Of a stretch of 64,000 nt of DNA, positions 1-64,000 are shown in pieces (positions within the stretch are counted from its first letter, which is position 1; the number at the start of each line of letters is the position of its first letter). The position numbers were made by a program, and so were the translations under genes. The notes under the pieces are model-generated. The model made no database searches, was not told the origin of the DNA, and saw only the letters and a program-made list of their open reading frames with translations. This DNA is from an uncultured Trueperaceae bacterium (GTDB lineage: Bacteria; Deinococcota; Deinococci; Deinococcales; Trueperaceae): contig CALCHY010000048.1 in the NCBI GenBank assembly GCA_937907415.1, forward strand, positions 1 to 64,000, read 5' to 3'.

Positions 1-2233
1 TCATCAGGTGAGACTGGAGGGCTTTCTTCTCTCCCATCCACCAGAAGCGTTGCGACGCGGTGGGATCGTTCGCTAGGGTGCGCTCAAGTGCGGTGACGGC
101 CGATACGGGGTCGCCGCCGGCGGCGATGCGGTTGGCTACGTCGAGGCTGGCGTGCAGCGCGCACCCGAAGCTAGTGAAGCCAGCCGCTACGGGGTCCACT
201 TCGGCCAAGAGCGCGCTGGCTCGCTCGTGTTGGCCTTGGGCGATCGCGAGAGCCGCGCGTTGAACGGTTTGGTCGATGACCTCGGTGCTGGCGCGCGGTT
301 CTGGCATCTCGAGCAGGAGTTGGGCGGCTTCGTCAATGCGACCACAACGCAGGAGCGCGAGTTGGTACATGGCGGTGCTGCGGCTGCGCACGATGGGGTC
401 GTGCTTGGCGAGCTGGTAGGCGCGCTTGAGTGATTGCGCGCCGTCCTCTATGCGCCCGTCCATCATGAGAGCAACGCCCCGGTACCGGTAGATGAACTGC
501 AGGGTGCGTGGGTGCGGTCTGGGAGCGCGAGAGCGGTACTCTTCCAGGTCAGCCAGGAGCTCGTGCGCGCGTTCTTGGGCGAGCATGGCTTCGCTCACGG
601 CGGCCAGGTAGAGGCGGTCGGCTTCGTTGAAGGGCTCAGCAGCGCTGGTCTTGAGGTGCGATCTCACTCGCTCGATCTCACTGGTGTCAGTGAGGCCCCG
701 GAAGTGATACTCCAGGGCGCGGACCGTCAGGCTGGTGGCGGTGTCGCCGTGCCCGTACCGCATGGCCAGGCGGATCTGGCGAGCGGCGGCGCCTGCGGCC
801 TGGAAGCCGCCTATCAATGATTCGAGCGCAACCAGCATGAACCCGAGGTATAGGTGCCAGACCGGGTCACGCGGCCCTAGCTCCCAGCCTTCGCGGGCAA
901 CCTCGCGCGCAGTAAGGACGTCGTCAACGAACATGGCTTTCTTCAGGCGGCTCACGTGCGCTATTTGACTGTCGGGATCGAGTTGCAGCGCGCGCTTCAT
1001 GAGTTGATGGCCTTTGGCTGCGAGGTACGTGGGATCGGCTTTGCTGCCTGGCTCAACGTCGACTTGGCTGGCGTACCCGGCGGCGTAGAGGGCCTTGAGG
1101 TCACGCGAGACGTTGACTAGGGCGATGCCGGCAACGTGCTTGAGGTACGCCTGCTTAGCGGCCGGCAGCCTCTGGAGCGGTAGGGCGTCGGTTACGTCGA
1201 CGATCTCCTGCCAGCGTTGGTTGCTGGCGAGCGCGCTGGTGTAGTCGCGCAGTACGCGCGCGAGTTGGTGCCACGCTTGCGCTTCGTGCAGGAGGTCGAG
1301 CGCGTGGCGGGTGTCGCCGCGAAGTTCGGCGTGGTCGGCGGTGGCCAACAGGGAATGCCGGTGCTGAGTGGGGTTGTTCTTGAGCGCCTTGAGGAGCGTG
1401 TCGCGCACGAGGTTGTGAGGGCGGAGTTCGCCCAGGCCGCCGCGGTGCACGGGCAAGCCGGATTCGATGACGGTGGCCTGCCACTCGGCTGGTGGGATGC
1501 CGGTGACGCGTTCGGCGAGCGCTTCACTCCAGACGGTTGAAGTGGAGAGGAGCGTGACGAGCTCGCGCACGGGATCGGGGAGTTTGTCGAGCGCGCGCTG
1601 TATGAGGCCGGTTAGGCCGCCTTCGTCGTCGCCTTGTTGGTTGAGGGTGGCGACGGCGACGGGCCACCCGCCGTGACTGTCGTAGCGCGTGAGGGCGGGG
1701 GTGTCTTCCCCGCCGAGCGCGATGATCTCGTCTCGTGTGAAGGCGAGGTCGTTGCTGGTTAGGACGTTGATGCTGGCTTCTGGGATGCCTGGATACGCGC
1801 CGTGGGGGTAGCGCGCGCGGCGCAAGGCGATGAGGAGGGTGATGGGCGCCTGCCCTGAGAGGGCGGCGCGCATGAGGCCGAGGATGGCGTCGGTGTGGAT
1901 GCGTTCGGCTTCGTCGACGATTAGTAGTAGTCGCGTGTCTGGGTCGAGTTGTGCGGTGAGGTTCTCTAGGGAGCGGGAGTCGCCGTGGTTCGGAGCGAGG
2001 CACCCTTGGAGCGTGAGCTGTTGCCAGAGTTCATTGGTGAAGCGCGTGGGGTCGGCGTGGTCCGCGTGGCCCGTGATCCAGAGGCTTTCGCCTGGCCAGT
2101 CCTCGAGGGTTTGAGCGGCGGCCCAGGTCTTCCCCCAGCCGCTTGGCGCTACGAGCATTGTGATGGGCTTGCCACTCCCCAGGATGAGGTTGCTGATGCG
2201 GGGGCGTGGGTGGGTGCGTCTCGTCACGGTCAT
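1..2233 (-). CDS. MalT-like STAND ATPase with TPR-like repeats (3' end outside window)
   Basis: Open from the ATG at 2233 through the left edge of the window, so the C-terminus is missing (744 codons seen). Near residues 28-36 there is a Walker A-like motif (APSGWGKT) and near residue 105 a Walker B (LLLIVDEAE). A region resembling the winged-helix part of MalT/LuxR-type ATPases follows, then a long all-helical stretch rich in Ala, Leu and paired Tyr/Arg that reads as TPR-like repeats. This order (P-loop NTPase, then helical repeats) is that of MalT-family signal-sensing activators or BTAD/SARP-like regulators. No DNA-binding domain lies in the visible part; in MalT it is C-terminal and would be off the window. 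The start sits back to back with a response regulator, suggesting a shared control region. Ligand unknown. Confidence 0.75.
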   Translation of the reverse strand, partial: MTVTRRTHPRPRISNLILGSGKPITMLVAPSGWGKTWAAAQTLEDWPGESLWITGHADHADPTRFTNELWQQLTLQGCLAPNHGDSRSLENLTAQLDPDTRLLLIVDEAERIHTDAILGLMRAALSGQAPITLLIALRRARYPHGAYPGIPEASINVLTSNDLAFTRDEIIALGGEDTPALTRYDSHGGWPVAVATLNQQGDDEGGLTGLIQRALDKLPDPVRELVTLLSTSTVWSEALAERVTGIPPAEWQATVIESGLPVHRGGLGELRPHNLVRDTLLKALKNNPTQHRHSLLATADHAELRGDTRHALDLLHEAQAWHQLARVLRDYTSALASNQRWQEIVDVTDALPLQRLPAAKQAYLKHVAGIALVNVSRDLKALYAAGYASQVDVEPGSKADPTYLAAKGHQLMKRALQLDPDSQIAHVSRLKKAMFVDDVLTAREVAREGWELGPRDPVWHLYLGFMLVALESLIGGFQAAGAAARQIRLAMRYGHGDTATSLTVRALEYHFRGLTDTSEIERVRSHLKTSAAEPFNEADRLYLAAVSEAMLAQERAHELLADLEEYRSRAPRPHPRTLQFIYRYRGVALMMDGRIEDGAQSLKRAYQLAKHDPIVRSRSTAMYQLALLRCGRIDEAAQLLLEMPEPRASTEVIDQTVQRAALAIAQGQHERASALLAEVDPVAAGFTSFGCALHASLDVANRIAAGGDPVSAVTALERTLANDPTASQRFWWMGEKKALQSHLM

Positions 2234-2313
2234 GATTGTGCTCGTTCGGCGTGCGGGGGGGTGTAGGCAGCGGAGCGAAACGCTCGTTGGTTACAGTGTA
2301 CCTTCGGGGTGTA

Positions 2314-3048
2314 GTGCGAGAAGGTAGTAACACGACTCACAACCACTCTGGCAACGTCGTCTTGGTGTTGGACGACGATGCGCTTCACCTGGAGATGATC
2401 AGTGAGCGCATTGGGTCCGAGGGGTACCGGGTAGTGCAGACCCAAACGCCTGAGGAGGCGGTAGCGGCAGCCGGCGAGGTGGACTTCGTGATTCTGGACT
2501 TCTACCTGCCGGGTCTTCCCGAGAACGAGTACGTGGCGTTCGTGCGGCGCCTGCGGGCGCAGAACCCGTCGTTGTCTGGCGCGTTGTTGACGAGCGAGCG
2601 GGGGAATAACGCGCGCATGACGGCGGCGCACTCTGGCTTGTCTTGGTTCTACAAGCCGGACTTGCAGCGGGACTTCAAGGTGCTGCTGGAGGCCATTGAC
2701 GAGGCAACCGCCGACATGGAGCCTGTCGATGTGTTCGGCGCTAGGTACCACCGGCGCGCGAAGCAGGTGACGGTGGGTGGGGTGACAGCCACCTTGCGCC
2801 CGACCGCTTACCGCCTGCTGGACATGTTGCGTCAGACGCCAAACGAGCCCGTGTCGTACGACGAGCTGTGCGCCTGCTTGGATCAGGGGCCCCTGGCGAC
2901 GTACTCGGCATTGAAGAACCAAATCAAGAACCTGCGGACTGACTTACGCGACCATGGCGTTGAGGCGCACATAGAGGCAGTTAGGGGCGAAGCGTACGTG
3001 CTGAGGGACATCAGCGTGGGTGACTCGGACAAGTGGAGCGTGGTCTGA
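2314..3048 (+). CDS. OmpR-like response regulator (receiver plus winged helix)
   Basis: The N-terminal half is a CheY-like receiver: acidic triad LDDD in the first strand, phospho-acceptor Asp in VILDFYLP, a Thr/Ser-bearing strand (LLTS) and the switch Lys in FYKPD. The C-terminal about 100 residues contain a winged-helix pattern (LRPTAYRLLDML, then KNQIKNLRTDL and a hairpin ending AYVLRD), as in OmpR/PhoB proteins, so a DNA-binding transcription factor is likely. The reading frame extends upstream to an ATG at 2236, but that lies two bases from the divergent ATPase start, so I prefer the GTG at 2314, about 15 residues before the first strand; a GTG at 2296 is also possible. No histidine kinase gene is seen nearby. 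Confidence 0.8.
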   Translation: MREGSNTTHNHSGNVVLVLDDDALHLEMISERIGSEGYRVVQTQTPEEAVAAAGEVDFVILDFYLPGLPENEYVAFVRRLRAQNPSLSGALLTSERGNNARMTAAHSGLSWFYKPDLQRDFKVLLEAIDEATADMEPVDVFGARYHRRAKQVTVGGVTATLRPTAYRLLDMLRQTPNEPVSYDELCACLDQGPLATYSALKNQIKNLRTDLRDHGVEAHIEAVRGEAYVLRDISVGDSDKWSVV

Positions 3049-3068
3049 GCGCCTGCTGAAACGAGGCG

Positions 3069-3088
3069 CGCCCCCGTGGTCGGGGGCG
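3069..3088. terminator. Hairpin between convergent genes
   Basis: Perfect 8-bp stem (CGCCCCCG, loop TGGT, CGGGGGCG) midway between the response regulator stop and the stop of the minus-strand gene at 3117. No good T-tract on either side; a bidirectional terminator is likely from position. Confidence 0.5.
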
Positions 3089-3116
3089 GCTCGGCTCATC
3101 ATCAGGCTTGGACGAA

Positions 3117-3458
3117 TCAGATGAACATGGTTGGGGGCGCGGCGCGGTGGCCGACGCTGGCCATACCGACCGGCGGCACGTCCGCGAGCTCTTCGGGAGC
3201 GTCCTCGGTGGTTACTTCCATGAGTACCGCAGTGAGGTAGGCGTCGTCGCGCAGGGCGCGAAGAACCTTCTCGTTGCAGACGGGAGTGAGTTCGTGGTCT
3301 TCGTTCCACTCGAGGCGGATGCGTTCGCCGCCGTTGGGATAGTACACACGGACGACGCTGCTCTTCTTGCCCCGCAGCTCGAGGTCGACTCGAGCGGCCC
3401 CCGCCGCGTCACTGGTGAGGTGGTCCATGATGCTGAGATGGTCGATGCTTAGGCGCAT
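3117..3458 (-). CDS. Small acidic protein of unknown function
   Basis: A 113-residue reading frame with a strong Shine-Dalgarno (GGAGGAG) 7 bases before the ATG, which decides strand and start against the overlapping plus-strand frame. The middle alternates beta-like segments (VDLELRGKKSSVVRVYYP, then ERIRLEW) with acidic loops, suggesting a compact beta-rich cytoplasmic fold. There is no signal peptide or membrane segment and no motif I can assign. It stands alone between a convergent regulator and a secreted-protein gene, and an 8-bp inverted repeat 60-90 bases upstream may be its operator. Confidence 0.65.
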   Translation of the reverse strand: MRLSIDHLSIMDHLTSDAAGAARVDLELRGKKSSVVRVYYPNGGERIRLEWNEDHELTPVCNEKVLRALRDDAYLTAVLMEVTTEDAPEELADVPPVGMASVGHRAAPPTMFI

Positions 3459-3517
3459 TGCTTATCTCCTCCGAGAATGAAGATATCCATGGGCCCAAAA
3501 CGGTTGGTAAACCTAAC

Positions 3518-3547
3518 GGTAACGGCGGCAGGGGGCGGGCCGTTACC
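3518..3547. promoter_or_regulatory. Inverted repeat, possible operator
   Basis: GGTAACGG at 3518-3525 and CCGTTACC at 3540-3547 form a perfect 8-bp inverted repeat 14 bases apart; related half-sites (GGTAAACC, AACGG) lie just downstream on the same side. It lies upstream of the minus-strand gene starting at 3458 and downstream of the gene ending at 3585, so it could be an operator or a transcript hairpin. Confidence 0.35.
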
Positions 3548-3584
3548 AATCCCGCTCCGTTCCTAGATCGAACTGTTTGTGCGT

Positions 3585-4079
3585 CTACTGCGAGATATAC
3601 AGCATCGTCCAGACGGCCTGGAGCTGGCGCCACAAACCGATCCGGTCGAGCAGCGCTCCTTGTTCTTGGTAGGTGAGTCCGGGCGGACTACTGAGGGCGG
3701 AGAGGTATTCGCGAGCACGCACGATGGCGGCATAGCCCGCACCAACGCCCTGGTCGAGCGTGGTGTCGTTGGTCGTGGCGGACGCGACGGATTGGAACTC
3801 TTGAGCGAGTGCCGTTGACTCATGGTAAAGGCTGATTGCCTTTGCGATGCTGCTTGGCGACAGGTCTGCCAGGGTGAAGGTGTGGGCGGGGTTGTCAGGG
3901 TCGTACAGGACTAGGGCCTCGTTGGAGATTGGGAGGAAGTCGCCGAACCAGGCGTACTGCCTCTGAAGCAAGTCGAGCGCGTCACCCTGCCTCTGAAGCA
4001 AGTCGAGCGCGTCTGTTTGGGCTTGGGCCGTCGCTAGGACGGCGAGCGCAAGAGCAAGTGCTGCGGTGTGTCTGAGCAT
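3585..4079 (-). CDS. Secreted protein of unknown function with duplicated peptide
   Basis: I start at the internal ATG (4079), not the longer frame, because it begins a clear signal peptide (MLRHTAALALALAVLATAQA) and is preceded by GGGGAGA. The mature protein of about 144 residues begins with two tandem DALDLLQRQ units separated by Gly, coded by an exact DNA repeat, followed by a mainly helical, Ala/Ser-rich region ending TMLYISQ. It lies directly downstream of the pilin gene and its terminator. Export to the periplasm or outside is likely; I recognise no family and infer no function. Confidence 0.65.
   Translation of the reverse strand: MLRHTAALALALAVLATAQAQTDALDLLQRQGDALDLLQRQYAWFGDFLPISNEALVLYDPDNPAHTFTLADLSPSSIAKAISLYHESTALAQEFQSVASATTNDTTLDQGVGAGYAAIVRAREYLSALSSPPGLTYQEQGALLDRIGLWRQLQAVWTMLYISQ
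3957..4013. repeat. Exact 27-bp direct repeat, period 30
   Basis: Copies at 3957-3983 and 3987-4013 are identical and in frame, encoding DALDLLQRQ twice just after the signal peptide of the secreted protein. The perfect identity suggests a recent slippage duplication. Confidence 0.9.
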
Positions 4080-4133
4080 CCGATTCTCCCCGGGCCTTGT
4101 TGGTTTGGTCCTAGATTGCTCCTCTGTAATGGG

Positions 4134-4167
4134 AAGAGCCCCGCAGCTGTCACGCTGCGGGGCTCTT
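4134..4167 (-). terminator. Rho-independent-like terminator of the pilin gene
   Basis: A 13-bp perfect stem (4134-4146 with 4155-4167), 8-base loop, lies 22 bases after the pilin stop codon. The T-tract is weak. Confidence 0.75.
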
Positions 4168-4188
4168 CTGGCCAACTAGGGCTGGAGC

Positions 4189-4779
4189 TTACGGGAGGTC
4201 GGCGACGGTGCCGCCCTGACCGTCGAAGACGGGGCAGTTGTCCACGGCTTCGGCGGTGACTCCCTGGAGTACCTGCACGCCTTCGTTCGGGGTGAGGATG
4301 TAGGTGTGGTAATTCTCGGTGTCCTGCGAGTTCCAGCGGGCGACCACGCAGTAGCCGGAGTGCGCGTCGGGAATGTTGCTGCGCACGACCATGCTGATGT
4401 TCTCCGGCATGGCGATCTCGAACTCGCCGTCGAACGCACCCTTGGTGCCGTCGTTGCTGCCGTCACCCACCGCAGCGGTAGCGGTGCTGGAGAGGAAGTT
4501 CGTCACGAAGGTCGGGGCGCCGAAGAAGACTTCGTCGCCGGCCGCGACGCGCTCATCGACGTCGAGTTCGCCGGGGTAGTAGAAGCCGCCGTCGGCGTAG
4601 CCGATTTCCATTTCCTGCGCGAAGTTCTTGAGGAAGGTCTGCACGGCCGAGTTGTTGGCGCGCGCGCGAGCGCCGAGGGCGTTCGGGATGAGGACGGCGG
4701 CGAGCAGGCCGATGATCAGGGTGGCCACGACCAGCTCGATGAGGGTGAAGCCCTGGGTGCGCTTCTGCTTGTGCTGCAT
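4189..4779 (-). CDS. Type IV pilin (PilA-like)
   Basis: Start at the ATG at 4779, preceded by GGAGAAA. The short basic leader ends in Gly and is followed by FTLIELVV, a textbook type III prepilin cleavage site with Phe at +1 and Glu at +5, then the hydrophobic helix LIIGLLAAVLIPNALGARARANN. The mature protein is about 185 residues. Two cysteines near residues 144 and 181 (GYCVVARW, NCPVFDG) can form the C-terminal D-loop disulfide of pilins. It has its own promoter region and a strong terminator, as expected for a highly expressed major pilin. Processing by PilD and assembly by PilB/PilC are inferred. A pseudopilin is the alternative. Confidence 0.92.
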   Translation of the reverse strand: MQHKQKRTQGFTLIELVVATLIIGLLAAVLIPNALGARARANNSAVQTFLKNFAQEMEIGYADGGFYYPGELDVDERVAAGDEVFFGAPTFVTNFLSSTATAAVGDGSNDGTKGAFDGEFEIAMPENISMVVRSNIPDAHSGYCVVARWNSQDTENYHTYILTPNEGVQVLQGVTAEAVDNCPVFDGQGGTVADLP

Positions 4780-4858
4780 GGTGTTTCTCCGGATTCCGCC
4801 CGCGATTGCGGGTCTTCTAAGGTCTGAGCGCGCTTGGGTCTCTTGCGCTCTAAGAGTC

Positions 4859-4864
4859 ATCATA
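4859..4864 (-). promoter_or_regulatory. Candidate -10 box for the pilin gene
   Basis: TATGAT on the minus strand about 80 bases before the pilin ATG, with no clear -35. The leader it would define contains a small hairpin (CCCGC, GATT, GCGGG) near 4799-4812. Confidence 0.4.
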
Positions 4865-4953
4865 CAACAAATAGTAAACTGAGAAAGCATTAGATTACGT
4901 TAACAACGGTCTGCGTGCCGCGAGGTGCCCAGCCGTCACATGCCAAGAAGAAA

Positions 4954-4971
4954 GCCGTCCATAAGGACGGC
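4954..4971 (-). terminator. Terminator of the pilMNOQ operon
   Basis: 7-bp stem GCCGTCC/GGACGGC with tetraloop, then CTTTCTTCTT on the minus strand, 23 bases after the pilQ stop codon. Confidence 0.85.
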
Positions 4972-4993
4972 CTTCCCAGCGGTAAGAGGGGAC

Positions 4994-6688
4994 TTACTCG
5001 ACGATCTCTGCGGTCACCACGATGACGAGCTCGCTCTTGTTGTTCTCGGTCACGTCATGCCTGAAGAGGTTGCCGAGGATGGGGATGGCGCTTAGGATCG
5101 GGACGCCTTGGACGGTGTTTACGAAGCTGTTCTGTATGAGGCCACCGATTACGACTACTTCCTTGTCTCCCACGACGATGTTGGTGGTGAGGCTCTTGTC
5201 GCTGAACCGGAGGCCGGTGAGGTTCTCGAGCTCGCCCTCAAAGCCGCTGACGCTGGTGGTGAGCTGGAGGTCTACCCTGCCGTCGTTGGTGATGCGGGGC
5301 GTGACGGTGACTTGGGTGCCGAAGGTGATGCTGTCGCTTTGCTGCCGGGCGGCGTCGCCTTCGCCGATCTGCACGGCGACGTTGATGTTCCCGCCACTGT
5401 TGAGGGTGGCGGTGCCGTTGTTGGCCACCATGAGCACGGCGTTGTCGAGCGTGCGGGAGAGGCTCTGGCCTTCTAGGGTGTCGAGTACGGCGTTGATGGT
5501 GAGGGCTGTGATGGCCTTGGCGGGGTTGAAGATGAACTGTCCGACGCCGTTCACGAGACTGCCGACTAGGGCTCCGGCGTTGGCGGTGATGCTCAGGCCG
5601 AGGTTCTCGGCTTCGCGTTGCGCGATCTCCTGGATACGCACGGTGACGCGCACCTGTTTGCTTGGCTCATCGAGCTCGAGGACGAGCGTCTCGACTTCGG
5701 GGATGAGGTTCTCGGGAGCGCGGACGACGAGCTTGTTGGTGCGGTCGTCAGGCACGAAGGTGGCGGCTGCGCCTTCTTCGCTGGTGGCGAGGACGGCTTG
5801 GATGGTGGCGGCGAGCTCGGTGGCGCTGGTGTTGCTGACGCGGTAGGTGCGCTCAACGATCTCCGGGGCTTGCTCGCTCTTGATGGCGCCTTCGGCTTCG
5901 CGCGCCTCCAGGAAGGCTTCGTATTCGCTGACGTACTGGCGGATGCCGTCGATCTCGGTTTGGGTGGCGGTGACGCTGATGGCGCGGGCGTTCTCAACGA
6001 CTTGTATGCGGGCGCTGGGGAAGCGGTCAGGGAGTAGTGTGGCTAGGTCCGTTAGGCCGCGCGCTACGGGTACGAAGGCGCTCACCATGGGGTCTGGTTC
6101 GGGGGCTTCCTCCTCGGCGGGGCCGTGGGCTCGGTAGTCGCTGATGAGTTCGCGGATGCGGTCGTGTTGTTCGGTTGTCGCGGTGATGAGGAGGCGGGTG
6201 CCGCCGTTGACGCTTTGGGCGCTTACGCCTGGGTGGAGGCTGGTTATGACGCTGGTGAGTTCGTCGGCTGGGGCGCCGCCGAGGTCGTGGAAGAGCGCCT
6301 CGGGCGTCGCGCGCGGCGCGGCCGGTTCCGTGGCCTGTTGGGGCGCGGTGGCGGCGGGCTGCACGATCAGGGTCGAGCCGGTCTCGCTCACGACTAGGTC
6401 TTCGAGCGTAAGGATGACGGTTAAGACTTCGTAGAAGGGGGTGGGGGTCTCGAACCTGTAGGTGACGGTCTTGTCGGGGAGGTCCTTGGTGAGGATGTTG
6501 ACGCCGGCGCTGGCGCCTAAAAGGGCGAGGGCGTCCGAGAGCTTCACGCCGTCGACGGTGGTGACGAGTTGGACGGGAGCTTGGTACTTGGGGTTGGCCT
6601 CGAGAGCGCGCATGGGGCTGTTCGCGGCCGAGTAGGTGACTGCGAGGAGCGCGAGGAGGCTGACTAGCAGGTGTGCGAGGCGTGGCAT
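4994..6688 (-). CDS. pilQ: Type IV pilus secretin PilQ
   Basis: 564 residues with an N-terminal signal peptide (to about residue 22). The order is a secretin N0-like domain (residues 30-110, VNILTKDLPDKTVTYRF), Pro/Glu-rich linkers, two N1/KH-like repeats (residues 190-340, ending VVRAPENLIPEVETLVLELD), and the C-terminal secretin domain with VTPRITNDGRVDLQLTTSVS and VVVIGGLIQ. It should form the outer-membrane channel through which the pilus exits. It is shorter than many PilQ proteins and lacks an AMIN domain that I can see. It is the last gene of the dsbA-like-pilM-pilN-pilO-pilQ operon, 9 bases after pilO, with GGAG before the ATG, and is followed by a strong terminator. Confidence 0.93.
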   Translation of the reverse strand: MPRLAHLLVSLLALLAVTYSAANSPMRALEANPKYQAPVQLVTTVDGVKLSDALALLGASAGVNILTKDLPDKTVTYRFETPTPFYEVLTVILTLEDLVVSETGSTLIVQPAATAPQQATEPAAPRATPEALFHDLGGAPADELTSVITSLHPGVSAQSVNGGTRLLITATTEQHDRIRELISDYRAHGPAEEEAPEPDPMVSAFVPVARGLTDLATLLPDRFPSARIQVVENARAISVTATQTEIDGIRQYVSEYEAFLEAREAEGAIKSEQAPEIVERTYRVSNTSATELAATIQAVLATSEEGAAATFVPDDRTNKLVVRAPENLIPEVETLVLELDEPSKQVRVTVRIQEIAQREAENLGLSITANAGALVGSLVNGVGQFIFNPAKAITALTINAVLDTLEGQSLSRTLDNAVLMVANNGTATLNSGGNINVAVQIGEGDAARQQSDSITFGTQVTVTPRITNDGRVDLQLTTSVSGFEGELENLTGLRFSDKSLTTNIVVGDKEVVVIGGLIQNSFVNTVQGVPILSAIPILGNLFRHDVTENNKSELVIVVTAEIVE

Positions 6689-6697
6689 GGGGGTCTC

Positions 6698-7300
6698 CTA
6701 GTTGGCCTTTACGTGGGCGGTGAGCGTGAAGCGGGTGATTAGCAGGGGGTCGTTCGGGTCGCCGCCGCTCTTGGCGATCTGCAACTCTTGTAGGCTCACG
6801 CCGGCGCGGGCTTCGAGGGCATTCAGGGCGGTCATGGCGGCGGAGTACGTGCCGGTGGCGTCGAGGGTGAAGGTGGCCTTGCGGTAGGGCCCTACGATGG
6901 CCTCCCACGTCTTGGGCGCCTCAGCTTGTGTGACGTCAAGCCCGGCTTCGGCGAGCGCGGTAGTCAGCGCCTCGCCGTAATCAGCCGCGGCTTCGAGTTC
7001 GCCTACGAAGCCGGCGTAAGCGCCGTACTCGGCGTCCAGTTGGTCGGCGTTCTCTTCGAGCTCGCGGATCTCGGCCTCTAGTTCGGTGACGCGCTCGCGG
7101 TTCTCGGTTAGGCGGCTTTCGGTGCGGCGCAGGTCGTTCTGGAGTTGCTGGATGTTGTTGCCGTCGGGCAGGGCGGCGAGCGCGTACCAGGCGCCGGTGC
7201 CTGCAATAACCATGACGATCCAGGCGCTCATGAGCTGCCTGGGGGTTATGCGCCGCTTGCGGGGCGCTTGGTCTTTGCGGGTGTTCTTCTTCTTGCTCAT
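6698..7300 (-). CDS. pilO: Pilus inner-membrane assembly protein PilO
   Basis: 200 residues: a basic cytoplasmic tail, one membrane helix (about 23-45, LMSAWIVMVIAGTGAWYALAAL), a long coiled coil (50-95, rich in Glu and Leu) and an alpha/beta periplasmic domain (YRKATFTLDATGTYSAAMTALNALE). This is the PilO layout; PilO dimerises with PilN in the alignment complex between PilM and PilQ. The ATG overlaps the pilN stop codon by four bases (ATGA), implying translational coupling. Confidence 0.88.
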   Translation of the reverse strand: MSKKKNTRKDQAPRKRRITPRQLMSAWIVMVIAGTGAWYALAALPDGNNIQQLQNDLRRTESRLTENRERVTELEAEIRELEENADQLDAEYGAYAGFVGELEAAADYGEALTTALAEAGLDVTQAEAPKTWEAIVGPYRKATFTLDATGTYSAAMTALNALEARAGVSLQELQIAKSGGDPNDPLLITRFTLTAHVKAN

Positions 7301-7872
7301 GGTGTCACCGCCGTCATGTTGGGTTCGAGCGCGAACTCGAGTTGGCCGTCGAAGCTGAAGCGTCCGTCGGCTTCTTGCTTGACGGTCGGGGAGGCTTGGA
7401 GGAGTCCGAGGGTGTTGAGTCGTTGGAAGCGGTCTTGGATGGGTTGCCCGCCGAGGGCGCGGCCTTTGATGGTGACGACGAGGCGGCCGGTTTCGCCGCG
7501 GTGGGCGGTGATGCGGTCGAGCGTGATGCTGGGGTACTGGTCGTCAGCGAAGGTGATTAGGGCGCGTTGCATGGCTTCTGCGGCCGCGGCGGTCTCCTGG
7601 GGGAGCGTGGCGAGGTGGGTGAGGGTGTCGTCGCGGCCCTGTAGGCGGGTATTGAGGTCCTGCACTTGGCGCGTGAGGGTCGGCACGGGTTGGATCTCTG
7701 CTTCGGTGATGCTGATGCTGTGCTGCAGGTCGTTCTTGACCTGCTGATTGCTGATTTGGGTGCTGCCGATCCAGAGGCCGCTGGCGAGCGTGAGGCCGAT
7801 GGCGGTGAGCGCCAGGAGGCGGGATTGGCGCCTTACGGTTTCGGTTTCGGGGAGCAGGTTGAGGTCTTGCAC
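7297..7872 (-). CDS. pilN: Pilus inner-membrane assembly protein PilN
   Basis: 191 residues. The N-terminus MQDLNLLPE matches the conserved INLLP motif by which PilN binds the groove of PilM. One membrane helix follows (about 19-38), then a coiled coil and a ferredoxin-like periplasmic domain (TGRLVVTIKGRALGGQPIQDRFQRL). GTG start two bases after the pilM stop codon. It acts in the inner membrane, linking cytoplasmic PilM to PilO and the secretin. Confidence 0.9.
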   Translation of the reverse strand: MQDLNLLPETETVRRQSRLLALTAIGLTLASGLWIGSTQISNQQVKNDLQHSISITEAEIQPVPTLTRQVQDLNTRLQGRDDTLTHLATLPQETAAAAEAMQRALITFADDQYPSITLDRITAHRGETGRLVVTIKGRALGGQPIQDRFQRLNTLGLLQASPTVKQEADGRFSFDGQLEFALEPNMTAVTP

Positions 7873-7873
7873 G

Positions 7874-8935
7874 TCAGACTCCCCTCGCGCCGCGTAGTGC
7901 TAGGCCGTAGGCGGTCAGGGCGGTGCTCGTGAGTTGGTCGGGCAGGGGCGGCTCGTGAATGGTGAGGTTGAGGCCCTCGAGGGCGTTGGTGATGCTGTTG
8001 TGGAGGACGCCTCCGGTCAGGACGAGTCGCTGCAGGTGGAGCGTGTCCTTCATGCGCGGGACGTACTCGAGGGTGGCGATGATGTCGCGATTGATGCCGT
8101 CGACGGCGCTCTGTTTTCCGTTGGCGAGGTCGGCGGCCGCGTAAGGGAGGCTGCGGGCGAGGTGGACGATGTTGTCGATGATCACGGTGAGGTTGGCGTA
8201 CCGCTCTCCGATGTCGAGGACCATCTCGTCCTTGTGGGTGAGCTTGTGGTGTTGGAGGGCGCGTAGGGTGGCGATGGCGCGGGGTTCGATTACGCCGAGG
8301 CGTATGCCGGCCACCTTGGCCACCCGCATGAGCTTGAGCACGTGCGCGTTTGGTGTGGCGGCCACAATGAACGACCTCGGGCCGCCCCCTCGCACGCCCC
8401 TCCCCTTTTCCTTGTTGCGTTCTTGGGGCTGCTCTTGGGCTTCTGTCGCCTCGGGCGCAACCCCGTTAGTTCCGGCCTCGTTCTTGTTCGTGCCGCGCCG
8501 CGGCTTTCTTGCCTTCTTCGGCTTGGGCTTGCGCTTCTCGGTGGGAGCGAAGCTGATGGCGGCGTCTGCTAGCGAGTACGGCAGGCTCTTTGTGGCCTCG
8601 TATCGCACCGCGCTCTTGAGTTCCTTGGCGGGCATGGGTGGGAACGCGAGGAGGCGCAGGGCAGTGTGCTGCGCTGGTGGGTGCGTGACGTAGTAGGCGT
8701 TCTTGATGCCGCTGGCGCGCAGGGCGTCGGCGAGCTTGCGGGAGAACTCGCGCTCGTCGATGATCTCGCCGTTCTCTACGATCCCTGGCGGGAGGGGGTG
8801 GTCGTGGATGGCGGTGAGGGTGTCCGTGCCGGGTTGGACGTGCGCGAGGCGCAGGAGGCGGTCTTGGATGTCGAGGCCTGCTGCGTATGTGGGGTTGAAC
8901 AGGAGTCGGTGTAAGAGGGTGTGTTGGGTGCTCAT
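7874..8935 (-). CDS. pilM: Actin-like pilus protein PilM with a basic insertion
   Basis: 353 residues of the PilM/FtsA-like actin fold: phosphate loop AAGLDIQDRLLRLAHV, second segment EMVLDIGERYANLTVIID, and adenosine-site segment LVLTGGVLH near the C-terminus. The unusual part is residues 130-190, where KRKPKPKKARKPRRG and a Glu/Gln/Gly-rich stretch interrupt the fold, probably as a flexible cytoplasmic loop. It should sit at the inner membrane, bind the PilN N-terminus and nucleotide, and connect to PilB. It lies 18 bases downstream of the thioredoxin-like gene. Shine-Dalgarno is poor. Confidence 0.9.
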   Translation of the reverse strand: MSTQHTLLHRLLFNPTYAAGLDIQDRLLRLAHVQPGTDTLTAIHDHPLPPGIVENGEIIDEREFSRKLADALRASGIKNAYYVTHPPAQHTALRLLAFPPMPAKELKSAVRYEATKSLPYSLADAAISFAPTEKRKPKPKKARKPRRGTNKNEAGTNGVAPEATEAQEQPQERNKEKGRGVRGGGPRSFIVAATPNAHVLKLMRVAKVAGIRLGVIEPRAIATLRALQHHKLTHKDEMVLDIGERYANLTVIIDNIVHLARSLPYAAADLANGKQSAVDGINRDIIATLEYVPRMKDTLHLQRLVLTGGVLHNSITNALEGLNLTIHEPPLPDQLTSTALTAYGLALRGARGV

Positions 8936-8953
8936 GGAATGGCGGCTTCCGGG

Positions 8954-9580
8954 TTAGTTGGGCCGGACTTCGGGCCAGGGGGTTTCGGTGCCGTCGATGA
9001 AGACGGCGGGCACACCGCGCACGCCGGTGGTCTTGAAGGCGGTGTTGGCGCGTTCTTGCGCGGCGCCGGCGTCGATGCACGTTTGGAGGGCGACCTCGTC
9101 GGCGTGCTGAGCGCCGAGCGCGCGAGCGTGCTGGGTCCAGTGGTTGGTGTCGCCGCCGGGGGTCTTGAGGTCGGGGAGGATCCGTAGGGCGGCTTGGGGG
9201 CCGGCCAGCTCGGCGACGCAGTTGTAGGCGGCGCCTTTGATGGTGCTCTTCTCGTTGAGGAAGGCGGCGGCGGTGACGTTGAGTTGCGCTTGTCCTGCCT
9301 TGGCTTGCTCGAGGATGGTGGCGTAGGCGTCGCCGCTGAGGAACTGGTTGCAGTAGGGGCACTCGAAGTCGACCACGATGTCGTAGCGGGGGCCGCTACT
9401 GCCGAGCGTGGGTTGCTGCTGGAGCAACACGAGCTCGGGGGCTACTGCTTGGGCCTGGGTGTCGGCTCCGGTCTGCGTGATGGCGTAAGCGATCACGCCG
9501 GCGAGTAGGACGGCGAGGAAGGCGATCAGTTGGGCTGTGCGGGGGCGGCGGGAGCGGGGAGCAGGGTCGGTTCTCGTCAT
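8954..9580 (-). CDS. Membrane-anchored DsbA-like thiol oxidoreductase
   Basis: 208 residues: one N-terminal membrane anchor (about 18-36, LIAFLAVLLAGVIAYAIT), then a DsbA-type thioredoxin fold with active site CPYC (DFECPYCNQF) and the cis-Pro loop GVPAVFIDG near the C-terminus. Between them lies the helical insertion with two more cysteines (YNCVAEL, LQTCIDAG). Family knowledge places it outside the inner membrane as a disulfide oxidase or isomerase. It is the first gene of the pilM-N-O-Q operon, and several pilus proteins here are cysteine-bearing (pilins, the two giant minor pilins), so a role in their oxidative folding is a reasonable inference. Confidence 0.88.
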   Translation of the reverse strand: MTRTDPAPRSRRPRTAQLIAFLAVLLAGVIAYAITQTGADTQAQAVAPELVLLQQQPTLGSSGPRYDIVVDFECPYCNQFLSGDAYATILEQAKAGQAQLNVTAAAFLNEKSTIKGAAYNCVAELAGPQAALRILPDLKTPGGDTNHWTQHARALGAQHADEVALQTCIDAGAAQERANTAFKTTGVRGVPAVFIDGTETPWPEVRPN

Positions 9581-10149
9581 TTCATTCTCTAGCTTATCGC
9601 ATTAGGCCGCTACCGTCCTTCCGGACCCACACAAGGTGTTAGGACCACTAATGCTGTGCTTTTAGTCCGATTATTCCGGAAACCTCTTCTGCTAGTCCGG
9701 AAACCTCCGCGGAAGCAGGATCAATCAGCCGTAGCATTGGGTTGTGAGAGCTTCCTATTTTGAATGGTGCAAGTGCCGCCTACTGGGGTATGAGCCTTAA
9801 GAAGCGACGCGGTGCTCCAGGCGCTTGTTGTGATCGCTGATCCCGATTCGTGATTCCGAGATTGGGGGCGTCAGGATGTTTCGGTGTGTGGATATGGTCG
9901 GTAGGGCTGAACTCTGAGGCCCGCCGTGGCCGGTTCGGATGATGGGCATGGAAAGCCCCGGGCTTCGCCGCGGTGGTGGACCGGAGAGGAAGGGACCTGA
10001 ACCTATGGGAGCAGTATAGCTGCCTGACGGGAGCCTAGGGTGGAAAATATAGATGAGGAGATCCGTGAGGGTCTGCGCCAGCTGTCGGGTGGTGAAGAGG
10101 CGAGCGTCGACCTGGAGTTCACCCGCTTTGATGGACAGGTTGGGACTTA

Positions 10150-10296
10150 ACATCGGCGGCTTGCGGTTGGGCCAGTTCTCTCCTATCAAACTCTAACGGG
10201 GCTAGTTAGTCGAGACTTGAGTGGCGGCGGGTGCGGTTATAGAAGACCTCGATGCAATCAAGATGGCGGCTTTCAGCCTGCGCCAACGCGTCCTAC
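10150..10296 (-). pseudogene. IS3-family transposase (OrfB) C-terminal remnant
   Basis: Minus-strand reading gives AQAESRHLDCIEVFYNRTRR, then HSSLD, a stop, and LAPLEFDRRE. This matches the conserved end of IS3 OrfB transposases (YIE-x-FYN-RRRHS-x-LGY-x-SP-x-FE). A second stop lies upstream (near 10293), so the copy is a degraded fragment. Its presence beside the STAND NTPase gene suggests the island arrived or was reshaped by mobile DNA. Confidence 0.75.
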
Positions 10297-10339
10297 TGAC
10301 GGCATGAAACAGCACGCAAAGTGCGGGAGAGCCACCTAA

Positions 10340-10417
10340 GCGGGGGAAGTCCAGACCGTCATCAAGTTGGCTGCTGCCCTGAACGTGCCCTGGTTCATTC
10401 GCAGCGACTTCGACTGA
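10340..10417 (+). pseudogene. Remnant of an XRE-like HTH protein C-terminus
   Basis: Plus-strand frame opened after a TAA encodes GEVQTVIKLAAALNVPWF and ends at a TGA at 10415-10417. The phrase resembles the last helices of XRE/Cro-type HTH domains (VIKLAAALNVP). Too short to be a gene; resemblance only. Confidence 0.35.
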
Positions 10418-10485
10418 GTCCAGATTCCAACTTTACGAAGGGGGCGTCGCATAGGTGCTTGGTTACACTGATGCAGGGGGTGGAA

Positions 10486-13400
10486 ATGGATCCATCACTC
10501 GAACTCGGCATCCTGGTTGAGCTCGGGAAGTTGGTTTTTGCGGTCATCAAGGACCGCCAGAAGGTAAGCAAGGCGCAGAGCAGAATCAGATCCCTGGTCG
10601 AGATTCACTTCGCGCCGCACCAGGAACTCGTACTCAACGAAGTTCTTGAGCACCCCGACGTCGTACAGGAGCTGCTCAGGATTTCCCCAACCAACCAGGA
10701 CGTCATTCTCGCCCACTTCAAGGATGCATTCGAGGCTGCCGCGGGGCACACATGGGATGAGGGCGTCAGGCACAGGACCGAGACGTTCCTTCGTGGGTTC
10801 ATGGAAGTGCTGGTGGACATCGGGTATCGAACGAGTCAGGCGGCTACAGCGCTACTCCAAGGGGACATAACTAGGGTCGAGACGAGGGTCGAAGAGGCCG
10901 AAACTCGACGGTCATCGTCAGAGAAGCAATTCGCCGCTCAGCTTTCTAGGATTGAGGAGAACCAACGGCTATCACTCGCCCGCAGCGACTTTGAGGAGTA
11001 CCTTGAGAGGGCCGTTTCGGCCAGCGGAGACAGATATAAGCCTGAGCAGAACGTGGCAATTGACGACCTCAAGGAAGTATTCGCAGCACTCACGCGAGGG
11101 GCTAAGCACCTCGAGCAACTGTATGAGGCCCGGGAGCGCGTCAATAGTCTCCGCCTCGACGCGCAGCGAGCGCTCGGCAACGAAACCGCGTCGGATCGTC
11201 ATGGCGCTCTCAAGACCCTTACTGAGGCTCTGGACTCCATTGTCAACAAGCTGAACCCGGGTGATCAGGAGCTAGTCCCCGTAGACCTGGTGACTCAGCA
11301 GATCGACGCTGCGATTAAGTCCCTACGTGAGCTGCGGGCTATCAAGTCCACGATCTACGAACATGATCCATATCGTCCCGATGCGATACTCCAGCGCCTA
11401 TCGCTCTTCCTCAAGAAGGAAGCGCTTGCCAACGAGTCGCTCGTGGGCCTAGTGGGTGAAGCGGGTGTGGGCAAGACCCACTATCTCCTCCAGTGGGCGC
11501 GTGAGACCCTTGCCGAGGGTGGTCTCGCTATAATCATCCCGGCTTCCAGTCTGAAGCTAGAGTCTACTCTTGGGCAGACACTGCTTACGTTCTTCGGGCT
11601 CGGCCATAGGTGGTCCGAAAAGGACATGCTTCAAGCCTTGTCGGACGTCGCAATTAAGTCGGGCCGCCGTCTACTCATCGCCGTCGATGCGATCAATGAG
11701 GCTAACGAGGCTGGACGTTGGCGAGCGGCGCTGCCAGTATTTTGCAGCACCTTGAAGAGCTATCCCTGGCTACGCATGGTCGTAAGCTACCGGCCGACAA
11801 ATAGGCCCGAGCTGTTCCGGAACGCTGAGGATATCCAGGAGATTGCGCATCCTGGGTTCCGGAACAACGAGGAGGCAGCGCTAGAGGTCCTTTGTCGGCA
11901 CTATGGGATTGAATACGCTTCGCTGCCACCATTTGCCCCGGAGTTCGCCAATCCACTCTTCGTTACCCTCGCGTTGAGGAGCCTCCGTTCGCTTGGCCAG
12001 GTTCGATGGCAGAGGGGCCTTAGGGGCTTTTCTCAGGTCTACAACGCCTTTCTCGAGGCTGCAAATCACCGAATTTCCTACGACTTGGACATAGATGAGA
12101 GCGCCGCCCCAGTTCGTCGTGCGGTTGAAGCCTTTGCGCAACGCATGGCCGAAGCCCTGCACGGCCATAGCCGTTGGCATTACTTCTTGCCGGAGGCGGA
12201 GGCCAAGTCAATCGTTGATGAAGCGTGGCCCTCGCGATCCACGGAGCGGTACTCAGAGAGCCTATATAAGGCCCTTCTCGACGAGCACATTCTCAAGCGC
12301 TTTGAAGCCTACGATTACGCCAACGAATCAACAATCGACGTGGTCGGTTTTGCCTTTCAACGGTTTGCCGACCATCAAGTTGCGGCCGAACTTCTCGACG
12401 CGTACTTCGATGATTCGGTCACGGCTACTGACCTGAATACAGCCTTCGGACCGACGGGCTTGATTCCGCTTGAGGATGCACCAGAGGGCGTGCTCACAGC
12501 CCTAGCCATCCAGGTCCCAGAGCGCTTCGGTGTCGAGATACTGGAGATTGAACAGCCTACCTATGTGTGGCAACGGGATCAGGTCAGGCGAGCCGTAATC
12601 GAGAGTTTCAAGTGGAGGAACGTTGCCGCCTTTCCCGAACGCAAGGACCTCATCGAACTGATAAATGGCCGCCTGGGTGGTGTGACCGACGAGCTTCTCG
12701 AGGTGTTCCTAGAGGTGAGCGTCGTGCCGGATCACCCTCTGAACGCAAGTTACACGAGCCGTTGGCTCATGAAAATGTCCATGGCCGAACGCGACGTGAT
12801 GTGGACCCTGAATATCAACAGGCTCGAAGGAGCTGTTGCTCGTATCATCTCCTGGGCGCGACACGGGAATGTCGGTGGGCTCAGGTCTGAAGAGGCCATG
12901 TTGGCGGGTATCATCTTGAGCTGGCTCCTGACCGCATCTCATCGGGAAGTTCGTGACCGCGCAACGAAGGCCCTGGTCCACGTCCTTGAGAGCCATCCCT
13001 CGCTAGCCGTGCCACTCCTGGAGCACTTTCGGAACTGCAGCGACCCCTATGTCCGCGAGCGCTTGTTTGCAGCAGTGTATGGAGCGTTTCTTCGCCGACC
13101 GAGCCCTGACCTTAGGGGTGCGGCCAACTGGTTCCTCGATAGATTCTTTGCTGGCGGCAAACCCTTCCCGCACCTCCGTATGCGCCACTACGCCCAAGCG
13201 CTGGTTGACCTAGCTATCCGCAGAGGGATCATCGACGATAAAACGATAAGAATTCACCGCCCCCCGTATGAGCCCCAAGTCGATCTAGCCACCGAAGAAG
13301 GTGGTACAGGGAAAGACCTAGAAGCCATCCTTGGGCAAGGAGAGGGGTCTCGCTTGATTGCTTCTTCCTTGCACTGTCCCATGGGCGACTTCGGCCGCTA

Positions 13401-14610
13401 CGTGGTTGGTTACGTGATCAATAGGGCTTGGGGAGGAAGCTACGGGGACTGCGGTGGCATGGTCGAGAACGCCTTGAAGTGGATGGCGACCAGAATCCTG
13501 GACTACGGGTACAAGGACGAGTGGTTCGCAGAGTTTGACAAGTCCTACGGGCGATCGTTCCGGAGCGGAGGGCCACTTGAGCGTGTCGGCAAGAAGTACC
13601 AGTGGCTCGCTTACCATGAGTACCTAGCTCATAAGACCGATAGCTCGCCAGAGATCCTTCTAGACGGGAGCAAGTGTGCTTATGCCGGCCCTTGGCAGTT
13701 CTGGGAGCGCGACATCGACCCATCCGCTCTACTTCCTATCTCCTGCAGCGCGGGGCCGATCTCCTTGCCGGCAGTTGAGCTGACACCCCTGGTGCCCCGC
13801 GAAAGCCCTTGGGATTGGCTTTCACATGATGCGGACGTGCCTGAAGCCGCTCGCTACATGACGGTCGCAGATGATGAGGGCTCCTTGTGGTACGCCATTC
13901 TTGCCAATGTCAAAGGGGGCGCCGAAGAGAGGGAAGTCTGGCTCCAGACACGAGCCTACCTAACGCATGACGCGGAGCGGGCAGCAAGGTGGATGGAGGG
14001 GCGGGACTTGACCGGACGTTGGCTCCCGAACTGGTTCGGGCCAGAAGTCCGCCAGGGCTTCGTCGCTGAGTACCCTTGGCACCCATCGTTTCAGGAAGCA
14101 GACGCATTGACTTCCGACTTCCTCTATCCGGACGTAGGGAGATATGACGACCCCATTCCTCCGGGCACACCCAAATTGCTATCTCTCTGGGCCGAGCTCG
14201 CTTGGGAATCGGCGCATGCGGACGAGTGCTCTGGTGAGCGCATTGTTCCCCTCTTCCCTTCGCCATGGCTTGTGAGGGAAGGAGGCCTGGTGCTGAACCA
14301 GAAAACCTGGGAATGGCACGACTCCGGGGGCCAACTCGTGGTCGTCTGTACCTCCGTAGTTGGCCAGGAGCTTAATCAAAGGCACACCGACGCCCTATTT
14401 GTAAGCGCGGCTTGGTTTGACGATTTCATAGCCTCTAGGCAGCTTGAGGTTATTTGGCTTGTCGCTGGGGAGAAAATGGTCCTAAGGCAGGATCATCGGG
14501 CGGCCGCTCCTATTGCGCCGTACCGACCCTTCGGCGCTGTCAGGTCCAAGCGCTTCAGCGAAGGGTCCTGGCACCAAAGCGGTTCTCAATGGATAAGACC
14601 CGCCGATTGA
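10486..14610 (+). CDS. Large STAND NTPase, AVAST-like antiphage protein
   Basis: 1374 residues. The frame is open from a GTG at 10321, but the ATG at 10486 is preceded by AGGGGG and starts a clean helical protein, so I prefer it. Residues 1-200 are helical with a coiled coil (about 125-165). Near 182 comes DRYKPEQNVAID, resembling a segment I associate with Avs/STAND defence NTPases. The P-loop domain has Walker A GEAGVGKTH (about 324), Walker B LLIAVDAINE (about 396) and a NACHT-type sensor MVVSYRP (about 431). Winged-helix-like and HEAT-like repeats fill 500-950, and a Trp/Tyr-rich C-terminal part (to 1374) may sense a ligand. No catalytic effector domain is recognisable at the N-terminus. 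Base composition is lower in GC than its neighbours, and transposase and HTH remnants flank it. Antiphage function is inferred. Confidence 0.8.
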   Translation: MDPSLELGILVELGKLVFAVIKDRQKVSKAQSRIRSLVEIHFAPHQELVLNEVLEHPDVVQELLRISPTNQDVILAHFKDAFEAAAGHTWDEGVRHRTETFLRGFMEVLVDIGYRTSQAATALLQGDITRVETRVEEAETRRSSSEKQFAAQLSRIEENQRLSLARSDFEEYLERAVSASGDRYKPEQNVAIDDLKEVFAALTRGAKHLEQLYEARERVNSLRLDAQRALGNETASDRHGALKTLTEALDSIVNKLNPGDQELVPVDLVTQQIDAAIKSLRELRAIKSTIYEHDPYRPDAILQRLSLFLKKEALANESLVGLVGEAGVGKTHYLLQWARETLAEGGLAIIIPASSLKLESTLGQTLLTFFGLGHRWSEKDMLQALSDVAIKSGRRLLIAVDAINEANEAGRWRAALPVFCSTLKSYPWLRMVVSYRPTNRPELFRNAEDIQEIAHPGFRNNEEAALEVLCRHYGIEYASLPPFAPEFANPLFVTLALRSLRSLGQVRWQRGLRGFSQVYNAFLEAANHRISYDLDIDESAAPVRRAVEAFAQRMAEALHGHSRWHYFLPEAEAKSIVDEAWPSRSTERYSESLYKALLDEHILKRFEAYDYANESTIDVVGFAFQRFADHQVAAELLDAYFDDSVTATDLNTAFGPTGLIPLEDAPEGVLTALAIQVPERFGVEILEIEQPTYVWQRDQVRRAVIESFKWRNVAAFPERKDLIELINGRLGGVTDELLEVFLEVSVVPDHPLNASYTSRWLMKMSMAERDVMWTLNINRLEGAVARIISWARHGNVGGLRSEEAMLAGIILSWLLTASHREVRDRATKALVHVLESHPSLAVPLLEHFRNCSDPYVRERLFAAVYGAFLRRPSPDLRGAANWFLDRFFAGGKPFPHLRMRHYAQALVDLAIRRGIIDDKTIRIHRPPYEPQVDLATEEGGTGKDLEAILGQGEGSRLIASSLHCPMGDFGRYVVGYVINRAWGGSYGDCGGMVENALKWMATRILDYGYKDEWFAEFDKSYGRSFRSGGPLERVGKKYQWLAYHEYLAHKTDSSPEILLDGSKCAYAGPWQFWERDIDPSALLPISCSAGPISLPAVELTPLVPRESPWDWLSHDADVPEAARYMTVADDEGSLWYAILANVKGGAEEREVWLQTRAYLTHDAERAARWMEGRDLTGRWLPNWFGPEVRQGFVAEYPWHPSFQEADALTSDFLYPDVGRYDDPIPPGTPKLLSLWAELAWESAHADECSGERIVPLFPSPWLVREGGLVLNQKTWEWHDSGGQLVVVCTSVVGQELNQRHTDALFVSAAWFDDFIASRQLEVIWLVAGEKMVLRQDHRAAAPIAPYRPFGAVRSKRFSEGSWHQSGSQWIRPAD

Positions 14611-15031
14611 CCGTTAAATGCTACGGCGAACTTCCGACAACCCCGAGGGGAACATCAAGCTTGCTAGCGCCGCGCGCTTCTAGTTCAGCCCGAATCTGCT
14701 CGAAGTGACCCATGCTCATCGAGCCTGACAAAATCGCCTTGAAGTCCTTGAACTACATCTCACATATTGACCTAGGAAGAGAGTTGGCTATTGAGAGTGG
14801 CGAGCACTCTGGAGGAAGTGGGAATCCTGCGCAGGTTTTGAGAATCTCACGTGCACGGTAATGAGACTACGTCCATCATGGTCGTCCGTGACGGTGTTTT
14901 CTCCGAAGTCAGTGCACCAGGTTCAAAGAATCAACACAAGGTGTGAGCTCCCATTTCGCGCAATTGATTCCTATATGGGCCGATTGGGATTTCGCTGACT
15001 GCTCTTTGCCCCTAGCCCAAACTCGGTCGAC
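14611..15031. other. 421-base interval, at most a tiny ORF
   Basis: Mostly featureless and lower in GC. An ATG at 14712 opens a 49-codon plus-strand frame (MLIEPDKIALKSLNYISHID, stop at 14861) without a good Shine-Dalgarno. It may be a gene relic at the right edge of the STAND NTPase island. Confidence 0.3.
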
Positions 15032-15568
15032 TCATAGCCCGCTGGGCACGTGAGAAATAATGACGGACCCAAGAGTTTTGCCATTGAGGATCGAGAAGTT
15101 CAACTTGACTGAGACAGCTGACCTGTACCACTCGGCCTTGATGATGTTGACGTCATCCATGAACATCGGGGGGATTATGGGTGCTACGTTGTCCTCTTGA
15201 GTCAAGGGTGGGCCGAAGTGGTCAATGAACGCTTGCAGTAAGCGCCGTACGGCGAATACCTCTTGGTCTTGGCGTCCCTCGGAAAAGGAGACGGCCTCGA
15301 TATGGCGGAGGCCTCCATCGACAAAGCCGAAGGAAGCAATCAATGGGACACCCGCAACGGTTGTCTTGAACCTGACATGAAACTCTACATTGGGCGGAAC
15401 GTTCCCTGAGCGTCCGGCTGGCACTTGCTGCTCGCTTCCGGGGACGGTAGCGAGGACTTCAGATATGCTCATGCCTGCGTGTGTACCGAACACGAACTCC
15501 TGGCCCAATGCTGCGCTGATAAGTGCAAAAAGAAAGAGGATGGCTCCGAGCTTTCGTGATTGTTTCAC
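15032..15568 (-). CDS. Secreted protein of unknown function
   Basis: 178 residues from a GTG at 15568 (GGGGAT upstream) with a clear signal peptide (LGAILFLFALISAALG, cut near residue 22). The mature part alternates strands and helices (VEFHVRFKTTVAGVPLIASF, VRRLLQAFIDHFGPP) and has no cysteines. The central segment, a strand pair followed by a helix ending in FGPP, resembles periplasmic proteins that model calcium- or lipid-binding beta sandwiches, but not closely enough to assign. It lies alone, between the NTPase island and the giant pilin operon, on the opposite strand to the NTPase. Confidence 0.65.
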   Translation of the reverse strand: MKQSRKLGAILFLFALISAALGQEFVFGTHAGMSISEVLATVPGSEQQVPAGRSGNVPPNVEFHVRFKTTVAGVPLIASFGFVDGGLRHIEAVSFSEGRQDQEVFAVRRLLQAFIDHFGPPLTQEDNVAPIIPPMFMDDVNIIKAEWYRSAVSVKLNFSILNGKTLGSVIISHVPSGL

Positions 15569-16005
15569 TCTATCCCCGCATTCCTAATTCACCCCAGGTT
15601 ATCAGCAGTAGTCATTACGGTTTCGGAAGAATCGTACGGTATGCGCGCGGTGAGAATCGTACTTAGCCCGGGTAGGTCAATGAGGCCTCTTTGAGCACTT
15701 GCCAGCTGATGTCAGCCTACCGCGCCCCTCTTCTGCCAAGCCAGCAAGTGTTCGAATCGCGATCTTTTCCAAAATTTCGAGTTCGCCATGCGTATGACAC
15801 TTTGACATTAGCGACGCGCTTGCGGTGGGCATCTACACCAGCCCCACCACGCCCTGCAGTGGCAAACACCAACACGAAGCCCGCCACGGATGCAAACAAT
15901 GCGCCATACTGTTGAACTTGGGCGAGTGCGCTCAGGGCAAAGAATCAATACAAGCCTCTCAGCCGTTTGTGCCAGCCGGGAGATAAGCCGTTGATTGCGT
16001 TTGCC
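15569..16005. other. 437-base interval without a supported gene
   Basis: Upstream region of the secreted-protein gene and downstream region of the giant pilin operon. Short frames exist on both strands but lack ribosome sites or recognisable sequence. No clear terminator for the operon was found. Confidence 0.5.
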
Positions 16006-19000
16006 CTACTGGAAGGCGCAGCGGACTGTTTGCCACCCCTCGAGCGTCACGTTGGAGGCCATGACGCTGCATTGTGGTGCGGGGGTTGGGTCTTGTTCGC
16101 TCCAGGCGACGGCGATGTCGGCCCAGGCGCTGCACCCGCCGGAGCCCACATTGCTTCTTCCCGCGTAATGCCAGCGGCCGTCGCCAGGAGTCTGAACTGA
16201 CAGCGGGCCGGTGTTGTAGGAGCACCACATTCCTGACCACGTGAACTCGTAAGTGATCGTGCGGATCTCTTGGGCTCTCAGGGAAGCGGTCTGCGCGTAG
16301 TCGCTCTCTCCGGTGGCGTTCGCGGCGGCGACTCGGTACTGGTAGTAGAGCGAGCTGACTAGGTTGGTGTGCGTGAAGCTGCGGTTGCCGCCCTCGTACA
16401 CCGAACGCCAGGCGCCCCAGGTGCCGTCGTCATCGCTAGTGCGGACTTGCAGCTTGTAGCTGGTTATGGAGGCATGGCCGTCGGCGCTGGGGGCGTTCCA
16501 CTCGACCGTGAGTGTGTGGTCGCCGCTGCGAGCGAGGGCGGGTGAGCGGGGCACGGTGGGCGGTTCGGCGGCGGTCACGACCACGCTCGGGGTGCTGGTG
16601 GCGCCGACGACGGCGGCTTGGTTGATGGCGGCTACGCGGTACTGGTAGGCGACACCGACGCTTAAGCCGCGGTCGTCGTGACTTAGTACGCCGGGGCCGG
16701 TGCTGGCGATTAGCGTCTGCCACTCGCCGTTGCCGACGCGGCGCTCGAGGCGGTACCCCTGCACGTCGTTGGGGTCGGCGTCCGGGGGCGCAGCCCAGCT
16801 GATGTGAAGGCGCGCGGTGCCGGCGTGCGTGACGTGGGGTTGCGTGGGCGCGCCGAGGGCGGGGTGCGCCTCGTAGGTGTTGCTGGGGCCACTGGCGCTG
16901 CTGTCACCAGCTGCGTTGGTGACTATGACGCGGTAGCGGTAAGAGCGCCCGGGTTGTGCCTCCTGGTCGACGTACTGCGTCTCGTGCCCCGCGAGGGTGG
17001 CGTGCTTGCTCCAGACGCTGTTGAGCTCGCGTTCGAGGGTGTAGGCGGTGATGGGTGTGCCGCCGTCGTTGGGAGCGAGCCAGGTGATGAGGGGGTGCGT
17101 GAAGCTGCCGGGGGCGGTGGCCACGAGGGGCGCGTCGGGCTGCCCGGGTATGCGGATCAGGAGTTGGGGTGGGGTGGCGGGCGTGTAGGGGCTGATGTGG
17201 TTCGCGCCCAGGGTCGTGACGGCCGCTACGCGGTAGGAGTGCTCTGCCCCGAGTTGCGCGTCGGGGTCCGTGAAGCTGGTGGTGGGGTTCTGGTGATCGT
17301 GGATGGTGGCCCACTCGTGATCGTTGGTCTTGCGTTGGATGCGGTACCCGATGACTTGCGCGCCGCCTGCGTCGTTGGGGGCGCCCCACGCGAGCTGGAA
17401 GGCGCCTTCTGTTGTGTCGGGGGTGGCTGTTAGGGCGTTGGGGGCGGCGCTGCGCGCGAGCGCTACGACGTCGTCGCTGGCGGGGCTGGGTTCGCTGGTG
17501 GCGTCGGCGGTCTTGGCGCGCACTCGGTAGGCGTAGGTGACGCCGGCGGTTATGCGCGTGTCGGCGTAGGTTTGGATGGCTGCGGCTTGGGCGGGGATGG
17601 TGGTGAGCGTGGTGAAGAGTGAGCCGTGTTCGGCGCGCTCGAGGAGGTAGGCGGTCACGCTGGGGGTGCTGCTGGCGTCCCACTCGAGGCTGATGCTGAG
17701 GTGTTCGCGGCCGGTGAGGCGGGGCGCGTTGGGGGCGGTGAGGGCTGCGGATGCGGCGATCAGGGTCTCTTCGCTTGTTGGGCTGTCGTGCTGTTGGTTG
17801 CGGGCGGTGACGCGGTAGGCGTACGTGCCGCCGGGCTGGACGGTTGTGTCGGTGAAGGTGGTGTTGTCGTGGTCTTGCGTGAGTACCACCCAGGTTCCGT
17901 GGTCGGCTTGGCGGCGTTCGAGGCGGTAGGTGAGGCTGGTGGCGCCGCCGGCGCTCGCGGGGGCGTCCCAGGCGATGGTGAGGCTGTCTTGGTTGCGGTA
18001 CCGCAGCTTGGGGGCGCCGGGTTGGCTGGGGGCAGTGAGGGAGGTCACGAGCTCCATGGGGGGCGTGTACGCTCCGGTGCCGGAGGCGTTTACGGCGGCG
18101 ATGCGGTAGGCGTAGTGCCGGCCGGGTTCGAGTCCCTGGTCGAGGAACGTTTCACTTTCTAGTGCGCTCAGGTGCCGCCAGGAGCCGCCTTCTTCGCGGC
18201 GCTCTAGGCGGTAGTTGGTGATGGGCGCGCCGCTGACTGGTGGGTTCCAGGCGAGGAGAGCCTCGGTGTCGCTGCGGGGCGCGGCGCTGAGGTCGCGTGG
18301 ACTGCTGGGCGTGTTGCGGGTGGTGACGCTTAGGCGCCGGGACGGTTGACTGTCGCCGTGCTGGTTGGCGGCCACGAGGTAGACGCTGTAGTTGGCGTCT
18401 GCCTGCAGGCCGGTGATGGTGAGGCTGGTGGCGTCACTGGGGCCGGTGGTGGTCGTCCAGGTGCCCCCGTCGCGGGTGTGGTGCGCGCGGTAGCTGGTGG
18501 CGCCGGGGGCGGGTTGCCACGTGAGGGTGATGGCGGCGTGGCCGTTGAGGGAGTGCCCGTCGGCGCGCTCGAGTTCGGGGGGTGCTGGCGGGCCTTGGGG
18601 GGTGCCGATGGGGAGCGTTAGGGGTGTGCTGCGGCCGGCGCTGTTGATGGCGGTGACGCGGTGGTGGTAGGGGCGGCCGTTCTCTAGGTTGGTGAGGCGC
18701 GCGTGCGGTTGGGTGGGCTCGTACGGGAGCGTCTGCCATACAGTGCCGTTGCTGCTTTGTTCGAGGCGGTAGGCCGTGATGGGGTTGCCGTTGTTGGGTG
18801 GGGCGTCCCACGCGAGCTCGAGGGCTTCGTGGAGTGGGGTGATGCGGCCGTTGGTGGGGGTTCCGGGCGGTCCGGCGGGGGTGTGGGGGCCGCCGGTGTG
18901 TTCGTAGCGGGGTTCGCCGTAGGGATTTAGGGCGGTGAGGCGCAGGAAGTACGGTTGGCCGTTGGTGAGGTTGTCGAGGTGGTAGGTGGGGCTGGTGGTT

Positions 19001-20577
19001 TGTCCGGCTTGCTGCCAGTCGCGGGCGTCGTGACTGTGGTGGATCTGGTAGGTGAGGTCTTCTTCGGGGGCGTCCCAGGCGAGGGTGAGGCTCTGGTCGC
19101 CGATCGTGACGCGCAGGTTGTCGAGGTTCTCGTGCTGACCGGGTCCGAGGTTGCCGGGGGTGAGTTGGTGCGTGGCGGTGGGTGTTCCGGGCGTGTTGGC
19201 GGGCCAGGTGATGAGGTCGGCGCCGATGATGGCGGCGTGGTGTTCTTGACCGGCTCGGATGAGGTCGGCGCGGGTGATGGTGGTGCTGCCGCCGGTCGTT
19301 TCGTTGGTGATGAGGCGGATCTCGAGTGGTTGGGTGGTGTTGTTGGTGAAGCGGACGAGTTTTGCGTCTTGCGTGATGGCGAGGCCTTCGCTGGCGCTGA
19401 GGCTGTAGTGGGTGATGCGGGCGGGTGCGCCGTCGGGGTGAGTGAGGAGGCGCGGGGTGCGGCCGGCTCCCCACACGAAGAGGCGGCCGGCTTGGTCTAG
19501 GGCGGCGCCGCGGTCACCGCCGGCGTTGACGCTGACTATGGGTAAGTCGGTTTCCAACTGGATGGTGTCTGCGGAGCAGACGCTGCCGCAGGAGCGCCCT
19601 AGTTGTTGGCTGTGGTTGGCGCCCCACGACCAGGCGCGTCCGCGGCTGTCGAGCGCGATGACGTGGTTGTCGCCGGAAGCGACGGTGATCAGGGCGGGTC
19701 TGGCGCCGTCAACGATGGGCATGTCGAGGCGCGTTATGTCCTGCAAGCTTTCGCTCATGCTCATGCTGGTGGGCCGAAGTGGCCCGCGTGTGTTGTTCCC
19801 CCAACCGTACAGGTCGCCATGCTGGGTGAGCGCGAGCGCGTACCGGTCGCCGCTGGTGATGCTAGTAATGCCCGCGAGCTCGTTGAGGAGGCTGGGGGTG
19901 GCGCTTTGGTCTAGTGGCCACTCCCACACGCGGCCGGTGGCGTCGAGGAGGACCCCGAGTTCGGCGCGGGTGCCGCTGGTGCTGCCGCGAGCGGCGAGTT
20001 GCGCTGGTGGGGCGTTGAGCTCCGGGAACGGTATGGGGATGTGGCTGGTGTCGGCGAGTTCGCGTCGGTAGACGCCGTCTTGGTAGATGCCGAGGGTGAT
20101 GGGGTCGGCGCCGGGCGCTTGGTGTATGAGCGCGTCGCGCCATTCGCCTTGGAGCGTGAGGGCTTCGAGGTTCACGTTGCTGGTGAGGTGCCGGAGTGGC
20201 TCGCCGGTGTGCGGGTTCATGCGGACGGCGGACCATTGGTTGGTGCCGACGAGGTCGGCGTGGATGCTGCCTAGCGCGGCGAGGCTTAGGTCCAGGCGGT
20301 ACTCGAGGCCGTTGAGTCGGTGGTTGGTGACGTTGAGGTCGGCGAGTTGCTCGAGCTCGACGGCTTGCGCGCCGAGGGCTTGTTGCACGAGGGCCTTGCC
20401 GTGTTCGATGGCGGCGTCGGTGGTGGCGCGCTCGAGGGCTCGGTTGCTGATCTCGCTGGTGTTGCGGGTGCTGCGGGTTTGCGTGGCGAGGATGGCGAGG
20501 GCGGTGAGGCCGAGGAGGCTGGCGAAGACGAGCGCGTAGACGATGGCACTGCCGCGCGTGCGGGGGTGTGCTCTCAC
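16006..20577 (-). CDS. PilX-like giant minor pilin with RCC1-like propeller and ten FN3 domains
   Basis: 1523 residues. The N-terminus RGSAIVYALVFASLLGLTAL resembles PilX-type pilus-assembly proteins (short basic leader, one long hydrophobic helix) but lacks the +5 Glu. Residues about 205-460 hold six RCC1-like repeats (GDRYALALTQHGDLYGWGNN, GDNHVIALDSRGRAWSWG), which fold as a beta-propeller in the family. Residues about 470-1430 contain ten fibronectin type III domains (each with LxW...AP and YRV/YRYRVAA signatures). The last 85 residues form a four-cysteine domain (SGMWCSY, GGCSAW, PQCSV, RCAF) shared with the giant PilV-like protein upstream. The GTG start overlaps the previous stop by four bases (GTGA), so it is translationally coupled as the last gene of the operon. 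A surface adhesin assembled at the pilus tip is the likely role; PilY1-like function is my inference. Confidence 0.85.
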   Translation of the reverse strand: MRAHPRTRGSAIVYALVFASLLGLTALAILATQTRSTRNTSEISNRALERATTDAAIEHGKALVQQALGAQAVELEQLADLNVTNHRLNGLEYRLDLSLAALGSIHADLVGTNQWSAVRMNPHTGEPLRHLTSNVNLEALTLQGEWRDALIHQAPGADPITLGIYQDGVYRRELADTSHIPIPFPELNAPPAQLAARGSTSGTRAELGVLLDATGRVWEWPLDQSATPSLLNELAGITSITSGDRYALALTQHGDLYGWGNNTRGPLRPTSMSMSESLQDITRLDMPIVDGARPALITVASGDNHVIALDSRGRAWSWGANHSQQLGRSCGSVCSADTIQLETDLPIVSVNAGGDRGAALDQAGRLFVWGAGRTPRLLTHPDGAPARITHYSLSASEGLAITQDAKLVRFTNNTTQPLEIRLITNETTGGSTTITRADLIRAGQEHHAAIIGADLITWPANTPGTPTATHQLTPGNLGPGQHENLDNLRVTIGDQSLTLAWDAPEEDLTYQIHHSHDARDWQQAGQTTSPTYHLDNLTNGQPYFLRLTALNPYGEPRYEHTGGPHTPAGPPGTPTNGRITPLHEALELAWDAPPNNGNPITAYRLEQSSNGTVWQTLPYEPTQPHARLTNLENGRPYHHRVTAINSAGRSTPLTLPIGTPQGPPAPPELERADGHSLNGHAAITLTWQPAPGATSYRAHHTRDGGTWTTTTGPSDATSLTITGLQADANYSVYLVAANQHGDSQPSRRLSVTTRNTPSSPRDLSAAPRSDTEALLAWNPPVSGAPITNYRLERREEGGSWRHLSALESETFLDQGLEPGRHYAYRIAAVNASGTGAYTPPMELVTSLTAPSQPGAPKLRYRNQDSLTIAWDAPASAGGATSLTYRLERRQADHGTWVVLTQDHDNTTFTDTTVQPGGTYAYRVTARNQQHDSPTSEETLIAASAALTAPNAPRLTGREHLSISLEWDASSTPSVTAYLLERAEHGSLFTTLTTIPAQAAAIQTYADTRITAGVTYAYRVRAKTADATSEPSPASDDVVALARSAAPNALTATPDTTEGAFQLAWGAPNDAGGAQVIGYRIQRKTNDHEWATIHDHQNPTTSFTDPDAQLGAEHSYRVAAVTTLGANHISPYTPATPPQLLIRIPGQPDAPLVATAPGSFTHPLITWLAPNDGGTPITAYTLERELNSVWSKHATLAGHETQYVDQEAQPGRSYRYRVIVTNAAGDSSASGPSNTYEAHPALGAPTQPHVTHAGTARLHISWAAPPDADPNDVQGYRLERRVGNGEWQTLIASTGPGVLSHDDRGLSVGVAYQYRVAAINQAAVVGATSTPSVVVTAAEPPTVPRSPALARSGDHTLTVEWNAPSADGHASITSYKLQVRTSDDDGTWGAWRSVYEGGNRSFTHTNLVSSLYYQYRVAAANATGESDYAQTASLRAQEIRTITYEFTWSGMWCSYNTGPLSVQTPGDGRWHYAGRSNVGSGGCSAWADIAVAWSEQDPTPAPQCSVMASNVTLEGWQTVRCAFQ

Positions 20578-21077
20578 GGGTCCCTGAACCTCACTGCTGT
20601 CTCGTGGCGTCGCTCGCGCTCGCCGTGCTGGAGTGAGATGGTGATGGTGGTTAGGTCGCCTTGGACGGTTGCTTCGATGCTCTTGGTGTTGAGCGCGAGT
20701 GGCGTGATGGTGGTGCGGTGCGCGCGGTAGAGGGTTCCGTCCTCGAGGTAGTAGGTGATGGCTGTGCGGGGCCTGGGGGTGGGTTCGAGGTGGATGGTGA
20801 GGCTGCCGGGGCGGTCGGGGTCGGTGTGTAGGGTGGTGGTTTCGGCTTCGGGGTCAATGACGCTGCCTTGGCGGCTGGCTGCGCGTAGGTCGTCTTTGAT
20901 GATGTTGAGGGCGGTGCGGGCATCGTGAGTGAGGCTGCGTTCGGCCTGCGCGCCACTGGCGGTGCGGGTGGCGGTGTCAGTGACGACGAGCCCGCCGAGC
21001 ACGAGGCCAGCGAGGATGGCGGCGCTGATGAGCACCTCGTTTAGGCTGACGCCTTGTGTTCTGGCTGGGCTCCGCAC
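20574..21077 (-). CDS. PilW/GspJ-like minor pilin
   Basis: 167 residues from a GTG at 21077 with AGGAGA six bases upstream. Type III prepilin site: TQG followed by VSLNEVLISAAILAGLVLGG, with Glu at +5. The body is a pilin-like alpha/beta fold: helix ARTALNIIKDDLRAAS, then strands SLTIHLEP, TAITYYLEDGTLYRAHR and TITISLQHG, the usual GspJ/PilW pattern. Minor pilins of this group prime pilus assembly and sit at the tip. It lies between the two small membrane proteins and the PilX-like giant protein. A TAAACT box at 21171-21176 could give an internal promoter. Confidence 0.82.
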   Translation of the reverse strand: MRSPARTQGVSLNEVLISAAILAGLVLGGLVVTDTATRTASGAQAERSLTHDARTALNIIKDDLRAASRQGSVIDPEAETTTLHTDPDRPGSLTIHLEPTPRPRTAITYYLEDGTLYRAHRTTITPLALNTKSIEATVQGDLTTITISLQHGERERRHETAVRFRDP

Positions 21078-21173
21078 TAGGTCTCCTCTTCCCTCTTATG
21101 TGGGAGGGAACCGTGCGCGCCGTCCTGGAGGTCGCCCAGTCGGTCCTGGCGCGCACAGTCTACGATTCTCAGT

Positions 21174-21695
21174 TTACTGTGTTTCGGCTGTCTCAGAGGC
21201 CTCAAGGCGGTTCTGCGGAGATGTATTCAGCGGGCGATTCGAGTCTTCCGGATATGGGACTGGCGCTAGTGCCATATGGGCGTATCGGTTAGAGGCGAGT
21301 TCAAGGATGCGGGGGACGATGGCGCCGCGCCAACTGCCTTCAACTCGGATGGCGTAGTAGCCTGCCTGCTCGTTGCAGGTTGGCACCCAATCGTTACGCA
21401 GTGGGTCGAAGTGAGCGAAGAGGATTTCGGCGCGCAGCTCGTACGCGGTTCTCCCCTGCTTGATGGTGTCCACCCAGGTGGTCGGGCAGGCCATGGGCGC
21501 TTCGGAATGGAGCTCGAGTTCCTGCAGGCGCTGGTCGATGGCTGCTAGGTGCTCGTGCATCATTTCGCCGACCACGTAATGGTGTTGGGTGTCGAGGCTA
21601 CCTGGTGGGAGCAGGAAGAGTGTCAGGGCTGCGGTAATGAACATGACGGTGACCGCGGCGATGGCTAGCGTCCGGGGGCGCTGGGTGAAGCTCAT
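21174..21695 (-). CDS. Small membrane-anchored pilus-operon protein
   Basis: 173 residues: one N-terminal membrane helix (about 10-30, LAIAAVTVMFITAALTLFLL) and an exported domain with two cysteines (MACPTTW, PTCNEQAGYYAIRVEGSW). No Gly-Phe prepilin site or +5 Glu. It looks like a paralog of the preceding gene: both have the cysteine pair, the YYxI-E-W-type strand (YYAIRVEGSW and YYLLEITSGW) and a C-terminus of VPY then RLEA. It overlaps that gene by four bases. It may be a non-canonical minor pilin or a chaperone-like partner of the giant tip proteins. Function unknown. Confidence 0.75.
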   Translation of the reverse strand: MSFTQRPRTLAIAAVTVMFITAALTLFLLPPGSLDTQHHYVVGEMMHEHLAAIDQRLQELELHSEAPMACPTTWVDTIKQGRTAYELRAEILFAHFDPLRNDWVPTCNEQAGYYAIRVEGSWRGAIVPRILELASNRYAHMALAPVPYPEDSNRPLNTSPQNRLEASETAETQ

Positions 21696-22201
21696 TGGTG
21701 CGCCTCAAGTCTTGATCCGGCTGCGACTGTGTAGGGGACCGGTTCGTTCCGCAGGTAGGGGAGCATGAGGAGTTCGGGGTTCTCGCGTGCCTTGAGCATG
21801 TCCTGCACCATTAGGACGCGTACCGCTTGGGGGTTTGTGTCCCATCCGGATGTGATCTCTAGAAGGTAGTAAGGGGTGTCGTCACAGGTCGGTTCTGGTT
21901 GTGCCATGCCGGGTTGGGGCGCTTGCGTTCGCGTGATGGTGGCGGCGAGGGTGTAGGTGGCGTGGCGTCCGTCGTGTATGCGTTGGGTGATGGCTGGACA
22001 GGGCAGGGTTGGGGTGGCGCCGGTTGCGTCCTGGAAGGAGAGTTCGACCATCGCTGCCGACCAGTGGTTGATGAGGCTGGATGCTTCAGTCATGCGGCGG
22101 TATGCGCGGAGGCTGGTGGTGTAGTGGGTCATTAGCGCGGCCGTCGCGAGAAGGGCGAGTACGGTGATGATGCGCGGGAGGAATCGAGTGTAGTTGGTCA
22201 T
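21692..22201 (-). CDS. Small membrane-anchored pilus-operon protein, paralog
   Basis: 169 residues with one N-terminal membrane helix (ITVLALLATAALMTHYTTSL) and an exported domain with two cysteines (LPCPAIT, PTCDDTPYYLLEITSGW). Preceded by AAGGA; it starts 28 bases after the giant protein's stop codon and overlaps the next gene by four bases. Similar architecture to that gene. The helix followed by a long amphipathic segment (SSLINHWSAAMVEL) is pilin-like, but the PilD cleavage motif is absent, so it may stay in the inner membrane. Confidence 0.75.
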   Translation of the reverse strand: MTNYTRFLPRIITVLALLATAALMTHYTTSLRAYRRMTEASSLINHWSAAMVELSFQDATGATPTLPCPAITQRIHDGRHATYTLAATITRTQAPQPGMAQPEPTCDDTPYYLLEITSGWDTNPQAVRVLMVQDMLKARENPELLMLPYLRNEPVPYTVAAGSRLEAHQ

Positions 22202-22229
22202 GGAGCGTGTCCTTGGGGGGTTGTTGGGC

Positions 22230-25200
22230 TTACCACCAGCGGCACCAGCCGAGTGCCCATGCGCCTGATTGGTTGGAGTTGAGGACGGTGCATTCGGGGG
22301 TGGGGTTGGCGAGTTGGGCGTTCCAGCGCGTGCCGGTTGTGGCGGTCATTGCGCAGCCGCCGCCGCTGGTGAAGTACTCCTGGTGCCAGACGTTGTTGCC
22401 GTAGACGACTGGTCGGTTTTCGAGGGTGTAGGTGCACCAGAAGCCGCTCCAACGGTGCCTGTACTCCACGTTCCGGTAGTAGTAGGGGCGGATGCTGGTG
22501 GATGCAGCACTGACACCCCCAGGGCCGAGGGCGTTTCGTGCTAAGACGCGGTACTGGTAGGTGGACCCTGCGGCCACTCCTGTGTCAATGATGCTGGCGG
22601 TGCTTGGCGTTCCGATCTGGACCCACGCTCCGCCGTTGGTGCTGCGTTGAACGGTGTAACCAGTGATTGGTGAGTAACCGTTACTTGGTGCACTCCATGT
22701 CACGTTGATGATTCGGTCACCTGTGGCGGCGGCTCGTGGAGCGCTTGGGGTGCTCGGCACGGTTGCTGCTCGTAGTGCACTGGAGGTGGCGCTGATGGGT
22801 CCTGTGCCAGCAGCGTTGATCGCGGCGACGCGGTACTGGTAGTAGGTTCCTGCTGTTAGGCCGCCGTGCGTGTAGGAGGTGTTGTGGTTGCCGGTGTTGG
22901 CGTTGAGAGTGGTCCAAGCGCCCCAGTTTTTATCGTTGATGCCTGTGCGGTATTGGATGTTGTAGCCGGTGATGATGTCGTAACCGCTGGTCGGGGCTGT
23001 GAGGTTGATGCGGAGGCGGCGGTCGCTGTCGAGCGATACCACGGGGGCGACGGGGGTGCCCGGGTTGGTCGCGGCGCGGTTGACGTTCGTGGGTTCGCTG
23101 TTCACCCAGCCTGCGGAGTTTCTGACCTGAGTCCTGTAGCGGATGTAGTCGCCGGCGTGGGCGGCTGGGAGTTCTACGGTTGCATCTTCTGTGCCGAGGT
23201 GCCCGCCCAAGTTGCGGGTGGAGTACCAGGTGCCGGCGCCGAGGACTTCCAGCTCGAGGATGTGGTTGCCCGAGTTGGCGGTGCTGCCGTTGGCGTAGAG
23301 GCGGACGTAGCGGGCGGTGATGGTTTCGCTGGGCGCTTCTGCGATGGTCGGGAGGTAGTCGCCGGTGGTGACTTCGCGCGAATCGGGGGATTGCGCCCAG
23401 CCGGTAGTGTTGGCGTTGCCGGCTAGGTACGTCCAGTTGTTCCCGTCTTCGGAGACCTTGACCTTGTACCAGTAGTGGCGCGTGTCGGAGCCGTAGAAGT
23501 AGGCGACGACGGCGGCAATCTCCTGTGAGGTGCCGAGGTCGATTTGGATGTAGCTGTTCTCGGCGCCAGAGTTGGTGCCGGTGCCGCTGCCGAAGGACGC
23601 GTAGATGCCGGAACTTGAGTGGATCGAGGCGTGGCCGTCGTTGACGCGTTCGGGAGTGCTACTGCTGCCGCTGATGGTGGCGTTGCGCGCCAGGTTGGGA
23701 AGCGACTGGAAGTGTATGTGGAGGTTGTCGATCGGGGCTGTGGGGTCGTCGCTGGGGTTATCCCAGGTGATGCGGTGCGTAACGTCGCTGTGGACGTGTG
23801 CGCGGAGGTTGGTCACGCCTTCGGGGCCGTTGATGGCCATGGTTTCGTCTGAGGGCGGGCTGTACTCTCCGACCCCGGCTTGGTTCAAGCCAGCTACGCG
23901 GTAACGGTAGTAGGTGCCTGCCGTTAGTCCTTCGTCGAATATGGTTCGAGCAATATTGCCGGTGTCCGGGACGATGGTTTCCCATGAGTTCCAACTGGTG
24001 CCGTTGCTGCTGGTCTGGCGCTGGAGTTGGTAACTGTCTAAGGGCGCCACGGCCGTGATCACGGGTGCTTGCCACACGATTTGGAGGCCGCTTTCGCCGA
24101 ACACCGTGGCAATGATGCTTTCTGGGACGCCTGGTACGGTGAGGACGGATTCTTGGCTCGACTCGGCACTCAGGGCGCCTTCGCCGATGGTGTTCATGGC
24201 TGCTACGCGGTAAGTGACCTTCGCGCCGGTGAGTAGGTTCGAGTCGACATACTCTTGCGGGCCGGAGGGTGAGCCGTTGATCTCAATGGTGGTAGTTACG
24301 GGCGGCAGCCCATCGGAGGTGGTGGTGCGGTAGAGCCGGTACCCGGTGATGCTCGAGTACCCGTCGTTGGCCGGGGTGTTCCAGGTGACGGTTAGTTGCT
24401 TGTCTCCGGAGGGTGTGATGCTGGGGGTGTTGGGGGCGGACGGAGTGGTTAGTGCGCGTGCGCTGACGCTGGGGCTGCTGCTGGGGCTGGCGCCGGCTTG
24501 GTTGGTGGCGGCGACTCGGTAGCGGTAGTAGGTGCCGGCGGTTAGGCCGGTGTCCGTGAACGTCGTGCCGTTGTTGCCTGACTGCGCGGTGCTCCATGCG
24601 TCCCAGGCGCTTCCGTCGCTGCTGGCTTGGCGTTCGACGCGGTAACTAGTGATGAGTGCACCACCGTCGAAGGTGGGTGGGGCCCACGCGATGGTGAGGC
24701 TGCGGTCGCTGGCGTTGGTGATGGTGGGTGTGCCGGGGATGCCGGGGGCGCCGATGACGGTGACTTCGTTGCTGTAGGGCGAGTACGGGCCCCACAGGTT
24801 GGCGGCGTTGCCGGCCCACACGAAGTACTTGTAGGTGTTGCCCGGCAGGACGCCCTCATCAACGTAGGAGTTGACGTTGGTGAGGTAGACGGTTGCCGGG
24901 TTGGTGCCGTTCGTGAGGCGGTAGACGCCGTAACTGGTGATGGGGGCGTTGCCGCTGGACGCGGGGGCGTTCCAAGTGAGGGTGACTTCCTGCTCGGCGG
25001 TGATGGTGGCGACGGGCGCGGGGATGGCGCTGGGTGCGATGGCGGGATGCGCGATGAGGCTGACTGGTTCGGTCGCGCAGGGGCCCAACTCGAGTTCGAG
25101 GGTGTGCGTGATGGGGTCTGGGCTGTTGGGCGCGGCTCGGGTGGCGCTGGTGGTGCCGGCCGCTAGGGGTACGCCGTCGAGGATGGGTACGGCGTTGGGG

Positions 25201-28200
25201 TCGCTCATGCTCCAGCTGAGGGTGTAGGTCTTCCCTGCCGTGACGTAGTTGTTGTTGGCGCTGGGGCCTTGGGTGGTGAAGCTCGTGATCTCGGGGGCGG
25301 TGATGTAGGCGACGTTGACGGTGCGGGTGACGGTCGTGCCGGCGGCGTTGCCGGCGGTGAGGGTGTAGCTGGCGGCGCCGGTGAGGTTGATGGTGCGGCT
25401 GCCGGTGGCTGCCACGCTGCCGGCGCCCGTGAGGGTGCGGCTGGTGGCGTTGGCGGCCGCCCAGGCGAGGGTGCTGGTCGGGTTGGTGCTGCACACCTGC
25501 TGCGGGGTGGCGGTGAAGCTGTCGATCCTGGGCGGGTGGACGCCGGTGACGCGCCGGACGGCGCTGGCGGCGAGCTGCTCGCCGGTGTGCCGCGAGTAGA
25601 TGGTGAGGCGGTAGTCGTGCGCTGCGGCCTTGGTGATGGTGCGCGCGTGGCTGGTGGCGGTGCCGAGGTCGTAGGCGACGTCGCTGATGCCGGGCTGGTC
25701 CTGGCCGGGGGCGGCGAGCTCGAGGCGGTGGTGGGTGGGGTCGTAGTGGGCGTTGGTGCTCCAGGTGAACTGGGCGGTGTCGCCTACGGTGACGGTGGTC
25801 GTGTTGGTGTTGAAGGTGGGGATGGTGGGGAGCGCTGGGGTGACCGGGAGGGTCTTCTCGTACGCGCCGCAGGGGTCGCCTTCGATGGTGAGCGTGTGGG
25901 CGCGGGTGGTCTTGCCGATCGTGTAGGTGGTGCTGCCGGTGGCGGGGACGCTCTGGCCGTCGAGGCGGATGGTGGTGGCGGCTGGGGCGTTGGCGATGCT
26001 CCAGGTGACTGTGACGGGCGCGCCGGCGACGGCGGGCGTGCTGGTGAGGGTCAGTTCGGGCGGGTAGGCACCTTGAATGGTGACGCTCTGGGCGGCGGTG
26101 GATCCGAGCGGGTTGGTGGCCGTGTAGGTGAGCGTCACGGGCTGGTCGTCGGCGAGGTTGACGGTGCGGCGCACGAGCTCGGTTATGACGTTGGGGCTGC
26201 GGTCTACGTTCGCTACCAGTTGGCCGTTCTGGTGGACGGTGTACTTCTGCGCGTCGTGCACGGTCCATGCGACCTCGAGGGGGGCGGGGAGGCAGACGTT
26301 GGTGGCTGGCCACGTGCCGGTGATGAGCGGCTGGACGAACGTTTCGATTTCGGTGCGGTCGACGATGTTGCGCGCCAGGTCGTAGATGGTTAGGACGTAG
26401 GTGAAGGTGCGGCCGCTGGTGTCCGACCAGGTGCCGGCGCCGGGCAGGTCGGTCACGACGCCTGTGGGGGCGGTGAGTTCAAGAGCGTGCAGGCTGGGGT
26501 TGAGGTTGGTCGTCTGCCAGTGGAAGTCCGGGGCGTCGCGGCTGATGCTGCCGTGCTCGTCGAACTGGGTGCTGTCGTCGAGGCGGAAGTCGGTGATGGT
26601 GACAGGGTCGACTTCGACAGTCACGGTGCGGGTGATGGTGCCGCAGTGCTCGCTGGTGGCGACGACGGTGTAAGTGGTCGTTTGGGTGGGCGTGACCTGC
26701 CGCGTGCCGGTCGCGTTGACGGTCTGGCCATCGAGTGTGATGTTCTTGGCGCCCGAGACGCTCCAGGTGAGGGTGGCGGTGTCGCCCCGGACCATGCGGC
26801 TCTTGTTGCTAGTGAGGCTGGCTTCGAGGGGAGCGACGTACGTGACGGTGTGGGCTTCCGTGACACTCCCGCCGGCGGCGTTGAGGGCCGCTAGGGTGAA
26901 GGTGGTGTTGCCGGTCACGCGCCTGGTGGTGCTGCCGTTGCTGATCGGGGTGAGCGCCTGCCCGTTGAGTCGTAGGGCGGTGGCGTTGATGGTGGACCAG
27001 GTGAGGGTGACGTCTTTGGGTCCGCACACGAGTTGTGGTTGGACCGTGAAGCTCTCTATGGCGGGGGCGGCGTTGGCGGTCACGGTGAGTTGCGGGCCTT
27101 GCGCGAGCGCGCGGCCGTGGTTGTCGTCGATGCGGAGTCGGTAGTTGGTGGTGACGGTGGGGTGGACGGTGGTGTTGGTGCCGGTGACGGTGGTGCCGAG
27201 GGGCTGCAGCACGAGCTTGTGCAGGCTGGTCGAGTAGCGGGTGAGGCTCCAGGTGAGTTGGACGGGGTCACCGCTGGTGACGTTGGTCTTATCAGCGCTG
27301 AAGGTGTCCACGCTGACGGGGTCGACCGTGATGGTGATGGTCTTGGTGATGGGGGCGCAGTCGCCGGTTTGGGCGGTGAGCGTGTAGGTGGTCGTGCTGG
27401 TGGGGCGCACCTGGAGGCTTCCGCTGGCGCTGACGGCCTGACCGTCGAGCCCGACCGTGGTGGCGCCAATGGCGTTCCAGGTGAGCGTGACGGTGTCTCC
27501 CGCCGTGATGCGCGCCTTGCTCGCGCTGAAGGTCGGGTCGATGACCTGCGTGAAGGGGACGGTGATCTCCGCGGTTGTTATGCCTCTGGAGCTGTCTCCC
27601 CAGTAGGCGGGGAAGTTTCGGCCTTCCAGCACGAAGGTGGTCGTCTCACTGACTGGATGCGTGACTGGGGAGTACCAGATCATGCCGTAGGGCCTCTCTT
27701 CCCCGTTGAGGAAAGACCGGCTGATGTTGCCGCTCCAAGTCCAGTGGAGGGTTACGTCGGCGTGCGTTTGGTCAGGTGCGGCGCAGATCGCGGCGGGCGT
27801 CGCGGTTAGGTCGTGGATGCGAGGTTCGGCGTAGATTCCGAAGTCAGCGTTGTAGCGGTCGAGCGTTCGGCCGGCCAGGTCGTAGACCGTGAGGTCGTAG
27901 GCCATGGAGCCGGTTCCTAGGTCGCTAGGGTCTGGGGTGAACGTGAAGCGGTCACCAGTGAGGGTGTCGGCGAGGATGCGGTTCTCTGGGTGTGTTTCCG
28001 TGAGCTCGAGCCTGTGCAGGGTCGGGGAGTATGTGGGGCTGAGGTCCCAATACGCGGTGGTTGGGTCGCCAACGGTAATTGCGCTTGGGTCGAACCAGAG
28101 CATCTGGATGCTCACGTCGTTGACGTTGACGGTGACCTGACGGCTTGTGGTGCCACAGAGAGCCTGGTCGACGCTGAGTGTGTAGGTGGTGGTCTCGAGC

Positions 28201-31200
28201 GGGTCGACTTCCATGCTGCCCGTGAGGGGCACGTTCTGGCCGTTGATGCGGGCGCTGGTGGCGTTCTGGATGCTCCAGGTGAGGGTGGCCGTGTCGCCGG
28301 CGGTCATGGTGGCCTTGGTGGTGGTGAAGGTGATGACGGGCCGCGGGTTGACGGTGAGAGTCGCTTGGCGCTGCACGCTGGTGCCGGCTGGGTTGGTGGC
28401 GATCAGCTCGTAGTTGGCGCTCGCGCCGGGGGTGAGGGTGCGGGTGCCGCTGGCGGCGACCGTCTGGCCGTTGAGCGTGACGGTGTTGGCGTGGCGGGTG
28501 ACCCACTCGAGGGTGCTTTGTCCGCCTTCGCAGATGGCGGCGGGCGCGAGGCTGAGAGTGTCGATGGTGGGCGCGGCGTGGACGGTTACGCCGCTAGTCT
28601 TGGTGGCGATGACGCTGTTGTCGTGGCGCCGCTTGAGCGTGAGCGTGTGCGTGCGGCTCTCGTCGGCCGCGCGAGTGAGGCTCGTGGCGGTGCCGAGGTC
28701 GCTGCCGCCGTCAACTTGCACTATGTGCAGCTGCTGGTCGAATCTGCTGTTGAGCCCCCACGCGAGCTGGTAGTCGTGGCCGACCGTCACGTCCTTGGGG
28801 GTGACGGTGAAGCTCTGGATGCCGACTGGCTGCACCGTGACGTTGACGGTGGCGGTGGTCTCGCAGGGGATGCCGGCGGTCGGGTTGTTCGCCGCGAGCG
28901 CGTAGGTGGTCGTCTGGCGCGGGTAGACGGTGAGCTTGCCCGCCGTAGCCGCGCTCTGCCCGTCCAGCGTGACGCTGGTGGCGTCCTTGGCTTCCCAGGT
29001 GAGCTCGACCGGCTCGCCGTCGACGATCGTGGTCTTGTCGGCCGTGAAGGTGATGGTGGGCTGGTTGGCTTGCTGGATGACCAGGGGTTCGCTGGTGACG
29101 CGCACGCCGAGGGGGTTGATGGCTTCGAGCACGTACTCGCCGGACTGGGTGATGCGGCGGGTGGTGCTGCCACTGCCGACGGGTGAGACGTCGGCGCCGT
29201 TGAGGAGCACGCGGCTGGCGTTGAGGGTCGTCCAGGTGAAGGTCGCGTCTTGGACGCCGCAGACCTGCATGGGGGTGGCGTCGAAGCTCGTGATGACGGG
29301 GTAACCCTCGACCGTGATGGTCACGTTGGGGCTGGCGCCGAGCGTGGCGCCCGCCTTGTCGGTCACGCGCAGGCTGTAGGTGGTCGTCTGGCCCGGGGTG
29401 ACGTCGAGTGCGCGCAGGTTGGTGACGTCCTGGTCGGTGGGATCGAGGACGAGCTTGTGGGTGTTGGGGTCGAGGTTGTCGCTGAGGCTCCAGCGGAGGG
29501 TGGTGGTGTCGCCGTCGGTGATGCGGGTGCGGTCGGCGGTGAGGGCGTAGGCGTGAACGCTCGCGGTGTGGATGACGCGCTCGAGGACGATGGGGTCGCA
29601 CCCGTCGGCTTCGACTTCGAGCTTGTAGGCGACGGTCTGGTGGCTGGCGTCCGTGAGGGTGCCGCTGGCGTTGACGCGCTGGCCGTTGAGCTTGACGCTG
29701 GTGACGCCGTGCACGTCCCAGGTGATGGTGGCTTCTTGGCCGGCGGTGCGGTGGGCGGGGGTCACGTTGAAGCTGATGCTGGGGCGTTGGCCGCCGCCGA
29801 TGGTGATGGTGCGGGTGTCGTCGCCGTAGTTGGTCCAGGCGGTCAGGGTGAGCTCGTCACCGGGGTTCGCGCGCACGGCGGTCGTGCCGTAGGCGGTGGT
29901 CACGTCGTGCTGGGCGCCGGAGTGTTCGAGGAACGTCTTGCTGGCGTTCCTGGTGGTCCAGGTGAGGAGCACGTCGCCGGCGCCGCACACGCCGATCGGG
30001 GTGGCGTCGAACGTCACGATCTCGGGTTGGTGTTGGACGGCGATCGTGAGCGTGTTGCTGCGCGCGAGGACGCGGCCGTGGGGGTCGAGGATTGCGACCG
30101 CGTAGGTGGTCGTGGCGGTCGGGTTGACGGCCTGGCTGATTGGGTAGGTGTTGCCGTTGCGGGTGAGGGGCCCGTGGCCCTCGAGGATGACTTGGTGCTC
30201 GGCGGCGGGCGCGACGGGGTACGTCCAGGTGAGGGTGACGCTCTCCCCGGGGCGGATCGTGGCCTTGTCGGCCTGGAGGTCTTCGACGCTGACGTGCCGC
30301 GCTTCGATGGTGAGGCGCTCGGTGACGGCGCAGCCGTCGGCGCTGATGGCGTGGAGCGTGTAGGTGGTCGTCTCGTGGACGGCGAGAGTGGCTTCGCCTT
30401 GGGCGGGCACCTCTACCCCGTCGATGGTGACGCGGTGGGCGCCGGTGACGTTCCACTCGATGGTGGCGGTCTGGCCGGCGAGCGCGGCGCTGCGGTTGGC
30501 GCGGAACTGCGCGACGGTGGGGGCACTGGGGGTGGCGAGGGTGATCTCGCGCGTGTCGATGATGTTGCCGGTGGCGTTGAGGGCTTCGAGAGTGACCTGG
30601 GTGGGAGCCGGGGTGAGGGCCTGGGCGCCGCGTCGGGTGAGGTTGGCGTCGAGTGTCTGGCCGTTGAGGCGGACGCTGCTCGCGCCGCGCGTGACCCAGG
30701 CGACGCTGGTTTCGTTGGCGGCGCAGGTGGGGGCGGTGGCGGTGAGGCTGGCGATCGCCCCGGCGCCTTCGAGCGTGACGAGGGGGCCGGGTTGGGTGCG
30801 GTGCAGTTCGCGGCCGCTCTTGTCCGTGAGGACGAGTTGGTAGGTGGTGGTCTCGTTGGCCTCCAGCACGATGCTGGTGCGGCCGGTCACGTCCTGGCTG
30901 TCGGGCTGGAGCGTGAGCGTGTGCAGTTCAGGGTCGAACGTGTTGGTGGTCTGCCACGTGAGCGTGACCTCGTCGCCCTCTTGGATGCGGGTGGGGTCGG
31001 CGGTGAGGCTCTCGACGCGCACGGGGTCAACCGTGATCGTGACGGTGCTGGTGGCCTTCTGGCCGGCCTGGTCGCGCGCCTCGAGCGTGTAGTAGGTGGT
31101 GGTGCGCGTGGGCGCGACCGTCATGCTGCCGGTGGCGGGCACGCTGGCGCCGTTGAGGAGCACCTGCTGGCCGCTGGCCACCCATGTGAGGGTCGCCTGG

Positions 31201-34200
31201 TCGCCCGCGGTGATGCGGCTCTGGCTCGCCTGTAGGCTCGCGGTCGGTAGGGCCGTTTGCTTGATGGTGACGGTGGCCGTGACGGCCTTCCCGGCGGCGT
31301 TGGTGGCGGCGAGCGTGAAGGTGCGCTCGGTGGTTACGCGCCTTGTGGTGGCGCCTTCTGCGCGCGGGCTCACTTCGGCGCCCTCGAGCGTGACTTTGCT
31401 GGCATGCCGGGTGCCCCAGCGGAGGGTCACGTCGGCTTCGCCGTGCACGAGGAGTTGGTCGGCGGTGAAGCCTGTGATGATGGGCGCCTCGTGAACGCGG
31501 ATTGGGTTGGGGAGCCGCCGCTCGGCGAGCACCCGGCCGGCCTGGTCGGTGATGCGCAGGACGTACTGCGTGCTGCTCGTCGGGCTGAGCGTGATGGCTT
31601 CCGCGTCGTGCTCGAGCTGGTCGCCGGTGGGGTGGAGCGTGAGGGTGTGCTGCGCCTCGTTGAAGCCGGTGAGGCTCCAGGTGAGGGTGACGTCCTCGCC
31701 GCTGGTGACGTTCTCCTTGTCGGCGGTGAAGGCGTCGATGTGGACGCCTTGCACCTTGACGGTGGCGGCTTGGGCGGTTATGCAGTCGCCGGTGGCGGCT
31801 TCGAGACGGTAAGTAGTGGTCGTGTCGGGGCGGAAGGTGCGACTGCCTTGGGCGGGGACGTGGACGCCGTTGAGGGTGACGCTTTCGGCCGTGCCGGCGT
31901 CCCACGCGAGGGTGATGGTTTCGCCTCGCGGAATGCTGGTCTTGTCGGCGGTGAGGCTGAGGGTCGGCTGGGGGGTGACGCGCGCGAGGAGCGTTTCGGT
32001 GTTGCCCTTGTTGCCGAGGGCGTCAATGGGCGTAAGGGTGAACTGGCGGGCTGTGGTGATGGTCTGGTTGAGGCTGCCGGCGGCGGGGCGCTGCTGGCCG
32101 TCGATGAGGACGTGTGTGGCGTTGCCGCTCTCCCAGGTGAGCGTGACGTTGCCCGGCTGGCACTGTTGGGCTGGGGTGACGGTGGCTCGCGTGAGGGCGG
32201 GTTTGCCGTCAATGGCGAGGGTTAGGCGTTCGCTGCGGCTGAGGAGCCGGTTGTTGGTGTCGCGCAGCTCGAGCCAGTAGGAGGTCGGGTCCGTGGCGGT
32301 GACTTGCTGCTCGGTGAGGGTGGTTACGTCCGCACCGAGGGGCTCAAGGGTGAGGGTGTGCTTGTCAGGGTCGAGTTCGCTGGTGGCGCTCCAGGCGAGG
32401 GTGCTGCTGCCGCCGGCGGGGATGGTGGCCGGGGTGGCGGTCAGGCTTTCGATCTGGAGTTCTTCGACTTCTACCGTGACCAGGTGCGTGGTGCGGCAAT
32501 CGCTGGCGCCGTTGGGCGTGTTGGTCTCGAGGCGGTAGACGGTCGTCTGGGTGGGGGTCACGACGAGCGTGCCGGTGAGGGGCACGGGCTGCCCGTCGAG
32601 GGTGGCGGCGTGCGCGCCGGTGACCACCCATTGGAGGGTGACGTTTTCGCCGCGGAGGATCTGTTCTTGGTCGGCGGTGAAGGTGATGGTGCGCTCGGGT
32701 GCGATGAGGGGCGCGGCGGTCTGCTGCGTTTCCCACCCGAGGGCGTTACTGGCTTTGAGGGTGAAGGTGGTGCCGGTGACTTGGCGGGTGCCGTTGGCGG
32801 GCACCGTCTGGCCGTCTAGCGTGGCGCTGGTGGCGTTGCGTGTGGCCCAAGTGAGGGTGAGGGCCTGGGTGGGGGTGCAGATGTAGGCGGGGTCGACGCG
32901 GAGCGCGTCGATGATCGGCTCGCTCGCGACCGTGAGGGTGGTTGGGTTGCTGGTGGCCAGCACCGTTTCGGGGCTGGCGCGGAGGCGCACGCTGACGCGG
33001 TACGCGGTGGTTTCGCTGGGGGCCACGACTTGGGTGCCGCCGGCGACCTCGAGACCGAGCGGCTCGAGGATGGTCTGGTGCAGGTCGGGGTGGTACCCGT
33101 CGAGTTCCCAGGTGAGGGTGCTGCTGGCGCCGGCGTTGATGGCGTTCGGGCTGGCTTGCAGGTCGTTAGCAGTGACTGGCTGCGGGGTGATGGTGAGTTC
33201 GCGGGTGCTGGTGATGCACCCGTCGGCGCGCGCCTCTAGGGTGAAGGTTTGGGCGCTCGTGGGGGTGATGGTGAGGCTGCCGGCGGGCTCGACGCGCCTA
33301 CCGTTGAGGAGGACCTCATCGGCATGCTGGGCGCTCCAGGTGATCTTGGCTTCGCCGCCCAGGGGAACGCTGGTTCGGTCAGCTTCCAGGCTGGTTGTGG
33401 GGGCGGGGCGGGTCGTGACCGCCTGGTAGGCGTAGGTGCTGGCGCCGAGGCTGTTGCGAACCTCGAGCTCGAACGCCTCAGTGGCGCTGATGGTGCGGGT
33501 GGTGGTGCCGCCGCCGGGGGTGCTTAGGGCTTCGCCGTTGAGGAAGGCGGCCGCGGCGCCGGTGGCTGTCCACGCGAGCGTGACGGTGCCCGCTTGGCAC
33601 ACCTGCTGCGGGGTGGCGGTGAAGAGCGTGACGACGGGCGGGTCGAGCACGAGGGCGTTGACGCTGCTCTGGTGCAGGAGTTGCCCGACGGCGCCACGCA
33701 GGGTGAGTCGGTAACTGGTGTCTACCTGGGGGCGCACCGCGAGCTGCGTGAGGCTGGTGACGTCAGCGCTGTGGTTCTCGCCGCCGCTGGGGATGGTGTC
33801 GAGCGTGAGGGTGTGGATGCCGGGCGTGAACGGCCCGTCGAGCTCCCAGGGGAGCGTGAGGGTGTCGCCGCGCGTGACCTCGGCGGTGGTGGTGAGGCCG
33901 AAGCGCTTGATGCTGACTGGGTCGACTTGGACGCTGACTTCAGCGGGGGTGATGCAGGTGAACGCGCTGCCGGCGGCGTTGTCCGTGGCGGCGATGAGTT
34001 GGTAGGTGGTGGCTTCGCGGGGCGTGAGGGTGCGGCTGCCTTGGGCTGGCACGCTCTCGCCATCGAGAGTCACGCGGTCGGCATCCACCGCGTCCCAAGT
34101 GAGGGTGATGGTGTCGCCTTCGGGGATGCGCGCCTTGTCGATCACGAAGGTCACGACCGGCTGCGGCGCCTGGTGCACGGTCACTTGGGCGGTATCGGGG

Positions 34201-37133
34201 TACGCGAGGCGGTTCTCGGCACGAAGCGTGAACGTGCGGGTGCCGTCGATCTCGAAGCTGGTGCCGAAGGGATTGTTGGCGGGCACATCGACGTTATCTA
34301 GCAGGACGCGCGTAGCGTGGGCGGTGCCCCAGGTGAGGTTGGTGCTGCCGACACCGCAGATGCCGATGGGGTCGGCTTGGAAGCTCGTGACGGTGGGCGC
34401 TTCGTCAACCACTACGGTCACGGTGTCGCTGGTGGCGAGCTCGCGTTTGGGTTCGGCGCGTTCGGTGATGGTGAGGGTGTAGCGCTCGCGGGGCGGGAGG
34501 GGTGTTACGGCTTGGCTGGTGAGGCTGGTGACGTCGAGGCCGAGGGGGTGGAGTTCGACGTGGTGCAGGGTCGGGTCGAGGTGGGCGACGTTCCAGCGCA
34601 GGGTGGTGCTTTGGCCGCGGGTGATGTCGCTGTGGTCGGCCGTGAAACTGGTGACGTTGACTTCGTGGACTTCGATGGTGCGTTCGATGCGGATGGGGGC
34701 GCAGTCGGGTCCGTTGGTGAGTTCGAGGACGTAGGTGGTGGTCGTGAGGGGGTTGATGGGCAGTGTGCCGGCGGGGTCAACGACCTGTCCGTCGAGCGTG
34801 ACGCTGGCGGCGTGTTGCGTGTCCCAACGCAGCGTGGTGGTCTGGCCGGCGGTGATGGCGTCGTGGTCGGCCGTCATGGCGCCGGCGGGGATCTCGTAGT
34901 AGGTGACGGGGACGGGGCTTGAGGTGATGGCGTACCCGAGGCGGTTTTGGGCTTCGAGCACGAGGGCGGGCGTGGCCGATGTGATGTTGACTTGGGCGGT
35001 GCCGGCCGCGGCCGGCGCTAGGGCCTGTCCGTTGATCAGGACGCTGCTGGCGTGGCGGGTCTCCCAGCTGATGGTGACGGGCGTGGGCCCGCACACGAAC
35101 AGCGGCTCGACGGCGAAGGCGTCGATGACGGGCTTCTCGACGACCGTGAGGGTACTGGGGTTGCTTCGGGTGAGTTCGCGGTCGTTGCTGGCGTAATCGG
35201 GTGCGGCTGGGGTGAGGGCGTGGCCGCTGATGCGGTCGTAGGCGACGACCGTGTAGGCGAACTGCCCGGCTTCGGTGGTGGTGATGGTGAGGCTGGTGTC
35301 GCTGCCGACGTCGATGCTGCCGGGTTCGACTACGAAACGGTGCAGGTTGGGGTCGAAGGCGTCGTTGAGTTCCCACGTGAGTACGGCTTCTTCGCCGCTG
35401 GTGACTTCGGCGGGAGCGATGGTCACGCTAGTGATGTCGAGGGGCTGGACGGCGATGGTGATCTGGCGCTCGACGCTCTCGCAGCCTTCGTTGCTGGCGG
35501 TGAGCGTGTAGGTGGTGGTGTTGAGTGGGGCGACGGTCCAGGTGCCGGTAGCGTCTACGACCTGGTTGTTGATGGTGACGGTTTGGGCGTGGGTGACTTC
35601 CCAGCTGAGGGTGAGGGTGTCGCCTTGCGTGATGTTGGTCTTGTCGCTGGTGAAGGTCGGGTTGGGGCTGGGGATGTGCGTGATGGTGATGTGGTCGCTT
35701 TCGACCTGGTGCCCGGCTTCGTTCTCGGCGATGAGGTAGACGGCTTGCGTGGCGCCTATGGGGAGGATGTGGTTGGTGGCGCCTGTGACGTCGACGCCCA
35801 TGGGCATGAGCGTGAGCTTGCTGGCGTTCACGGCGCTCCAGGTGACGTTGATGGGTTGGGCGCCGCACACCTTGGCGGGGCTGGCGTCGAAAGCGTCTAT
35901 GCGGGCGGGCGGGACCGTCTCAACGGTGGCCGTTCGGGTGGCGAGCACGCTACCGGCCCTATCAGTGACCGTGAGGGTGTAGGTGGTGGGCCCGGAGACC
36001 GTTACGGGCTGGTAGGTGGTCGTGGTGACGTCGCGGCTGGTGCTGTCGCGGCTGTTGGTGATGGTGGCGGTGTGGTGTGCGGGGCTGAGGGCGTGGTTGT
36101 AAGTCCAGCCAAGGGTGACGCTCTCCCCTTCCGTAACGGTGTCACGGTCGGACTTGAAGTCGAGGATCTCGAGCGGCTCGACAGTGAGCGGCGCGTCGAT
36201 GACTTGGGTGATCTCGCAGGCGCCGTTGACGAGTCGGAGGGTGGCGAGCGCGCCGTTCACTGGTTGGATGCTGCGGGTGCCGCTGGCGACGACTGGTTCG
36301 TCGTCGAGGAAGACGGCTTGCGCGTCAGTGGTGCTCCACGAGAGGGTGCTGGGGACGCCTTCTAGGGTGGGGTTGGGGTTGTACGCGAAGGCGTTGAGGA
36401 GCGGCACGGCGTCGACGATGGCGGTGCGTTCTTCCTTGACCGTGATGCCGGCGATGTTGGTGGCTGTGAGAGTGAAGGTGGTGGTTTCATTGATGTCCAG
36501 CGCGCGCGTGCCGGTGAAGTCGACCTCGAACGGTTCGGCGTCACCGATCTGCAGGGTGATGGTGGCGGCGCCGTAGATGGCCCAATCGAGTTGCACGCGG
36601 CCGGGCAGTTCGGCGGCGCACATGCCGATGGTCTGGCTGGTGGGGTCGTTTTCGTCAGCGTCGCTGATGATGAAGTGGTCGAAGACGGGGTGCGCTTCGT
36701 AGGTGGGGTCGCTGCTGGTGAGGGTGCTGAGGTGGACGTTCTCCCCGCCCTCCCAAGCGACCGTCACATCAACCTGGAACAGGTCGGTGCCGCTGCAGTC
36801 AGCGACTTCGCTGTACTGGCCGGTGTGCAGGTTGAGGACCAGGGGGGTGAGCTTGAGGATCGTGTGGTACTCGGTGCCGCTGTCGCCTTCCTCGGTGCCG
36901 GTGGTGGTGCCGGGGCAAGTCAGGGCTTCGGGGTCGTCGCGGAGGACGGCGACCGTCTCTTCGATGATGCGCTCGGCGATCTGGGTGGCTTCTATGGTGC
37001 GTTGGTTGTGGAGGTTCCCGCGGATGGTCTGGGTGACGATCATGGTGATGCCGAGCACCGCCATGGCGATGACGAGGGTGGCCACCGCGACCTCTACGAG
37101 GGTGAAGCCTTGCTTACCGAGTCTGGTTCTCAT
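22230..37133 (-). CDS. Giant PilV-like tip adhesin: prepilin, 47 Ig-like, 7 FN3, discoidin, Cys-rich end
   Basis: 4967 residues in one uninterrupted 14.9-kb frame. Residues 1-50 are a classic prepilin N-terminus (KQG, then FTLVEVAVATLVIAMAVLGI, Glu at +5) as in PilV/GspI. About 50-160 is a pilin-like domain with a cysteine pair. About 160-4040 is a stalk of sixteen A, sixteen B and fifteen C modules in A-B-C order, about 82 residues each, with Ig-like features (A: CG then TLTW...NAS..LNG; B: G.TATLTW then DGQ, then TTTYTL; C: LTW then DP.LH.L.L.P). About 4040-4480 has four FN3 domains; a discoidin (F5/8C) domain at about 4475-4630 is nested in a fifth; two more FN3 domains follow. The last 80 residues are the four-cysteine domain shared with the PilX-like protein. 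GGAGG precedes the ATG. Likely a pilus-tip adhesin reaching far from the cell. Confidence 0.9.
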   Translation of the reverse strand: MRTRLGKQGFTLVEVAVATLVIAMAVLGITMIVTQTIRGNLHNQRTIEATQIAERIIEETVAVLRDDPEALTCPGTTTGTEEGDSGTEYHTILKLTPLVLNLHTGQYSEVADCSGTDLFQVDVTVAWEGGENVHLSTLTSSDPTYEAHPVFDHFIISDADENDPTSQTIGMCAAELPGRVQLDWAIYGAATITLQIGDAEPFEVDFTGTRALDINETTTFTLTATNIAGITVKEERTAIVDAVPLLNAFAYNPNPTLEGVPSTLSWSTTDAQAVFLDDEPVVASGTRSIQPVNGALATLRLVNGACEITQVIDAPLTVEPLEILDFKSDRDTVTEGESVTLGWTYNHALSPAHHTATITNSRDSTSRDVTTTTYQPVTVSGPTTYTLTVTDRAGSVLATRTATVETVPPARIDAFDASPAKVCGAQPINVTWSAVNASKLTLMPMGVDVTGATNHILPIGATQAVYLIAENEAGHQVESDHITITHIPSPNPTFTSDKTNITQGDTLTLSWEVTHAQTVTINNQVVDATGTWTVAPLNTTTYTLTASNEGCESVERQITIAVQPLDITSVTIAPAEVTSGEEAVLTWELNDAFDPNLHRFVVEPGSIDVGSDTSLTITTTEAGQFAYTVVAYDRISGHALTPAAPDYASNDRELTRSNPSTLTVVEKPVIDAFAVEPLFVCGPTPVTISWETRHASSVLINGQALAPAAAGTAQVNITSATPALVLEAQNRLGYAITSSPVPVTYYEIPAGAMTADHDAITAGQTTTLRWDTQHAASVTLDGQVVDPAGTLPINPLTTTTYVLELTNGPDCAPIRIERTIEVHEVNVTSFTADHSDITRGQSTTLRWNVAHLDPTLHHVELHPLGLDVTSLTSQAVTPLPPRERYTLTITERAEPKRELATSDTVTVVVDEAPTVTSFQADPIGICGVGSTNLTWGTAHATRVLLDNVDVPANNPFGTSFEIDGTRTFTLRAENRLAYPDTAQVTVHQAPQPVVTFVIDKARIPEGDTITLTWDAVDADRVTLDGESVPAQGSRTLTPREATTYQLIAATDNAAGSAFTCITPAEVSVQVDPVSIKRFGLTTTAEVTRGDTLTLPWELDGPFTPGIHTLTLDTIPSGGENHSADVTSLTQLAVRPQVDTSYRLTLRGAVGQLLHQSSVNALVLDPPVVTLFTATPQQVCQAGTVTLAWTATGAAAAFLNGEALSTPGGGTTTRTISATEAFELEVRNSLGASTYAYQAVTTRPAPTTSLEADRTSVPLGGEAKITWSAQHADEVLLNGRRVEPAGSLTITPTSAQTFTLEARADGCITSTRELTITPQPVTANDLQASPNAINAGASSTLTWELDGYHPDLHQTILEPLGLEVAGGTQVVAPSETTAYRVSVRLRASPETVLATSNPTTLTVASEPIIDALRVDPAYICTPTQALTLTWATRNATSATLDGQTVPANGTRQVTGTTFTLKASNALGWETQQTAAPLIAPERTITFTADQEQILRGENVTLQWVVTGAHAATLDGQPVPLTGTLVVTPTQTTVYRLETNTPNGASDCRTTHLVTVEVEELQIESLTATPATIPAGGSSTLAWSATSELDPDKHTLTLEPLGADVTTLTEQQVTATDPTSYWLELRDTNNRLLSRSERLTLAIDGKPALTRATVTPAQQCQPGNVTLTWESGNATHVLIDGQQRPAAGSLNQTITTARQFTLTPIDALGNKGNTETLLARVTPQPTLSLTADKTSIPRGETITLAWDAGTAESVTLNGVHVPAQGSRTFRPDTTTTYRLEAATGDCITAQAATVKVQGVHIDAFTADKENVTSGEDVTLTWSLTGFNEAQHTLTLHPTGDQLEHDAEAITLSPTSSTQYVLRITDQAGRVLAERRLPNPIRVHEAPIITGFTADQLLVHGEADVTLRWGTRHASKVTLEGAEVSPRAEGATTRRVTTERTFTLAATNAAGKAVTATVTIKQTALPTASLQASQSRITAGDQATLTWVASGQQVLLNGASVPATGSMTVAPTRTTTYYTLEARDQAGQKATSTVTITVDPVRVESLTADPTRIQEGDEVTLTWQTTNTFDPELHTLTLQPDSQDVTGRTSIVLEANETTTYQLVLTDKSGRELHRTQPGPLVTLEGAGAIASLTATAPTCAANETSVAWVTRGASSVRLNGQTLDANLTRRGAQALTPAPTQVTLEALNATGNIIDTREITLATPSAPTVAQFRANRSAALAGQTATIEWNVTGAHRVTIDGVEVPAQGEATLAVHETTTYTLHAISADGCAVTERLTIEARHVSVEDLQADKATIRPGESVTLTWTYPVAPAAEHQVILEGHGPLTRNGNTYPISQAVNPTATTTYAVAILDPHGRVLARSNTLTIAVQHQPEIVTFDATPIGVCGAGDVLLTWTTRNASKTFLEHSGAQHDVTTAYGTTAVRANPGDELTLTAWTNYGDDTRTITIGGGQRPSISFNVTPAHRTAGQEATITWDVHGVTSVKLNGQRVNASGTLTDASHQTVAYKLEVEADGCDPIVLERVIHTASVHAYALTADRTRITDGDTTTLRWSLSDNLDPNTHKLVLDPTDQDVTNLRALDVTPGQTTTYSLRVTDKAGATLGASPNVTITVEGYPVITSFDATPMQVCGVQDATFTWTTLNASRVLLNGADVSPVGSGSTTRRITQSGEYVLEAINPLGVRVTSEPLVIQQANQPTITFTADKTTIVDGEPVELTWEAKDATSVTLDGQSAATAGKLTVYPRQTTTYALAANNPTAGIPCETTATVNVTVQPVGIQSFTVTPKDVTVGHDYQLAWGLNSRFDQQLHIVQVDGGSDLGTATSLTRAADESRTHTLTLKRRHDNSVIATKTSGVTVHAAPTIDTLSLAPAAICEGGQSTLEWVTRHANTVTLNGQTVAASGTRTLTPGASANYELIATNPAGTSVQRQATLTVNPRPVITFTTTKATMTAGDTATLTWSIQNATSARINGQNVPLTGSMEVDPLETTTYTLSVDQALCGTTSRQVTVNVNDVSIQMLWFDPSAITVGDPTTAYWDLSPTYSPTLHRLELTETHPENRILADTLTGDRFTFTPDPSDLGTGSMAYDLTVYDLAGRTLDRYNADFGIYAEPRIHDLTATPAAICAAPDQTHADVTLHWTWSGNISRSFLNGEERPYGMIWYSPVTHPVSETTTFVLEGRNFPAYWGDSSRGITTAEITVPFTQVIDPTFSASKARITAGDTVTLTWNAIGATTVGLDGQAVSASGSLQVRPTSTTTYTLTAQTGDCAPITKTITITVDPVSVDTFSADKTNVTSGDPVQLTWSLTRYSTSLHKLVLQPLGTTVTGTNTTVHPTVTTNYRLRIDDNHGRALAQGPQLTVTANAAPAIESFTVQPQLVCGPKDVTLTWSTINATALRLNGQALTPISNGSTTRRVTGNTTFTLAALNAAGGSVTEAHTVTYVAPLEASLTSNKSRMVRGDTATLTWSVSGAKNITLDGQTVNATGTRQVTPTQTTTYTVVATSEHCGTITRTVTVEVDPVTITDFRLDDSTQFDEHGSISRDAPDFHWQTTNLNPSLHALELTAPTGVVTDLPGAGTWSDTSGRTFTYVLTIYDLARNIVDRTEIETFVQPLITGTWPATNVCLPAPLEVAWTVHDAQKYTVHQNGQLVANVDRSPNVITELVRRTVNLADDQPVTLTYTATNPLGSTAAQSVTIQGAYPPELTLTSTPAVAGAPVTVTWSIANAPAATTIRLDGQSVPATGSTTYTIGKTTRAHTLTIEGDPCGAYEKTLPVTPALPTIPTFNTNTTTVTVGDTAQFTWSTNAHYDPTHHRLELAAPGQDQPGISDVAYDLGTATSHARTITKAAAHDYRLTIYSRHTGEQLAASAVRRVTGVHPPRIDSFTATPQQVCSTNPTSTLAWAAANATSRTLTGAGSVAATGSRTINLTGAASYTLTAGNAAGTTVTRTVNVAYITAPEITSFTTQGPSANNNYVTAGKTYTLSWSMSDPNAVPILDGVPLAAGTTSATRAAPNSPDPITHTLELELGPCATEPVSLIAHPAIAPSAIPAPVATITAEQEVTLTWNAPASSGNAPITSYGVYRLTNGTNPATVYLTNVNSYVDEGVLPGNTYKYFVWAGNAANLWGPYSPYSNEVTVIGAPGIPGTPTITNASDRSLTIAWAPPTFDGGALITSYRVERQASSDGSAWDAWSTAQSGNNGTTFTDTGLTAGTYYRYRVAATNQAGASPSSSPSVSARALTTPSAPNTPSITPSGDKQLTVTWNTPANDGYSSITGYRLYRTTTSDGLPPVTTTIEINGSPSGPQEYVDSNLLTGAKVTYRVAAMNTIGEGALSAESSQESVLTVPGVPESIIATVFGESGLQIVWQAPVITAVAPLDSYQLQRQTSSNGTSWNSWETIVPDTGNIARTIFDEGLTAGTYYRYRVAGLNQAGVGEYSPPSDETMAINGPEGVTNLRAHVHSDVTHRITWDNPSDDPTAPIDNLHIHFQSLPNLARNATISGSSSTPERVNDGHASIHSSSGIYASFGSGTGTNSGAENSYIQIDLGTSQEIAAVVAYFYGSDTRHYWYKVKVSEDGNNWTYLAGNANTTGWAQSPDSREVTTGDYLPTIAEAPSETITARYVRLYANGSTANSGNHILELEVLGAGTWYSTRNLGGHLGTEDATVELPAAHAGDYIRYRTQVRNSAGWVNSEPTNVNRAATNPGTPVAPVVSLDSDRRLRINLTAPTSGYDIITGYNIQYRTGINDKNWGAWTTLNANTGNHNTSYTHGGLTAGTYYQYRVAAINAAGTGPISATSSALRAATVPSTPSAPRAAATGDRIINVTWSAPSNGYSPITGYTVQRSTNGGAWVQIGTPSTASIIDTGVAAGSTYQYRVLARNALGPGGVSAASTSIRPYYYRNVEYRHRWSGFWCTYTLENRPVVYGNNVWHQEYFTSGGGCAMTATTGTRWNAQLANPTPECTVLNSNQSGAWALGWCRWW

Positions 37134-37172
37134 GCTGATTGCGCGCCTCCGCGTGAATGCAAGTAAGTGGGG

Positions 37173-37190
37173 CGGGGCACATTCGCCCCG
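37173..37190 (-). promoter_or_regulatory. Leader hairpin of the giant pilin mRNA
   Basis: CGGGGC, 6-base loop, GCCCCG in the 5' leader between the candidate promoter at 37206-37211 and the ATG at 37133. Could stabilise the long transcript or act as an attenuator. Confidence 0.45.
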
Positions 37191-37205
37191 GATTCTCTGT
37201 TTTTC

Positions 37206-37211
37206 ATTCTA
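37206..37211 (-). promoter_or_regulatory. Candidate -10 box of the giant pilin operon
   Basis: GGTAGAAT on the minus strand, identical to boxes before pilB and the lipoprotein gene at 40518. It predicts a leader of about 65 bases before the ATG. Confidence 0.5.
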
Positions 37212-37389
37212 CCTGCTATTAACAGTGGGTGGTGAGCGACGAGCCATGTGGCTGCCACGGCATATACCGTACTGTCTCGTCCTCTTACAGCCTGGTGTTG
37301 TGGCTGGTTGGATTTTAGACGGCCGTGGTGGACGCCATGGGGTGCGCTGGCTTCGGTCCGGGCGAACGAGCGTCTGTGGCGGACCTGCC

Positions 37390-38430
37390 CTAGTTGGTTT
37401 CGGCACCGGCGTCTTCGGTGAATAGGATGCGGCCGCTGGGGCGCTCGAGGATATTGTTGATGCGCACGTTGCGGGTGGTGCCGGTGTGCTGCGCGCCGTG
37501 CTTGAGGACGACCAGGGTGCCGTCGTCAAGGTTGCCTACGGCTTGGTCGGGTTCGTTGCCTTGGCTCTCTAGGTGCACGCTGATGATGTCGCCCGGCACG
37601 TAGTGGGGGCGGAGGGCGTGCGCGAGCTCGTTGAGGTTGAGGACGTTGGCTCCCCTGAGCCTGGCGGCGCGCGTGAGGTTGTAGTCGACGGTGATGAGGG
37701 TGGCGCCGTGCTGGGTCGCGAGTTCGGCGAGGGCCGAGTCGGCGGCTAGGCTGGCTGGCAGGTCGTCGCGGAGCGTGACGAGGTCTACCCCGTGCTGTTT
37801 GAGGTTCTCGAGGTTGGCGAGGCCTCGGGCGCCGCGTTGGCGGCGGTTTGGGCTGGGGCTGTCGGCGAGCACCTGGAGTTCGTCGATGACGCGCGTGCTG
37901 AGGGCGGGTTGGCGGTTGGGTAGTACGGCTGGCAGGAGGTTTTGGATGCGGCCGTCGATGATGGCGCTGGTGTCCAGCAGGATCTCGGGCTTGGTTGCGG
38001 GCGCCTTGTTGCTGGAGAGCGCCGCGCGGTGCGTGACGGTAAGGCTCACGCAGGTGACTAGGCTGATCAGTCCAATCAGTAGGCCGTGCCCCCAGGTGAA
38101 ACCGGGGATTTGCCCGAGGAACGTGTTGAGCATGACGGCGATGGTGAGGCCGATGCTGGCGCCGAGCACGGCGCTGATGACGGCTTCACTGGGGACGCGC
38201 TCGAGGCTCGCGCGGAGGCGCTGGTAGGCGGCTTGGGTGCGGTTGCGGAGCGCGTACCCGACGAGGAAGCCGCTGCAGAGGCCCGCGAGGGTCAGGAAGA
38301 CGGTGTTGACCGTGTCGCTGGTGTTGGTGAGGACCGTGCCGCTCCAGGCGGCTATGACGTAACCGAGGACAGCGCCGACGAGCGCGACGGCAGTGGTCAC
38401 GACATGGTGTGCGCGCGCGGCGGTGATCAT
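37390..38430 (-). CDS. YacL-like integral membrane PIN/TRAM protein
   Basis: 346 residues. Four predicted membrane helices fill residues about 12-135. A PIN domain follows: ILLDTSAIIDGRI (first acidic residue), ELQVLAD, RGLANLENL and LITVDYNLTRAA (later acidic residues), ending with a TRAM domain (GDIISVHLESQGNEPDQAVGNLDDGTLVVL). This order is exactly that of the YacL/PIN-TRAM family common in Gram-positives and Deinococcota. PIN domains are usually RNases; the physiological role of this family is unsettled. Start 8 bases after the upstream PilP-like gene, so it is probably in the same operon. Confidence 0.9.
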   Translation of the reverse strand: MITAARAHHVVTTAVALVGAVLGYVIAAWSGTVLTNTSDTVNTVFLTLAGLCSGFLVGYALRNRTQAAYQRLRASLERVPSEAVISAVLGASIGLTIAVMLNTFLGQIPGFTWGHGLLIGLISLVTCVSLTVTHRAALSSNKAPATKPEILLDTSAIIDGRIQNLLPAVLPNRQPALSTRVIDELQVLADSPSPNRRQRGARGLANLENLKQHGVDLVTLRDDLPASLAADSALAELATQHGATLITVDYNLTRAARLRGANVLNLNELAHALRPHYVPGDIISVHLESQGNEPDQAVGNLDDGTLVVLKHGAQHTGTTRNVRINNILERPSGRILFTEDAGAETN

Positions 38431-38438
38431 GGGTTCCT

Positions 38439-39101
38439 CTACTGTGAGGCGAGTTGAAGTTGTTGGCCTTGGCCGGCCAGCGCGACGGTCACGCCGAGGG
38501 TGTCGATGCTCTGGATGGTGGCGTCCGTGCCGGGGATGAGATCGCCGACGCGCAGCAGGTGAGTCGCGCCGTCACACCGGATTAGGGCCGTGGGGGCCCG
38601 CCCGCCGCTTGTGGCCAGCACCGCCGCGTCAACGCACCACACGCCTTGCTCCTCCCCTGTCGCCTCGGGCTCCTCGGTCGATTGTGCTGCCCCTTGGGGG
38701 GTGGGGAGTGGTTCGACGAGCGGCGTGGCGCTCTGGAGCGCGAGGTCGTGCAGAGGGTTCCTAAGTGCGATGTGGGGGGCAGTGGGTTGCCCGATGCCGG
38801 AGAGTGTCGGCAGATCGAACACGACGAGTTGGTCTGGCACGTTGATGACTGGCGCCGCCGCGGCGGCTGGGGCGCTGCCGCCGTTGGCGTTACCTAATGC
38901 GCCGGTGGCCGGCAGGGCCGGGAACCCGTCCACGTTCAGGGGCGGGGACGGGAGTTGGCTGGCTGGGATGTCGATGGTGATGGGAGCGCTTTGTGCTGGC
39001 GCCTCCTGGGGCTCGGGGGTGGGCGCTAGGTCACGAAAGGGGTTCTGCGCGAGCGCCACCCCGGCTGTGAGGGTGAGTGCGAGTAGGGTGGCGCGTCGCA
39101 T
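38439..39101 (-). CDS. Secreted Pro-rich protein with PilP/GspC-like C-terminal domain
   Basis: 220 residues: signal peptide (LLALTLTAGVALA), a long low-complexity stretch rich in Pro, Ala and Gln (to about residue 150), then a small domain: VWCVDAAVLATSGGRAPTAL, then LLRVGDLIPGTDATIQSIDTLGVTVAL. The last part follows the PilP/GspC homology region (short strands, VRVGD, then G-x-I and V-x-V strands), which contacts the secretin N0 domain. As no pilP is found in the pilM-N-O-Q operon, this gene may supply it. It begins at the base before the lipoprotein stop codon, so the two are tightly coupled. Assignment to PilP rests on a short region. Confidence 0.6.
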   Translation of the reverse strand: MRRATLLALTLTAGVALAQNPFRDLAPTPEPQEAPAQSAPITIDIPASQLPSPPLNVDGFPALPATGALGNANGGSAPAAAAAPVINVPDQLVVFDLPTLSGIGQPTAPHIALRNPLHDLALQSATPLVEPLPTPQGAAQSTEEPEATGEEQGVWCVDAAVLATSGGRAPTALIRCDGATHLLRVGDLIPGTDATIQSIDTLGVTVALAGQGQQLQLASQ

Positions 39102-39764
39102 TTAGAAGCCTCCTCCGTTGGTGTTGGCCTTGACGAGTACGGCTTCGTCACGGAGCTTCACCCAGCCGAGGAACGGCTCGTACCAGAGTTGCTGCACGAC
39201 GCGGCTTCCGCTGCCGTCGATGCTCTGGAAGTCGATCACGAGCACGGTGTGTTCGCCGGTGGGGAGCGTGACGCGGCGTTGTTCGTGGATGGTGCTCTGG
39301 TACTCGAGCGTGTGCGTCTCGCGGGTGCCTTGGTCGAAGCTGATGTTGGCGGTGGTGGTGCCGCCCCAGGTGGCGCCGGTCTTGGTGTTGAGGCCGGCGG
39401 GGAGTTCGTTGAGGGGCGGGTCGTAGGTGATGGTGACGCCGGGGCGTTGCTCGCGGTGGAGGTGGACGCCTTCGGGGGTGTAGGAGCGGTAGTAGTGGTG
39501 GTCGTAGCCTCGGCCGTAGGTGTGTTCGACGGTGAGGACGGAGCCGCGTTCGCTCATGGGGCCGATGACACGGTGGGTGATGGTTTGGGCGTCGAGTGCG
39601 TCGTTGGCGTAGAGGTACTGCCATTGGAGGCCGGTTTGGTTGGGGTGGAAGGTGGTGAGTTCGGGTACGGTGCCGACTTCGAGTGTCGGCGCTGTGCCGG
39701 GGGCGCAGGCGGCGAGTAGGCCGGTTAGGAGGATGGCGAGTAGTGGGGCGGTGCGGTTTCTCAT
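39102..39764 (-). CDS. Lipoprotein, paralog family member 2
   Basis: 220 residues with lipobox LLAAC (Cys at about 20), so an outer- or inner-membrane lipoprotein. The mature part is beta-rich with HPNQTGLQWQYLY near its start, ITYDPPLNELP in the middle, TWGGTTTANISF, and a C-terminal LWYEPFLGWVKLRDE. These four landmarks recur in the adjacent gene at 39817 and more divergently at 56723. Role unknown; placement before a PilP-like gene suggests a pilus or envelope function. GAAGGA precedes the ATG and a TAAACT box lies about 22 bases further up. Confidence 0.72.
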   Translation of the reverse strand: MRNRTAPLLAILLTGLLAACAPGTAPTLEVGTVPELTTFHPNQTGLQWQYLYANDALDAQTITHRVIGPMSERGSVLTVEHTYGRGYDHHYYRSYTPEGVHLHREQRPGVTITYDPPLNELPAGLNTKTGATWGGTTTANISFDQGTRETHTLEYQSTIHEQRRVTLPTGEHTVLVIDFQSIDGSGSRVVQQLWYEPFLGWVKLRDEAVLVKANTNGGGF

Positions 39765-39785
39765 CAGGGGTCCTTCTCGGTTCTC

Positions 39786-39791
39786 AGTTTA
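39786..39791 (-). promoter_or_regulatory. Candidate extended -10 box (TGCTAAACT)
   Basis: TAAACT preceded by TGC, in a 15-base stretch (39781-39795) identical to one before nrdJ (50941-50955). Confidence 0.5.
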
Positions 39792-39816
39792 GCATTTGTT
39801 CGCGGGTCACTTGGGT

Positions 39817-40518
39817 TTAGTGGGCGGGGGCGGTGTTGGGGAGGGTGTTGCTGCCCGTGAGGATGAGGTCGCCGCGGTAGCGGGCGTACCCAACGTGGGG
39901 TGAGAACCAGGCGTGTTGGCGGGTTTCGAGGTTGGTGGCTTCGTCGCGCGCCATGATCTCGATGGTGTAGGTGTCGAGTTCGCCGGCGGGGAGCGTGGCG
40001 GGGCGTTGCTCGAGGACGGTGTAGCGGTAGTTGATTTCTTGCTTCTTGGTTGGTTCGTTGGGGTCGTCGTAGGTGATGGTGGCGGTGGTTCTGCCGCCCC
40101 AGGTGACGCCGGGCGCGAGGCTGTTCTCGCGGGGTAGTTCTTGCATGGGTGGGTCGTAGGTGATGCGGTAGCCGGTGCGGTCTTCTCTGAGTAGGTGGAC
40201 GCCGGTGTTGTCGTGCTGGTGGTAGTAGGTGATGTCGATGGCGCGGCCGCGTAGGCGGGTGAGGGTGACGCGTTGGCCTTCGGTGACGCTAGGTCCGATG
40301 ACGCTTAGGGTGTAGGGGGGCGCGAGGATGCTTTCGCCTTCGGTCAGGTACGTCCAGGTGAGGCCGGTCTGGTGTGGGTAGTAGCTGGGCGCGTCGGGGG
40401 TGATGGCAGCGGTGGCCCTGGGGGTGGGGGCAGAATTGGTGGCGGGCGCGCAGGCCGTCAGGAGCCCGGTCGCGATCAACAGTAGGAAAACGAGTCGTTG
40501 GGGGTGATGCAGGTTCAT
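39817..40518 (-). CDS. Lipoprotein, paralog family member 1
   Basis: 233 residues with lipobox LLTAC. Shares with the next gene the landmarks YPHQTGLTWTYL, ITYDPPMQELP, TWGGRTTATITY and a C-terminal HAWFSPHVGYARYRGDL. Predicted secreted beta-rich lipoprotein; no enzymatic motif. First gene of a probable operon with the second lipoprotein, the PilP-like protein and the PIN/TRAM protein. A GGTAGAAT box lies six bases before the ATG, so the message is probably leaderless. Confidence 0.72.
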   Translation of the reverse strand: MNLHHPQRLVFLLLIATGLLTACAPATNSAPTPRATAAITPDAPSYYPHQTGLTWTYLTEGESILAPPYTLSVIGPSVTEGQRVTLTRLRGRAIDITYYHQHDNTGVHLLREDRTGYRITYDPPMQELPRENSLAPGVTWGGRTTATITYDDPNEPTKKQEINYRYTVLEQRPATLPAGELDTYTIEIMARDEATNLETRQHAWFSPHVGYARYRGDLILTGSNTLPNTAPAH

Positions 40519-40524
40519 ATCACC

Positions 40525-40530
40525 ATTCTA
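40525..40530 (-). promoter_or_regulatory. Candidate leaderless -10 box
   Basis: GGTAGAAT on the minus strand, six bases before the ATG at 40518. Confidence 0.55.
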
Positions 40531-40658
40531 CCTTTCGGCTGATTACTTTGATGGCGAGTCCTCGTGTCGGCGCGGAAGTGAGCGTGCGGTAATTGCGTGG
40601 GCGTCATGATGGGGGCTAGGCTCGCGTTGTTTGCGGGGAATCATTCCGGGGGTGTGCC

Positions 40659-41765
40659 TTGAAGCGTCGCACTGGTCTTTTCGTCATGTTGCTCTTGGGG
40701 TTTGCAGCTAGCCAGGTTTCGGCGCAGGCCCGGGTGAGTCCCGTAGCTCTCCCGACGTCTGAGGTTGAGTTCGTCGACTCGTTCTCCTCCCACGGAGATG
40801 GATTTATCTGGCACGCTGTTTGGACGCGCGACATCACTAGACCGAACTCTCCCTACGGGTGGTGGTTCCTGAGCATCGCTCAGGTGGAGGGTCTTCCCTA
40901 CTACCCTGAGACGACCATCCTGGGGGAGGTCACCGTATACGAACGGCCGGAGAATGTCGGGTGGATCGACGCGAACGGCGATGGGGTACGGGATTACGTG
41001 TGGACTCACGTCGTCTATTGGAAGAATATGGAGACCCTGGTCGTGAACATCCTCGACGTGCAGAACGGTATGCGCTTCCGCATGACCTGGGGGCACGAGT
41101 GGGGGACCCCGCCTATGCCAGTGAGGGTGGACTTCAAGCCCTTTCCGCCGTACCGCAACCAGGCTGCGGACCAGTACCTGTACGGGTGGATAGCTGGCCT
41201 GACCAAGAGCGAGCAGGCACAACAGTTGGTCGTGCTTGATCCGCAAGCTGAAGGGGCTCGAGGACCTATAGAGGCTGCAGGGGCCAGCGTCAAGGTGGAG
41301 CCGGCGAACTTGTGCGGCGGTTACGCCGTGAGCTTTGAGTACCTCATCCCCGAGGATGCCTTCCTGCAGGAGGTTTGCGACCTCGATGAAGCCGTAACTT
41401 CGCTGCTACTCGGCTTACATGATCTCCGGCAGTTTGTCGGGATGCTGGAAGGGGATCCGGGGTCACTCAACGTGGTCTTCGTTGCGGCGTGGGCGCAGGC
41501 GCTCGCAAACGATATCGGCGCACTTATTGAGATCGGCGAGCGTTTTACCGACCTACCACCGTGGCAACGTGAAGTGCTGCGTGACTGGGTTCTGACCGAA
41601 GCGCTGATCGTGGAGCGGGAGGCTCGCGGAACGCTGGAGTCGGTTTTTGTGCGGGATTTTGGTGAGCGGTGGGAGGTCGACAAGCTCGAGGCGCGGCGTG
41701 AGTGTCGGGTGCCTGATGCCGAGGCATGGTGTGCGTGGGCGCGAGACTTTGGCTATTTGGACTGA
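40659..41765 (+). CDS. Secreted protein with EF-hand-like loop, unknown function
   Basis: 368 residues from a TTG start with GGGGGTG upstream; signal peptide GLFVMLLLGFAASQVSA. The first half is Trp/Tyr-rich and beta-like (FIWHAVWTRDITRPNSPYGW). DANGDGVRDYVW (about residue 106) fits a DxNxDGxxD calcium-binding loop of the dockerin/EF-hand type. The second half (after about 210) is helical with Leu heptads and four cysteines in total (LCGG, EVCDL, RECRV, AWCAW). It is the only plus-strand gene between the pilus region and the DNA-repair block. No family recognised. Confidence 0.7.
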   Translation: MKRRTGLFVMLLLGFAASQVSAQARVSPVALPTSEVEFVDSFSSHGDGFIWHAVWTRDITRPNSPYGWWFLSIAQVEGLPYYPETTILGEVTVYERPENVGWIDANGDGVRDYVWTHVVYWKNMETLVVNILDVQNGMRFRMTWGHEWGTPPMPVRVDFKPFPPYRNQAADQYLYGWIAGLTKSEQAQQLVVLDPQAEGARGPIEAAGASVKVEPANLCGGYAVSFEYLIPEDAFLQEVCDLDEAVTSLLLGLHDLRQFVGMLEGDPGSLNVVFVAAWAQALANDIGALIEIGERFTDLPPWQREVLRDWVLTEALIVEREARGTLESVFVRDFGERWEVDKLEARRECRVPDAEAWCAWARDFGYLD

Positions 41766-41768
41766 GTT

Positions 41769-41787
41769 GTGCTGCTGGCTGCAGCAC
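41769..41787. terminator. Hairpin between convergent genes
   Basis: Perfect 7-bp stem (GTGCTGC/GCAGCAC, 5-base loop) four bases after the plus-strand stop codon. No T-tract. Confidence 0.5.
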
Positions 41788-41895
41788 TAAGGGGCCAGGT
41801 TGTCGCCGGCGTCTTCCTGATGAGTTTGGATTCTCTTTTGCTCCTGCTTTTTGGGCCCCACTCGTGCTGGTGGACGGAGCGGGGCCTGGCGGTGG

Positions 41896-44574
41896 TTAGG
41901 CGGGGGCTAGGGCTGCCTCGGGCTCGAGGGTGATTACTTGATTGTGCCGCAGGTAGACGAGCCTGAGCTTGGGGGGGTCGTCGGTCCAGGCGCGGGCGGC
42001 GGCGGCGTAGAGGCGCATTTGGGGCTCGTGCTGTTCGGGGTCGATCTTGGCGTCGGTCTTGTAGTCGTCGAGGTACCACTGCCCGTCGTGCTGGTAGAGG
42101 TGGTCGATGACGCCGCTCCAGATGCGGCCGTCTTCGCTCGTGTGCAGGAACGGCAGCTCGCGGTGTCCTTCGGTGACGTCGGTGGGGAGTTGGTTGCCGA
42201 GCATGGCTTGGTGCGCGGCGAGTAGCTGGATGACCTGTTGGCGGACGTGAGCGCGGGTTTTGTCGTCGAGGGCGGCGAGAATGACTTGTCCGTCCAGTGC
42301 CTTGAGGTTGCCTTGGTCATCGGGTTTCCAGCCTTGGGCGATGCCGTAGTGGGTGAGGGTGCCGATGATGCTGGGGATGGCGTCGTCGAGGCTGTCGCTC
42401 GCGCCGGCGCCGAGGGTCTCTTCTTCGCTCTTGACGTGCTCGTGGGGTTGAGCGTGGCTTGGGCGGAGGATGAGGGGGGCGCTGGCGTGCGGGTAGTTGG
42501 TGGTGCTCCACTCCTCGATGGGGAGGGCTTCGGGCGTGATGGGATCACCGATGCCGCTGGTGTCGATCGGCTGGTACTCGGCGGTGTGGACCAGGATGCG
42601 GCCTTCGTCGGCGCGGAAGCTCTTGCCGGGGCCCAGCTTGAGGGCTGCGAGCTCGCGGATGGCGGGCGTGAGGGAGTCGCCCTTGATGCTGCCAGTCAGG
42701 ATCATGTGGTCGCGAGCGCGGGAGAGGGCGACGTAGAGGAGGCGGAAGCTCTCCTGCTCTTCCCTGGTCGTGTGCTGGGCCTGGAGGTCCTGGTGCTCGG
42801 GGTTGTCGGGTGTGGCGATGCGGCCTGAGTGCGGCTCGACGATGACCTCTTGCGTGCGGGCGGCGGCGCCGCGGCCGAGGTCGAACACTGCCACGGCCGG
42901 CCACTCGAGGCCCTTGCTGGCGTGAATCGTCGTGAGCTTCACGCCGTCGCCGGCTTGGGGTACGTCCCCGACTTCTTCTTGCTTGGCGAGCTCGTCGAGG
43001 GTGTGGATGAGGGCGTCGAGGCTGCTGCTGGCGGCGGGGGCGGCGAGTACGAGCATGGTGTCCACGTTGTCGGCGGCGCCCGCATCGAGCAGTTCGGTGT
43101 AGGCCTTGCCGCCGACGAGCGGGTCGCGCGCGAGGCGGGTGAGGATCTCGCTCGGGTGGAGGTTCTTCATGCCTTGGATGGTATGGAGGCGCTCGAGCAC
43201 GTGGGGGTGGTGCTGCTTGAGGTGTTCGAGGGGCTCTTGGGCGCTGAGGGTCGCGTGGAGTTGGTTGGTGTCGAGTTGGGCGTAGGGGCTGTGGAGCCAG
43301 GCGGCGAGGCTGAGGTTGGTGGGGGCGTGGATGAGCTTGAGGGCGTGGACGAGGTCGCGGATCTCGCTTTGGCGGTAGTAGTTGCGGCCCTGAACGATGA
43401 CGGTGGGGACGCCGTTGCGCTCGAGGGCGGCCTGCACGTGGGGTTGGCTGGCGCGGCTGCGCATGAGCACCGCCATGTCGTCGTAGGGTACGCCTTCGTT
43501 CTCGTGCAGGTGCTTGAGGCTGTGGGCCATCAGTTCGGCTTCGTGCGCGCGGAGTTTGTCGATGCCGGTGCGGTCTTGGGTTTGGACCCAGTGGATGCGG
43601 AGGCTGCCGAGTTCTTGCCGGGCGGGTGTGACTTCGGGCGCTTCGCTGCTGGTGAAGCTGCGGTCTTCGGCGCCCATGTTGCGGGTGAGGCCGTTGAGGA
43701 AGCGGGTGATGACGCGCGAGTGCCGGTAGGTGGTGTTGAGTGGGGTGCCTTGCTGGCTGTTGGTGATGATTCGGCGGAACGTGTCGAGGTCGGCGTGCCG
43801 GAAGGCGTAGATGGACTGCTTGGGGTCGCCGACGGCTTCGATTTGGATGCCGCTGGCCTCTAGTCGTTCGAGGAAGGCGCCTTGGACGGGGTTGAGGTCC
43901 TGGCTCTCGTCGATCAGCGCAACGCTCACGCGTTCGCGCCAGCGCTCGAGCACGATGTCGTACCCGGCGGCTTCGACGGCCTTGAGTTCGAGGTCGGCGG
44001 GCGCGAGCGCGCGGTTATCGAGTCGGACCCAGTAGCGCTGCGTGAGGGTGTTGTAGAGCGCGAGCAGCTCCTGGTCGCCTTCGAAGTTCGCGTGGAAGGT
44101 GGTGGCGAGGGAGCGTTGCCGGAAGAGTTGCTCGAGGCGGCTCATGGTGCGGTCGGGGATGGGGGTGTTGGTGAGGAAGGCGTGGGTGGCGGCTTCTTCG
44201 CGGAAGATGGCGATGGCGTCGTGCTCGCCGATCACGCTGAAGTCGGGGTCGAGGGTGATGGTGGGCGCGACGAGCCTGAGGAGGTTGGCGAGGAAGCCGT
44301 GGATGGTGCCGATGTTGCTGCCGTCGAGCTCGCGTAGGGCGCCCTCTATGGTGGGGCGGTGCTGGGGCTCGAGCGTCTGGTTGAGCCAGTGGCCGTCGTC
44401 GTGCAGTTGTTCGAGGGCCATGCGGAGCTTGAGTTTGAGGTCGTTGGCGGCGCGGCGGGTGTAGGTGATGGCGGCGACGCGGCGTAGGGGGGTGCCTTTG
44501 CGGGTGAGTTCTAGGAGCCGGCTGATTAGGTAGGTGGTCTTGCCGGTGCCGGCAGACGCGATTCGGGTTCGCAA
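41896..44574 (-). CDS. AddA-like UvrD-family helicase with C-terminal nuclease domain
   Basis: 892 residues from a TTG at 44574 with GGAGAGGAGAG upstream; the longer in-frame extension is low-complexity Arg/Pro and is rejected. Walker A SAGTGKT (residues 5-13), Q/Ia regions, Walker B VALIDESQDLNPVQ (about 215), TTIHASKGLEWPAVAVFDLG and LLYVALSRARDHMIL (superfamily 1A motifs V and VI). At about 833 YLDDYKTD with upstream VIDHLYQHDGQWY matches the PD-(D/E)XK nuclease motif of the RecB/AddA family. Shorter than classical AddA (about 1200). The preceding AddB-like gene is 89 bases upstream, so a two-subunit end-resecting helicase-nuclease for recombination is likely. The annotation as AddA is by architecture. 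Confidence 0.85.
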   Translation of the reverse strand: MRTRIASAGTGKTTYLISRLLELTRKGTPLRRVAAITYTRRAANDLKLKLRMALEQLHDDGHWLNQTLEPQHRPTIEGALRELDGSNIGTIHGFLANLLRLVAPTITLDPDFSVIGEHDAIAIFREEAATHAFLTNTPIPDRTMSRLEQLFRQRSLATTFHANFEGDQELLALYNTLTQRYWVRLDNRALAPADLELKAVEAAGYDIVLERWRERVSVALIDESQDLNPVQGAFLERLEASGIQIEAVGDPKQSIYAFRHADLDTFRRIITNSQQGTPLNTTYRHSRVITRFLNGLTRNMGAEDRSFTSSEAPEVTPARQELGSLRIHWVQTQDRTGIDKLRAHEAELMAHSLKHLHENEGVPYDDMAVLMRSRASQPHVQAALERNGVPTVIVQGRNYYRQSEIRDLVHALKLIHAPTNLSLAAWLHSPYAQLDTNQLHATLSAQEPLEHLKQHHPHVLERLHTIQGMKNLHPSEILTRLARDPLVGGKAYTELLDAGAADNVDTMLVLAAPAASSSLDALIHTLDELAKQEEVGDVPQAGDGVKLTTIHASKGLEWPAVAVFDLGRGAAARTQEVIVEPHSGRIATPDNPEHQDLQAQHTTREEQESFRLLYVALSRARDHMILTGSIKGDSLTPAIRELAALKLGPGKSFRADEGRILVHTAEYQPIDTSGIGDPITPEALPIEEWSTTNYPHASAPLILRPSHAQPHEHVKSEEETLGAGASDSLDDAIPSIIGTLTHYGIAQGWKPDDQGNLKALDGQVILAALDDKTRAHVRQQVIQLLAAHQAMLGNQLPTDVTEGHRELPFLHTSEDGRIWSGVIDHLYQHDGQWYLDDYKTDAKIDPEQHEPQMRLYAAAARAWTDDPPKLRLVYLRHNQVITLEPEAALAPA

Positions 44575-44663
44575 GGTTCTCTCCTCTCCTGGGCGCCGGG
44601 GGTCGGTGCCGGGGTGGGGTGGCTGGACACCCGAGGGTGGGGTGGCCAGCCTGGCGTTTGGGG

Positions 44664-47009
44664 TTAGGCGACGCGGCTGACGTCGCGGAGGCGGCACTCG
44701 CGGCAGTGCCACCCGGCCTTGGGGGTGGTGTCGCCTTGTGCGTACCGCTTGAGGGTGGCGGCGACCTCGGGCTTCTTGAGCTTGCTGGTGTGGGTGATGC
44801 CGAGGTCGTTGGCGAGCTCTTTGTCGTGGGTGGCTTCGAGCGCGAGGATGGGGTCGAAGCCGATGGGCCAGACGCTGACGGTGACGCGCTTGATGGGGAG
44901 CGTGTCGAGGGTCTGGTGGATGGCGCTCTTGCGTTCCCACGACTCCTTGGTGCGCTTTGCTAGCGCTTCTTTGTCTGTCGTCTCGGGGTTGCCGAACCAG
45001 ACGAGGTGGAGGTGCTCGGCGTCTTGGGGGTCGGTGAACATGCCGTGGACGCGGGCGTAGACGTTGTCGCCGAGGTCGAGCCGGTGCTGCAGCGTGAGCT
45101 TCTTGAGGTGCTCCTTGTGCCGCTGCACCCAGGGGGCGTAGGCGGGGTGACGCCTGGTGATCTGGTCGAGGCGCGCGTCGTCCAGGCTGGCGCCGCCGAG
45201 CAGGTCGGTGAGGAGTTGGACCCAGGGGGCGGGTTCTTCTTCGTCTACGAGGTGCTCGAAGCGCGCGCGGAAGGGGCACTTGAGGAACCTCTCGAGCGAG
45301 CGGACGCGCACGGCCTTGTCGTCCTGGATGGGCTCGTACGTGGGGAGGTAGGCGGTGGTGCCGCCGCGCGTCTCGCGCACGCTGGCGGCGGGTAGGGCGG
45401 GTGCGGGGGTGGCGTTCTCCCCCACTAGTGCCTTCTCGGCGACGAGGGGGCCGTCTTGGTCGGCGAGGGGATGGGTGATGGTCACTTCGTGGCCGCGGTG
45501 CTTGAGGTGCGCGAGGAGGCTGCGGGTGCGGCCGGTGATGCGCCTTGGGAGGGCGCCGCGCAGGAGCTCGTTGGGGTCGGCGCGTTGGTCTTCGGGCACG
45601 AAGTAGTCCTCGGCCTGGTTTGTGGCGTGCTCGCCGGCGTTGGCGCGCGTGACGTACGCCTTCTGGCTGGTGAGGCCGGTGGTCTCAAGCGGGGTGGCGA
45701 GGGGGATGCCGCGCGGGCGGTCGCTGGGGTCCGGGTAGAGGTCGAGAAGGTGCGCCCACCAGACCGTGACGGCGGGCCCCGCCGTGATGACGCTGGCTTC
45801 ACTGCCCCTGAGGAGCATGCTCTCCCGTGTGCGTTTCCACGTTTCGCCATCCGCCTTGATGCTGGGGTCGAGCTGGGTGAGGAGGTCGAGCATGACGCGC
45901 GCCCAGTCGGGGAGGTCGCTGGCGTCCATGGGGGGCGTGAGTCGTGCCGCCCACGCTTCGAGGGTGCTTGTGAGGCCGAGGTCGGCGGCTATGGCGTCGG
46001 TGGCTTCGCGGCCGTGCAGGTTGCGTCTGGTCAGTTCCGCGGCTATGGGCTTGAGGTCGGGGATGACGTGGAGCGTGTGCCTGTCGGGGCTGATGGCGAA
46101 GGTGAGCAGGCGCTTGAGGAGGCGCCCGGCGGTTGTCTCTGCCAAGGTGGTTGGGGTGGCGGGCGTGAGGGGCACGCCGTACTCGGGCGCGAGCGCGAGG
46201 AAGGCGCTCTTGTGCCGTTCGGGCGTGATGACGAGCAGTTCGTGCATGGGGATGCCGCTGGCGAGGTCGCGTTTGAGGCTCCTCAGCACCCACCTGGTCT
46301 CCTGCACGGGGTTGGCTAGCGCGTAAGCCTGGGCGGTGTTCTCCAGGGGGGCGCTTAGGCGCCGGAGGTCGTCGGCTTCGAGCGTGCCGGGGGCGGTCTC
46401 GAGGGCGAGGTAGACGTGCGTGTGGCGCGCGAGTTCGCGGATGACCTGCACGTCGGTGGGGTGGATTTCGATGAAGCCGTCAATGACGATGGCGGGCAGG
46501 GCGGCCTTGCCGCTTGCGAGGCGTTCTAGGGCGCGCGCGCGGTAATCCTCGTAGTCCCAGGTGCCGCGGTTGTCGTTGATGTATGCCGCGTAGATCTCGA
46601 CGAGGTCGCGTTCGGCTTGCGTGCCCTTCGGGAGTTGGGCTGGGGTGAGGCCGGCGCGTTTGGCTTCCTTGATGGCGCGGTGGTAGAGGGTGGCTTCGCC
46701 GGGGCTGGGGGTGCGGTCCTTGGCGGCGTGGATGGCTTGGGCGACGTGCGCGAGCTGCAGGCCGGGGCCGGCGAGGGGCTTGACGTCGGGGTGGTCTTCG
46801 AGGAGGCGGTAGTAGAGCTGCTGGAAGGTGAAGAACTGGATGCCGAGGAGGGTGCCGACTTTGGCTAGGCGCGAGAGGGTGCGGGTGCGCTGGTGCGGCA
46901 GGCCGATCCAGTAGACCTGCGCTTTGCCCTGGGTGATCTGGTGCGCGAGTCCCATTAGTTGTCGGGTTTTTCCGCTCCCGGCGGGTCCGGTGATGAGATG
47001 AAGTGACAT
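44664..47009 (-). CDS. AddB-like nuclease subunit
   Basis: 781 residues from the ATG at 47009 (GGGGGAGC upstream); the extended frame is rejected as low-complexity. Begins MSLHLITGPAGSGKTRQL, the Walker A that opens AddB proteins, and the rest follows the helicase-dead UvrD-like layout of AddB. Toward the end, FLKCPFRARFEHLVDEEE (about 578) and HCRECRL (about 768) recall the iron-sulfur cysteines of AddB/Cas4; only three of the usual four cysteines are visible, and no terminal CX5C is seen. PD-(D/E)XK residues could not be fixed with certainty. Shorter than typical AddB (about 1150). It forms a pair with the downstream AddA-like gene. Confidence 0.78.
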   Translation of the reverse strand: MSLHLITGPAGSGKTRQLMGLAHQITQGKAQVYWIGLPHQRTRTLSRLAKVGTLLGIQFFTFQQLYYRLLEDHPDVKPLAGPGLQLAHVAQAIHAAKDRTPSPGEATLYHRAIKEAKRAGLTPAQLPKGTQAERDLVEIYAAYINDNRGTWDYEDYRARALERLASGKAALPAIVIDGFIEIHPTDVQVIRELARHTHVYLALETAPGTLEADDLRRLSAPLENTAQAYALANPVQETRWVLRSLKRDLASGIPMHELLVITPERHKSAFLALAPEYGVPLTPATPTTLAETTAGRLLKRLLTFAISPDRHTLHVIPDLKPIAAELTRRNLHGREATDAIAADLGLTSTLEAWAARLTPPMDASDLPDWARVMLDLLTQLDPSIKADGETWKRTRESMLLRGSEASVITAGPAVTVWWAHLLDLYPDPSDRPRGIPLATPLETTGLTSQKAYVTRANAGEHATNQAEDYFVPEDQRADPNELLRGALPRRITGRTRSLLAHLKHRGHEVTITHPLADQDGPLVAEKALVGENATPAPALPAASVRETRGGTTAYLPTYEPIQDDKAVRVRSLERFLKCPFRARFEHLVDEEEPAPWVQLLTDLLGGASLDDARLDQITRRHPAYAPWVQRHKEHLKKLTLQHRLDLGDNVYARVHGMFTDPQDAEHLHLVWFGNPETTDKEALAKRTKESWERKSAIHQTLDTLPIKRVTVSVWPIGFDPILALEATHDKELANDLGITHTSKLKKPEVAATLKRYAQGDTTPKAGWHCRECRLRDVSRVA

Positions 47010-47056
47010 GATGCTCCCCCTCTTGCGGTCACGCTTTCTTTGTTTTTGGCTTGGGA

Positions 47057-47584
47057 TTACGGGAGGGCGCTGGTGGCCCAGATGGAGAGGGCTACGGCGT
47101 TGACGGCGTGCCCGGCGTTGGCGGTCTTGAGGCCAACGAGGGCGGTTGGCCAGGTCCTGAGGTCGTGCTGTAGGCGGCGCGCGAGGTGCTCGTCGGCTTT
47201 GGGGATCTTCTGTGGTGGTGCGGGGAGGTACTCGGCGCCGGTGCCGTACTGGGGTTTCCATTCGCTCGAGTAGGCGATGTGGAGTGGGGTGCCGGTTAGG
47301 GCGGTGAGTGCGGCGAGCATGCCGATGATCAGATTCGGGGTTGTGGAATGGATATTTACGCGTTTCCCTTGGTTCTCCCAGCCTTCGATGACGACCCGGT
47401 CGGGCTTGGTGGCGTGGAGTAGCTCGTGGAGGGCCAGGGCGGTCTGGTGGGGGTCGCGGGTGGTCTCGATTGTGCCGGCCCGTTCAACGTCGCCGGTGCC
47501 GCGTCTGGCGTGCTCTAGGAGGGCGTAGCCGGTGAGTTTGCCGGGGTCGAGCGCGAGGGTGCGCGTGACTCCCCTATTGGGCAC
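47057..47584 (-). CDS. RuvC-like nuclease
   Basis: About 175 residues if started at the GTG at 47584; a GTG at 47638 would add 18 residues, but an inverted repeat (47586-47610) that looks like the nrdJ terminator lies there. RNase H fold signatures: TLALDPGKLTGYALLE (first Asp), DRVVIEGWENQGKRV (central Glu) and AGHAVNAVALSIWA, where RuvC has HAxDA. The last acidic residue is Asn here, so the catalytic triad is incomplete at the usual site unless another acid substitutes. Holliday-junction or other DNA cleavage is the family role. It sits between AddB and nrdJ. Confidence 0.7.
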   Translation of the reverse strand: MPNRGVTRTLALDPGKLTGYALLEHARRGTGDVERAGTIETTRDPHQTALALHELLHATKPDRVVIEGWENQGKRVNIHSTTPNLIIGMLAALTALTGTPLHIAYSSEWKPQYGTGAEYLPAPPQKIPKADEHLARRLQHDLRTWPTALVGLKTANAGHAVNAVALSIWATSALP

Positions 47585-47585
47585 A

Positions 47586-47610
47586 GCCCGACCCTGAGTG
47601 GGGGTCGGGC
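47586..47610 (-). terminator. Hairpin after nrdJ
   Basis: Perfect 9-bp stem GCCCGACCC/GGGTCGGGC with a 7-base loop, about 60 bases past the nrdJ stop codon. No T-tract. Confidence 0.5.
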
Positions 47611-47665
47611 TGGAGTTGAGGAGGTTGCGCCCCGTCACGTTATCTCTTTGTCATGTTGCGGCTGG

Positions 47666-50600
47666 TCACCCGCAGGCGCTATGACCACATGCGGGGTCGG
47701 TGCAGTTGGAGCATCCCTCGACGCGGATGGTGGGTCCGCCGCACTGGGGGCAGGCGGCGCCGGCGCGCTGGATGGGCGCCGTGGTGGCGGCGGGGACGGG
47801 GTTTGCTGCTGCTCTTTCGAGGGCGGTCTCAAGGGCGACGGCGACGAGGTCGCCGCGGCTGGCGACCAGGCGGCCGTTGTAGGTGCCATACATGCCGCCG
47901 TTGATGCCGCGGAGTGTCTTGATGAGCGCTTCGGGCGGTACGCCCCACTGGAGGGCGATGCTGACGACGCGACCAAGGGCTTCGCTGTCGGCGTTGGCTT
48001 CTTCGCCGCCCTTGCCGCTGTTGATGAATACCTCGCGCGGGTCGTTATTGCCGTTGCTATTGACGGTGATGAAGAAGCCTTGCTTCTCGCCGTTCGACTT
48101 CATGAGCTTGGCGCGGTCGGTGAAGCCACTCATGCGTGCGGGGCGCTCGTACGCTTCGCGGGCGGTCGGCACGGGAGCAGTCTGCTCCTGCGTTTCAGGC
48201 GCCGGCGGGGACTTGGCTTCGGCTTGTGCCTCGGCCTTCTCCTGGGGCTTCACTTCGGTCTTGCCGGTGGTGAGCACCTGGAAGTCACGGCTGCCGTCGC
48301 GGTAGACCGTGATGCCCTTGCAGCCCTGCTCCCACGCGAGCCGGTACGCCTCGTGAACGTCCTGCACGAGCGCTTCGTTCGCCATGTTGATGGTCTTGCT
48401 GAGGCTGTTCCCAGCGAGCGTCATGCCAGCCTGGTCGCCTTGGCGCCATGCTTCGTCGTTCACCCAGTCGTAGGAGCGCTGGATGGCGCCTTGCATGAGC
48501 ACGTGGTCCTTGGCGGCGATGTCGTGCGCGGTGACGAACGCCTGGAGGCGCGCGTCGCCCGGCAGGTCGCCGAGGAGGGGGAGGATGCTGCCCTTGTGCT
48601 CATTGAGCGCGGCGCTGAGCTTCTCGCGGTTCCACTCGCCGTCCGCCACGAAGCGGTCACTACCGCCGGTTTTCGCGAACTGCTCGGCGTCGAGGGCGGT
48701 GAGGATCTCGTCGAGGAGCGGCTGGACGACGGTGACGTAGTCGGTGCCGATCTTGCGGACGAAGGTGGCGGCGTACATAGGTTCGACGCCGCCGCTGACG
48801 CCCGCGAGCATGCTGGTGGTGCCGGTGGGCGCGACGGTGAAGACGGCGATGTTGCGGCGCTCGAGGCCGGCGCGCTTGACGCCTTCGGGGACGCCACGCT
48901 CGCGGCCGAGTTTGTGGCTCTCGTCGAGGGCGGCGTCGCGGAGGTCGCTGACGACCTGCTGCACCATGGCGCGCCCTTCGTCGCTGTCGTAGCGCAGGCC
49001 GAGCTTGATGAGCATATCGGCGAGCCCCATGAGGCCTAGGCCGATGCGGCGCTTGTCGGCGATGGCGTCGTGGATCTCTTGCAGCGGGGCGACTTCGGCG
49101 TCGAGTACGTCGTCGAGGAACCGCACGGCGAGCCTGGCGGTTTCCTGCAGGCCGAGCGCGTCGTAGTACGCCTTGCCGTCGTCGTCCTGGCGCACGAACG
49201 CGCCGAGGTTGATGGCGCCCAAGTCGCACGGTTCGGCTGGGTAGAGGGGAATCTCGCCGCAGTTGGCGCTCACGATGCCACCGGCGTACTTGCCGTCCTC
49301 GAGCTGGTCGGGGATTAGGTAGGTGTGGAGTTCGTCGACGGTGCCGTTGTAGACGTCCTCCGCACCGGCGGGCTCCACGCTGACGACCTTGTGGTTCACG
49401 GCCGCCTGGGGGTAGGCGCCGTCTCCCATGGGGACGGGGACGTAGCGGCTGCTGGGTTCGCCGCCGTACGCGAGGACGCTGTCGCCGGGCTTGAGGTCCT
49501 GCGCCTGCACCTTCTCCCCCGCGAGGGTGAAGAGGTTGTGGTCGGGGGTGGCGCGCAGCTCGAGGCCGCTGTCGAAGGTGATCTTGACGATGCGGGTGTT
49601 CTCGCGGGTCTTGCGGGGGTTGCGCATGACGCGCACGTTCATGTCGCGCGTCCTGGGGTCGACGGCCCAGACGAGGACGTCGCGGCCGGCTTCGGCGAGC
49701 TCGCGGAAGGCCCTGGGGCCCTCGGTGGTGAGGATCTTCGTGTCGCCGGTGACGCAGGGGTTCGTGGCCATGATGGGGCCGTCGATCTCCGCGAGCGGGT
49801 TGTGCAGGTTGATGGCGTCGTTGAAGATGATGCCGGGCTCGCCGGTCTGCCAGGCGTGCTGGGCGATGGCGTCGAGGGCCTGGGCTTCGCTCGTGCCGGC
49901 CTTGGTGGCGGCGCGCATGAACTCGTCGCTGGCGAGCACGCTGATGTTGAAGGTGCCGATGTCGCCTTCGGCCTGCTCGCGCCCTAAGTCCTTGGCGGTG
50001 ATGAAGTCGAGGAGGTCGGGGTGGGTGGCGCTGAGGGTGGCCATGCCTGCGCCGCGCCTGACGCCGGCGTGACGGATTGCGCGGAGGGTGGGGGCGTAGA
50101 CGTAGCGGAGGGTGGCTACGGGCCCGGCGTGCTCGGCGCCGCCGAGGCTGGCCCACTTGGCGAAGTTGTCGTAGATCTCGACCGCGAACGACGCGGGGCC
50201 ACTGCTAGTGCCGCCGCTGCCTTTGACCTCGCTGCCTTCGGGGCGGAGGGCGGTCAGGTCGAGGACGACCTCGCGGCCTTCGAGGAGGGCGCCGACCATC
50301 TCGGTGGCGGCGTCCCAGATGCCCGCGACGCTGTCGTCCACGCGCAGCATGAGGGCGCCGTCCTGGTCGCTGATGCTCTGAGCGAGGTCGGTGTTGACGT
50401 ACTGGAGTTCGCGGTAGCCGCGGGTGACTTGCTTGCCGACCTGGAGGTCGACGTAGGTGCCGGTCTGTACGCCTTGGTGGTCGGCGTGGGCGTCGCCGAT
50501 GGTGACGTAGGCGGCGCCGATCTTGCCCGTGTAGGGGCGCTTGGCGGGGAGGCGGTCGAGGTTGAGGCCGTTGCCGCCGCCGACCTTGGTGACGAGGGCG

Positions 50601-50911
50601 AGCTTCTTGGCGAGGTGAAGTACGCCTTGGGTGGTGCCGTCGTCGTGGGGGTTGCCGTCCTGAACGAAGCAGTTGAGGAGGTTCCCGTGGCTGCTGCCGG
50701 CGCCGGCGAGGATGCGGCCGCCGGGGACGAAGGTCTTGTCGAGGATCATGCGCGTGTAGGCTTTGGCGTCCTCGGGGGTCTTGGCTACGCCGTTCCCGAC
50801 TCGTTCGGCGCCCTGGGGGAAGGTCTCCCCCTCGGCTTGAGCGTACTGGCGGCCCCAGATGCGCTCCTCGAGCTTCGGTTCCGGCTGGCGTGCTTGAGTT
50901 GGGGTGGTCAT
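47666..50911 (-). CDS. nrdJ: B12-dependent ribonucleotide reductase NrdJ with mini-intein
   Basis: 1081 residues as translated; 916 after removing a 165-residue intein (residues 386-550). This is a class II reductase that makes deoxyribonucleotides with adenosylcobalamin. Signatures: GGRILAGAGSSHGNLLNCFV, GNGLNLDRLPAKRP, IATNP then CGEIPLYPAEPCDLGAINL (interrupted by the intein), GLMGLADMLIKLGL, TVAPTGTTSMLAGVSGGVEP, and a C-terminal domain ending in a cysteine-rich tail (CPQCGG, CSNC, ACGHSACG) that carries reducing equivalents. Preceded by GGAGACC and a TGCTAAACT box. Likely the main dNTP supply in this organism; it neighbours repair genes. Confidence 0.95.
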   Translation of the reverse strand: MTTPTQARQPEPKLEERIWGRQYAQAEGETFPQGAERVGNGVAKTPEDAKAYTRMILDKTFVPGGRILAGAGSSHGNLLNCFVQDGNPHDDGTTQGVLHLAKKLALVTKVGGGNGLNLDRLPAKRPYTGKIGAAYVTIGDAHADHQGVQTGTYVDLQVGKQVTRGYRELQYVNTDLAQSISDQDGALMLRVDDSVAGIWDAATEMVGALLEGREVVLDLTALRPEGSEVKGSGGTSSGPASFAVEIYDNFAKWASLGGAEHAGPVATLRYVYAPTLRAIRHAGVRRGAGMATLSATHPDLLDFITAKDLGREQAEGDIGTFNISVLASDEFMRAATKAGTSEAQALDAIAQHAWQTGEPGIIFNDAINLHNPLAEIDGPIMATNPCVTGDTKILTTEGPRAFRELAEAGRDVLVWAVDPRTRDMNVRVMRNPRKTRENTRIVKITFDSGLELRATPDHNLFTLAGEKVQAQDLKPGDSVLAYGGEPSSRYVPVPMGDGAYPQAAVNHKVVSVEPAGAEDVYNGTVDELHTYLIPDQLEDGKYAGGIVSANCGEIPLYPAEPCDLGAINLGAFVRQDDDGKAYYDALGLQETARLAVRFLDDVLDAEVAPLQEIHDAIADKRRIGLGLMGLADMLIKLGLRYDSDEGRAMVQQVVSDLRDAALDESHKLGRERGVPEGVKRAGLERRNIAVFTVAPTGTTSMLAGVSGGVEPMYAATFVRKIGTDYVTVVQPLLDEILTALDAEQFAKTGGSDRFVADGEWNREKLSAALNEHKGSILPLLGDLPGDARLQAFVTAHDIAAKDHVLMQGAIQRSYDWVNDEAWRQGDQAGMTLAGNSLSKTINMANEALVQDVHEAYRLAWEQGCKGITVYRDGSRDFQVLTTGKTEVKPQEKAEAQAEAKSPPAPETQEQTAPVPTAREAYERPARMSGFTDRAKLMKSNGEKQGFFITVNSNGNNDPREVFINSGKGGEEANADSEALGRVVSIALQWGVPPEALIKTLRGINGGMYGTYNGRLVASRGDLVAVALETALERAAANPVPAATTAPIQRAGAACPQCGGPTIRVEGCSNCTDPACGHSACG
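49262..49756 (-). other. Mini-intein inserted in the NPCGEIPL motif of NrdJ
   Basis: 165 residues beginning CVTGDTKILT (block A, Cys1) with LRATPDHNLFTLAG (block B, TxxH), VYNGTVDELHTYLI (block F) and GGIVSAN at the C-end, followed by Cys of the host CGEIPL. The host half-site is NP|C. No homing endonuclease domain is present between blocks B and F. The penultimate residue is Ala instead of the usual His. Confidence 0.92.
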
Positions 50912-50945
50912 GGGATAGGTCTCCGTGTCACGTCTGTGGATTCTC

Positions 50946-50951
50946 AGTTTA
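50946..50951 (-). promoter_or_regulatory. Candidate extended -10 box of nrdJ
   Basis: TGCTAAACT; the predicted start lies about 30 bases before the ATG. Same 15-base surround as at 39781-39795. Confidence 0.55.
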
Positions 50952-50986
50952 GCATTACCTGGCTGATACAGACTAGTTACATAAGT

Positions 50987-51016
50987 GCGCCCGCCCCGAG
51001 GTGCTGGGGCGGGCGC
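50987..51016. terminator. Strong GC hairpin after ddrB
   Basis: Perfect 11-bp stem GCGCCCGCCCC/GGGGCGGGCGC, 8-base loop, between the ddrB stop codon and the nrdJ promoter. The T-rich side (TTTTCTTGTTTC) faces plus, but its position fits the end of ddrB on minus. Confidence 0.7.
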
Positions 51017-51039
51017 TTTTCTTGTTTCTTGGATAGGGC

Positions 51040-51498
51040 TTACTGGGCCTGGGCTTGGCCGTTCTGGGGGATGGCCCAGCGCTCGTCCTTGCGGGCCCGT
51101 TCGCCGCGGAAGGTGATGAGGGTGACGTACTGGATGTCGTCGCCTTCCTTGAGGTGCTCGGGGTCGGTGGGGCGCGCGCCGCGCGAGTACTTGATGGCGC
51201 GCTCCCTGATGCGCTTGTTCGGCTCGAGAACGCGGCGCTTGTAGGAGTTGCCGCGGTAGAAGACGACGGGGACCTCTTCGCCGTCTTCCTTGATGGTGTA
51301 CTTGCGGGCGCCGATGAGGCGCCAGTCGAAGTCCTCCTCGTTGGCGAGGGGGAGGCGGAGGCCGCCGGCGGGGAGTTCGCCTGACGTGCAGCCCTTGGCG
51401 CCGTAGTAGCGCATGGCGTCGTAGAGCTTCTCCTCGGGCACGGTGGTGGTGAACTCGATGCCGAGCGGGTCGGTGAGTTTCAGGGTGACTTGTCTCAT
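51040..51498 (-). CDS. ddrB: Single-strand DNA-binding repair protein DdrB
   Basis: 152 residues from the ATG at 51498 (AAAGGAC upstream); the ATG at 51543 is a weaker alternative. The sequence follows the Deinococcus DdrB fold: MRQVTLKLTDPLGIEFTTTV, YYGAKGCTSGELPAGG, NEEDFDWRLIGARKYTIKED, YRGNSYKRRVLE, AIKYSRGARPTDPEHLKEGD, DIQYVTLITFRGERARKDER and a Gln-rich tail. DdrB binds and anneals single-stranded DNA during genome reassembly after radiation damage and is otherwise restricted to Deinococcota. The C-terminal tail is shorter than in D. radiodurans. No RDRM-like palindrome was seen upstream. Its neighbours are nrdJ and the SLOG fusion. Confidence 0.85.
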   Translation of the reverse strand: MRQVTLKLTDPLGIEFTTTVPEEKLYDAMRYYGAKGCTSGELPAGGLRLPLANEEDFDWRLIGARKYTIKEDGEEVPVVFYRGNSYKRRVLEPNKRIRERAIKYSRGARPTDPEHLKEGDDIQYVTLITFRGERARKDERWAIPQNGQAQAQ

Positions 51499-51612
51499 GT
51501 GGGGTGTCCTTTCACTTGGCTGGCGCTTTCGCGCTTGCTTCACTTGGTTGCCGGTAGGCTTCTCTCCTCTGGCCTCGGGGCTCGCGGCGGGGTCGTGGGG
51601 GCTCGAGAGGAA

Positions 51613-51643
51613 GGAACCCTAGATGCTTTCGCTCTAGGGTTCC
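51613..51643 (-). terminator. Terminator of the SLOG-DUF4326 gene
   Basis: Perfect 11-bp stem GGAACCCTAGA/TCTAGGGTTCC, 9-base loop, followed by TTCCTTCCTCTC on the minus strand, 45 bases past the stop codon. Confidence 0.85.
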
Positions 51644-51687
51644 AGGCTAGGCGGTCGCCTAGTGTCGTTTGCCTTCAGGCCCGGTGA

Positions 51688-52674
51688 CTAGCCGCTGGCC
51701 GGACGCTGGTTGAGGCGTTCGGCGATGACCTGCGCGAGCACGTCTGCGTGGCAGGCGTGGGGGGCGCAGTAGCACTCGAGTTCGACCTGCTTGCCGCTTT
51801 TGGCGGAGAGGGCGATCTGGTTGAGTGCCTTGCGGATGCGCTCGTCCTTCTGGTCGAGCTTCTCCTTTAGGTAGGTGGCGAAGGCCTTGACGGCTTCTTC
51901 GCGGGTGCCTACCTGGTGGGGTGCCGTGGTGCCGTCGCGGTGCGTGAAGGGGTTGCCGAGTGGCGAGCCCCTGCCGACGTACACGCGGATGGCGCCGGGC
52001 GCTGGCAGCGTTCCCTTGCGGACGACGGTGATGGTCCCGTTGCCTGCGCGGGTGGGCTGCTTGCGGGTCGGGTCGTTGGGCCGGTAGGGGGCCTTCTTGG
52101 TGGCCTTCTTCTCGGCTGGCTTCCCGGTCCGCTGGATCTCTTCGTGGGCGTTGAGTCCGCGGGCTTTGCACTCGGCTTCGTACATCTTGAACCACCGCTT
52201 GTAGTAGTTCTTGATGCGGACGCCTTTCGCCTTTGCGTACTTGACGCAGTTGGCGGTGCCGCCTTTGGTGCCGTCGAAGAGCGCAACGACGAGATGGCTG
52301 TTGTCAACCATCCATTCATTGCGGACCTGCATGAGCCGCGGGTGGTAGGACTGGCCGTTGCTGGCGTCCACCACTTCCTCGGCCTTGGCCAGGAGCTCGT
52401 GGTACTTCTCCTGGCTCTGTTTGGGCCAGCGGCTTTCCTGGCCGACGAAGGGGATGGCCGCGATGAACGGGATCCCCAAGCGTACGGCCGCTTCGGCGAG
52501 CGCCTGGTCCCAACCGATCGCCATGCCGCTGATGACCTTCTTGGGCTTGAGGGCCGAGAGGATCATGATCGCGAGCTGGACGAGTAGGTTGTAGGCCCAA
52601 GAGGCGTACCCTCCGAGCTTGTCGAGCCGATGTCCGGTCCCCGACACGATTAGGCCTTCTTCGATGTTGTTCAT
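51688..52674 (-). CDS. SLOG-family domain fused to DUF4326
   Basis: 328 residues. Residues 1-165 look like a SLOG/DprA-type Rossmann domain: VSGTGHRLDKLGGYASW, KVISGMAIGWDQALAEAAV, FIAAIPFVGQESRW, HLVVALFDGTKGGTANCVKYA. These domains bind nucleotides or nucleotide signals. A basic linker follows (175-205). Residues about 225-325 match DUF4326: IRVYVGRGSPLGNPFTH, EEAVKAFATYLKEKL and ELECYCAPHACHADVLAQVI with its CYC...CHA cysteines. The combination suggests a phage- or defence-linked nucleotide sensor or modifying enzyme. No operon partner is obvious. The ATG has a poor ribosome site. Confidence 0.75.
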   Translation of the reverse strand: MNNIEEGLIVSGTGHRLDKLGGYASWAYNLLVQLAIMILSALKPKKVISGMAIGWDQALAEAAVRLGIPFIAAIPFVGQESRWPKQSQEKYHELLAKAEEVVDASNGQSYHPRLMQVRNEWMVDNSHLVVALFDGTKGGTANCVKYAKAKGVRIKNYYKRWFKMYEAECKARGLNAHEEIQRTGKPAEKKATKKAPYRPNDPTRKQPTRAGNGTITVVRKGTLPAPGAIRVYVGRGSPLGNPFTHRDGTTAPHQVGTREEAVKAFATYLKEKLDQKDERIRKALNQIALSAKSGKQVELECYCAPHACHADVLAQVIAERLNQRPASG

Positions 52675-52695
52675 CAGATTGTCGCTCCGTGGAAA

Positions 52696-52715
52696 CCCCG
52701 TCGTTCACGGCGGGG
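52696..52715. mobile_element. IS200/IS605-like right-end hairpin of the IscB element
   Basis: CCCCGTCGT, loop TC, ACGGCGGGG (one T-G pair) overlaps the IscB stop codon, followed outward by GTTTCCACGG. Such a hairpin and phrase mark the 3' end of IscB-carrying IS elements. Confidence 0.65.
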
Positions 52716-52950
52716 GAGGAACTGAGTGCAGCCCGGCAGGGCTGCGCTCCTGGCTTGGGGTTGCGGTGGTGGTATAGCCGTACCCGTCAGCCCGTTGGAC
52801 GAGCTGGCAGTGCCGGTGGTGGATGCCCTGGACGGTCCCGCTGGGTGACTGAATGTTGAAGCTGCCTGTCGCACGCTCGGCCACGCGTCCTTCGTGCACA
52901 CCAGCCTTCTTGCCGGACGGGACAATGGCGCGGACGTGATTACCGGTTCC
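52705..52950 (-). pseudogene. IscB nuclease C-terminal remnant
   Basis: Minus-strand frame ending at a TGA at 52705 encodes GNHVRAIVPSGKKAGVHEGR, VAERATGSFNIQSPSGTVQG, IHHRHCQLVQRADGYGYT and a Pro-ended tail. This is the characteristic end of IscB (RRXRR/HNH) proteins, the transposon-encoded ancestors of Cas9. Everything upstream (bridge helix, HNH, RuvC, omega RNA) is missing: homology starts near 52950 inside the 3' end of the small membrane protein gene. A dead 3' fragment of an IS605-type element. Confidence 0.85.
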
Positions 52951-53185
52951 GAGCGGCCGCCGTTTCGGCCGCTATGGTGGCCATCCAACTCAGCACTGCT
53001 TTGACCAGCAGGCCTTGCAGGATTTGGCCGATAGCGCCACTAATCTGCCACGGCGCGAGCGGGTTGGGCTCTGAGATTGCGGTAACGATGAGGGTTGCAG
53101 ATGCGATCAGGCTGAAGGCCACATAGGCGGTTCCTATCGCCTTCAGGCCAGGCTTGTCTTCGTTACTTGGTGCCCCCAGAGTCAT
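52940..53185 (-). CDS. Small membrane protein
   Basis: About 81 residues from an ATG at 53185 (a TTG at 53209 would add eight). Two hydrophobic helices are visible: AIGTAYVAFSLIASATLIVTA and ILQGLLVKAVLSWMATIAA. The C-terminal tail ends at the IscB remnant boundary, so its last residues may have been created by the insertion. No ribosome site stands out. Function unknown. Confidence 0.45.
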   Translation of the reverse strand: MTLGAPSNEDKPGLKAIGTAYVAFSLIASATLIVTAISEPNPLAPWQISGAIGQILQGLLVKAVLSWMATIAAETAAARNR

Positions 53186-53375
53186 ATCGTGGCGTATGCG
53201 CGAGGGCAAGATTACCGCCCCGGGCGCGCGGCTGGATCGGTCATGCGGCTAGCGGGCCTCGCGGATTGCCGCGCGGTCTCAAGCACTGTCGTGACCGTCT
53301 CAATAGCTGCGTCTCAATGTGCAGCTAGCAGTCTCGGGTATTGGCGGCAGCCTGGCCGCGGCCGCTTGAGTGTAG

Positions 53376-53867
53376 CTAGAGGGTGTTCACGTCCACGAGC
53401 TTTACGTCGGTGCTTCTGGCTAGGGCTTTGGCTTGCTTGGTGAAGCCGCTGCGGGAGACGACCCAGGCCTCGTCGGCGCGGTGGTGCGCCTTGCCAGCGT
53501 TGACCTCTTGAACTGCCCTTACCCCTACGGGTTTGGCGTAGTTCTTGGCCTGGATGGCGATCGTTCGTCCGGCGCGCGCAGCGATCAAATCAACGCCGTA
53601 GTCGCTGCTCGCGCCGGTGTTGCGGACGAAGTATCCGGCTCTTGAGAGGCGTTGCTGCACGTGCCGCTCGAAAGCAGGGCCGTCACCGGGCGCGTAATCG
53701 TCATAGGCTGAGGCGCCCCCGGTCGGGTCCATTACATGAGCAAGTACCGCTAAGATGAAGAGTACCAGTACGCCCCCGACCACTAGGTAGATGATCCACT
53801 CGTTGCCCATACTGATGGCGACTAAGGCTCCCCCGATCAGCAGTAATATGCCGCAACCGCTCCCCAC
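53376..53867 (-). CDS. Membrane-anchored Mrr-like restriction endonuclease
   Basis: 163 residues: two N-terminal membrane helices (about 5-42), short acidic linker, then an Mrr_cat-type PD-(D/E)XK domain: GPAFERHVQQRLSRAGYFVRNTG, SSDYGVDLIAARAGRTIAIQAKNY (Asp and Gln-x-Lys active-site residues), GVRAVQEVNAGKAHHRADEAWVVS. The Mrr family cleaves methylated or foreign DNA; the membrane tether resembles other small membrane-bound members thought to act on incoming DNA. It stands among replication and phage-like genes. Confident about the domain; target unknown. Confidence 0.8.
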   Translation of the reverse strand: MGSGCGILLLIGGALVAISMGNEWIIYLVVGGVLVLFILAVLAHVMDPTGGASAYDDYAPGDGPAFERHVQQRLSRAGYFVRNTGASSDYGVDLIAARAGRTIAIQAKNYAKPVGVRAVQEVNAGKAHHRADEAWVVSRSGFTKQAKALARSTDVKLVDVNTL

Positions 53868-53931
53868 TGTCCACCTCTCTTGTCTCTGTCGTGGCTCTCA
53901 TTATCCATGCCGGTGCTGGCGCGAGCGCCCC

Positions 53932-54690
53932 TTAGTCGGGGCGCTCTAGTACGGGGATGCCGTGGGTGGTCTGGGCGATGCGCGAGAGGGTGGCCTTGTG
54001 GCTGCCGTCGCTGGTGGCGATGACGCTGATGTTGGTGATGGGTACGCGGGCGATGATGCCGGGGCGGTACTGGGGGTCTGGCGCGCCGTAAGGTAGGGGT
54101 TCGACGATGTAGCCGGTGGCGTCGCCGACCTTGCGTTCGGGTAGGAGCGTGTCGTTCTCGGTGATGCGCGTGCCGGTGGCTTCGGCGAGGGCGTACCAGA
54201 AGCGGGTGCAGCCGACGTTGGGGTCGTGCAGGTGCGCGTCGTCGCCGGAGCGCGCGAAGTGCGCGCAGCGGGCGCGCAGCTTGTGGTCGGGGAGGTATGG
54301 GGCGATCTCGGCGGCGTTGGTGACGATGGCCTTGGCGTGGATGAAGATGAGCTGGGAGTCCTTGGTGAGTTTGTGGAACTCGTTGGTGCGGCTGACTTTG
54401 CGGCTGAAGCCGTGCAGGCGGCCTTCTTCGAGGAAGTCGCTGGGCATGGGGTAGTGTTCGGCGCCAACCCAGTCGATGACGTGGAAGGTGCCCTTGCCGT
54501 CCGCGACGATGTCGACGCCGATCTTCTGGTCGGTGTCGTACGGCTGGGGTGGGTCGACGAGGAACTGCTCGAGGGGTAGACCGCCGGCGCCGACGCCGCT
54601 CTCGAGGTAGACGGCGCCTTGGGTGCGGGCGGCGCCGCAGCCGCGGGCGATGCCGGTGCGGGCGATGGGGGCGGTGATGGTGCTAGGCAT
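53932..54690 (-). CDS. Conserved-looking protein of unknown function
   Basis: 252 residues without signal peptide or membrane helix. The start has a Cys/Gly pattern (RGCGAARTQGAVYLE), followed by PLEQFLVDPPQPY, KIGVDIVADGKGTFHVIDWVG, LRARCAHFARSGDD, HDPNVGCTRFWYALAEATG and VGDATGYIVEPLPYGAPDP. The mix of conserved-style aromatic and acidic segments suggests a globular cytoplasmic protein. Overlaps the start of the ParB-like gene's 3' end by eight bases, so translational coupling and a joint plasmid/phage role are likely. No family assigned. Confidence 0.7.
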   Translation of the reverse strand: MPSTITAPIARTGIARGCGAARTQGAVYLESGVGAGGLPLEQFLVDPPQPYDTDQKIGVDIVADGKGTFHVIDWVGAEHYPMPSDFLEEGRLHGFSRKVSRTNEFHKLTKDSQLIFIHAKAIVTNAAEIAPYLPDHKLRARCAHFARSGDDAHLHDPNVGCTRFWYALAEATGTRITENDTLLPERKVGDATGYIVEPLPYGAPDPQYRPGIIARVPITNISVIATSDGSHKATLSRIAQTTHGIPVLERPD

Positions 54691-55474
54691 TGGCTTGCTC
54701 CTGGGCGATGGCGTCGACGGCGTTGTAGAGGTCGTCGAGGGTGAGGCCTTCGGTGAGGGCGTTGCGGACGGCCATCTGGAAGACGTGCTTGGGGGTGGGC
54801 GGCGGCGGTGGCTCGAAGATGGCCTGGACGCTCTCGAGGAGCGCCTGCTTGTCCGCGAGGCGGATGCTGGTGATGTCGTCGCGGGTGAGGTTGTTCTTCT
54901 GCTTGAGGGTCTTGATCGCTACCTGCTGCTGCTTGGGGGTGAGGTTGGCGGCGGCGGCGGCGACGCTGGGGCTGATGCGCTTCTGGTCGACGGCGGCGCG
55001 CAACTCGGTGGGGAGGCTGATGAGCTTGATGCGGGACTTGATGGTGCCGAGCGGGAGGCCGAGCTCCTTGGAGATCATCTCGGGCGTGAAGCCCCCGCGG
55101 TTCATGAGGGTCTCTATGTGGGCTGCCTCATCGAGTGGGGCGTAGGCTCGCGCGAGGTTGGCGCCGGCGGCGAGGGCGTCGTAGGTGATGCCTCCGCCGT
55201 TGGGGAGGACGATGGCGGGGATCTGGGTTAGGCCGTTCTTGCGGGCGGCGTCGAGGCGCCTGCGGCCGTCGATGACGCGGTAGCGGTGGTTGCTTCCGGC
55301 CTTCAGTTCTTCGACTTGGATGGCGGTGACCATGCCGAGGGCCTGCACGCTCTTCATGACGGCGTTGCGGCCGGTGGTGGTCCACGGTTCGATTTCCGTG
55401 ATGTTGATGGTTTCGAGGCGCGCCTGTGGCTGCTCGAAGAGGGCGGTCTGCTTCTCGTTCGGTGCGGACTGCAT
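54683..55474 (-). CDS. ParB-like partition/regulatory protein
   Basis: 263 residues. ParB N-domain features: IEPWTTTGRNAVMKSVQALGMV, RYRVIDGRRRLDAARKNGLTQIPAIVL, then the HTH region FTPEMISKELGLPLGTIKSRIKL, then DQKRISPSVAAAAANLTPKQQ. It shares the CTP-binding/HTH layout of ParB/Spo0J/RepB proteins. No ParA gene is seen in the window, so it could be a plasmid or phage partition protein or a nucleoid-occlusion-like regulator. Overlaps the downstream gene. Confidence 0.85.
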   Translation of the reverse strand: MQSAPNEKQTALFEQPQARLETINITEIEPWTTTGRNAVMKSVQALGMVTAIQVEELKAGSNHRYRVIDGRRRLDAARKNGLTQIPAIVLPNGGGITYDALAAGANLARAYAPLDEAAHIETLMNRGGFTPEMISKELGLPLGTIKSRIKLISLPTELRAAVDQKRISPSVAAAAANLTPKQQQVAIKTLKQKNNLTRDDITSIRLADKQALLESVQAIFEPPPPPTPKHVFQMAVRNALTEGLTLDDLYNAVDAIAQEQANA

Positions 55475-55591
55475 GTTGTTCTCTCCTTCTGGGGTCTGTT
55501 GCCCCTATCCTTTGCTTCGCTCTTGCCTTGGCTTCTGTCTTGCCTGCTCGGGCTCTGCCGTTGGGCTTCTTTCGGCTTGTGGCACGCGAAA

Positions 55592-55621
55592 ACCCCCGGC
55601 TCCAGCGTTGGAACCGGGGGT
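55592..55621 (-). terminator. Terminator after the H1-like gene
   Basis: Stem ACCCCCGG with TCCA/TGGA (one mismatch), loop GCGT, then TTTTCG on the minus strand, about 44 bases past the stop codon at 55665. Confidence 0.8.
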
Positions 55622-55664
55622 CATCTGGTTGTGGGTTGTTAGGGGCTGGTGCCCCTTATCTTGC

Positions 55665-56543
55665 TTAGGCTGCGGCTGCCGCCCTGGCGGCTTCTTTCTT
55701 AGCCTTCTCCTTAGCTTGATCCTTGCGTTCCTGCTCGCGCTCTTCGGGTGTCATGGTGGCGCGGCCGCGGCGCGCGCTGGCGGGCTTGCGGTCGGCGAGC
55801 CAACGGTAGACGGTGGCCACGCCGACGCCGTGCTTTTTCGCGAGCTCGAGTTGCGAGAACTCGCCGGTCTCGAAGTCCTCGTAGAGGGCCTTACGTTTCG
55901 CGTCATAGTCCTTCTGGACGCTGATGCCGAACTTGCGGTTGGCGTATGAGGCGATGGTGGTGGCGCTGGGGTAGTTGTGCGCGCGAGCCAGTTCGGCGTA
56001 ACTGCCGTACCGGGCGAGTTCGCGCCTGAGCCACTCTTGGTTCCAGTACAGGGGGAGGTTGCGTTCGGTGAGTTGGTCGATCGTCAGGTCCTCGGGGCGC
56101 TTGATGCGGTTGAAGCGTCCGCGGAGGCCCTTGCTGCGCTCTTGGGCCTTCTCGAGGCTGCCTTCCACCATGCGTATGTCAGCGACACTGATGGCCAGTT
56201 CGTAACCGTCGATGTCGAACCTGAGGAACATAGTTTCGTCCTCGAGCGCGCGCGCTGCGACCACTTCGGGCTTGGCGGCGTTCACGAGTACGTCCGCGAT
56301 CTCGCGCAGGTAGGCTTCCTTCGCGCTCTTCGGGGGGCTGTCGTACTTGATCTTCTGCTTGCGCTTTCTCTTCGCGGCGGGCTCTTTGGTGGCCTTGGTG
56401 GCGGCTTTGCTGGTGGCCTTAGCGGCGGTCTTGCTGGTGGCCTTAGTGGTCGTGCTTGCCGCCTTCATGGTGGCCGTGCGCGCGGTTTTCGGTTTGGCGG
56501 CGCTGGCCTTGGGCGGGTTGGACTTGCCAGTCCCTTTCTTCAC
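55665..56543 (-). CDS. Protein with histone-H1-like tail and helix-turn-helix motifs
   Basis: 292 residues. Residues 1-70 are Lys/Ala/Thr-rich with SKTAAKATSKAATKATKE, like bacterial histone-H1-like tails that bind DNA non-specifically. The middle (about 75-150) is alpha/beta (LRFDIDGYELAISVADIRMVE). At 175-215 RYGSYAELARAHNYPSATTI looks like a first HTH; at about 240-260 QLELAKKHGVGVATVYRWL is a clear HTH of the MerR/resolvase type. The C-terminus is again Lys/Ala-rich. A DNA-binding protein in the nucleoid or on a mobile element is likely. GGAAAGG lies upstream. No exact family. Confidence 0.75.
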   Translation of the reverse strand: MKKGTGKSNPPKASAAKPKTARTATMKAASTTTKATSKTAAKATSKAATKATKEPAAKRKRKQKIKYDSPPKSAKEAYLREIADVLVNAAKPEVVAARALEDETMFLRFDIDGYELAISVADIRMVEGSLEKAQERSKGLRGRFNRIKRPEDLTIDQLTERNLPLYWNQEWLRRELARYGSYAELARAHNYPSATTIASYANRKFGISVQKDYDAKRKALYEDFETGEFSQLELAKKHGVGVATVYRWLADRKPASARRGRATMTPEEREQERKDQAKEKAKKEAARAAAAA

Positions 56544-56722
56544 GTTTGCTTCCTTTCCTGGTCACTTCACGCCTTTCAGCGTGAACGGGTTGGGGCGAGG
56601 CGCGGTGTTCGCGCTCCGGCGCTCCCCGGATGTCTCCAGGATAAACATAAGAAGCTGAGAAGTCTATATCTGTGCCTAAAGCGCCTCTCGCGTGAGGTTT
56701 TGACACACCGGGTTTCCCTATC

Positions 56723-57391
56723 TCATCGGGTTCTTGCTTGGGCGAGGTTGTGTTCTTCTCTGTTTGTGACGTCTCCGTAGTAGGGCGCGTACCACCGTTC
56801 GTGAGAAGATTGCACCGTGGCCTCCCCCACCATCCGGTACTCCTCGGCGCTGATCAGGAAGACGGTCACTCGCTCGTTCCCTATTCGCATGTTTTGGATG
56901 TCTGTCACTTCGGCGAGGTAGCTGAGGGGCGTGGTGGTGTCCGGCTCGTTGGCGGTGGGGCTGGCGTAGGTGCGTTCGAGGGTGTCTCCCCCCCACCGCA
57001 GGCCGACCTCTAGGCGTCCAGCTGCGGGCAACTCGAGCACGGGCGGGTCGTAGGTGGTGATTCGCTCTTGGTCGTCGGTGCGGATCAGCAGGAGGCCTTG
57101 GGGAGAGTCGATTCGGTAGGTGCTGCGGGTGATGCCGGGCCCCTCATACCGTTGGTGTTGGGTGGCGCGCCCGGAGAGCAGTCGCGGCGCGAGGGTGGTG
57201 AGTTGGTACTCGTTGCCTTGCGCGTCGAGGTAAGTGAGGCTGGTGCCGGGCTCGAACGGGTGGTAGTGCTCGGCGGCCGTGAGGGGCGGCTGGATGGCGG
57301 GACGGATGGTGGTGGTGCTGGTGGTCGGCGCGCAGGCGGCGAGCAGCGCAGCGAGCGCTGCCGTGAGGAGGATTGCGGGGCGGCGGGTCAT
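56723..57391 (-). CDS. Lipoprotein, paralog family member 3
   Basis: 222 residues with lipobox LLAAC at about residue 20. Divergent copy of the lipoproteins at 39102 and 39817: HPFEPGTSLTYLDAQ near the start, ITTYDPPVLELPAAG in the middle, LRWGGDTLERTY, and a C-terminal RWYAPYYGDVTNREEH. The ATG overlaps the preceding stop codon by four bases, so it is co-translated with the primase-module gene. Secreted and lipid-anchored by prediction; function unknown. Confidence 0.72.
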   Translation of the reverse strand: MTRRPAILLTAALAALLAACAPTTSTTTIRPAIQPPLTAAEHYHPFEPGTSLTYLDAQGNEYQLTTLAPRLLSGRATQHQRYEGPGITRSTYRIDSPQGLLLIRTDDQERITTYDPPVLELPAAGRLEVGLRWGGDTLERTYASPTANEPDTTTPLSYLAEVTDIQNMRIGNERVTVFLISAEEYRMVGEATVQSSHERWYAPYYGDVTNREEHNLAQARTR

Positions 57392-57753
57392 GCGGCGTTC
57401 GCCCTCGGGTGGGGGCCCGGCTGGCCCTTGAGGTTCACCGTGACGCCCATGGCACGTAGGCCGTAGATGTAGGCGATTTGGTCCTCGTCGTCGTTGTCGT
57501 AAGCCGAGTCCGCGTGCTTCTTGATGGCCTCTTGGGTGGTGTCGTTGGTCTCCCAGCGGGCGACGATCGGGTGGAGGTCAGCTTCGGCGCGCGAGCGGGG
57601 GATCTCGAGCTTGCGCGCCATGCCGAAGGCCACGAGGAGTACGACGTGCTTACTGCCGGCCTTGGGTTCCCACTGGCGGAGGCCTTCTAGGATCCGCTCC
57701 CAGCGGAACTCCATCTGTGCGGGGGTGAGGGTGAACCGTTCACGTTTTGTCAT
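57388..57753 (-). CDS. Stand-alone copy of the primase C-terminal module
   Basis: 121 residues. Nearly collinear with the C-terminal 110 residues of the next gene: EFRWERILEGLRQWEPKAGS / KHVVLLVAFGMARKLEIPRS against EFRWRRTLEGLAAWAPVDGK / KHTVLLVAFGIARKLQVSQS, then LHPIVARWETND and YGLRAMGVTVNLKG. The module is helical and lacks the primase catalytic motifs, so it looks like a partner, a helicase-like adaptor or a decoy. Its ATG overlaps the primase TGA by one base. Unusual pairing of full-length and C-terminal-only versions. Confidence 0.75.
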   Translation of the reverse strand: MTKRERFTLTPAQMEFRWERILEGLRQWEPKAGSKHVVLLVAFGMARKLEIPRSRAEADLHPIVARWETNDTTQEAIKKHADSAYDNDDEDQIAYIYGLRAMGVTVNLKGQPGPHPRANAA

Positions 57754-58745
57754 CAGCTACTCCAGTTAGTGGATTTGGGTCCGCCTTTTAGGTCGACCTT
57801 GACCCCGAGGGTGCGGAGCCCGTTGATGTGGGCGTCTTTAGCGTCGGAGGAGTAGGCCCAGGAGGCGTTCTTGAAGATGGATTGCTCGGTGGAGTCTTTG
57901 GTGTTCCAGGTGGCGACGATCGGGTAGAGGTCGCTCTCCGCTTGGGATTGGCTGACCTGTAGTTTTCGGGCGATGCCGAAGGCGACGAGGAGCACCGTGT
58001 GCTTCTTGCCGTCAACGGGCGCCCAGGCGGCGAGCCCTTCGAGCGTGCGGCGCCAGCGGAACTCCTCCTGGTCTTCCGTGAGGGGCTCATCTTGGCCGCG
58101 CTTCCTCTTCCGGAGGTCGATTGACACTGGCGTGTGTGGCGCCTTGGCAGTTAGCGGGAAGGCCTTCTGGATCTGTTCGGCGGTGTAACGCCGGCCGGGT
58201 TCGTCGATCACGCGCTTGACGAGGAACGGGTTGTCGGTTTCCTTGCGGTGCATGAACCCTGGCACGCGCAGGACGCGCGCGAGGTCTTTGGATTGGGTGC
58301 AGCCTCCGAAGCGCTTGATGAGGTGTTGGTTGACGTTCGCGTACTCGCGTTGGTCGATGCTCTGATTGTCGGCGGCGTACCAGTAGGCGTGGAGCCCGTT
58401 GCGGCTTTCTATGACGGCGCTTGGGGGCAGTTTGCAGCGGATGAGCTCGAGTAGCTTGTTGAGCTTGTCCTTGGGGTCGGGGGTGTCGTCGATGTCGCAG
58501 ATGTAGGCGCGGACGCGTTTGATGTTTTCGGCTTTGCGGCCTTTCAGGTCGGTTTGGTTGACGGCGTAGAAGATGCCCATGCCGCGCTGGTTGAATTGCT
58601 CGAGTTTGGCTTGGTGCTCTTCTAGGGTGCCGTGGATGATTTGGGCGTGGCCTGGGACTTTGCTGTTGTCGGGGATCACCTGGAAGGTTTGGGGTCCTTC
58701 TAGGAGGGTGAGGAGTGTGGTGGGGGTCGCGGGAGCGGTTGTCAT
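57753..58745 (-). CDS. RepB/AEP-type primase-like replication protein
   Basis: 330 residues from the ATG at 58745 (GAAGGA upstream; the longer frame is rejected). The first about 200 residues resemble RepB/AEP primase domains: FQVIPDNSKVPGHAQIIHGTLEE, MGIFYAVNQTDLKGRKAENIKRV, catalytic CDIDDTPDP (DxD-type motif), VIESRNGLHAYWYAAD (His of the AEP motif II) and LRVPGFMHRKETDN. The last about 110 residues form a separate module, repeated in the next gene. Such proteins prime DNA synthesis on plasmids and phages. This supports a plasmid- or phage-derived segment. Confidence 0.8.
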   Translation of the reverse strand: MTTAPATPTTLLTLLEGPQTFQVIPDNSKVPGHAQIIHGTLEEHQAKLEQFNQRGMGIFYAVNQTDLKGRKAENIKRVRAYICDIDDTPDPKDKLNKLLELIRCKLPPSAVIESRNGLHAYWYAADNQSIDQREYANVNQHLIKRFGGCTQSKDLARVLRVPGFMHRKETDNPFLVKRVIDEPGRRYTAEQIQKAFPLTAKAPHTPVSIDLRKRKRGQDEPLTEDQEEFRWRRTLEGLAAWAPVDGKKHTVLLVAFGIARKLQVSQSQAESDLYPIVATWNTKDSTEQSIFKNASWAYSSDAKDAHINGLRTLGVKVDLKGGPKSTNWSS

Positions 58746-58755
58746 CTGGATTCCT

Positions 58756-59217
58756 TCACGTGTCGGTCGCGCCTCTTGGGTTCGACGCGTTATACGCACG
58801 TTTCGCTCTTGCGATCTGCGCTTCTATTTTGTTGGCTTGGTGTTGCCTGAAGATAGTGAGCTCGTACCCGTCGCTGCCGGCGGTGCTGACGAGGACGGCG
58901 CCGGTGCCGAAGAGGCTGGCGAGGATGGGGGTGCGTACTCGGATGTCCGTGATGCGGTCGAGTCTGATGACTTGGGTGTGTCGTACGAGGATGCCGGTGT
59001 GCGCGATGATCTGTTCACTGGTGACTTCCCAGTCGTGTTGGCGGTTGTGCAGGAAGCTCGCGAGAGCGATTACGGACACGCCGACTGGGATGAGGGCGCT
59101 CCAGTTGGCGTGGATGAGGGTGTGTAGGCCGAGGGCGAGGGCGAGCAGCAGGCTGTAGAGGAGCGCAGGGAGCACGAAGCTGGCCCGATGGCGGCTGATG
59201 GTGTAGCCCCGGGTCAT
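58756..59217 (-). CDS. Bacterial PH-domain membrane protein
   Basis: 153 residues: a TM hairpin (about 15-55, LPALLYSLLLALALGLHTLI and ALIPVGVSVIALASFL) followed by a PH-like domain with TSEQIIAHTGILVRHTQVIRLDRITDIRV and ILASLFGTGAVLVSTAG, as in the YdbT/DUF304 family. These are small membrane proteins of uncertain role. Overlaps the preceding TPR gene by four bases. Confidence 0.82.
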   Translation of the reverse strand: MTRGYTISRHRASFVLPALLYSLLLALALGLHTLIHANWSALIPVGVSVIALASFLHNRQHDWEVTSEQIIAHTGILVRHTQVIRLDRITDIRVRTPILASLFGTGAVLVSTAGSDGYELTIFRQHQANKIEAQIARAKRAYNASNPRGATDT

Positions 59218-60824
59218 GGTTGGTTGATCCGTTCCAGGATCTGCTTGGCGGGCTCGTAGTCGGTTTGGGCTGCGCGCCTCCAGGTTTGGTGCGCGGCGCG
59301 CGTGTCGCCTTCGAGGGCGTACGTCCAGGCAATGAGGTGCAGGGTTTCCCCTGCTTCTTGCTTGAGGTTGCTGGCGGCTTCGCGGGCTTGTGGGTACTGC
59401 TCGAGTTGCAGGTGGGCGTGGTAGGTGCTGCGCGCGATGTGAGGGTCTTCTTGATTGGCTTGGGCGTAGTGGGTGAGGGCGGCGCTGGGGTTGTTTTGGG
59501 TCATGGCGAGGTCGCCAGCGTAGGCGTGCGCGGCGCTAGTGGCGAGGGGGTTGCGGGTGGCGGCGTCGGCGTACGCGAGTGCCTCTGGAGTTTCGCTAAG
59601 CGCGTGGTGCGCTTTGGCGAGGAGCAGGAGGAGCGCGTATTGGGTTTCGTCGTTCATGCTCGTTTCGTTGGCGCTGGTGAGGGGGTGGGCGCCAGCTGCT
59701 TTGAGGGCTGTTTCGGCGGCGGCGATGGTTGCGTGGGGGTCGCCGGCTGCGTCGAGTGCGAGAGCGAGGCGCGCGTTGGTGCTGGCGGGGTCACTGCCGT
59801 GCTTGAGGGCTTGGCGGTGCTCGTTGGCTGCTTCGGTGGGTTTGCCTTGGTTCTCTAGTTCGAGCGCGACGATGGTGCGCGCCGTGTGGTTGGTGGGGTC
59901 GTACTTGAGTGCTTCGGTGGCGATGCTGGCGGCTTGGCTCCACTGGTTTTGGGTGGTGTGGTACACGGCGATTTCAGTGAGGGCGTTGGCGTCTTGGGTG
60001 CTCATCGCTTGTTGGGCAGCGGCACGGTAATGCTGTTGCGCGTAGTCGTTCATGCCTGCTTTGGTGTAGGTGCGGCCGAGGAGCAGGTCGCGTTTGTCCC
60101 CGCTTGCGAGCGCTTGGGCGTGGTGGATGGCTGCGTCACTGGGGAACAGTTCGATGATGGCTGTCATCCGCAGGTGCTTGAGTTCGGGCGTTATGGGGGT
60201 GACTTTGAGGAGCTGTTGGAGGGTGGTTATGGCGTCAGTGGGTGTTTCGTTCATGTAATGGAGGGTGGCGGAGGCGGTGAGGATGAGGCTTATGGCTTCT
60301 AGTGCTGTGGGGGTAAGGTCTTCCCCTTCGGGGAGTTCGTTGAGGCTCGCGATGCCTTGGCGGGCTTCTAGTGTGTCGGTGAGGAGGCCTGCGAGGGCTC
60401 GCTGTGCGGTGGCGTGGTCGCCGGCTTGCGCCCTGGCGAGCGCTTCGTTGTAGCGGCTGGCGAACGTGGCGGGCCGGACGCTGACGAAGGCGTTCGCGGC
60501 AGCGCGGTGGGCGCCGAGGCGCGCTTCGGTGAGGCCTAGCAGGAAGTACAGGTCGGCGTGCCGCTCCGGGGCTGTGGTGGTGAGTGCCAGCATGAGCTGC
60601 GAGCGCGCTTCTTCCGGTTGGTTTTGCTCCAGTAGGTGTGCGGCGGTACCGATCGGGTCGCGGGGGGCCTCGTAGGAGGCGGCTAGGGCGTCGATCGGCT
60701 GCATGGTGATTCTGCAGTCGCGCGTGGCGCCGGGTCCAGCGCAGGTGAGTGGCTCGATCTGCGCGACCGCGCCGCCGGCTAGGGCTAGGGCCGCGATGGC
60801 GAGTGTGGTGAGTCGTGGCTTCAT
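59214..60824 (-). CDS. Secreted TPR-repeat protein
   Basis: 536 residues from the ATG at 60824 (AGGAAGG upstream), with signal peptide TTLAIAALALAGGAVA. Followed by about 11 TPR-like repeats (patterns such as ADLYFLLGLTEARLGAHRAA and HYRAAAQQAMSTQDANALTE) to residue about 520. Two cysteines lie near the mature N-terminus (LTCAGPG, RDCRIT). TPR proteins scaffold complexes; being next to pilB it may assist the pilus machinery in the periplasm, an inference from position. Confidence 0.8.
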   Translation of the reverse strand: MKPRLTTLAIAALALAGGAVAQIEPLTCAGPGATRDCRITMQPIDALAASYEAPRDPIGTAAHLLEQNQPEEARSQLMLALTTTAPERHADLYFLLGLTEARLGAHRAAANAFVSVRPATFASRYNEALARAQAGDHATAQRALAGLLTDTLEARQGIASLNELPEGEDLTPTALEAISLILTASATLHYMNETPTDAITTLQQLLKVTPITPELKHLRMTAIIELFPSDAAIHHAQALASGDKRDLLLGRTYTKAGMNDYAQQHYRAAAQQAMSTQDANALTEIAVYHTTQNQWSQAASIATEALKYDPTNHTARTIVALELENQGKPTEAANEHRQALKHGSDPASTNARLALALDAAGDPHATIAAAETALKAAGAHPLTSANETSMNDETQYALLLLLAKAHHALSETPEALAYADAATRNPLATSAAHAYAGDLAMTQNNPSAALTHYAQANQEDPHIARSTYHAHLQLEQYPQAREAASNLKQEAGETLHLIAWTYALEGDTRAAHQTWRRAAQTDYEPAKQILERINQP

Positions 60825-60837
60825 GCTGCGGGCCTTC

Positions 60838-62346
60838 CTAGTCGAGGGTGGTCGCGAGGACCTCTTCGAGGGTTGTGTGGCCCACAAGGGCCTTGTCGAT
60901 GCCGTCCTGGCGCAGGGTGGTCATGCCGCTGGCTAACGCGAGCTCGCGGATGTCTTGGGTGGTGGCGTTCGCGCCGATTGCGTCTTCGATGTCGGGCGTG
61001 ATGCTCATGAGTTCGTGGATGGCGAGGCGCCCGAGGTAGCCGGTGTGGTTGCACTTGTCGCAGCCGCGGCCGGTCTTGACTCGTACGTTGTCGTCGAGCT
61101 CGAGGCTGAGGCGCTTGAGGGTTTGGGGGTCGGGGCGTTGTTCGTTGATGCAGTGGGGGCAGATTCGCCTGACGAGGCGTTGGGCGAGTACGCCGAGGAG
61201 GCTGGTGGCGAGGTTGTAGCTTTCGACGCCCATCTTGATGAGGCGCCCGGGGGCGCTGGGGGCGTCGTTGGTGTGTACGGTGGCGAGGAGCATGTGCCCG
61301 GTGAGGGCGGCTTCCGTGGCGGTGCGGGCGGTGTCGGTGTCGCGGATCTCGCCGACCATGATGATGTCGGGGTCTTGCCGCAGGTAGGCGCGTAGGGCGC
61401 GGGCGAAGGTGAAGCCGGAGCGCTCGTTGAGTTGCGCCTGGTTGATGCCGGGCAGCTCGTACTCGACGGGGTCTTCGATGGTCATGATGTTGACGTCGGG
61501 TTGCGATAGGCGCTTGAGGACGCTGAAGAGCGTGTAGCTCTTGCCGCTGCCGGTGGGGCCCGTGATGAGGAACATGCCGTATGGTTTGTGGATCTGGTTC
61601 TTGAAGGCGTTGAGGTTCTGGTCCGTGAACCCGAGGTTCTCGATCTCGACGAGCGCGCGGGCTTTCTGCAGCACCCGCATGACGACGCGTTCGCCGTGGA
61701 TGGTGGGGCTGGTGCTGACGCGTAGGTCGGCGTTCTTGCCGTCCCACCTGAAGGCGATGCGGCCGTCTTGGGGGTTGCGGCGTTCGGCGATGTCCATGCC
61801 GGCGAGCACCTTGGCGCGCGCGACGAGGCTCCTGGCCATGCGGGCGGGCAGGGTGGCGTGGGGGATGAGGCGCCCGTCGATGCGGTAACGCACGCTCACT
61901 TCGCCTTCGCCGGTTTCGATGTGAATGTCACTGGCGCGTTGCTCGAGCGCCTTGGCGATGAGGGTGTTGAGGTTGTGAACAGCTACGCTGTCCACCTCGT
62001 CGCCTGCTTCTGCCTCTTCGGGTGCGTCGGAGTGTGCGTCGTCCTCCAGGCGCAGGCCTTGGTCATTCTCGGGGTAGTGCTCGCTGAGTAGGGCGGTGAT
62101 CTGTTGGGGGCTGGCGTAGGTTGGGGTGATGCGTAGGCCCGTGATGATTTCGAGGGCTGAGAGTTTGCGGAGGTTGCGGGGTTCGCTGGTTAGGACTGCG
62201 AGGGTCTCCCCTTTGACCAGTAGGGGTATGACCTGGTGTTGGATGGCGATGTCGCGCGCGAGCGCTTGGATGGCGTCGCGGTCGATGTGGGGTGGGTGTT
62301 CGGCGCCGGGCGCGAAGGTTGTGGGGTGGGGCGCGGCGAGGCTCAT
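60838..62346 (-). CDS. pilB: Pilus extension ATPase PilB
   Basis: 502 residues from the ATG at 62346. One N-terminal MshEN-like domain (to about 110), then the GspE/PilB ATPase: ASDIHIETGEGEVSVRYRIDG, RVSTSPTIHGERVVMR, Walker A GPTGSGKSYTLF (about 265), the Asp box TIEDPVEY, Walker B IIMVGEIRDTDTA, His box GHMLLATVHTND, and the tetracysteine RICPHC...GCDKCNHTGY typical of PilB/GspE. It powers pilus extension at the inner membrane and contacts PilM and PilC. GGTAGAAT seven bases before the ATG, so probably leaderless. Divergent from pilC with a 51-base gap. No pilT gene is seen in this window. Confidence 0.95.
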   Translation of the reverse strand: MSLAAPHPTTFAPGAEHPPHIDRDAIQALARDIAIQHQVIPLLVKGETLAVLTSEPRNLRKLSALEIITGLRITPTYASPQQITALLSEHYPENDQGLRLEDDAHSDAPEEAEAGDEVDSVAVHNLNTLIAKALEQRASDIHIETGEGEVSVRYRIDGRLIPHATLPARMARSLVARAKVLAGMDIAERRNPQDGRIAFRWDGKNADLRVSTSPTIHGERVVMRVLQKARALVEIENLGFTDQNLNAFKNQIHKPYGMFLITGPTGSGKSYTLFSVLKRLSQPDVNIMTIEDPVEYELPGINQAQLNERSGFTFARALRAYLRQDPDIIMVGEIRDTDTARTATEAALTGHMLLATVHTNDAPSAPGRLIKMGVESYNLATSLLGVLAQRLVRRICPHCINEQRPDPQTLKRLSLELDDNVRVKTGRGCDKCNHTGYLGRLAIHELMSITPDIEDAIGANATTQDIRELALASGMTTLRQDGIDKALVGHTTLEEVLATTLD

Positions 62347-62353
62347 AGTCCTG

Positions 62354-62359
62354 ATTCTA
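62354..62359 (-). promoter_or_regulatory. Leaderless -10 box of pilB
   Basis: TAGAAT in GGTAGAAT, seven bases before the pilB ATG. Confidence 0.6.
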
Positions 62360-62382
62360 CCTTTTTCATGTCTTGCCTGGTC

Positions 62383-62388
62383 TAAACT
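62383..62388 (+). promoter_or_regulatory. Candidate -10 box of pilC
   Basis: TAAACT, nine bases before the pilC ATG; same TAAACTGAG phrase seen at other promoters in the window. Confidence 0.5.
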
Positions 62389-62397
62389 GAGTGTGAG

Positions 62398-63603
62398 ATG
62401 CCTACCTTTACTTATCGTGCTTATGACCAGTCTGGTCGAGTCGTAAACGGCTCGATTGATGCGCCGAACGAGGCGGTGGCGCACGACCGCCTGGCCGCTC
62501 GCGGCGTCAGCTCCTTCCAAGTCACCCAGAAGGGCGTGGCCGCGAACGCCTTGGCTGGCGGCGTCCCGAAGGAGCTCCTGCCGCTGGTGACTCGCCAGCT
62601 CGCTACCGTCATCTCTTCGGGTACCCATTTGGCTGTCGCGTTGGACGTGTTGGCTAGCCAGCCGTTACCGGTTGGCGCTAAGCGCGTCTTGCGCGTTCTG
62701 GGGGCTGATGTTCGTTCGGGTGTGGCGTTCTCGGCGGCGTTGTCGCGCCACCCGGGCACCTTCTCGGACTTCTTCGTCCAGATGATCAAGGTGGGTGAAG
62801 CCACGGGTGATCTTGAGGGTGCCCTGGAGCGTGTGGCTGACCACCTGGAGAAGGTGGCGTCCACCCGCCAGAAGGTCGTGGGGTCACTCATCTACCCGGT
62901 GAGCGTGCTGGTGATCGGGTTGCTGGTGACTTTCGCGCTCTTGCGTTGGGTGGTGCCGCAGTTCGCCAGCGTGCTGGAGGGGTTCGGGAGTGATTTGCCG
63001 GCCGCCACGCAGTTCCTGGTGAGCGCGTCCGAGTTCGTGCAGGAGAACACCTTGTTGCTGCTCGCGCCGTTCGCCGTGTTGGGGCTGGTGTGGTGGTTGG
63101 TGATGCGTTCTCGGCGGGGGCGAGAGTTGGTCGGGGAGTGGTCGCTTGGCTTGCCGGTGTTGGGCGGCTTGATGCACCGGGGTGAGATGGCGACTTTGGC
63201 TTCGACGTTGGCCGCGGCGGTGAACTCGGGCGCTTCGCTGGTGATGGGTCTTGAGCTCGCGACCGGATCTAGCCAGAACTGGTTCTTGAAGCGCCGCCTG
63301 GCTGAGGTGCGGTCGGATGTGGAGCAGGGTAAGGGCTTGAAGGATGCGTTCGGGGCGTCTGGTGCTTTCTCGAGCTTGTTTGTGTCGATGGTGGGGGTGG
63401 GCGAGGAGTCGGGTGATCTGCCGCGGATGCTTGAGAAGGTGACGGTGTTCTATGACCGTGAGGTGGAGGCGGGCGCGTCCAGGTTGGTGAGTTTGCTGCA
63501 GCCGGTCATGATCCTTGTTCTCGGTTTTCTCATTGGTGGCTTAGCTTACTCGCTCTTCGCGCCGATTTTCTCCCTGGTGACAGCCGGCCCAAATGCAATC
63601 TAG
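62398..63603 (+). CDS. pilC: Pilus inner-membrane platform PilC
   Basis: 401 residues. Begins MPTFTYRAYDQSGRVVNGSI, the usual PilC/GspF start, then two GspF domains: LLPLVTRQLATVISSGTHLAVAL...ALERVADHLEKVAS and the repeat MATLASTLAAAVNSGASLV...PRMLEKVTVFYDREVEAG. Three main membrane segments: SLIYPVSVLVIGLLVTFALL, LLLLAPFAVLGLVWWLVM and VSLLQPVMILVLGFLIGG. It anchors PilB and relays its motion to the pilin pool. Divergent from pilB; a further pilin gene follows 250 bases downstream. Confidence 0.95.
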   Translation: MPTFTYRAYDQSGRVVNGSIDAPNEAVAHDRLAARGVSSFQVTQKGVAANALAGGVPKELLPLVTRQLATVISSGTHLAVALDVLASQPLPVGAKRVLRVLGADVRSGVAFSAALSRHPGTFSDFFVQMIKVGEATGDLEGALERVADHLEKVASTRQKVVGSLIYPVSVLVIGLLVTFALLRWVVPQFASVLEGFGSDLPAATQFLVSASEFVQENTLLLLAPFAVLGLVWWLVMRSRRGRELVGEWSLGLPVLGGLMHRGEMATLASTLAAAVNSGASLVMGLELATGSSQNWFLKRRLAEVRSDVEQGKGLKDAFGASGAFSSLFVSMVGVGEESGDLPRMLEKVTVFYDREVEAGASRLVSLLQPVMILVLGFLIGGLAYSLFAPIFSLVTAGPNAI

Positions 63604-63614
63604 GTTACACTTGA

Positions 63615-63728
63615 GAGTTGGGTGGTTCGGCCTGTTAGTAGACCAACAAGTGCGTTAGGATTCACGCTCCTGACGCGCTTCGCGTTACTGTCCCGAGTAG
63701 GATACTCACGGCTCAACTTCCCCAACTC
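63615..63728. ncRNA. Possible structured RNA between pilC and the pilin gene
   Basis: GAGTTGGG (63615-63622) and CCCAACTC (63721-63728) can pair to close about 98 bases containing perfect hairpins: ACGCG/CGCGT (63673-63685) and GAGTA/TACTC (63695-63707), and a GCGT/ACGC pair near 63654. It does not match a known RNA family that I recall. A leader of the pilin mRNA, if transcribed through from pilC, or an independent RNA. Confidence 0.35.
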
Positions 63729-63826
63729 ACTGCCACCGCGCCCTTGTACTCACCTGGCTTCCAGCGTGGGGTGATCGCCAACTTTGGGCACCGTCGGCAT
63801 TCTCTCTTTTCTATGTTCCGCCCGGC

Positions 63827-63832
63827 TATAAT
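63827..63832 (+). promoter_or_regulatory. Promoter -10 of the pilin gene
   Basis: TATAAT 20 bases before the ATG, with GGAGG in between; no clear -35. Confidence 0.65.
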
Positions 63833-63852
63833 CGTTGTGGAGGATCTTTTTT

Positions 63853-64000
63853 ATGAAGCAGAATCGTTCAGCTGGTTTCACCCTTATGGAGATCATGATC
63901 GTGGTCGCCGTGATCGCGGTCTTGGCTCTCGCTCTACTTCCGAACCTGTTGTCTTCGCGGCAAGCGGTGCAGGACTCGGCCATCGAAGCGTCCCTGCAGC
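63853..64000 (+). CDS. Type IV pilin (start only)
   Basis: Cut by the window end after 49 codons. MKQNRSAG is followed by FTLMEIMIVVAVIAVLALAL, a type III prepilin site with Glu at +5, then LPNLLSSRQAVQDSAIEASL. A perfect prepilin N-terminus with GGAGG and TATAAT upstream. It follows pilC and a foldable leader. Either a second major pilin or a minor pilin. Confidence 0.9.
   Translation, partial: MKQNRSAGFTLMEIMIVVAVIAVLALALLPNLLSSRQAVQDSAIEASLQ

What the first reader, a model, noticed from the sequence alone, without database searches (positions are those of the whole stretch)
16006..37133. Operon of giant minor pilins: a candidate new pilus-tip adhesin system
Seen: five overlapping or closely spaced minus-strand genes, the first a 4967-residue PilV-like protein with a perfect prepilin N-terminus and the last a 1523-residue PilX-like protein, with two paired membrane proteins and a PilW-like pilin between. 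Known: canonical pilus tips are made of PilV/W/X minor pilins plus a separate PilY1. Inferred: here the adhesin parts (Ig stalk, FN3, discoidin, RCC1-like propeller) are fused directly onto minor pilins, replacing PilY1. I know of no described tip complex with this build.
Basis: partly seen in the sequence, partly recalled or inferred. Interest (0 to 1): 0.93.

Follow-up and report, generated by a model that had tools for sequence, protein, structure and literature searches.

The report
Giant tip pilins on a plasmid
A plasmid-like piece of bacterial DNA carries the genes for a surface hair (type IV pilus) in which two of the small proteins expected at its tip have become giants, one of nearly 5,000 amino acids with a chain of about 48 beads, probably a tether for catching other cells or surfaces.

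Summary
Five minus-strand genes (16006-37133) encode a 4967-aa protein with a canonical prepilin N-terminus, two small membrane proteins, a PilW/GspJ-like pilin and a 1523-aa protein with a GspK-like head. Modest-confidence models give pilin-like heads on both giants, Ig domains on the first and an RCC1 propeller on the second. The window also carries pilus machinery and plasmid genes, and shares backbone genes with Deinococcota plasmids; six of those have T4P loci with enlarged prepilins (549-1501 aa), so the window is the extreme of a pattern I found no report of. New: the stalk is 16 Cys-marked three-Ig units, each conserved by position (16 of 16) in a relative 47% identical, while the regions beyond both stalks vary; the giants share a four-Cys C-terminal cap. 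Adhesive modules fused to pilins are known (modular pilins, ComZ, R64/TP114 PilV), so 'no described build' is too strong, and 'replacing PilY1' cannot be shown. Best reading: a plasmid-borne T4P whose tip complex carries giant tethers, most likely for catching recipient or other cells. New variant of a known kind.

The parts
22230..37133 (-). Giant I: 4967-aa modular minor pilin (PilV/GspI-like head)
   Evidence: ORF; TIGR02523 E=2.9e-6 below cut-off; AF2 of residues 1-339
36699..37133 (-). Giant I pilin head, residues 1-145 (GFTLVE, helix, four long strands at 75-140)
   Evidence: sequence; AF2 model, mean pLDDT 72, under 50 for residues 1-41; the five models range from 72 to 40
24954..36686 (-). 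Giant I stalk, about residues 150-4060: 16 units of ~247 aa, three Ig-like domains each (the last unit may have two)
   Evidence: unit-by-unit comparison with P0049; motif spacing; Ig fold of the first part
23256..23642 (-). F5/8-type-C (discoidin) domain, residues 4498-4626, set among FN3 domains
   Evidence: Pfam PF00754 E=1.9e-10, PF22633 E=5.4e-10
22233..22508 (-). C-terminal four-Cys cap of giant I
   Evidence: 15 invariant columns in 4 sequences, 4 of them Cys
21692..22201 (-). 169-aa single-span membrane protein; no prepilin motif; possibly a degenerate pilin
21174..21695 (-). 173-aa single-span membrane protein, possible distant relative of the 169-aa one
   Evidence: BLASTP E=0.006 for this one pair
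20574..21077 (-). J subunit: 167-aa PilW/GspJ-like minor pilin (QG|VSLNE)
   Evidence: TIGR01711 E=0.0025, below cut-off
16006..20577 (-). Giant K: 1523-aa GspK/PilX-like modular minor pilin (no Glu5)
20182..20577 (-). Giant K pilin head, residues 1-132
   Evidence: AF2: helix 8-69, strands 82-132, pLDDT under 50 for most of residues 1-39
19165..20001 (-). RCC1-like beta-propeller, residues 193-471
16285..19125 (-). FN3 stalk of giant K, residues 485-1431
   Evidence: Pfam fn3, 10 stretches in the protein; collinear in 5 homologues
16009..16284 (-). C-terminal four-Cys cap of giant K, kept in P0009 and absent from P0008, P0010, P0011, P0012
38439..39101 (-). PilP-like secreted protein upstream of the giants
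   Evidence: TIGR03021 E=2.1e-4, below cut-off
37390..38430 (-). PIN/TRAM-type membrane protein between the PilP-like gene and giant I; link to the pilus unknown
4994..6688 (-). PilQ-type secretin
   Evidence: PF00263 E=5.9e-36, above cut-off; TIGR02515 E=2.8e-39, below cut-off
6698..7300 (-). PilO/GspM-like
   Evidence: position; NF040576 E=0.0014, below cut-off
7297..7872 (-). PilN-like
   Evidence: position between PilM and PilO, one N-terminal span; no NCBIfam match
7874..8935 (-). PilM
   Evidence: TIGR01175 E=2.6e-17, below cut-off
8954..9580 (-). DsbA-like thiol oxidoreductase beside PilM
   Evidence: PF13462 E=1.2e-7
4189..4890 (-). Candidate major pilin (QG|FTLIE)
   Evidence: PF07963 E=3.3e-7
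60838..62628 (-). PilB extension ATPase (5' end probably over-called)
   Evidence: MshEN and T2SSE, E=3.6e-128
62398..63603 (+). PilC platform protein
   Evidence: PF00482 E=7.2e-50
54683..55474 (-). ParB partition protein
57753..58799 (-). RepB-type primase
   Evidence: PF16793 E=5.5e-11

Best explanation
The locus encodes the tip complex of a plasmid-borne type IV pilus. Giant I (4967 aa), the small J-type pilin (167 aa) and giant K (1523 aa) would form the GspI-J-K-like trimer that primes and caps the pilus (inferred by homology; K lacks Glu5, as the capping subunit does). Their pilin heads pack into the fibre; their C-terminal parts hang outside. Giant I carries a fixed stalk of 16 x 3 Ig domains (about 48, roughly 170-190 nm if straight, at 3.5-4 nm per domain recalled from titin-like Ig chains), then FN3 domains with a discoidin domain and a four-Cys cap. 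Giant K carries an RCC1 propeller, an FN3 stalk and the same kind of cap. Shown: operon layout, prepilin motif, domain architecture, fixed unit number, variable ends, shared cap, pilus machinery and plasmid genes in the same window. Inferred: tip location, adhesion, and that retraction pulls the bound target in. Most likely use (about 45%): holding other cells, above all recipients for the plasmid, as PilV adhesins do on IncI plasmids; otherwise holding surfaces or prey.
For: Prepilin N-termini and pilin-like heads. Gly-1 and Glu5 in 4 of 4 giant-I N-termini (window, P0049, P0057, P0061); Gly-1 with Tyr at +5 in 6 of 6 giant-K sequences, and the review PMC10191384 (passages) says the tip complex is capped by a subunit lacking Glu5. 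Pilus machinery in the same window. Adhesion-type modules. 16 of 16 stalk units match by position, no indel of 8 aa or more before residue 4207. Variable ends: indels of 8 aa or more only at 4207-4382 in giant I, and a breakpoint at residue 1431 in giant K. Plasmid: RepB primase and ParB; AddA/AddB/RNR/SSB-like genes shared with pOCEPR01 and SSB-like/SLOG/252-aa/ParB genes shared with pDEIPR02. Six Deinococcota plasmids with T4P loci and enlarged prepilins; pOCEPR01 is typed conjugative. TP114 PilV precedent (PMC9045228, passages).
Against: No relaxase or mating-pair T4SS gene in the 35 window proteins scanned with Pfam, though 100 kb or more of the contig is unseen. Of the six Deinococcota plasmids only 1 is typed conjugative; 4 of 6 are typed MPF_T, which PilB-like ATPases might trigger (my caution). 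No shufflon recombinase or silent C-terminal cassettes seen. No PilT or prepilin peptidase among the scanned window proteins. The family matches of all three minor pilins are below cut-off. The giant-I model rests on 3 sequences, its five models range from pLDDT 72 to 40, and no pilin is among the 50 rows shown by Foldseek or VIA. No ligand is known for any domain.
Confidence: 0.6

Rival explanations
1. A DNA-uptake (competence-like) pilus: the giant tip proteins bind DNA, as proposed for Thermus ComZ, a large tip pilin of the same phylum as the related plasmids.
For: ComZ is a GspK-like pilin with a large inserted domain and a proposed tip DNA receptor (PMC6561018, passages); Deinococcota are often competent (recalled).
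Against: ComZ has a beta-solenoid inserted in the pilin sheet; here Ig, FN3, discoidin and RCC1 modules follow the head. A stalk of ~48 domains seems unnecessary for DNA capture, and a plasmid gains little from DNA uptake (reasoning, not tested).
Confidence: 0.15
2. A contact pilus for attachment to prey or surfaces (predation, biofilm, twitching), which happens to ride on a plasmid.
For: Tad/Kil tips of Myxococcus are modular minor-pilin trimers for prey contact (PMC12075869, passages); the Ig stalk resembles the Aureispira grappling-hook protein GhpA in fold search (9fls and 9flw).
Confidence: 0.3
3. The giants are secreted or surface adhesins that borrowed a prepilin-like signal and never enter a pilus; the pilus genes nearby are incidental.
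For: Similar Ig-repeat giants exist as ordinary exported proteins: P0050 (4311 aa) matches the stalk region (28% identity) and starts with what reads as a Sec-type signal, no prepilin motif. The same first-700-residue search gave four more distant hits, P0051-P0054, whose N-termini I did not read.
Against: Both giants have strands that look like a pilin sheet after the helix, flank a J-type minor pilin, giant K overlaps that gene by 4 nt, and enlarged prepilins recur in T4P loci of other plasmids.
Confidence: 0.1
4. Assembly or gene-calling artefact: the giant ORF is a chance or chimeric reading frame.
For: The repeats could mislead an assembler.
Against: 6 contigs per giant in the protein database; a collinear relative of 5406 aa with all 36 Cys of the window protein conserved.
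Confidence: 0.01

Closest known systems
Modular type IV pilins (Streptococcus sanguinis PilB/PilC; survey in PMC8179133)
   Same: Functional domain grafted onto the C-terminus of a pilin head; IPR003961 (FN3, recalled) among the 15 commonest grafts in that survey
   Different: The survey's most extreme multi-domain case has 860 residues and 12 repeat copies; here 4967 and 1523 aa, two giants in one operon, a stalk of about 48 Ig domains
PilV adhesins of conjugative plasmids R64/TP114 (thin pilus)
   Same: Plasmid-borne T4P; minor pilin with constant stem and variable C-terminal end; recipient choice (PMC9045228)
   Different: No shufflon or rci seen; PilM/N/O/P/Q-type machinery; far larger; transfer genes not seen in the window
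Thermus thermophilus ComZ
   Same: Large GspK-like tip pilin in Deinococcota (PMC6561018)
   Different: Single beta-solenoid inserted into the pilin sheet; DNA receptor; no stalk
T4P loci of Deinococcota plasmids (pMESIL02, pOCEPR01, pDEIPR02, pDrdI, D. gobiensis P2, pDEGR-2)
   Same: T4P machinery genes on plasmids (PilB or PilT, secretin and PilC in five of the six stretches read; in pDEGR-2 only PilC was recognised beside the pilins), with one to three enlarged prepilins
   Different: Enlarged prepilins of 549-1501 aa; where Pfam sees repeats they are weakly CarboxypepD_reg-like, not FN3; no detectable similarity to the giant-I head
PilY1 on the T4aP tip
   Same: Beta-propeller displayed by the minor-pilin complex
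   Different: PilY1 is a separate non-pilin protein; here an RCC1-type propeller is part of the K pilin
GhpA grappling hook of Aureispira
   Same: Giant bacterial protein with Ig-like chain domains
   Different: From recall, a type IX-secreted filament and not a pilin; similarity is at fold level only

Membership tests
Type IV pilin (class III prepilin) | Short leader ending in Gly, Glu at +5, then hydrophobic helix | tested here: met
   Giant I QG|FTLVE and J QG|VSLNE; giant K has Gly-1 but Tyr at +5, as expected only for the capping K subunit
Type IV pilin (class III prepilin) | Pilin fold: alpha-1 helix packed on an antiparallel beta-sheet | tested here: inconclusive
   Helix plus strands in both models, but low confidence in the helix and no pilin chain among the 50 rows shown by Foldseek or VIA, which were filled by Ig and RCC1 hits
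Type IV pilin (class III prepilin) | Processed by prepilin peptidase and polymerised | not testable with these tools
   needs protein work
[quoted passage not shown]
   FN3, F5/8C and RCC1 domains after the head; Ig fold. The survey used the N_methyl domain, which here scores below Pfam's cut-off
GspI-J-K / PilV-W-X tip complex | I, J and K type subunits encoded together, K without Glu5 | tested here: met
   Gene order and N-termini; I, J and K family matches are all below the curated cut-offs
GspI-J-K / PilV-W-X tip complex | Subunits bind each other at the pilus tip | not testable with these tools
   no complex prediction available
R64/TP114-type conjugative pilus PilV | Shufflon at the 3' end of the pilin gene (recombinase, silent C-terminal segments) | tested here: not met
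   No recombinase among the scanned window proteins, only two weak inverted repeats (72-73%) in 15500-24500, no silent cap cassettes; DNA outside the window not seen
R64/TP114-type conjugative pilus PilV | Constant stem, variable C-terminal end | tested here: met
   (between homologues, not within one strain)
R64/TP114-type conjugative pilus PilV | Relaxase and mating T4SS on the same replicon | tested here: inconclusive
   None in the 35 scanned window proteins; 64 of at least 166 kb seen
PilY1 | PilY1 beta-propeller domain (Pfam PilC) in a separate protein | tested here: not met
   No such match in 35 window proteins; the propeller in giant K is RCC1-type. The rest of the replicon and the host are unseen

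The most novel reading that the evidence does not exclude
A plasmid-borne pilus with a measured tether: a stalk of exactly 16 three-Ig units (about 0.2 micrometre), held constant by selection, hangs from the pilus tip and presents exchangeable ends (FN3/discoidin modules and the four-Cys cap), so that the plasmid reaches for, selects and reels in its next host cell from beyond the pilus end. Deinococcota plasmids have repeatedly loaded different tip subunits (I, J or K) with such arrays, making this a recurrent partner-catching device of the phylum's plasmids.
Probability: 0.3. Interest if true: 0.85.

Novelty: new variant of a known kind. Interest (0 to 1): 0.65.

Why it matters
It extends the modular-pilin idea from smaller grafts (the most extreme multi-domain case named in the 2021 survey has 860 residues) to a 4967-residue subunit with a stalk of constant unit number, and links it to plasmids. 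It raises questions that can be tested: how so long a chain passes a secretin on one of the first pilins, whether tether length is under selection, and whether Deinococcota plasmids choose recipients through pilus tips as IncI plasmids do. Culturable plasmid carriers with smaller versions exist (Allomeiothermus silvanus, Oceanithermus profundus, Deinococcus gobiensis and others).

Tried and rejected
Host identification failed: no genome is held for the window. The genome-contig scan with the giant-K alignment found no relative (two peptide patterns only). The scan with PilB gave 80 loci (the best 80 of 112), none whose title names a Deinococcota, but it rests on six exact 8-mers and is not a placement. 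A search of three of those genomes with the giant-K alignment gave FN3-region matches only, in 2 of 3. Viral-collection scans gave nothing useful (one 26% match to the RCC1 part). A phylum-wide search needed a genome handle that I could not get. Phage origin was considered and dropped: of 9 proteins scanned against PHROGs, hits were ParB-, primase-, SLOG- and DNA-binding-type.

Shufflon searched for and not found. Promoter scans upstream of giant I and downstream of giant K: 0 found; terminator scans: 1 site in each region, no more than in shuffles. PDB sequence search with the giant-I head and the J pilin found nothing meaningful. Pilins do not appear among the 50 Foldseek or VIA rows shown for either model; those lists are filled by Ig and RCC1 chains, so this says nothing either way. 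Plain autocorrelation of the stalk was weak; the unit structure rests on the Cys positions and on the comparison with P0049. The idea that the 169- and 173-aa proteins are degenerate pilins rests only on a shared Cys/Trp layout; BLASTP between the giant-I head and the 169-aa protein gives E=2.1. The cap and the giant-I head have no match in the plasmid collection. Giant K itself matches 25 plasmid records there only in part, none covering 80% of it. D. peraridilitoris matched the 1501-aa prepilin's repeats but showed no T4P locus nearby and was left out of the count of six; Deinococcus sp. KNUC1210 has the closest plasmid PilB but no prepilin match in its whole plasmid. A first region of pDrdI with a lone secretin is not its T4P locus. 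No PADLOC match for the 178-aa gene downstream.

Literature searches. Six phrases such as 'giant pilin' occur in no paper of the library. The plasmid names pMESIL02, pOCEPR01 and pDEIPR02 were searched: 2 papers, both for pMESIL02 (listing only, not read). I read passages of PMC8179133, PMC10191384, PMC6561018, PMC9045228 and PMC12075869, none in full.
Full report
WHAT IS THERE. The five minus-strand ORFs exist at the stated coordinates. The 4967-aa protein starts MRTRLGKQG|FTLVE, a canonical class III prepilin motif, and its residues 8-59 match the PilV model TIGR02523 at E=2.9e-6, below that model's own cut-off. The 167-aa protein (QG|VSLNE) weakly matches GspJ (E=0.0025), and the 1523-aa protein (RG|SAIVY, no Glu5) weakly matches GspK (E=0.056). 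Position +5 is Tyr in all 6 giant-K sequences aligned. A review seen in passages (PMC10191384) says that the tip complex is capped by a subunit lacking Glu5. I therefore call the three subunits giant I, J and giant K. The 169- and 173-aa proteins between them have a membrane helix but no prepilin motif in any of 5 sequences.

THE STALK IS A FIXED ARRAY. The search with the first 700 residues of giant I gave 7 hits: itself, one full-length relative, P0049 (5406 aa), and five more distant proteins, of which the one I read is Ig-repeat throughout. The search with giant K gave 42 hits: itself, five close relatives P0008-P0012 (47-66% identity), and 36 that match only in part. P0049 and P0012 list the same longest-contig length (104,322), so they probably lie on one contig (inference). 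Giant I and P0049 are 46.8% identical over 4880 aligned residues. Between the head and residue ~4060 the protein is 16 units of about 247 aa, marked by two Cys each (the eighth unit of the window protein has lost its pair). Where a conserved strand motif is found (42 hits, not every domain), its spacing of about 77, 88 and 80 residues indicates three Ig-like domains per unit; the last unit may have only two before the FN3 part. Each unit's best match in the relative is the unit with the same number, in 16 of 16 rows and 16 of 16 columns; same-number identity is 36-57%, while different units within the window protein average 31% and reach at most 39%. All 36 Cys of the window protein are conserved. 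No indel of 8 aa or more falls before residue 4207; all nine such indels, each extra sequence in P0049, lie at 4207-4382, in the FN3 region. So the number and order of stalk units have stayed fixed while the region beyond the stalk changed. The boundary of the eighth unit was taken from the global alignment, and the end of the sixteenth was set at 245 aa. Only two full-length sequences were available for this test.

VARIABLE ENDS AND A SHARED CAP. In giant K, residues 1-1430 are collinear in all 5 relatives, with one insertion of 8 aa in one of them. At residue 1431 there is a sharp break: P0009 keeps the window's ending, P0008, P0011 and P0012 carry other, FN3-like modules, and P0010 stops. 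The window's ending is a cap of about 85 aa that giant I, P0049 and P0009 also have: 15 invariant columns in 4 sequences, 4 of them Cys. It has no match in the plasmid collection, and no Pfam family has its best stretch there. This resembles the constant stem and variable end of R64/TP114 PilV (PMC9045228, passages), but no shufflon, recombinase or silent cassette was seen.

SURROUNDINGS. The same window encodes PilM, PilN/O-like proteins, a PilQ-type secretin, a pilin and a DsbA-like protein (4-9.6 kb), a weak PilP match two genes upstream of giant I (38439-39101), and PilB and PilC at the far end. It also has a RepB-type primase and ParB. tblastn of 35 window proteins (giant I by its first 339 residues) against the whole of pOCEPR01, pMESIL02 and pDEIPR02 and 35 kb of the KNUC1210 plasmid found backbone genes shared with pOCEPR01 of Oceanithermus profundus (AddA 34%, AddB 28%, RNR 46%, SSB-like 43%) and pDEIPR02 of Deinococcus proteolyticus (SSB-like 46%, SLOG 50%, a 252-aa protein 36%, ParB 28%), besides PilB, PilQ, PilC and pilin matches. 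The window is therefore most likely a plasmid of the Deinococcota kind; the host is not identified.

THE PATTERN IN NAMED PLASMIDS. T4P loci with enlarged prepilins occur on six Deinococcota plasmids: pMESIL02 (1501 and 510 aa), pOCEPR01 (751, 759 and 549 aa), pDEIPR02 (864 aa), pDrdI (816 aa), D. gobiensis P2 (682 aa) and pDEGR-2 (590 aa). Three were found through PilB or secretin similarity; three through similarity to the 1501-aa prepilin, so those three are a biased sample. Pfam N_methyl matches 8 of the 10 large proteins scanned at E<=0.01, 4 of them above the cut-off. The two without are the 864-aa protein, which has a readable motif (HG|YTLIE) and a sub-cut-off N_methyl match, and the 572-aa K-like protein of pDEIPR02. 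The 1501-aa protein has Ala, not Gly, before FTLIE. A seventh plasmid, of Deinococcus sp. KNUC1210, has the closest PilB but no prepilin match at all. Judged by their N-termini (my reading), different subunits are enlarged: I-like in pMESIL02, J-like in the Deinococcus plasmids. PLSDB types one of the six (pOCEPR01) as conjugative and four as MPF_T.

HOW IT LIKELY WORKS. Minor pilins of the HIJK kind form a tip-located complex from which assembly starts (PMC10191384). Giant I, J and giant K would thus leave the cell first, their C-terminal chains threading the secretin. Forty-eight Ig domains at 3.5-4 nm each (recalled) would span 170-190 nm. The discoidin domain, propeller and caps are the likely binding parts. 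Retraction would pull the target in. The use in mating is an inference from the plasmid setting and the IncI precedent; I give it about 45%. Surface or prey attachment and DNA uptake remain open.

WHAT IS KNOWN. Fusing adhesive domains to pilins is described: more than 1,200 modular pilins in 264 architectures, the most extreme multi-domain case an 860-residue protein with 12 repeat copies, with IPR003961 (FN3 by my recall) and PF13620 among the extra domains of the 15 commonest architectures (PMC8179133, passages). ComZ is a large tip pilin from Thermus (PMC6561018, passages), and Tad/Kil tips are modular trimers (PMC12075869, passages). Six phrases such as 'giant pilin' or 'giant prepilin' occur in no paper of the library. 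In the library searched I found no report of a pilin of this size, of a stalk with constant unit number, or of enlarged prepilins as a feature of Deinococcota plasmids (listings; most subscription papers and all bioRxiv preprints are not held). Verdict: new variant of a known kind.

Noticed in passing
10321-14610 (+): 1429-aa NACHT-type protein is Avs2-like, an anti-phage STAND sensor (PADLOC E=5.5e-225).
   Followed up: partly
47666-50911 (-): B12-dependent ribonucleotide reductase interrupted at about residues 387-550 by an intein-like insert (Pfam Intein_splicing just under cut-off) that pOCEPR01's enzyme lacks.
   Followed up: partly
41896-47261 (-): AddA/AddB-like helicase-nuclease pair shared with pOCEPR01.
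   Followed up: partly
39102-39764, 39817-40518, 56723-57391 (-): Three similar-looking lipoproteins (220, 233, 222 aa), two upstream of the giant operon and one near the RepB gene; function unknown; similarity judged by eye.
   Followed up: no
60838-62628 (-) and 62398-63603 (+): PilB and PilC ORFs overlap head to head by 231 nt as listed; PilB's start is probably over-called.
   Followed up: no
51688-52674 and 53376-53867 (-): SLOG/DUF4326 protein with weak ShosA match and an Mrr-like nuclease domain protein.
   Followed up: no
L006:26685-31190 and L005:24732-26987: The large prepilins of pMESIL02 and pOCEPR01 also end in short aromatic/Cys-rich tails, recalling the window's cap; judged by eye, not aligned.
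   Followed up: no
8954-9580 (-); L006:12221-12787: A DsbA/thioredoxin-like gene sits beside pilus genes both here and on pMESIL02 (25% identity over 79 aa, E=0.001); giant I is Cys-rich.
   Followed up: partly
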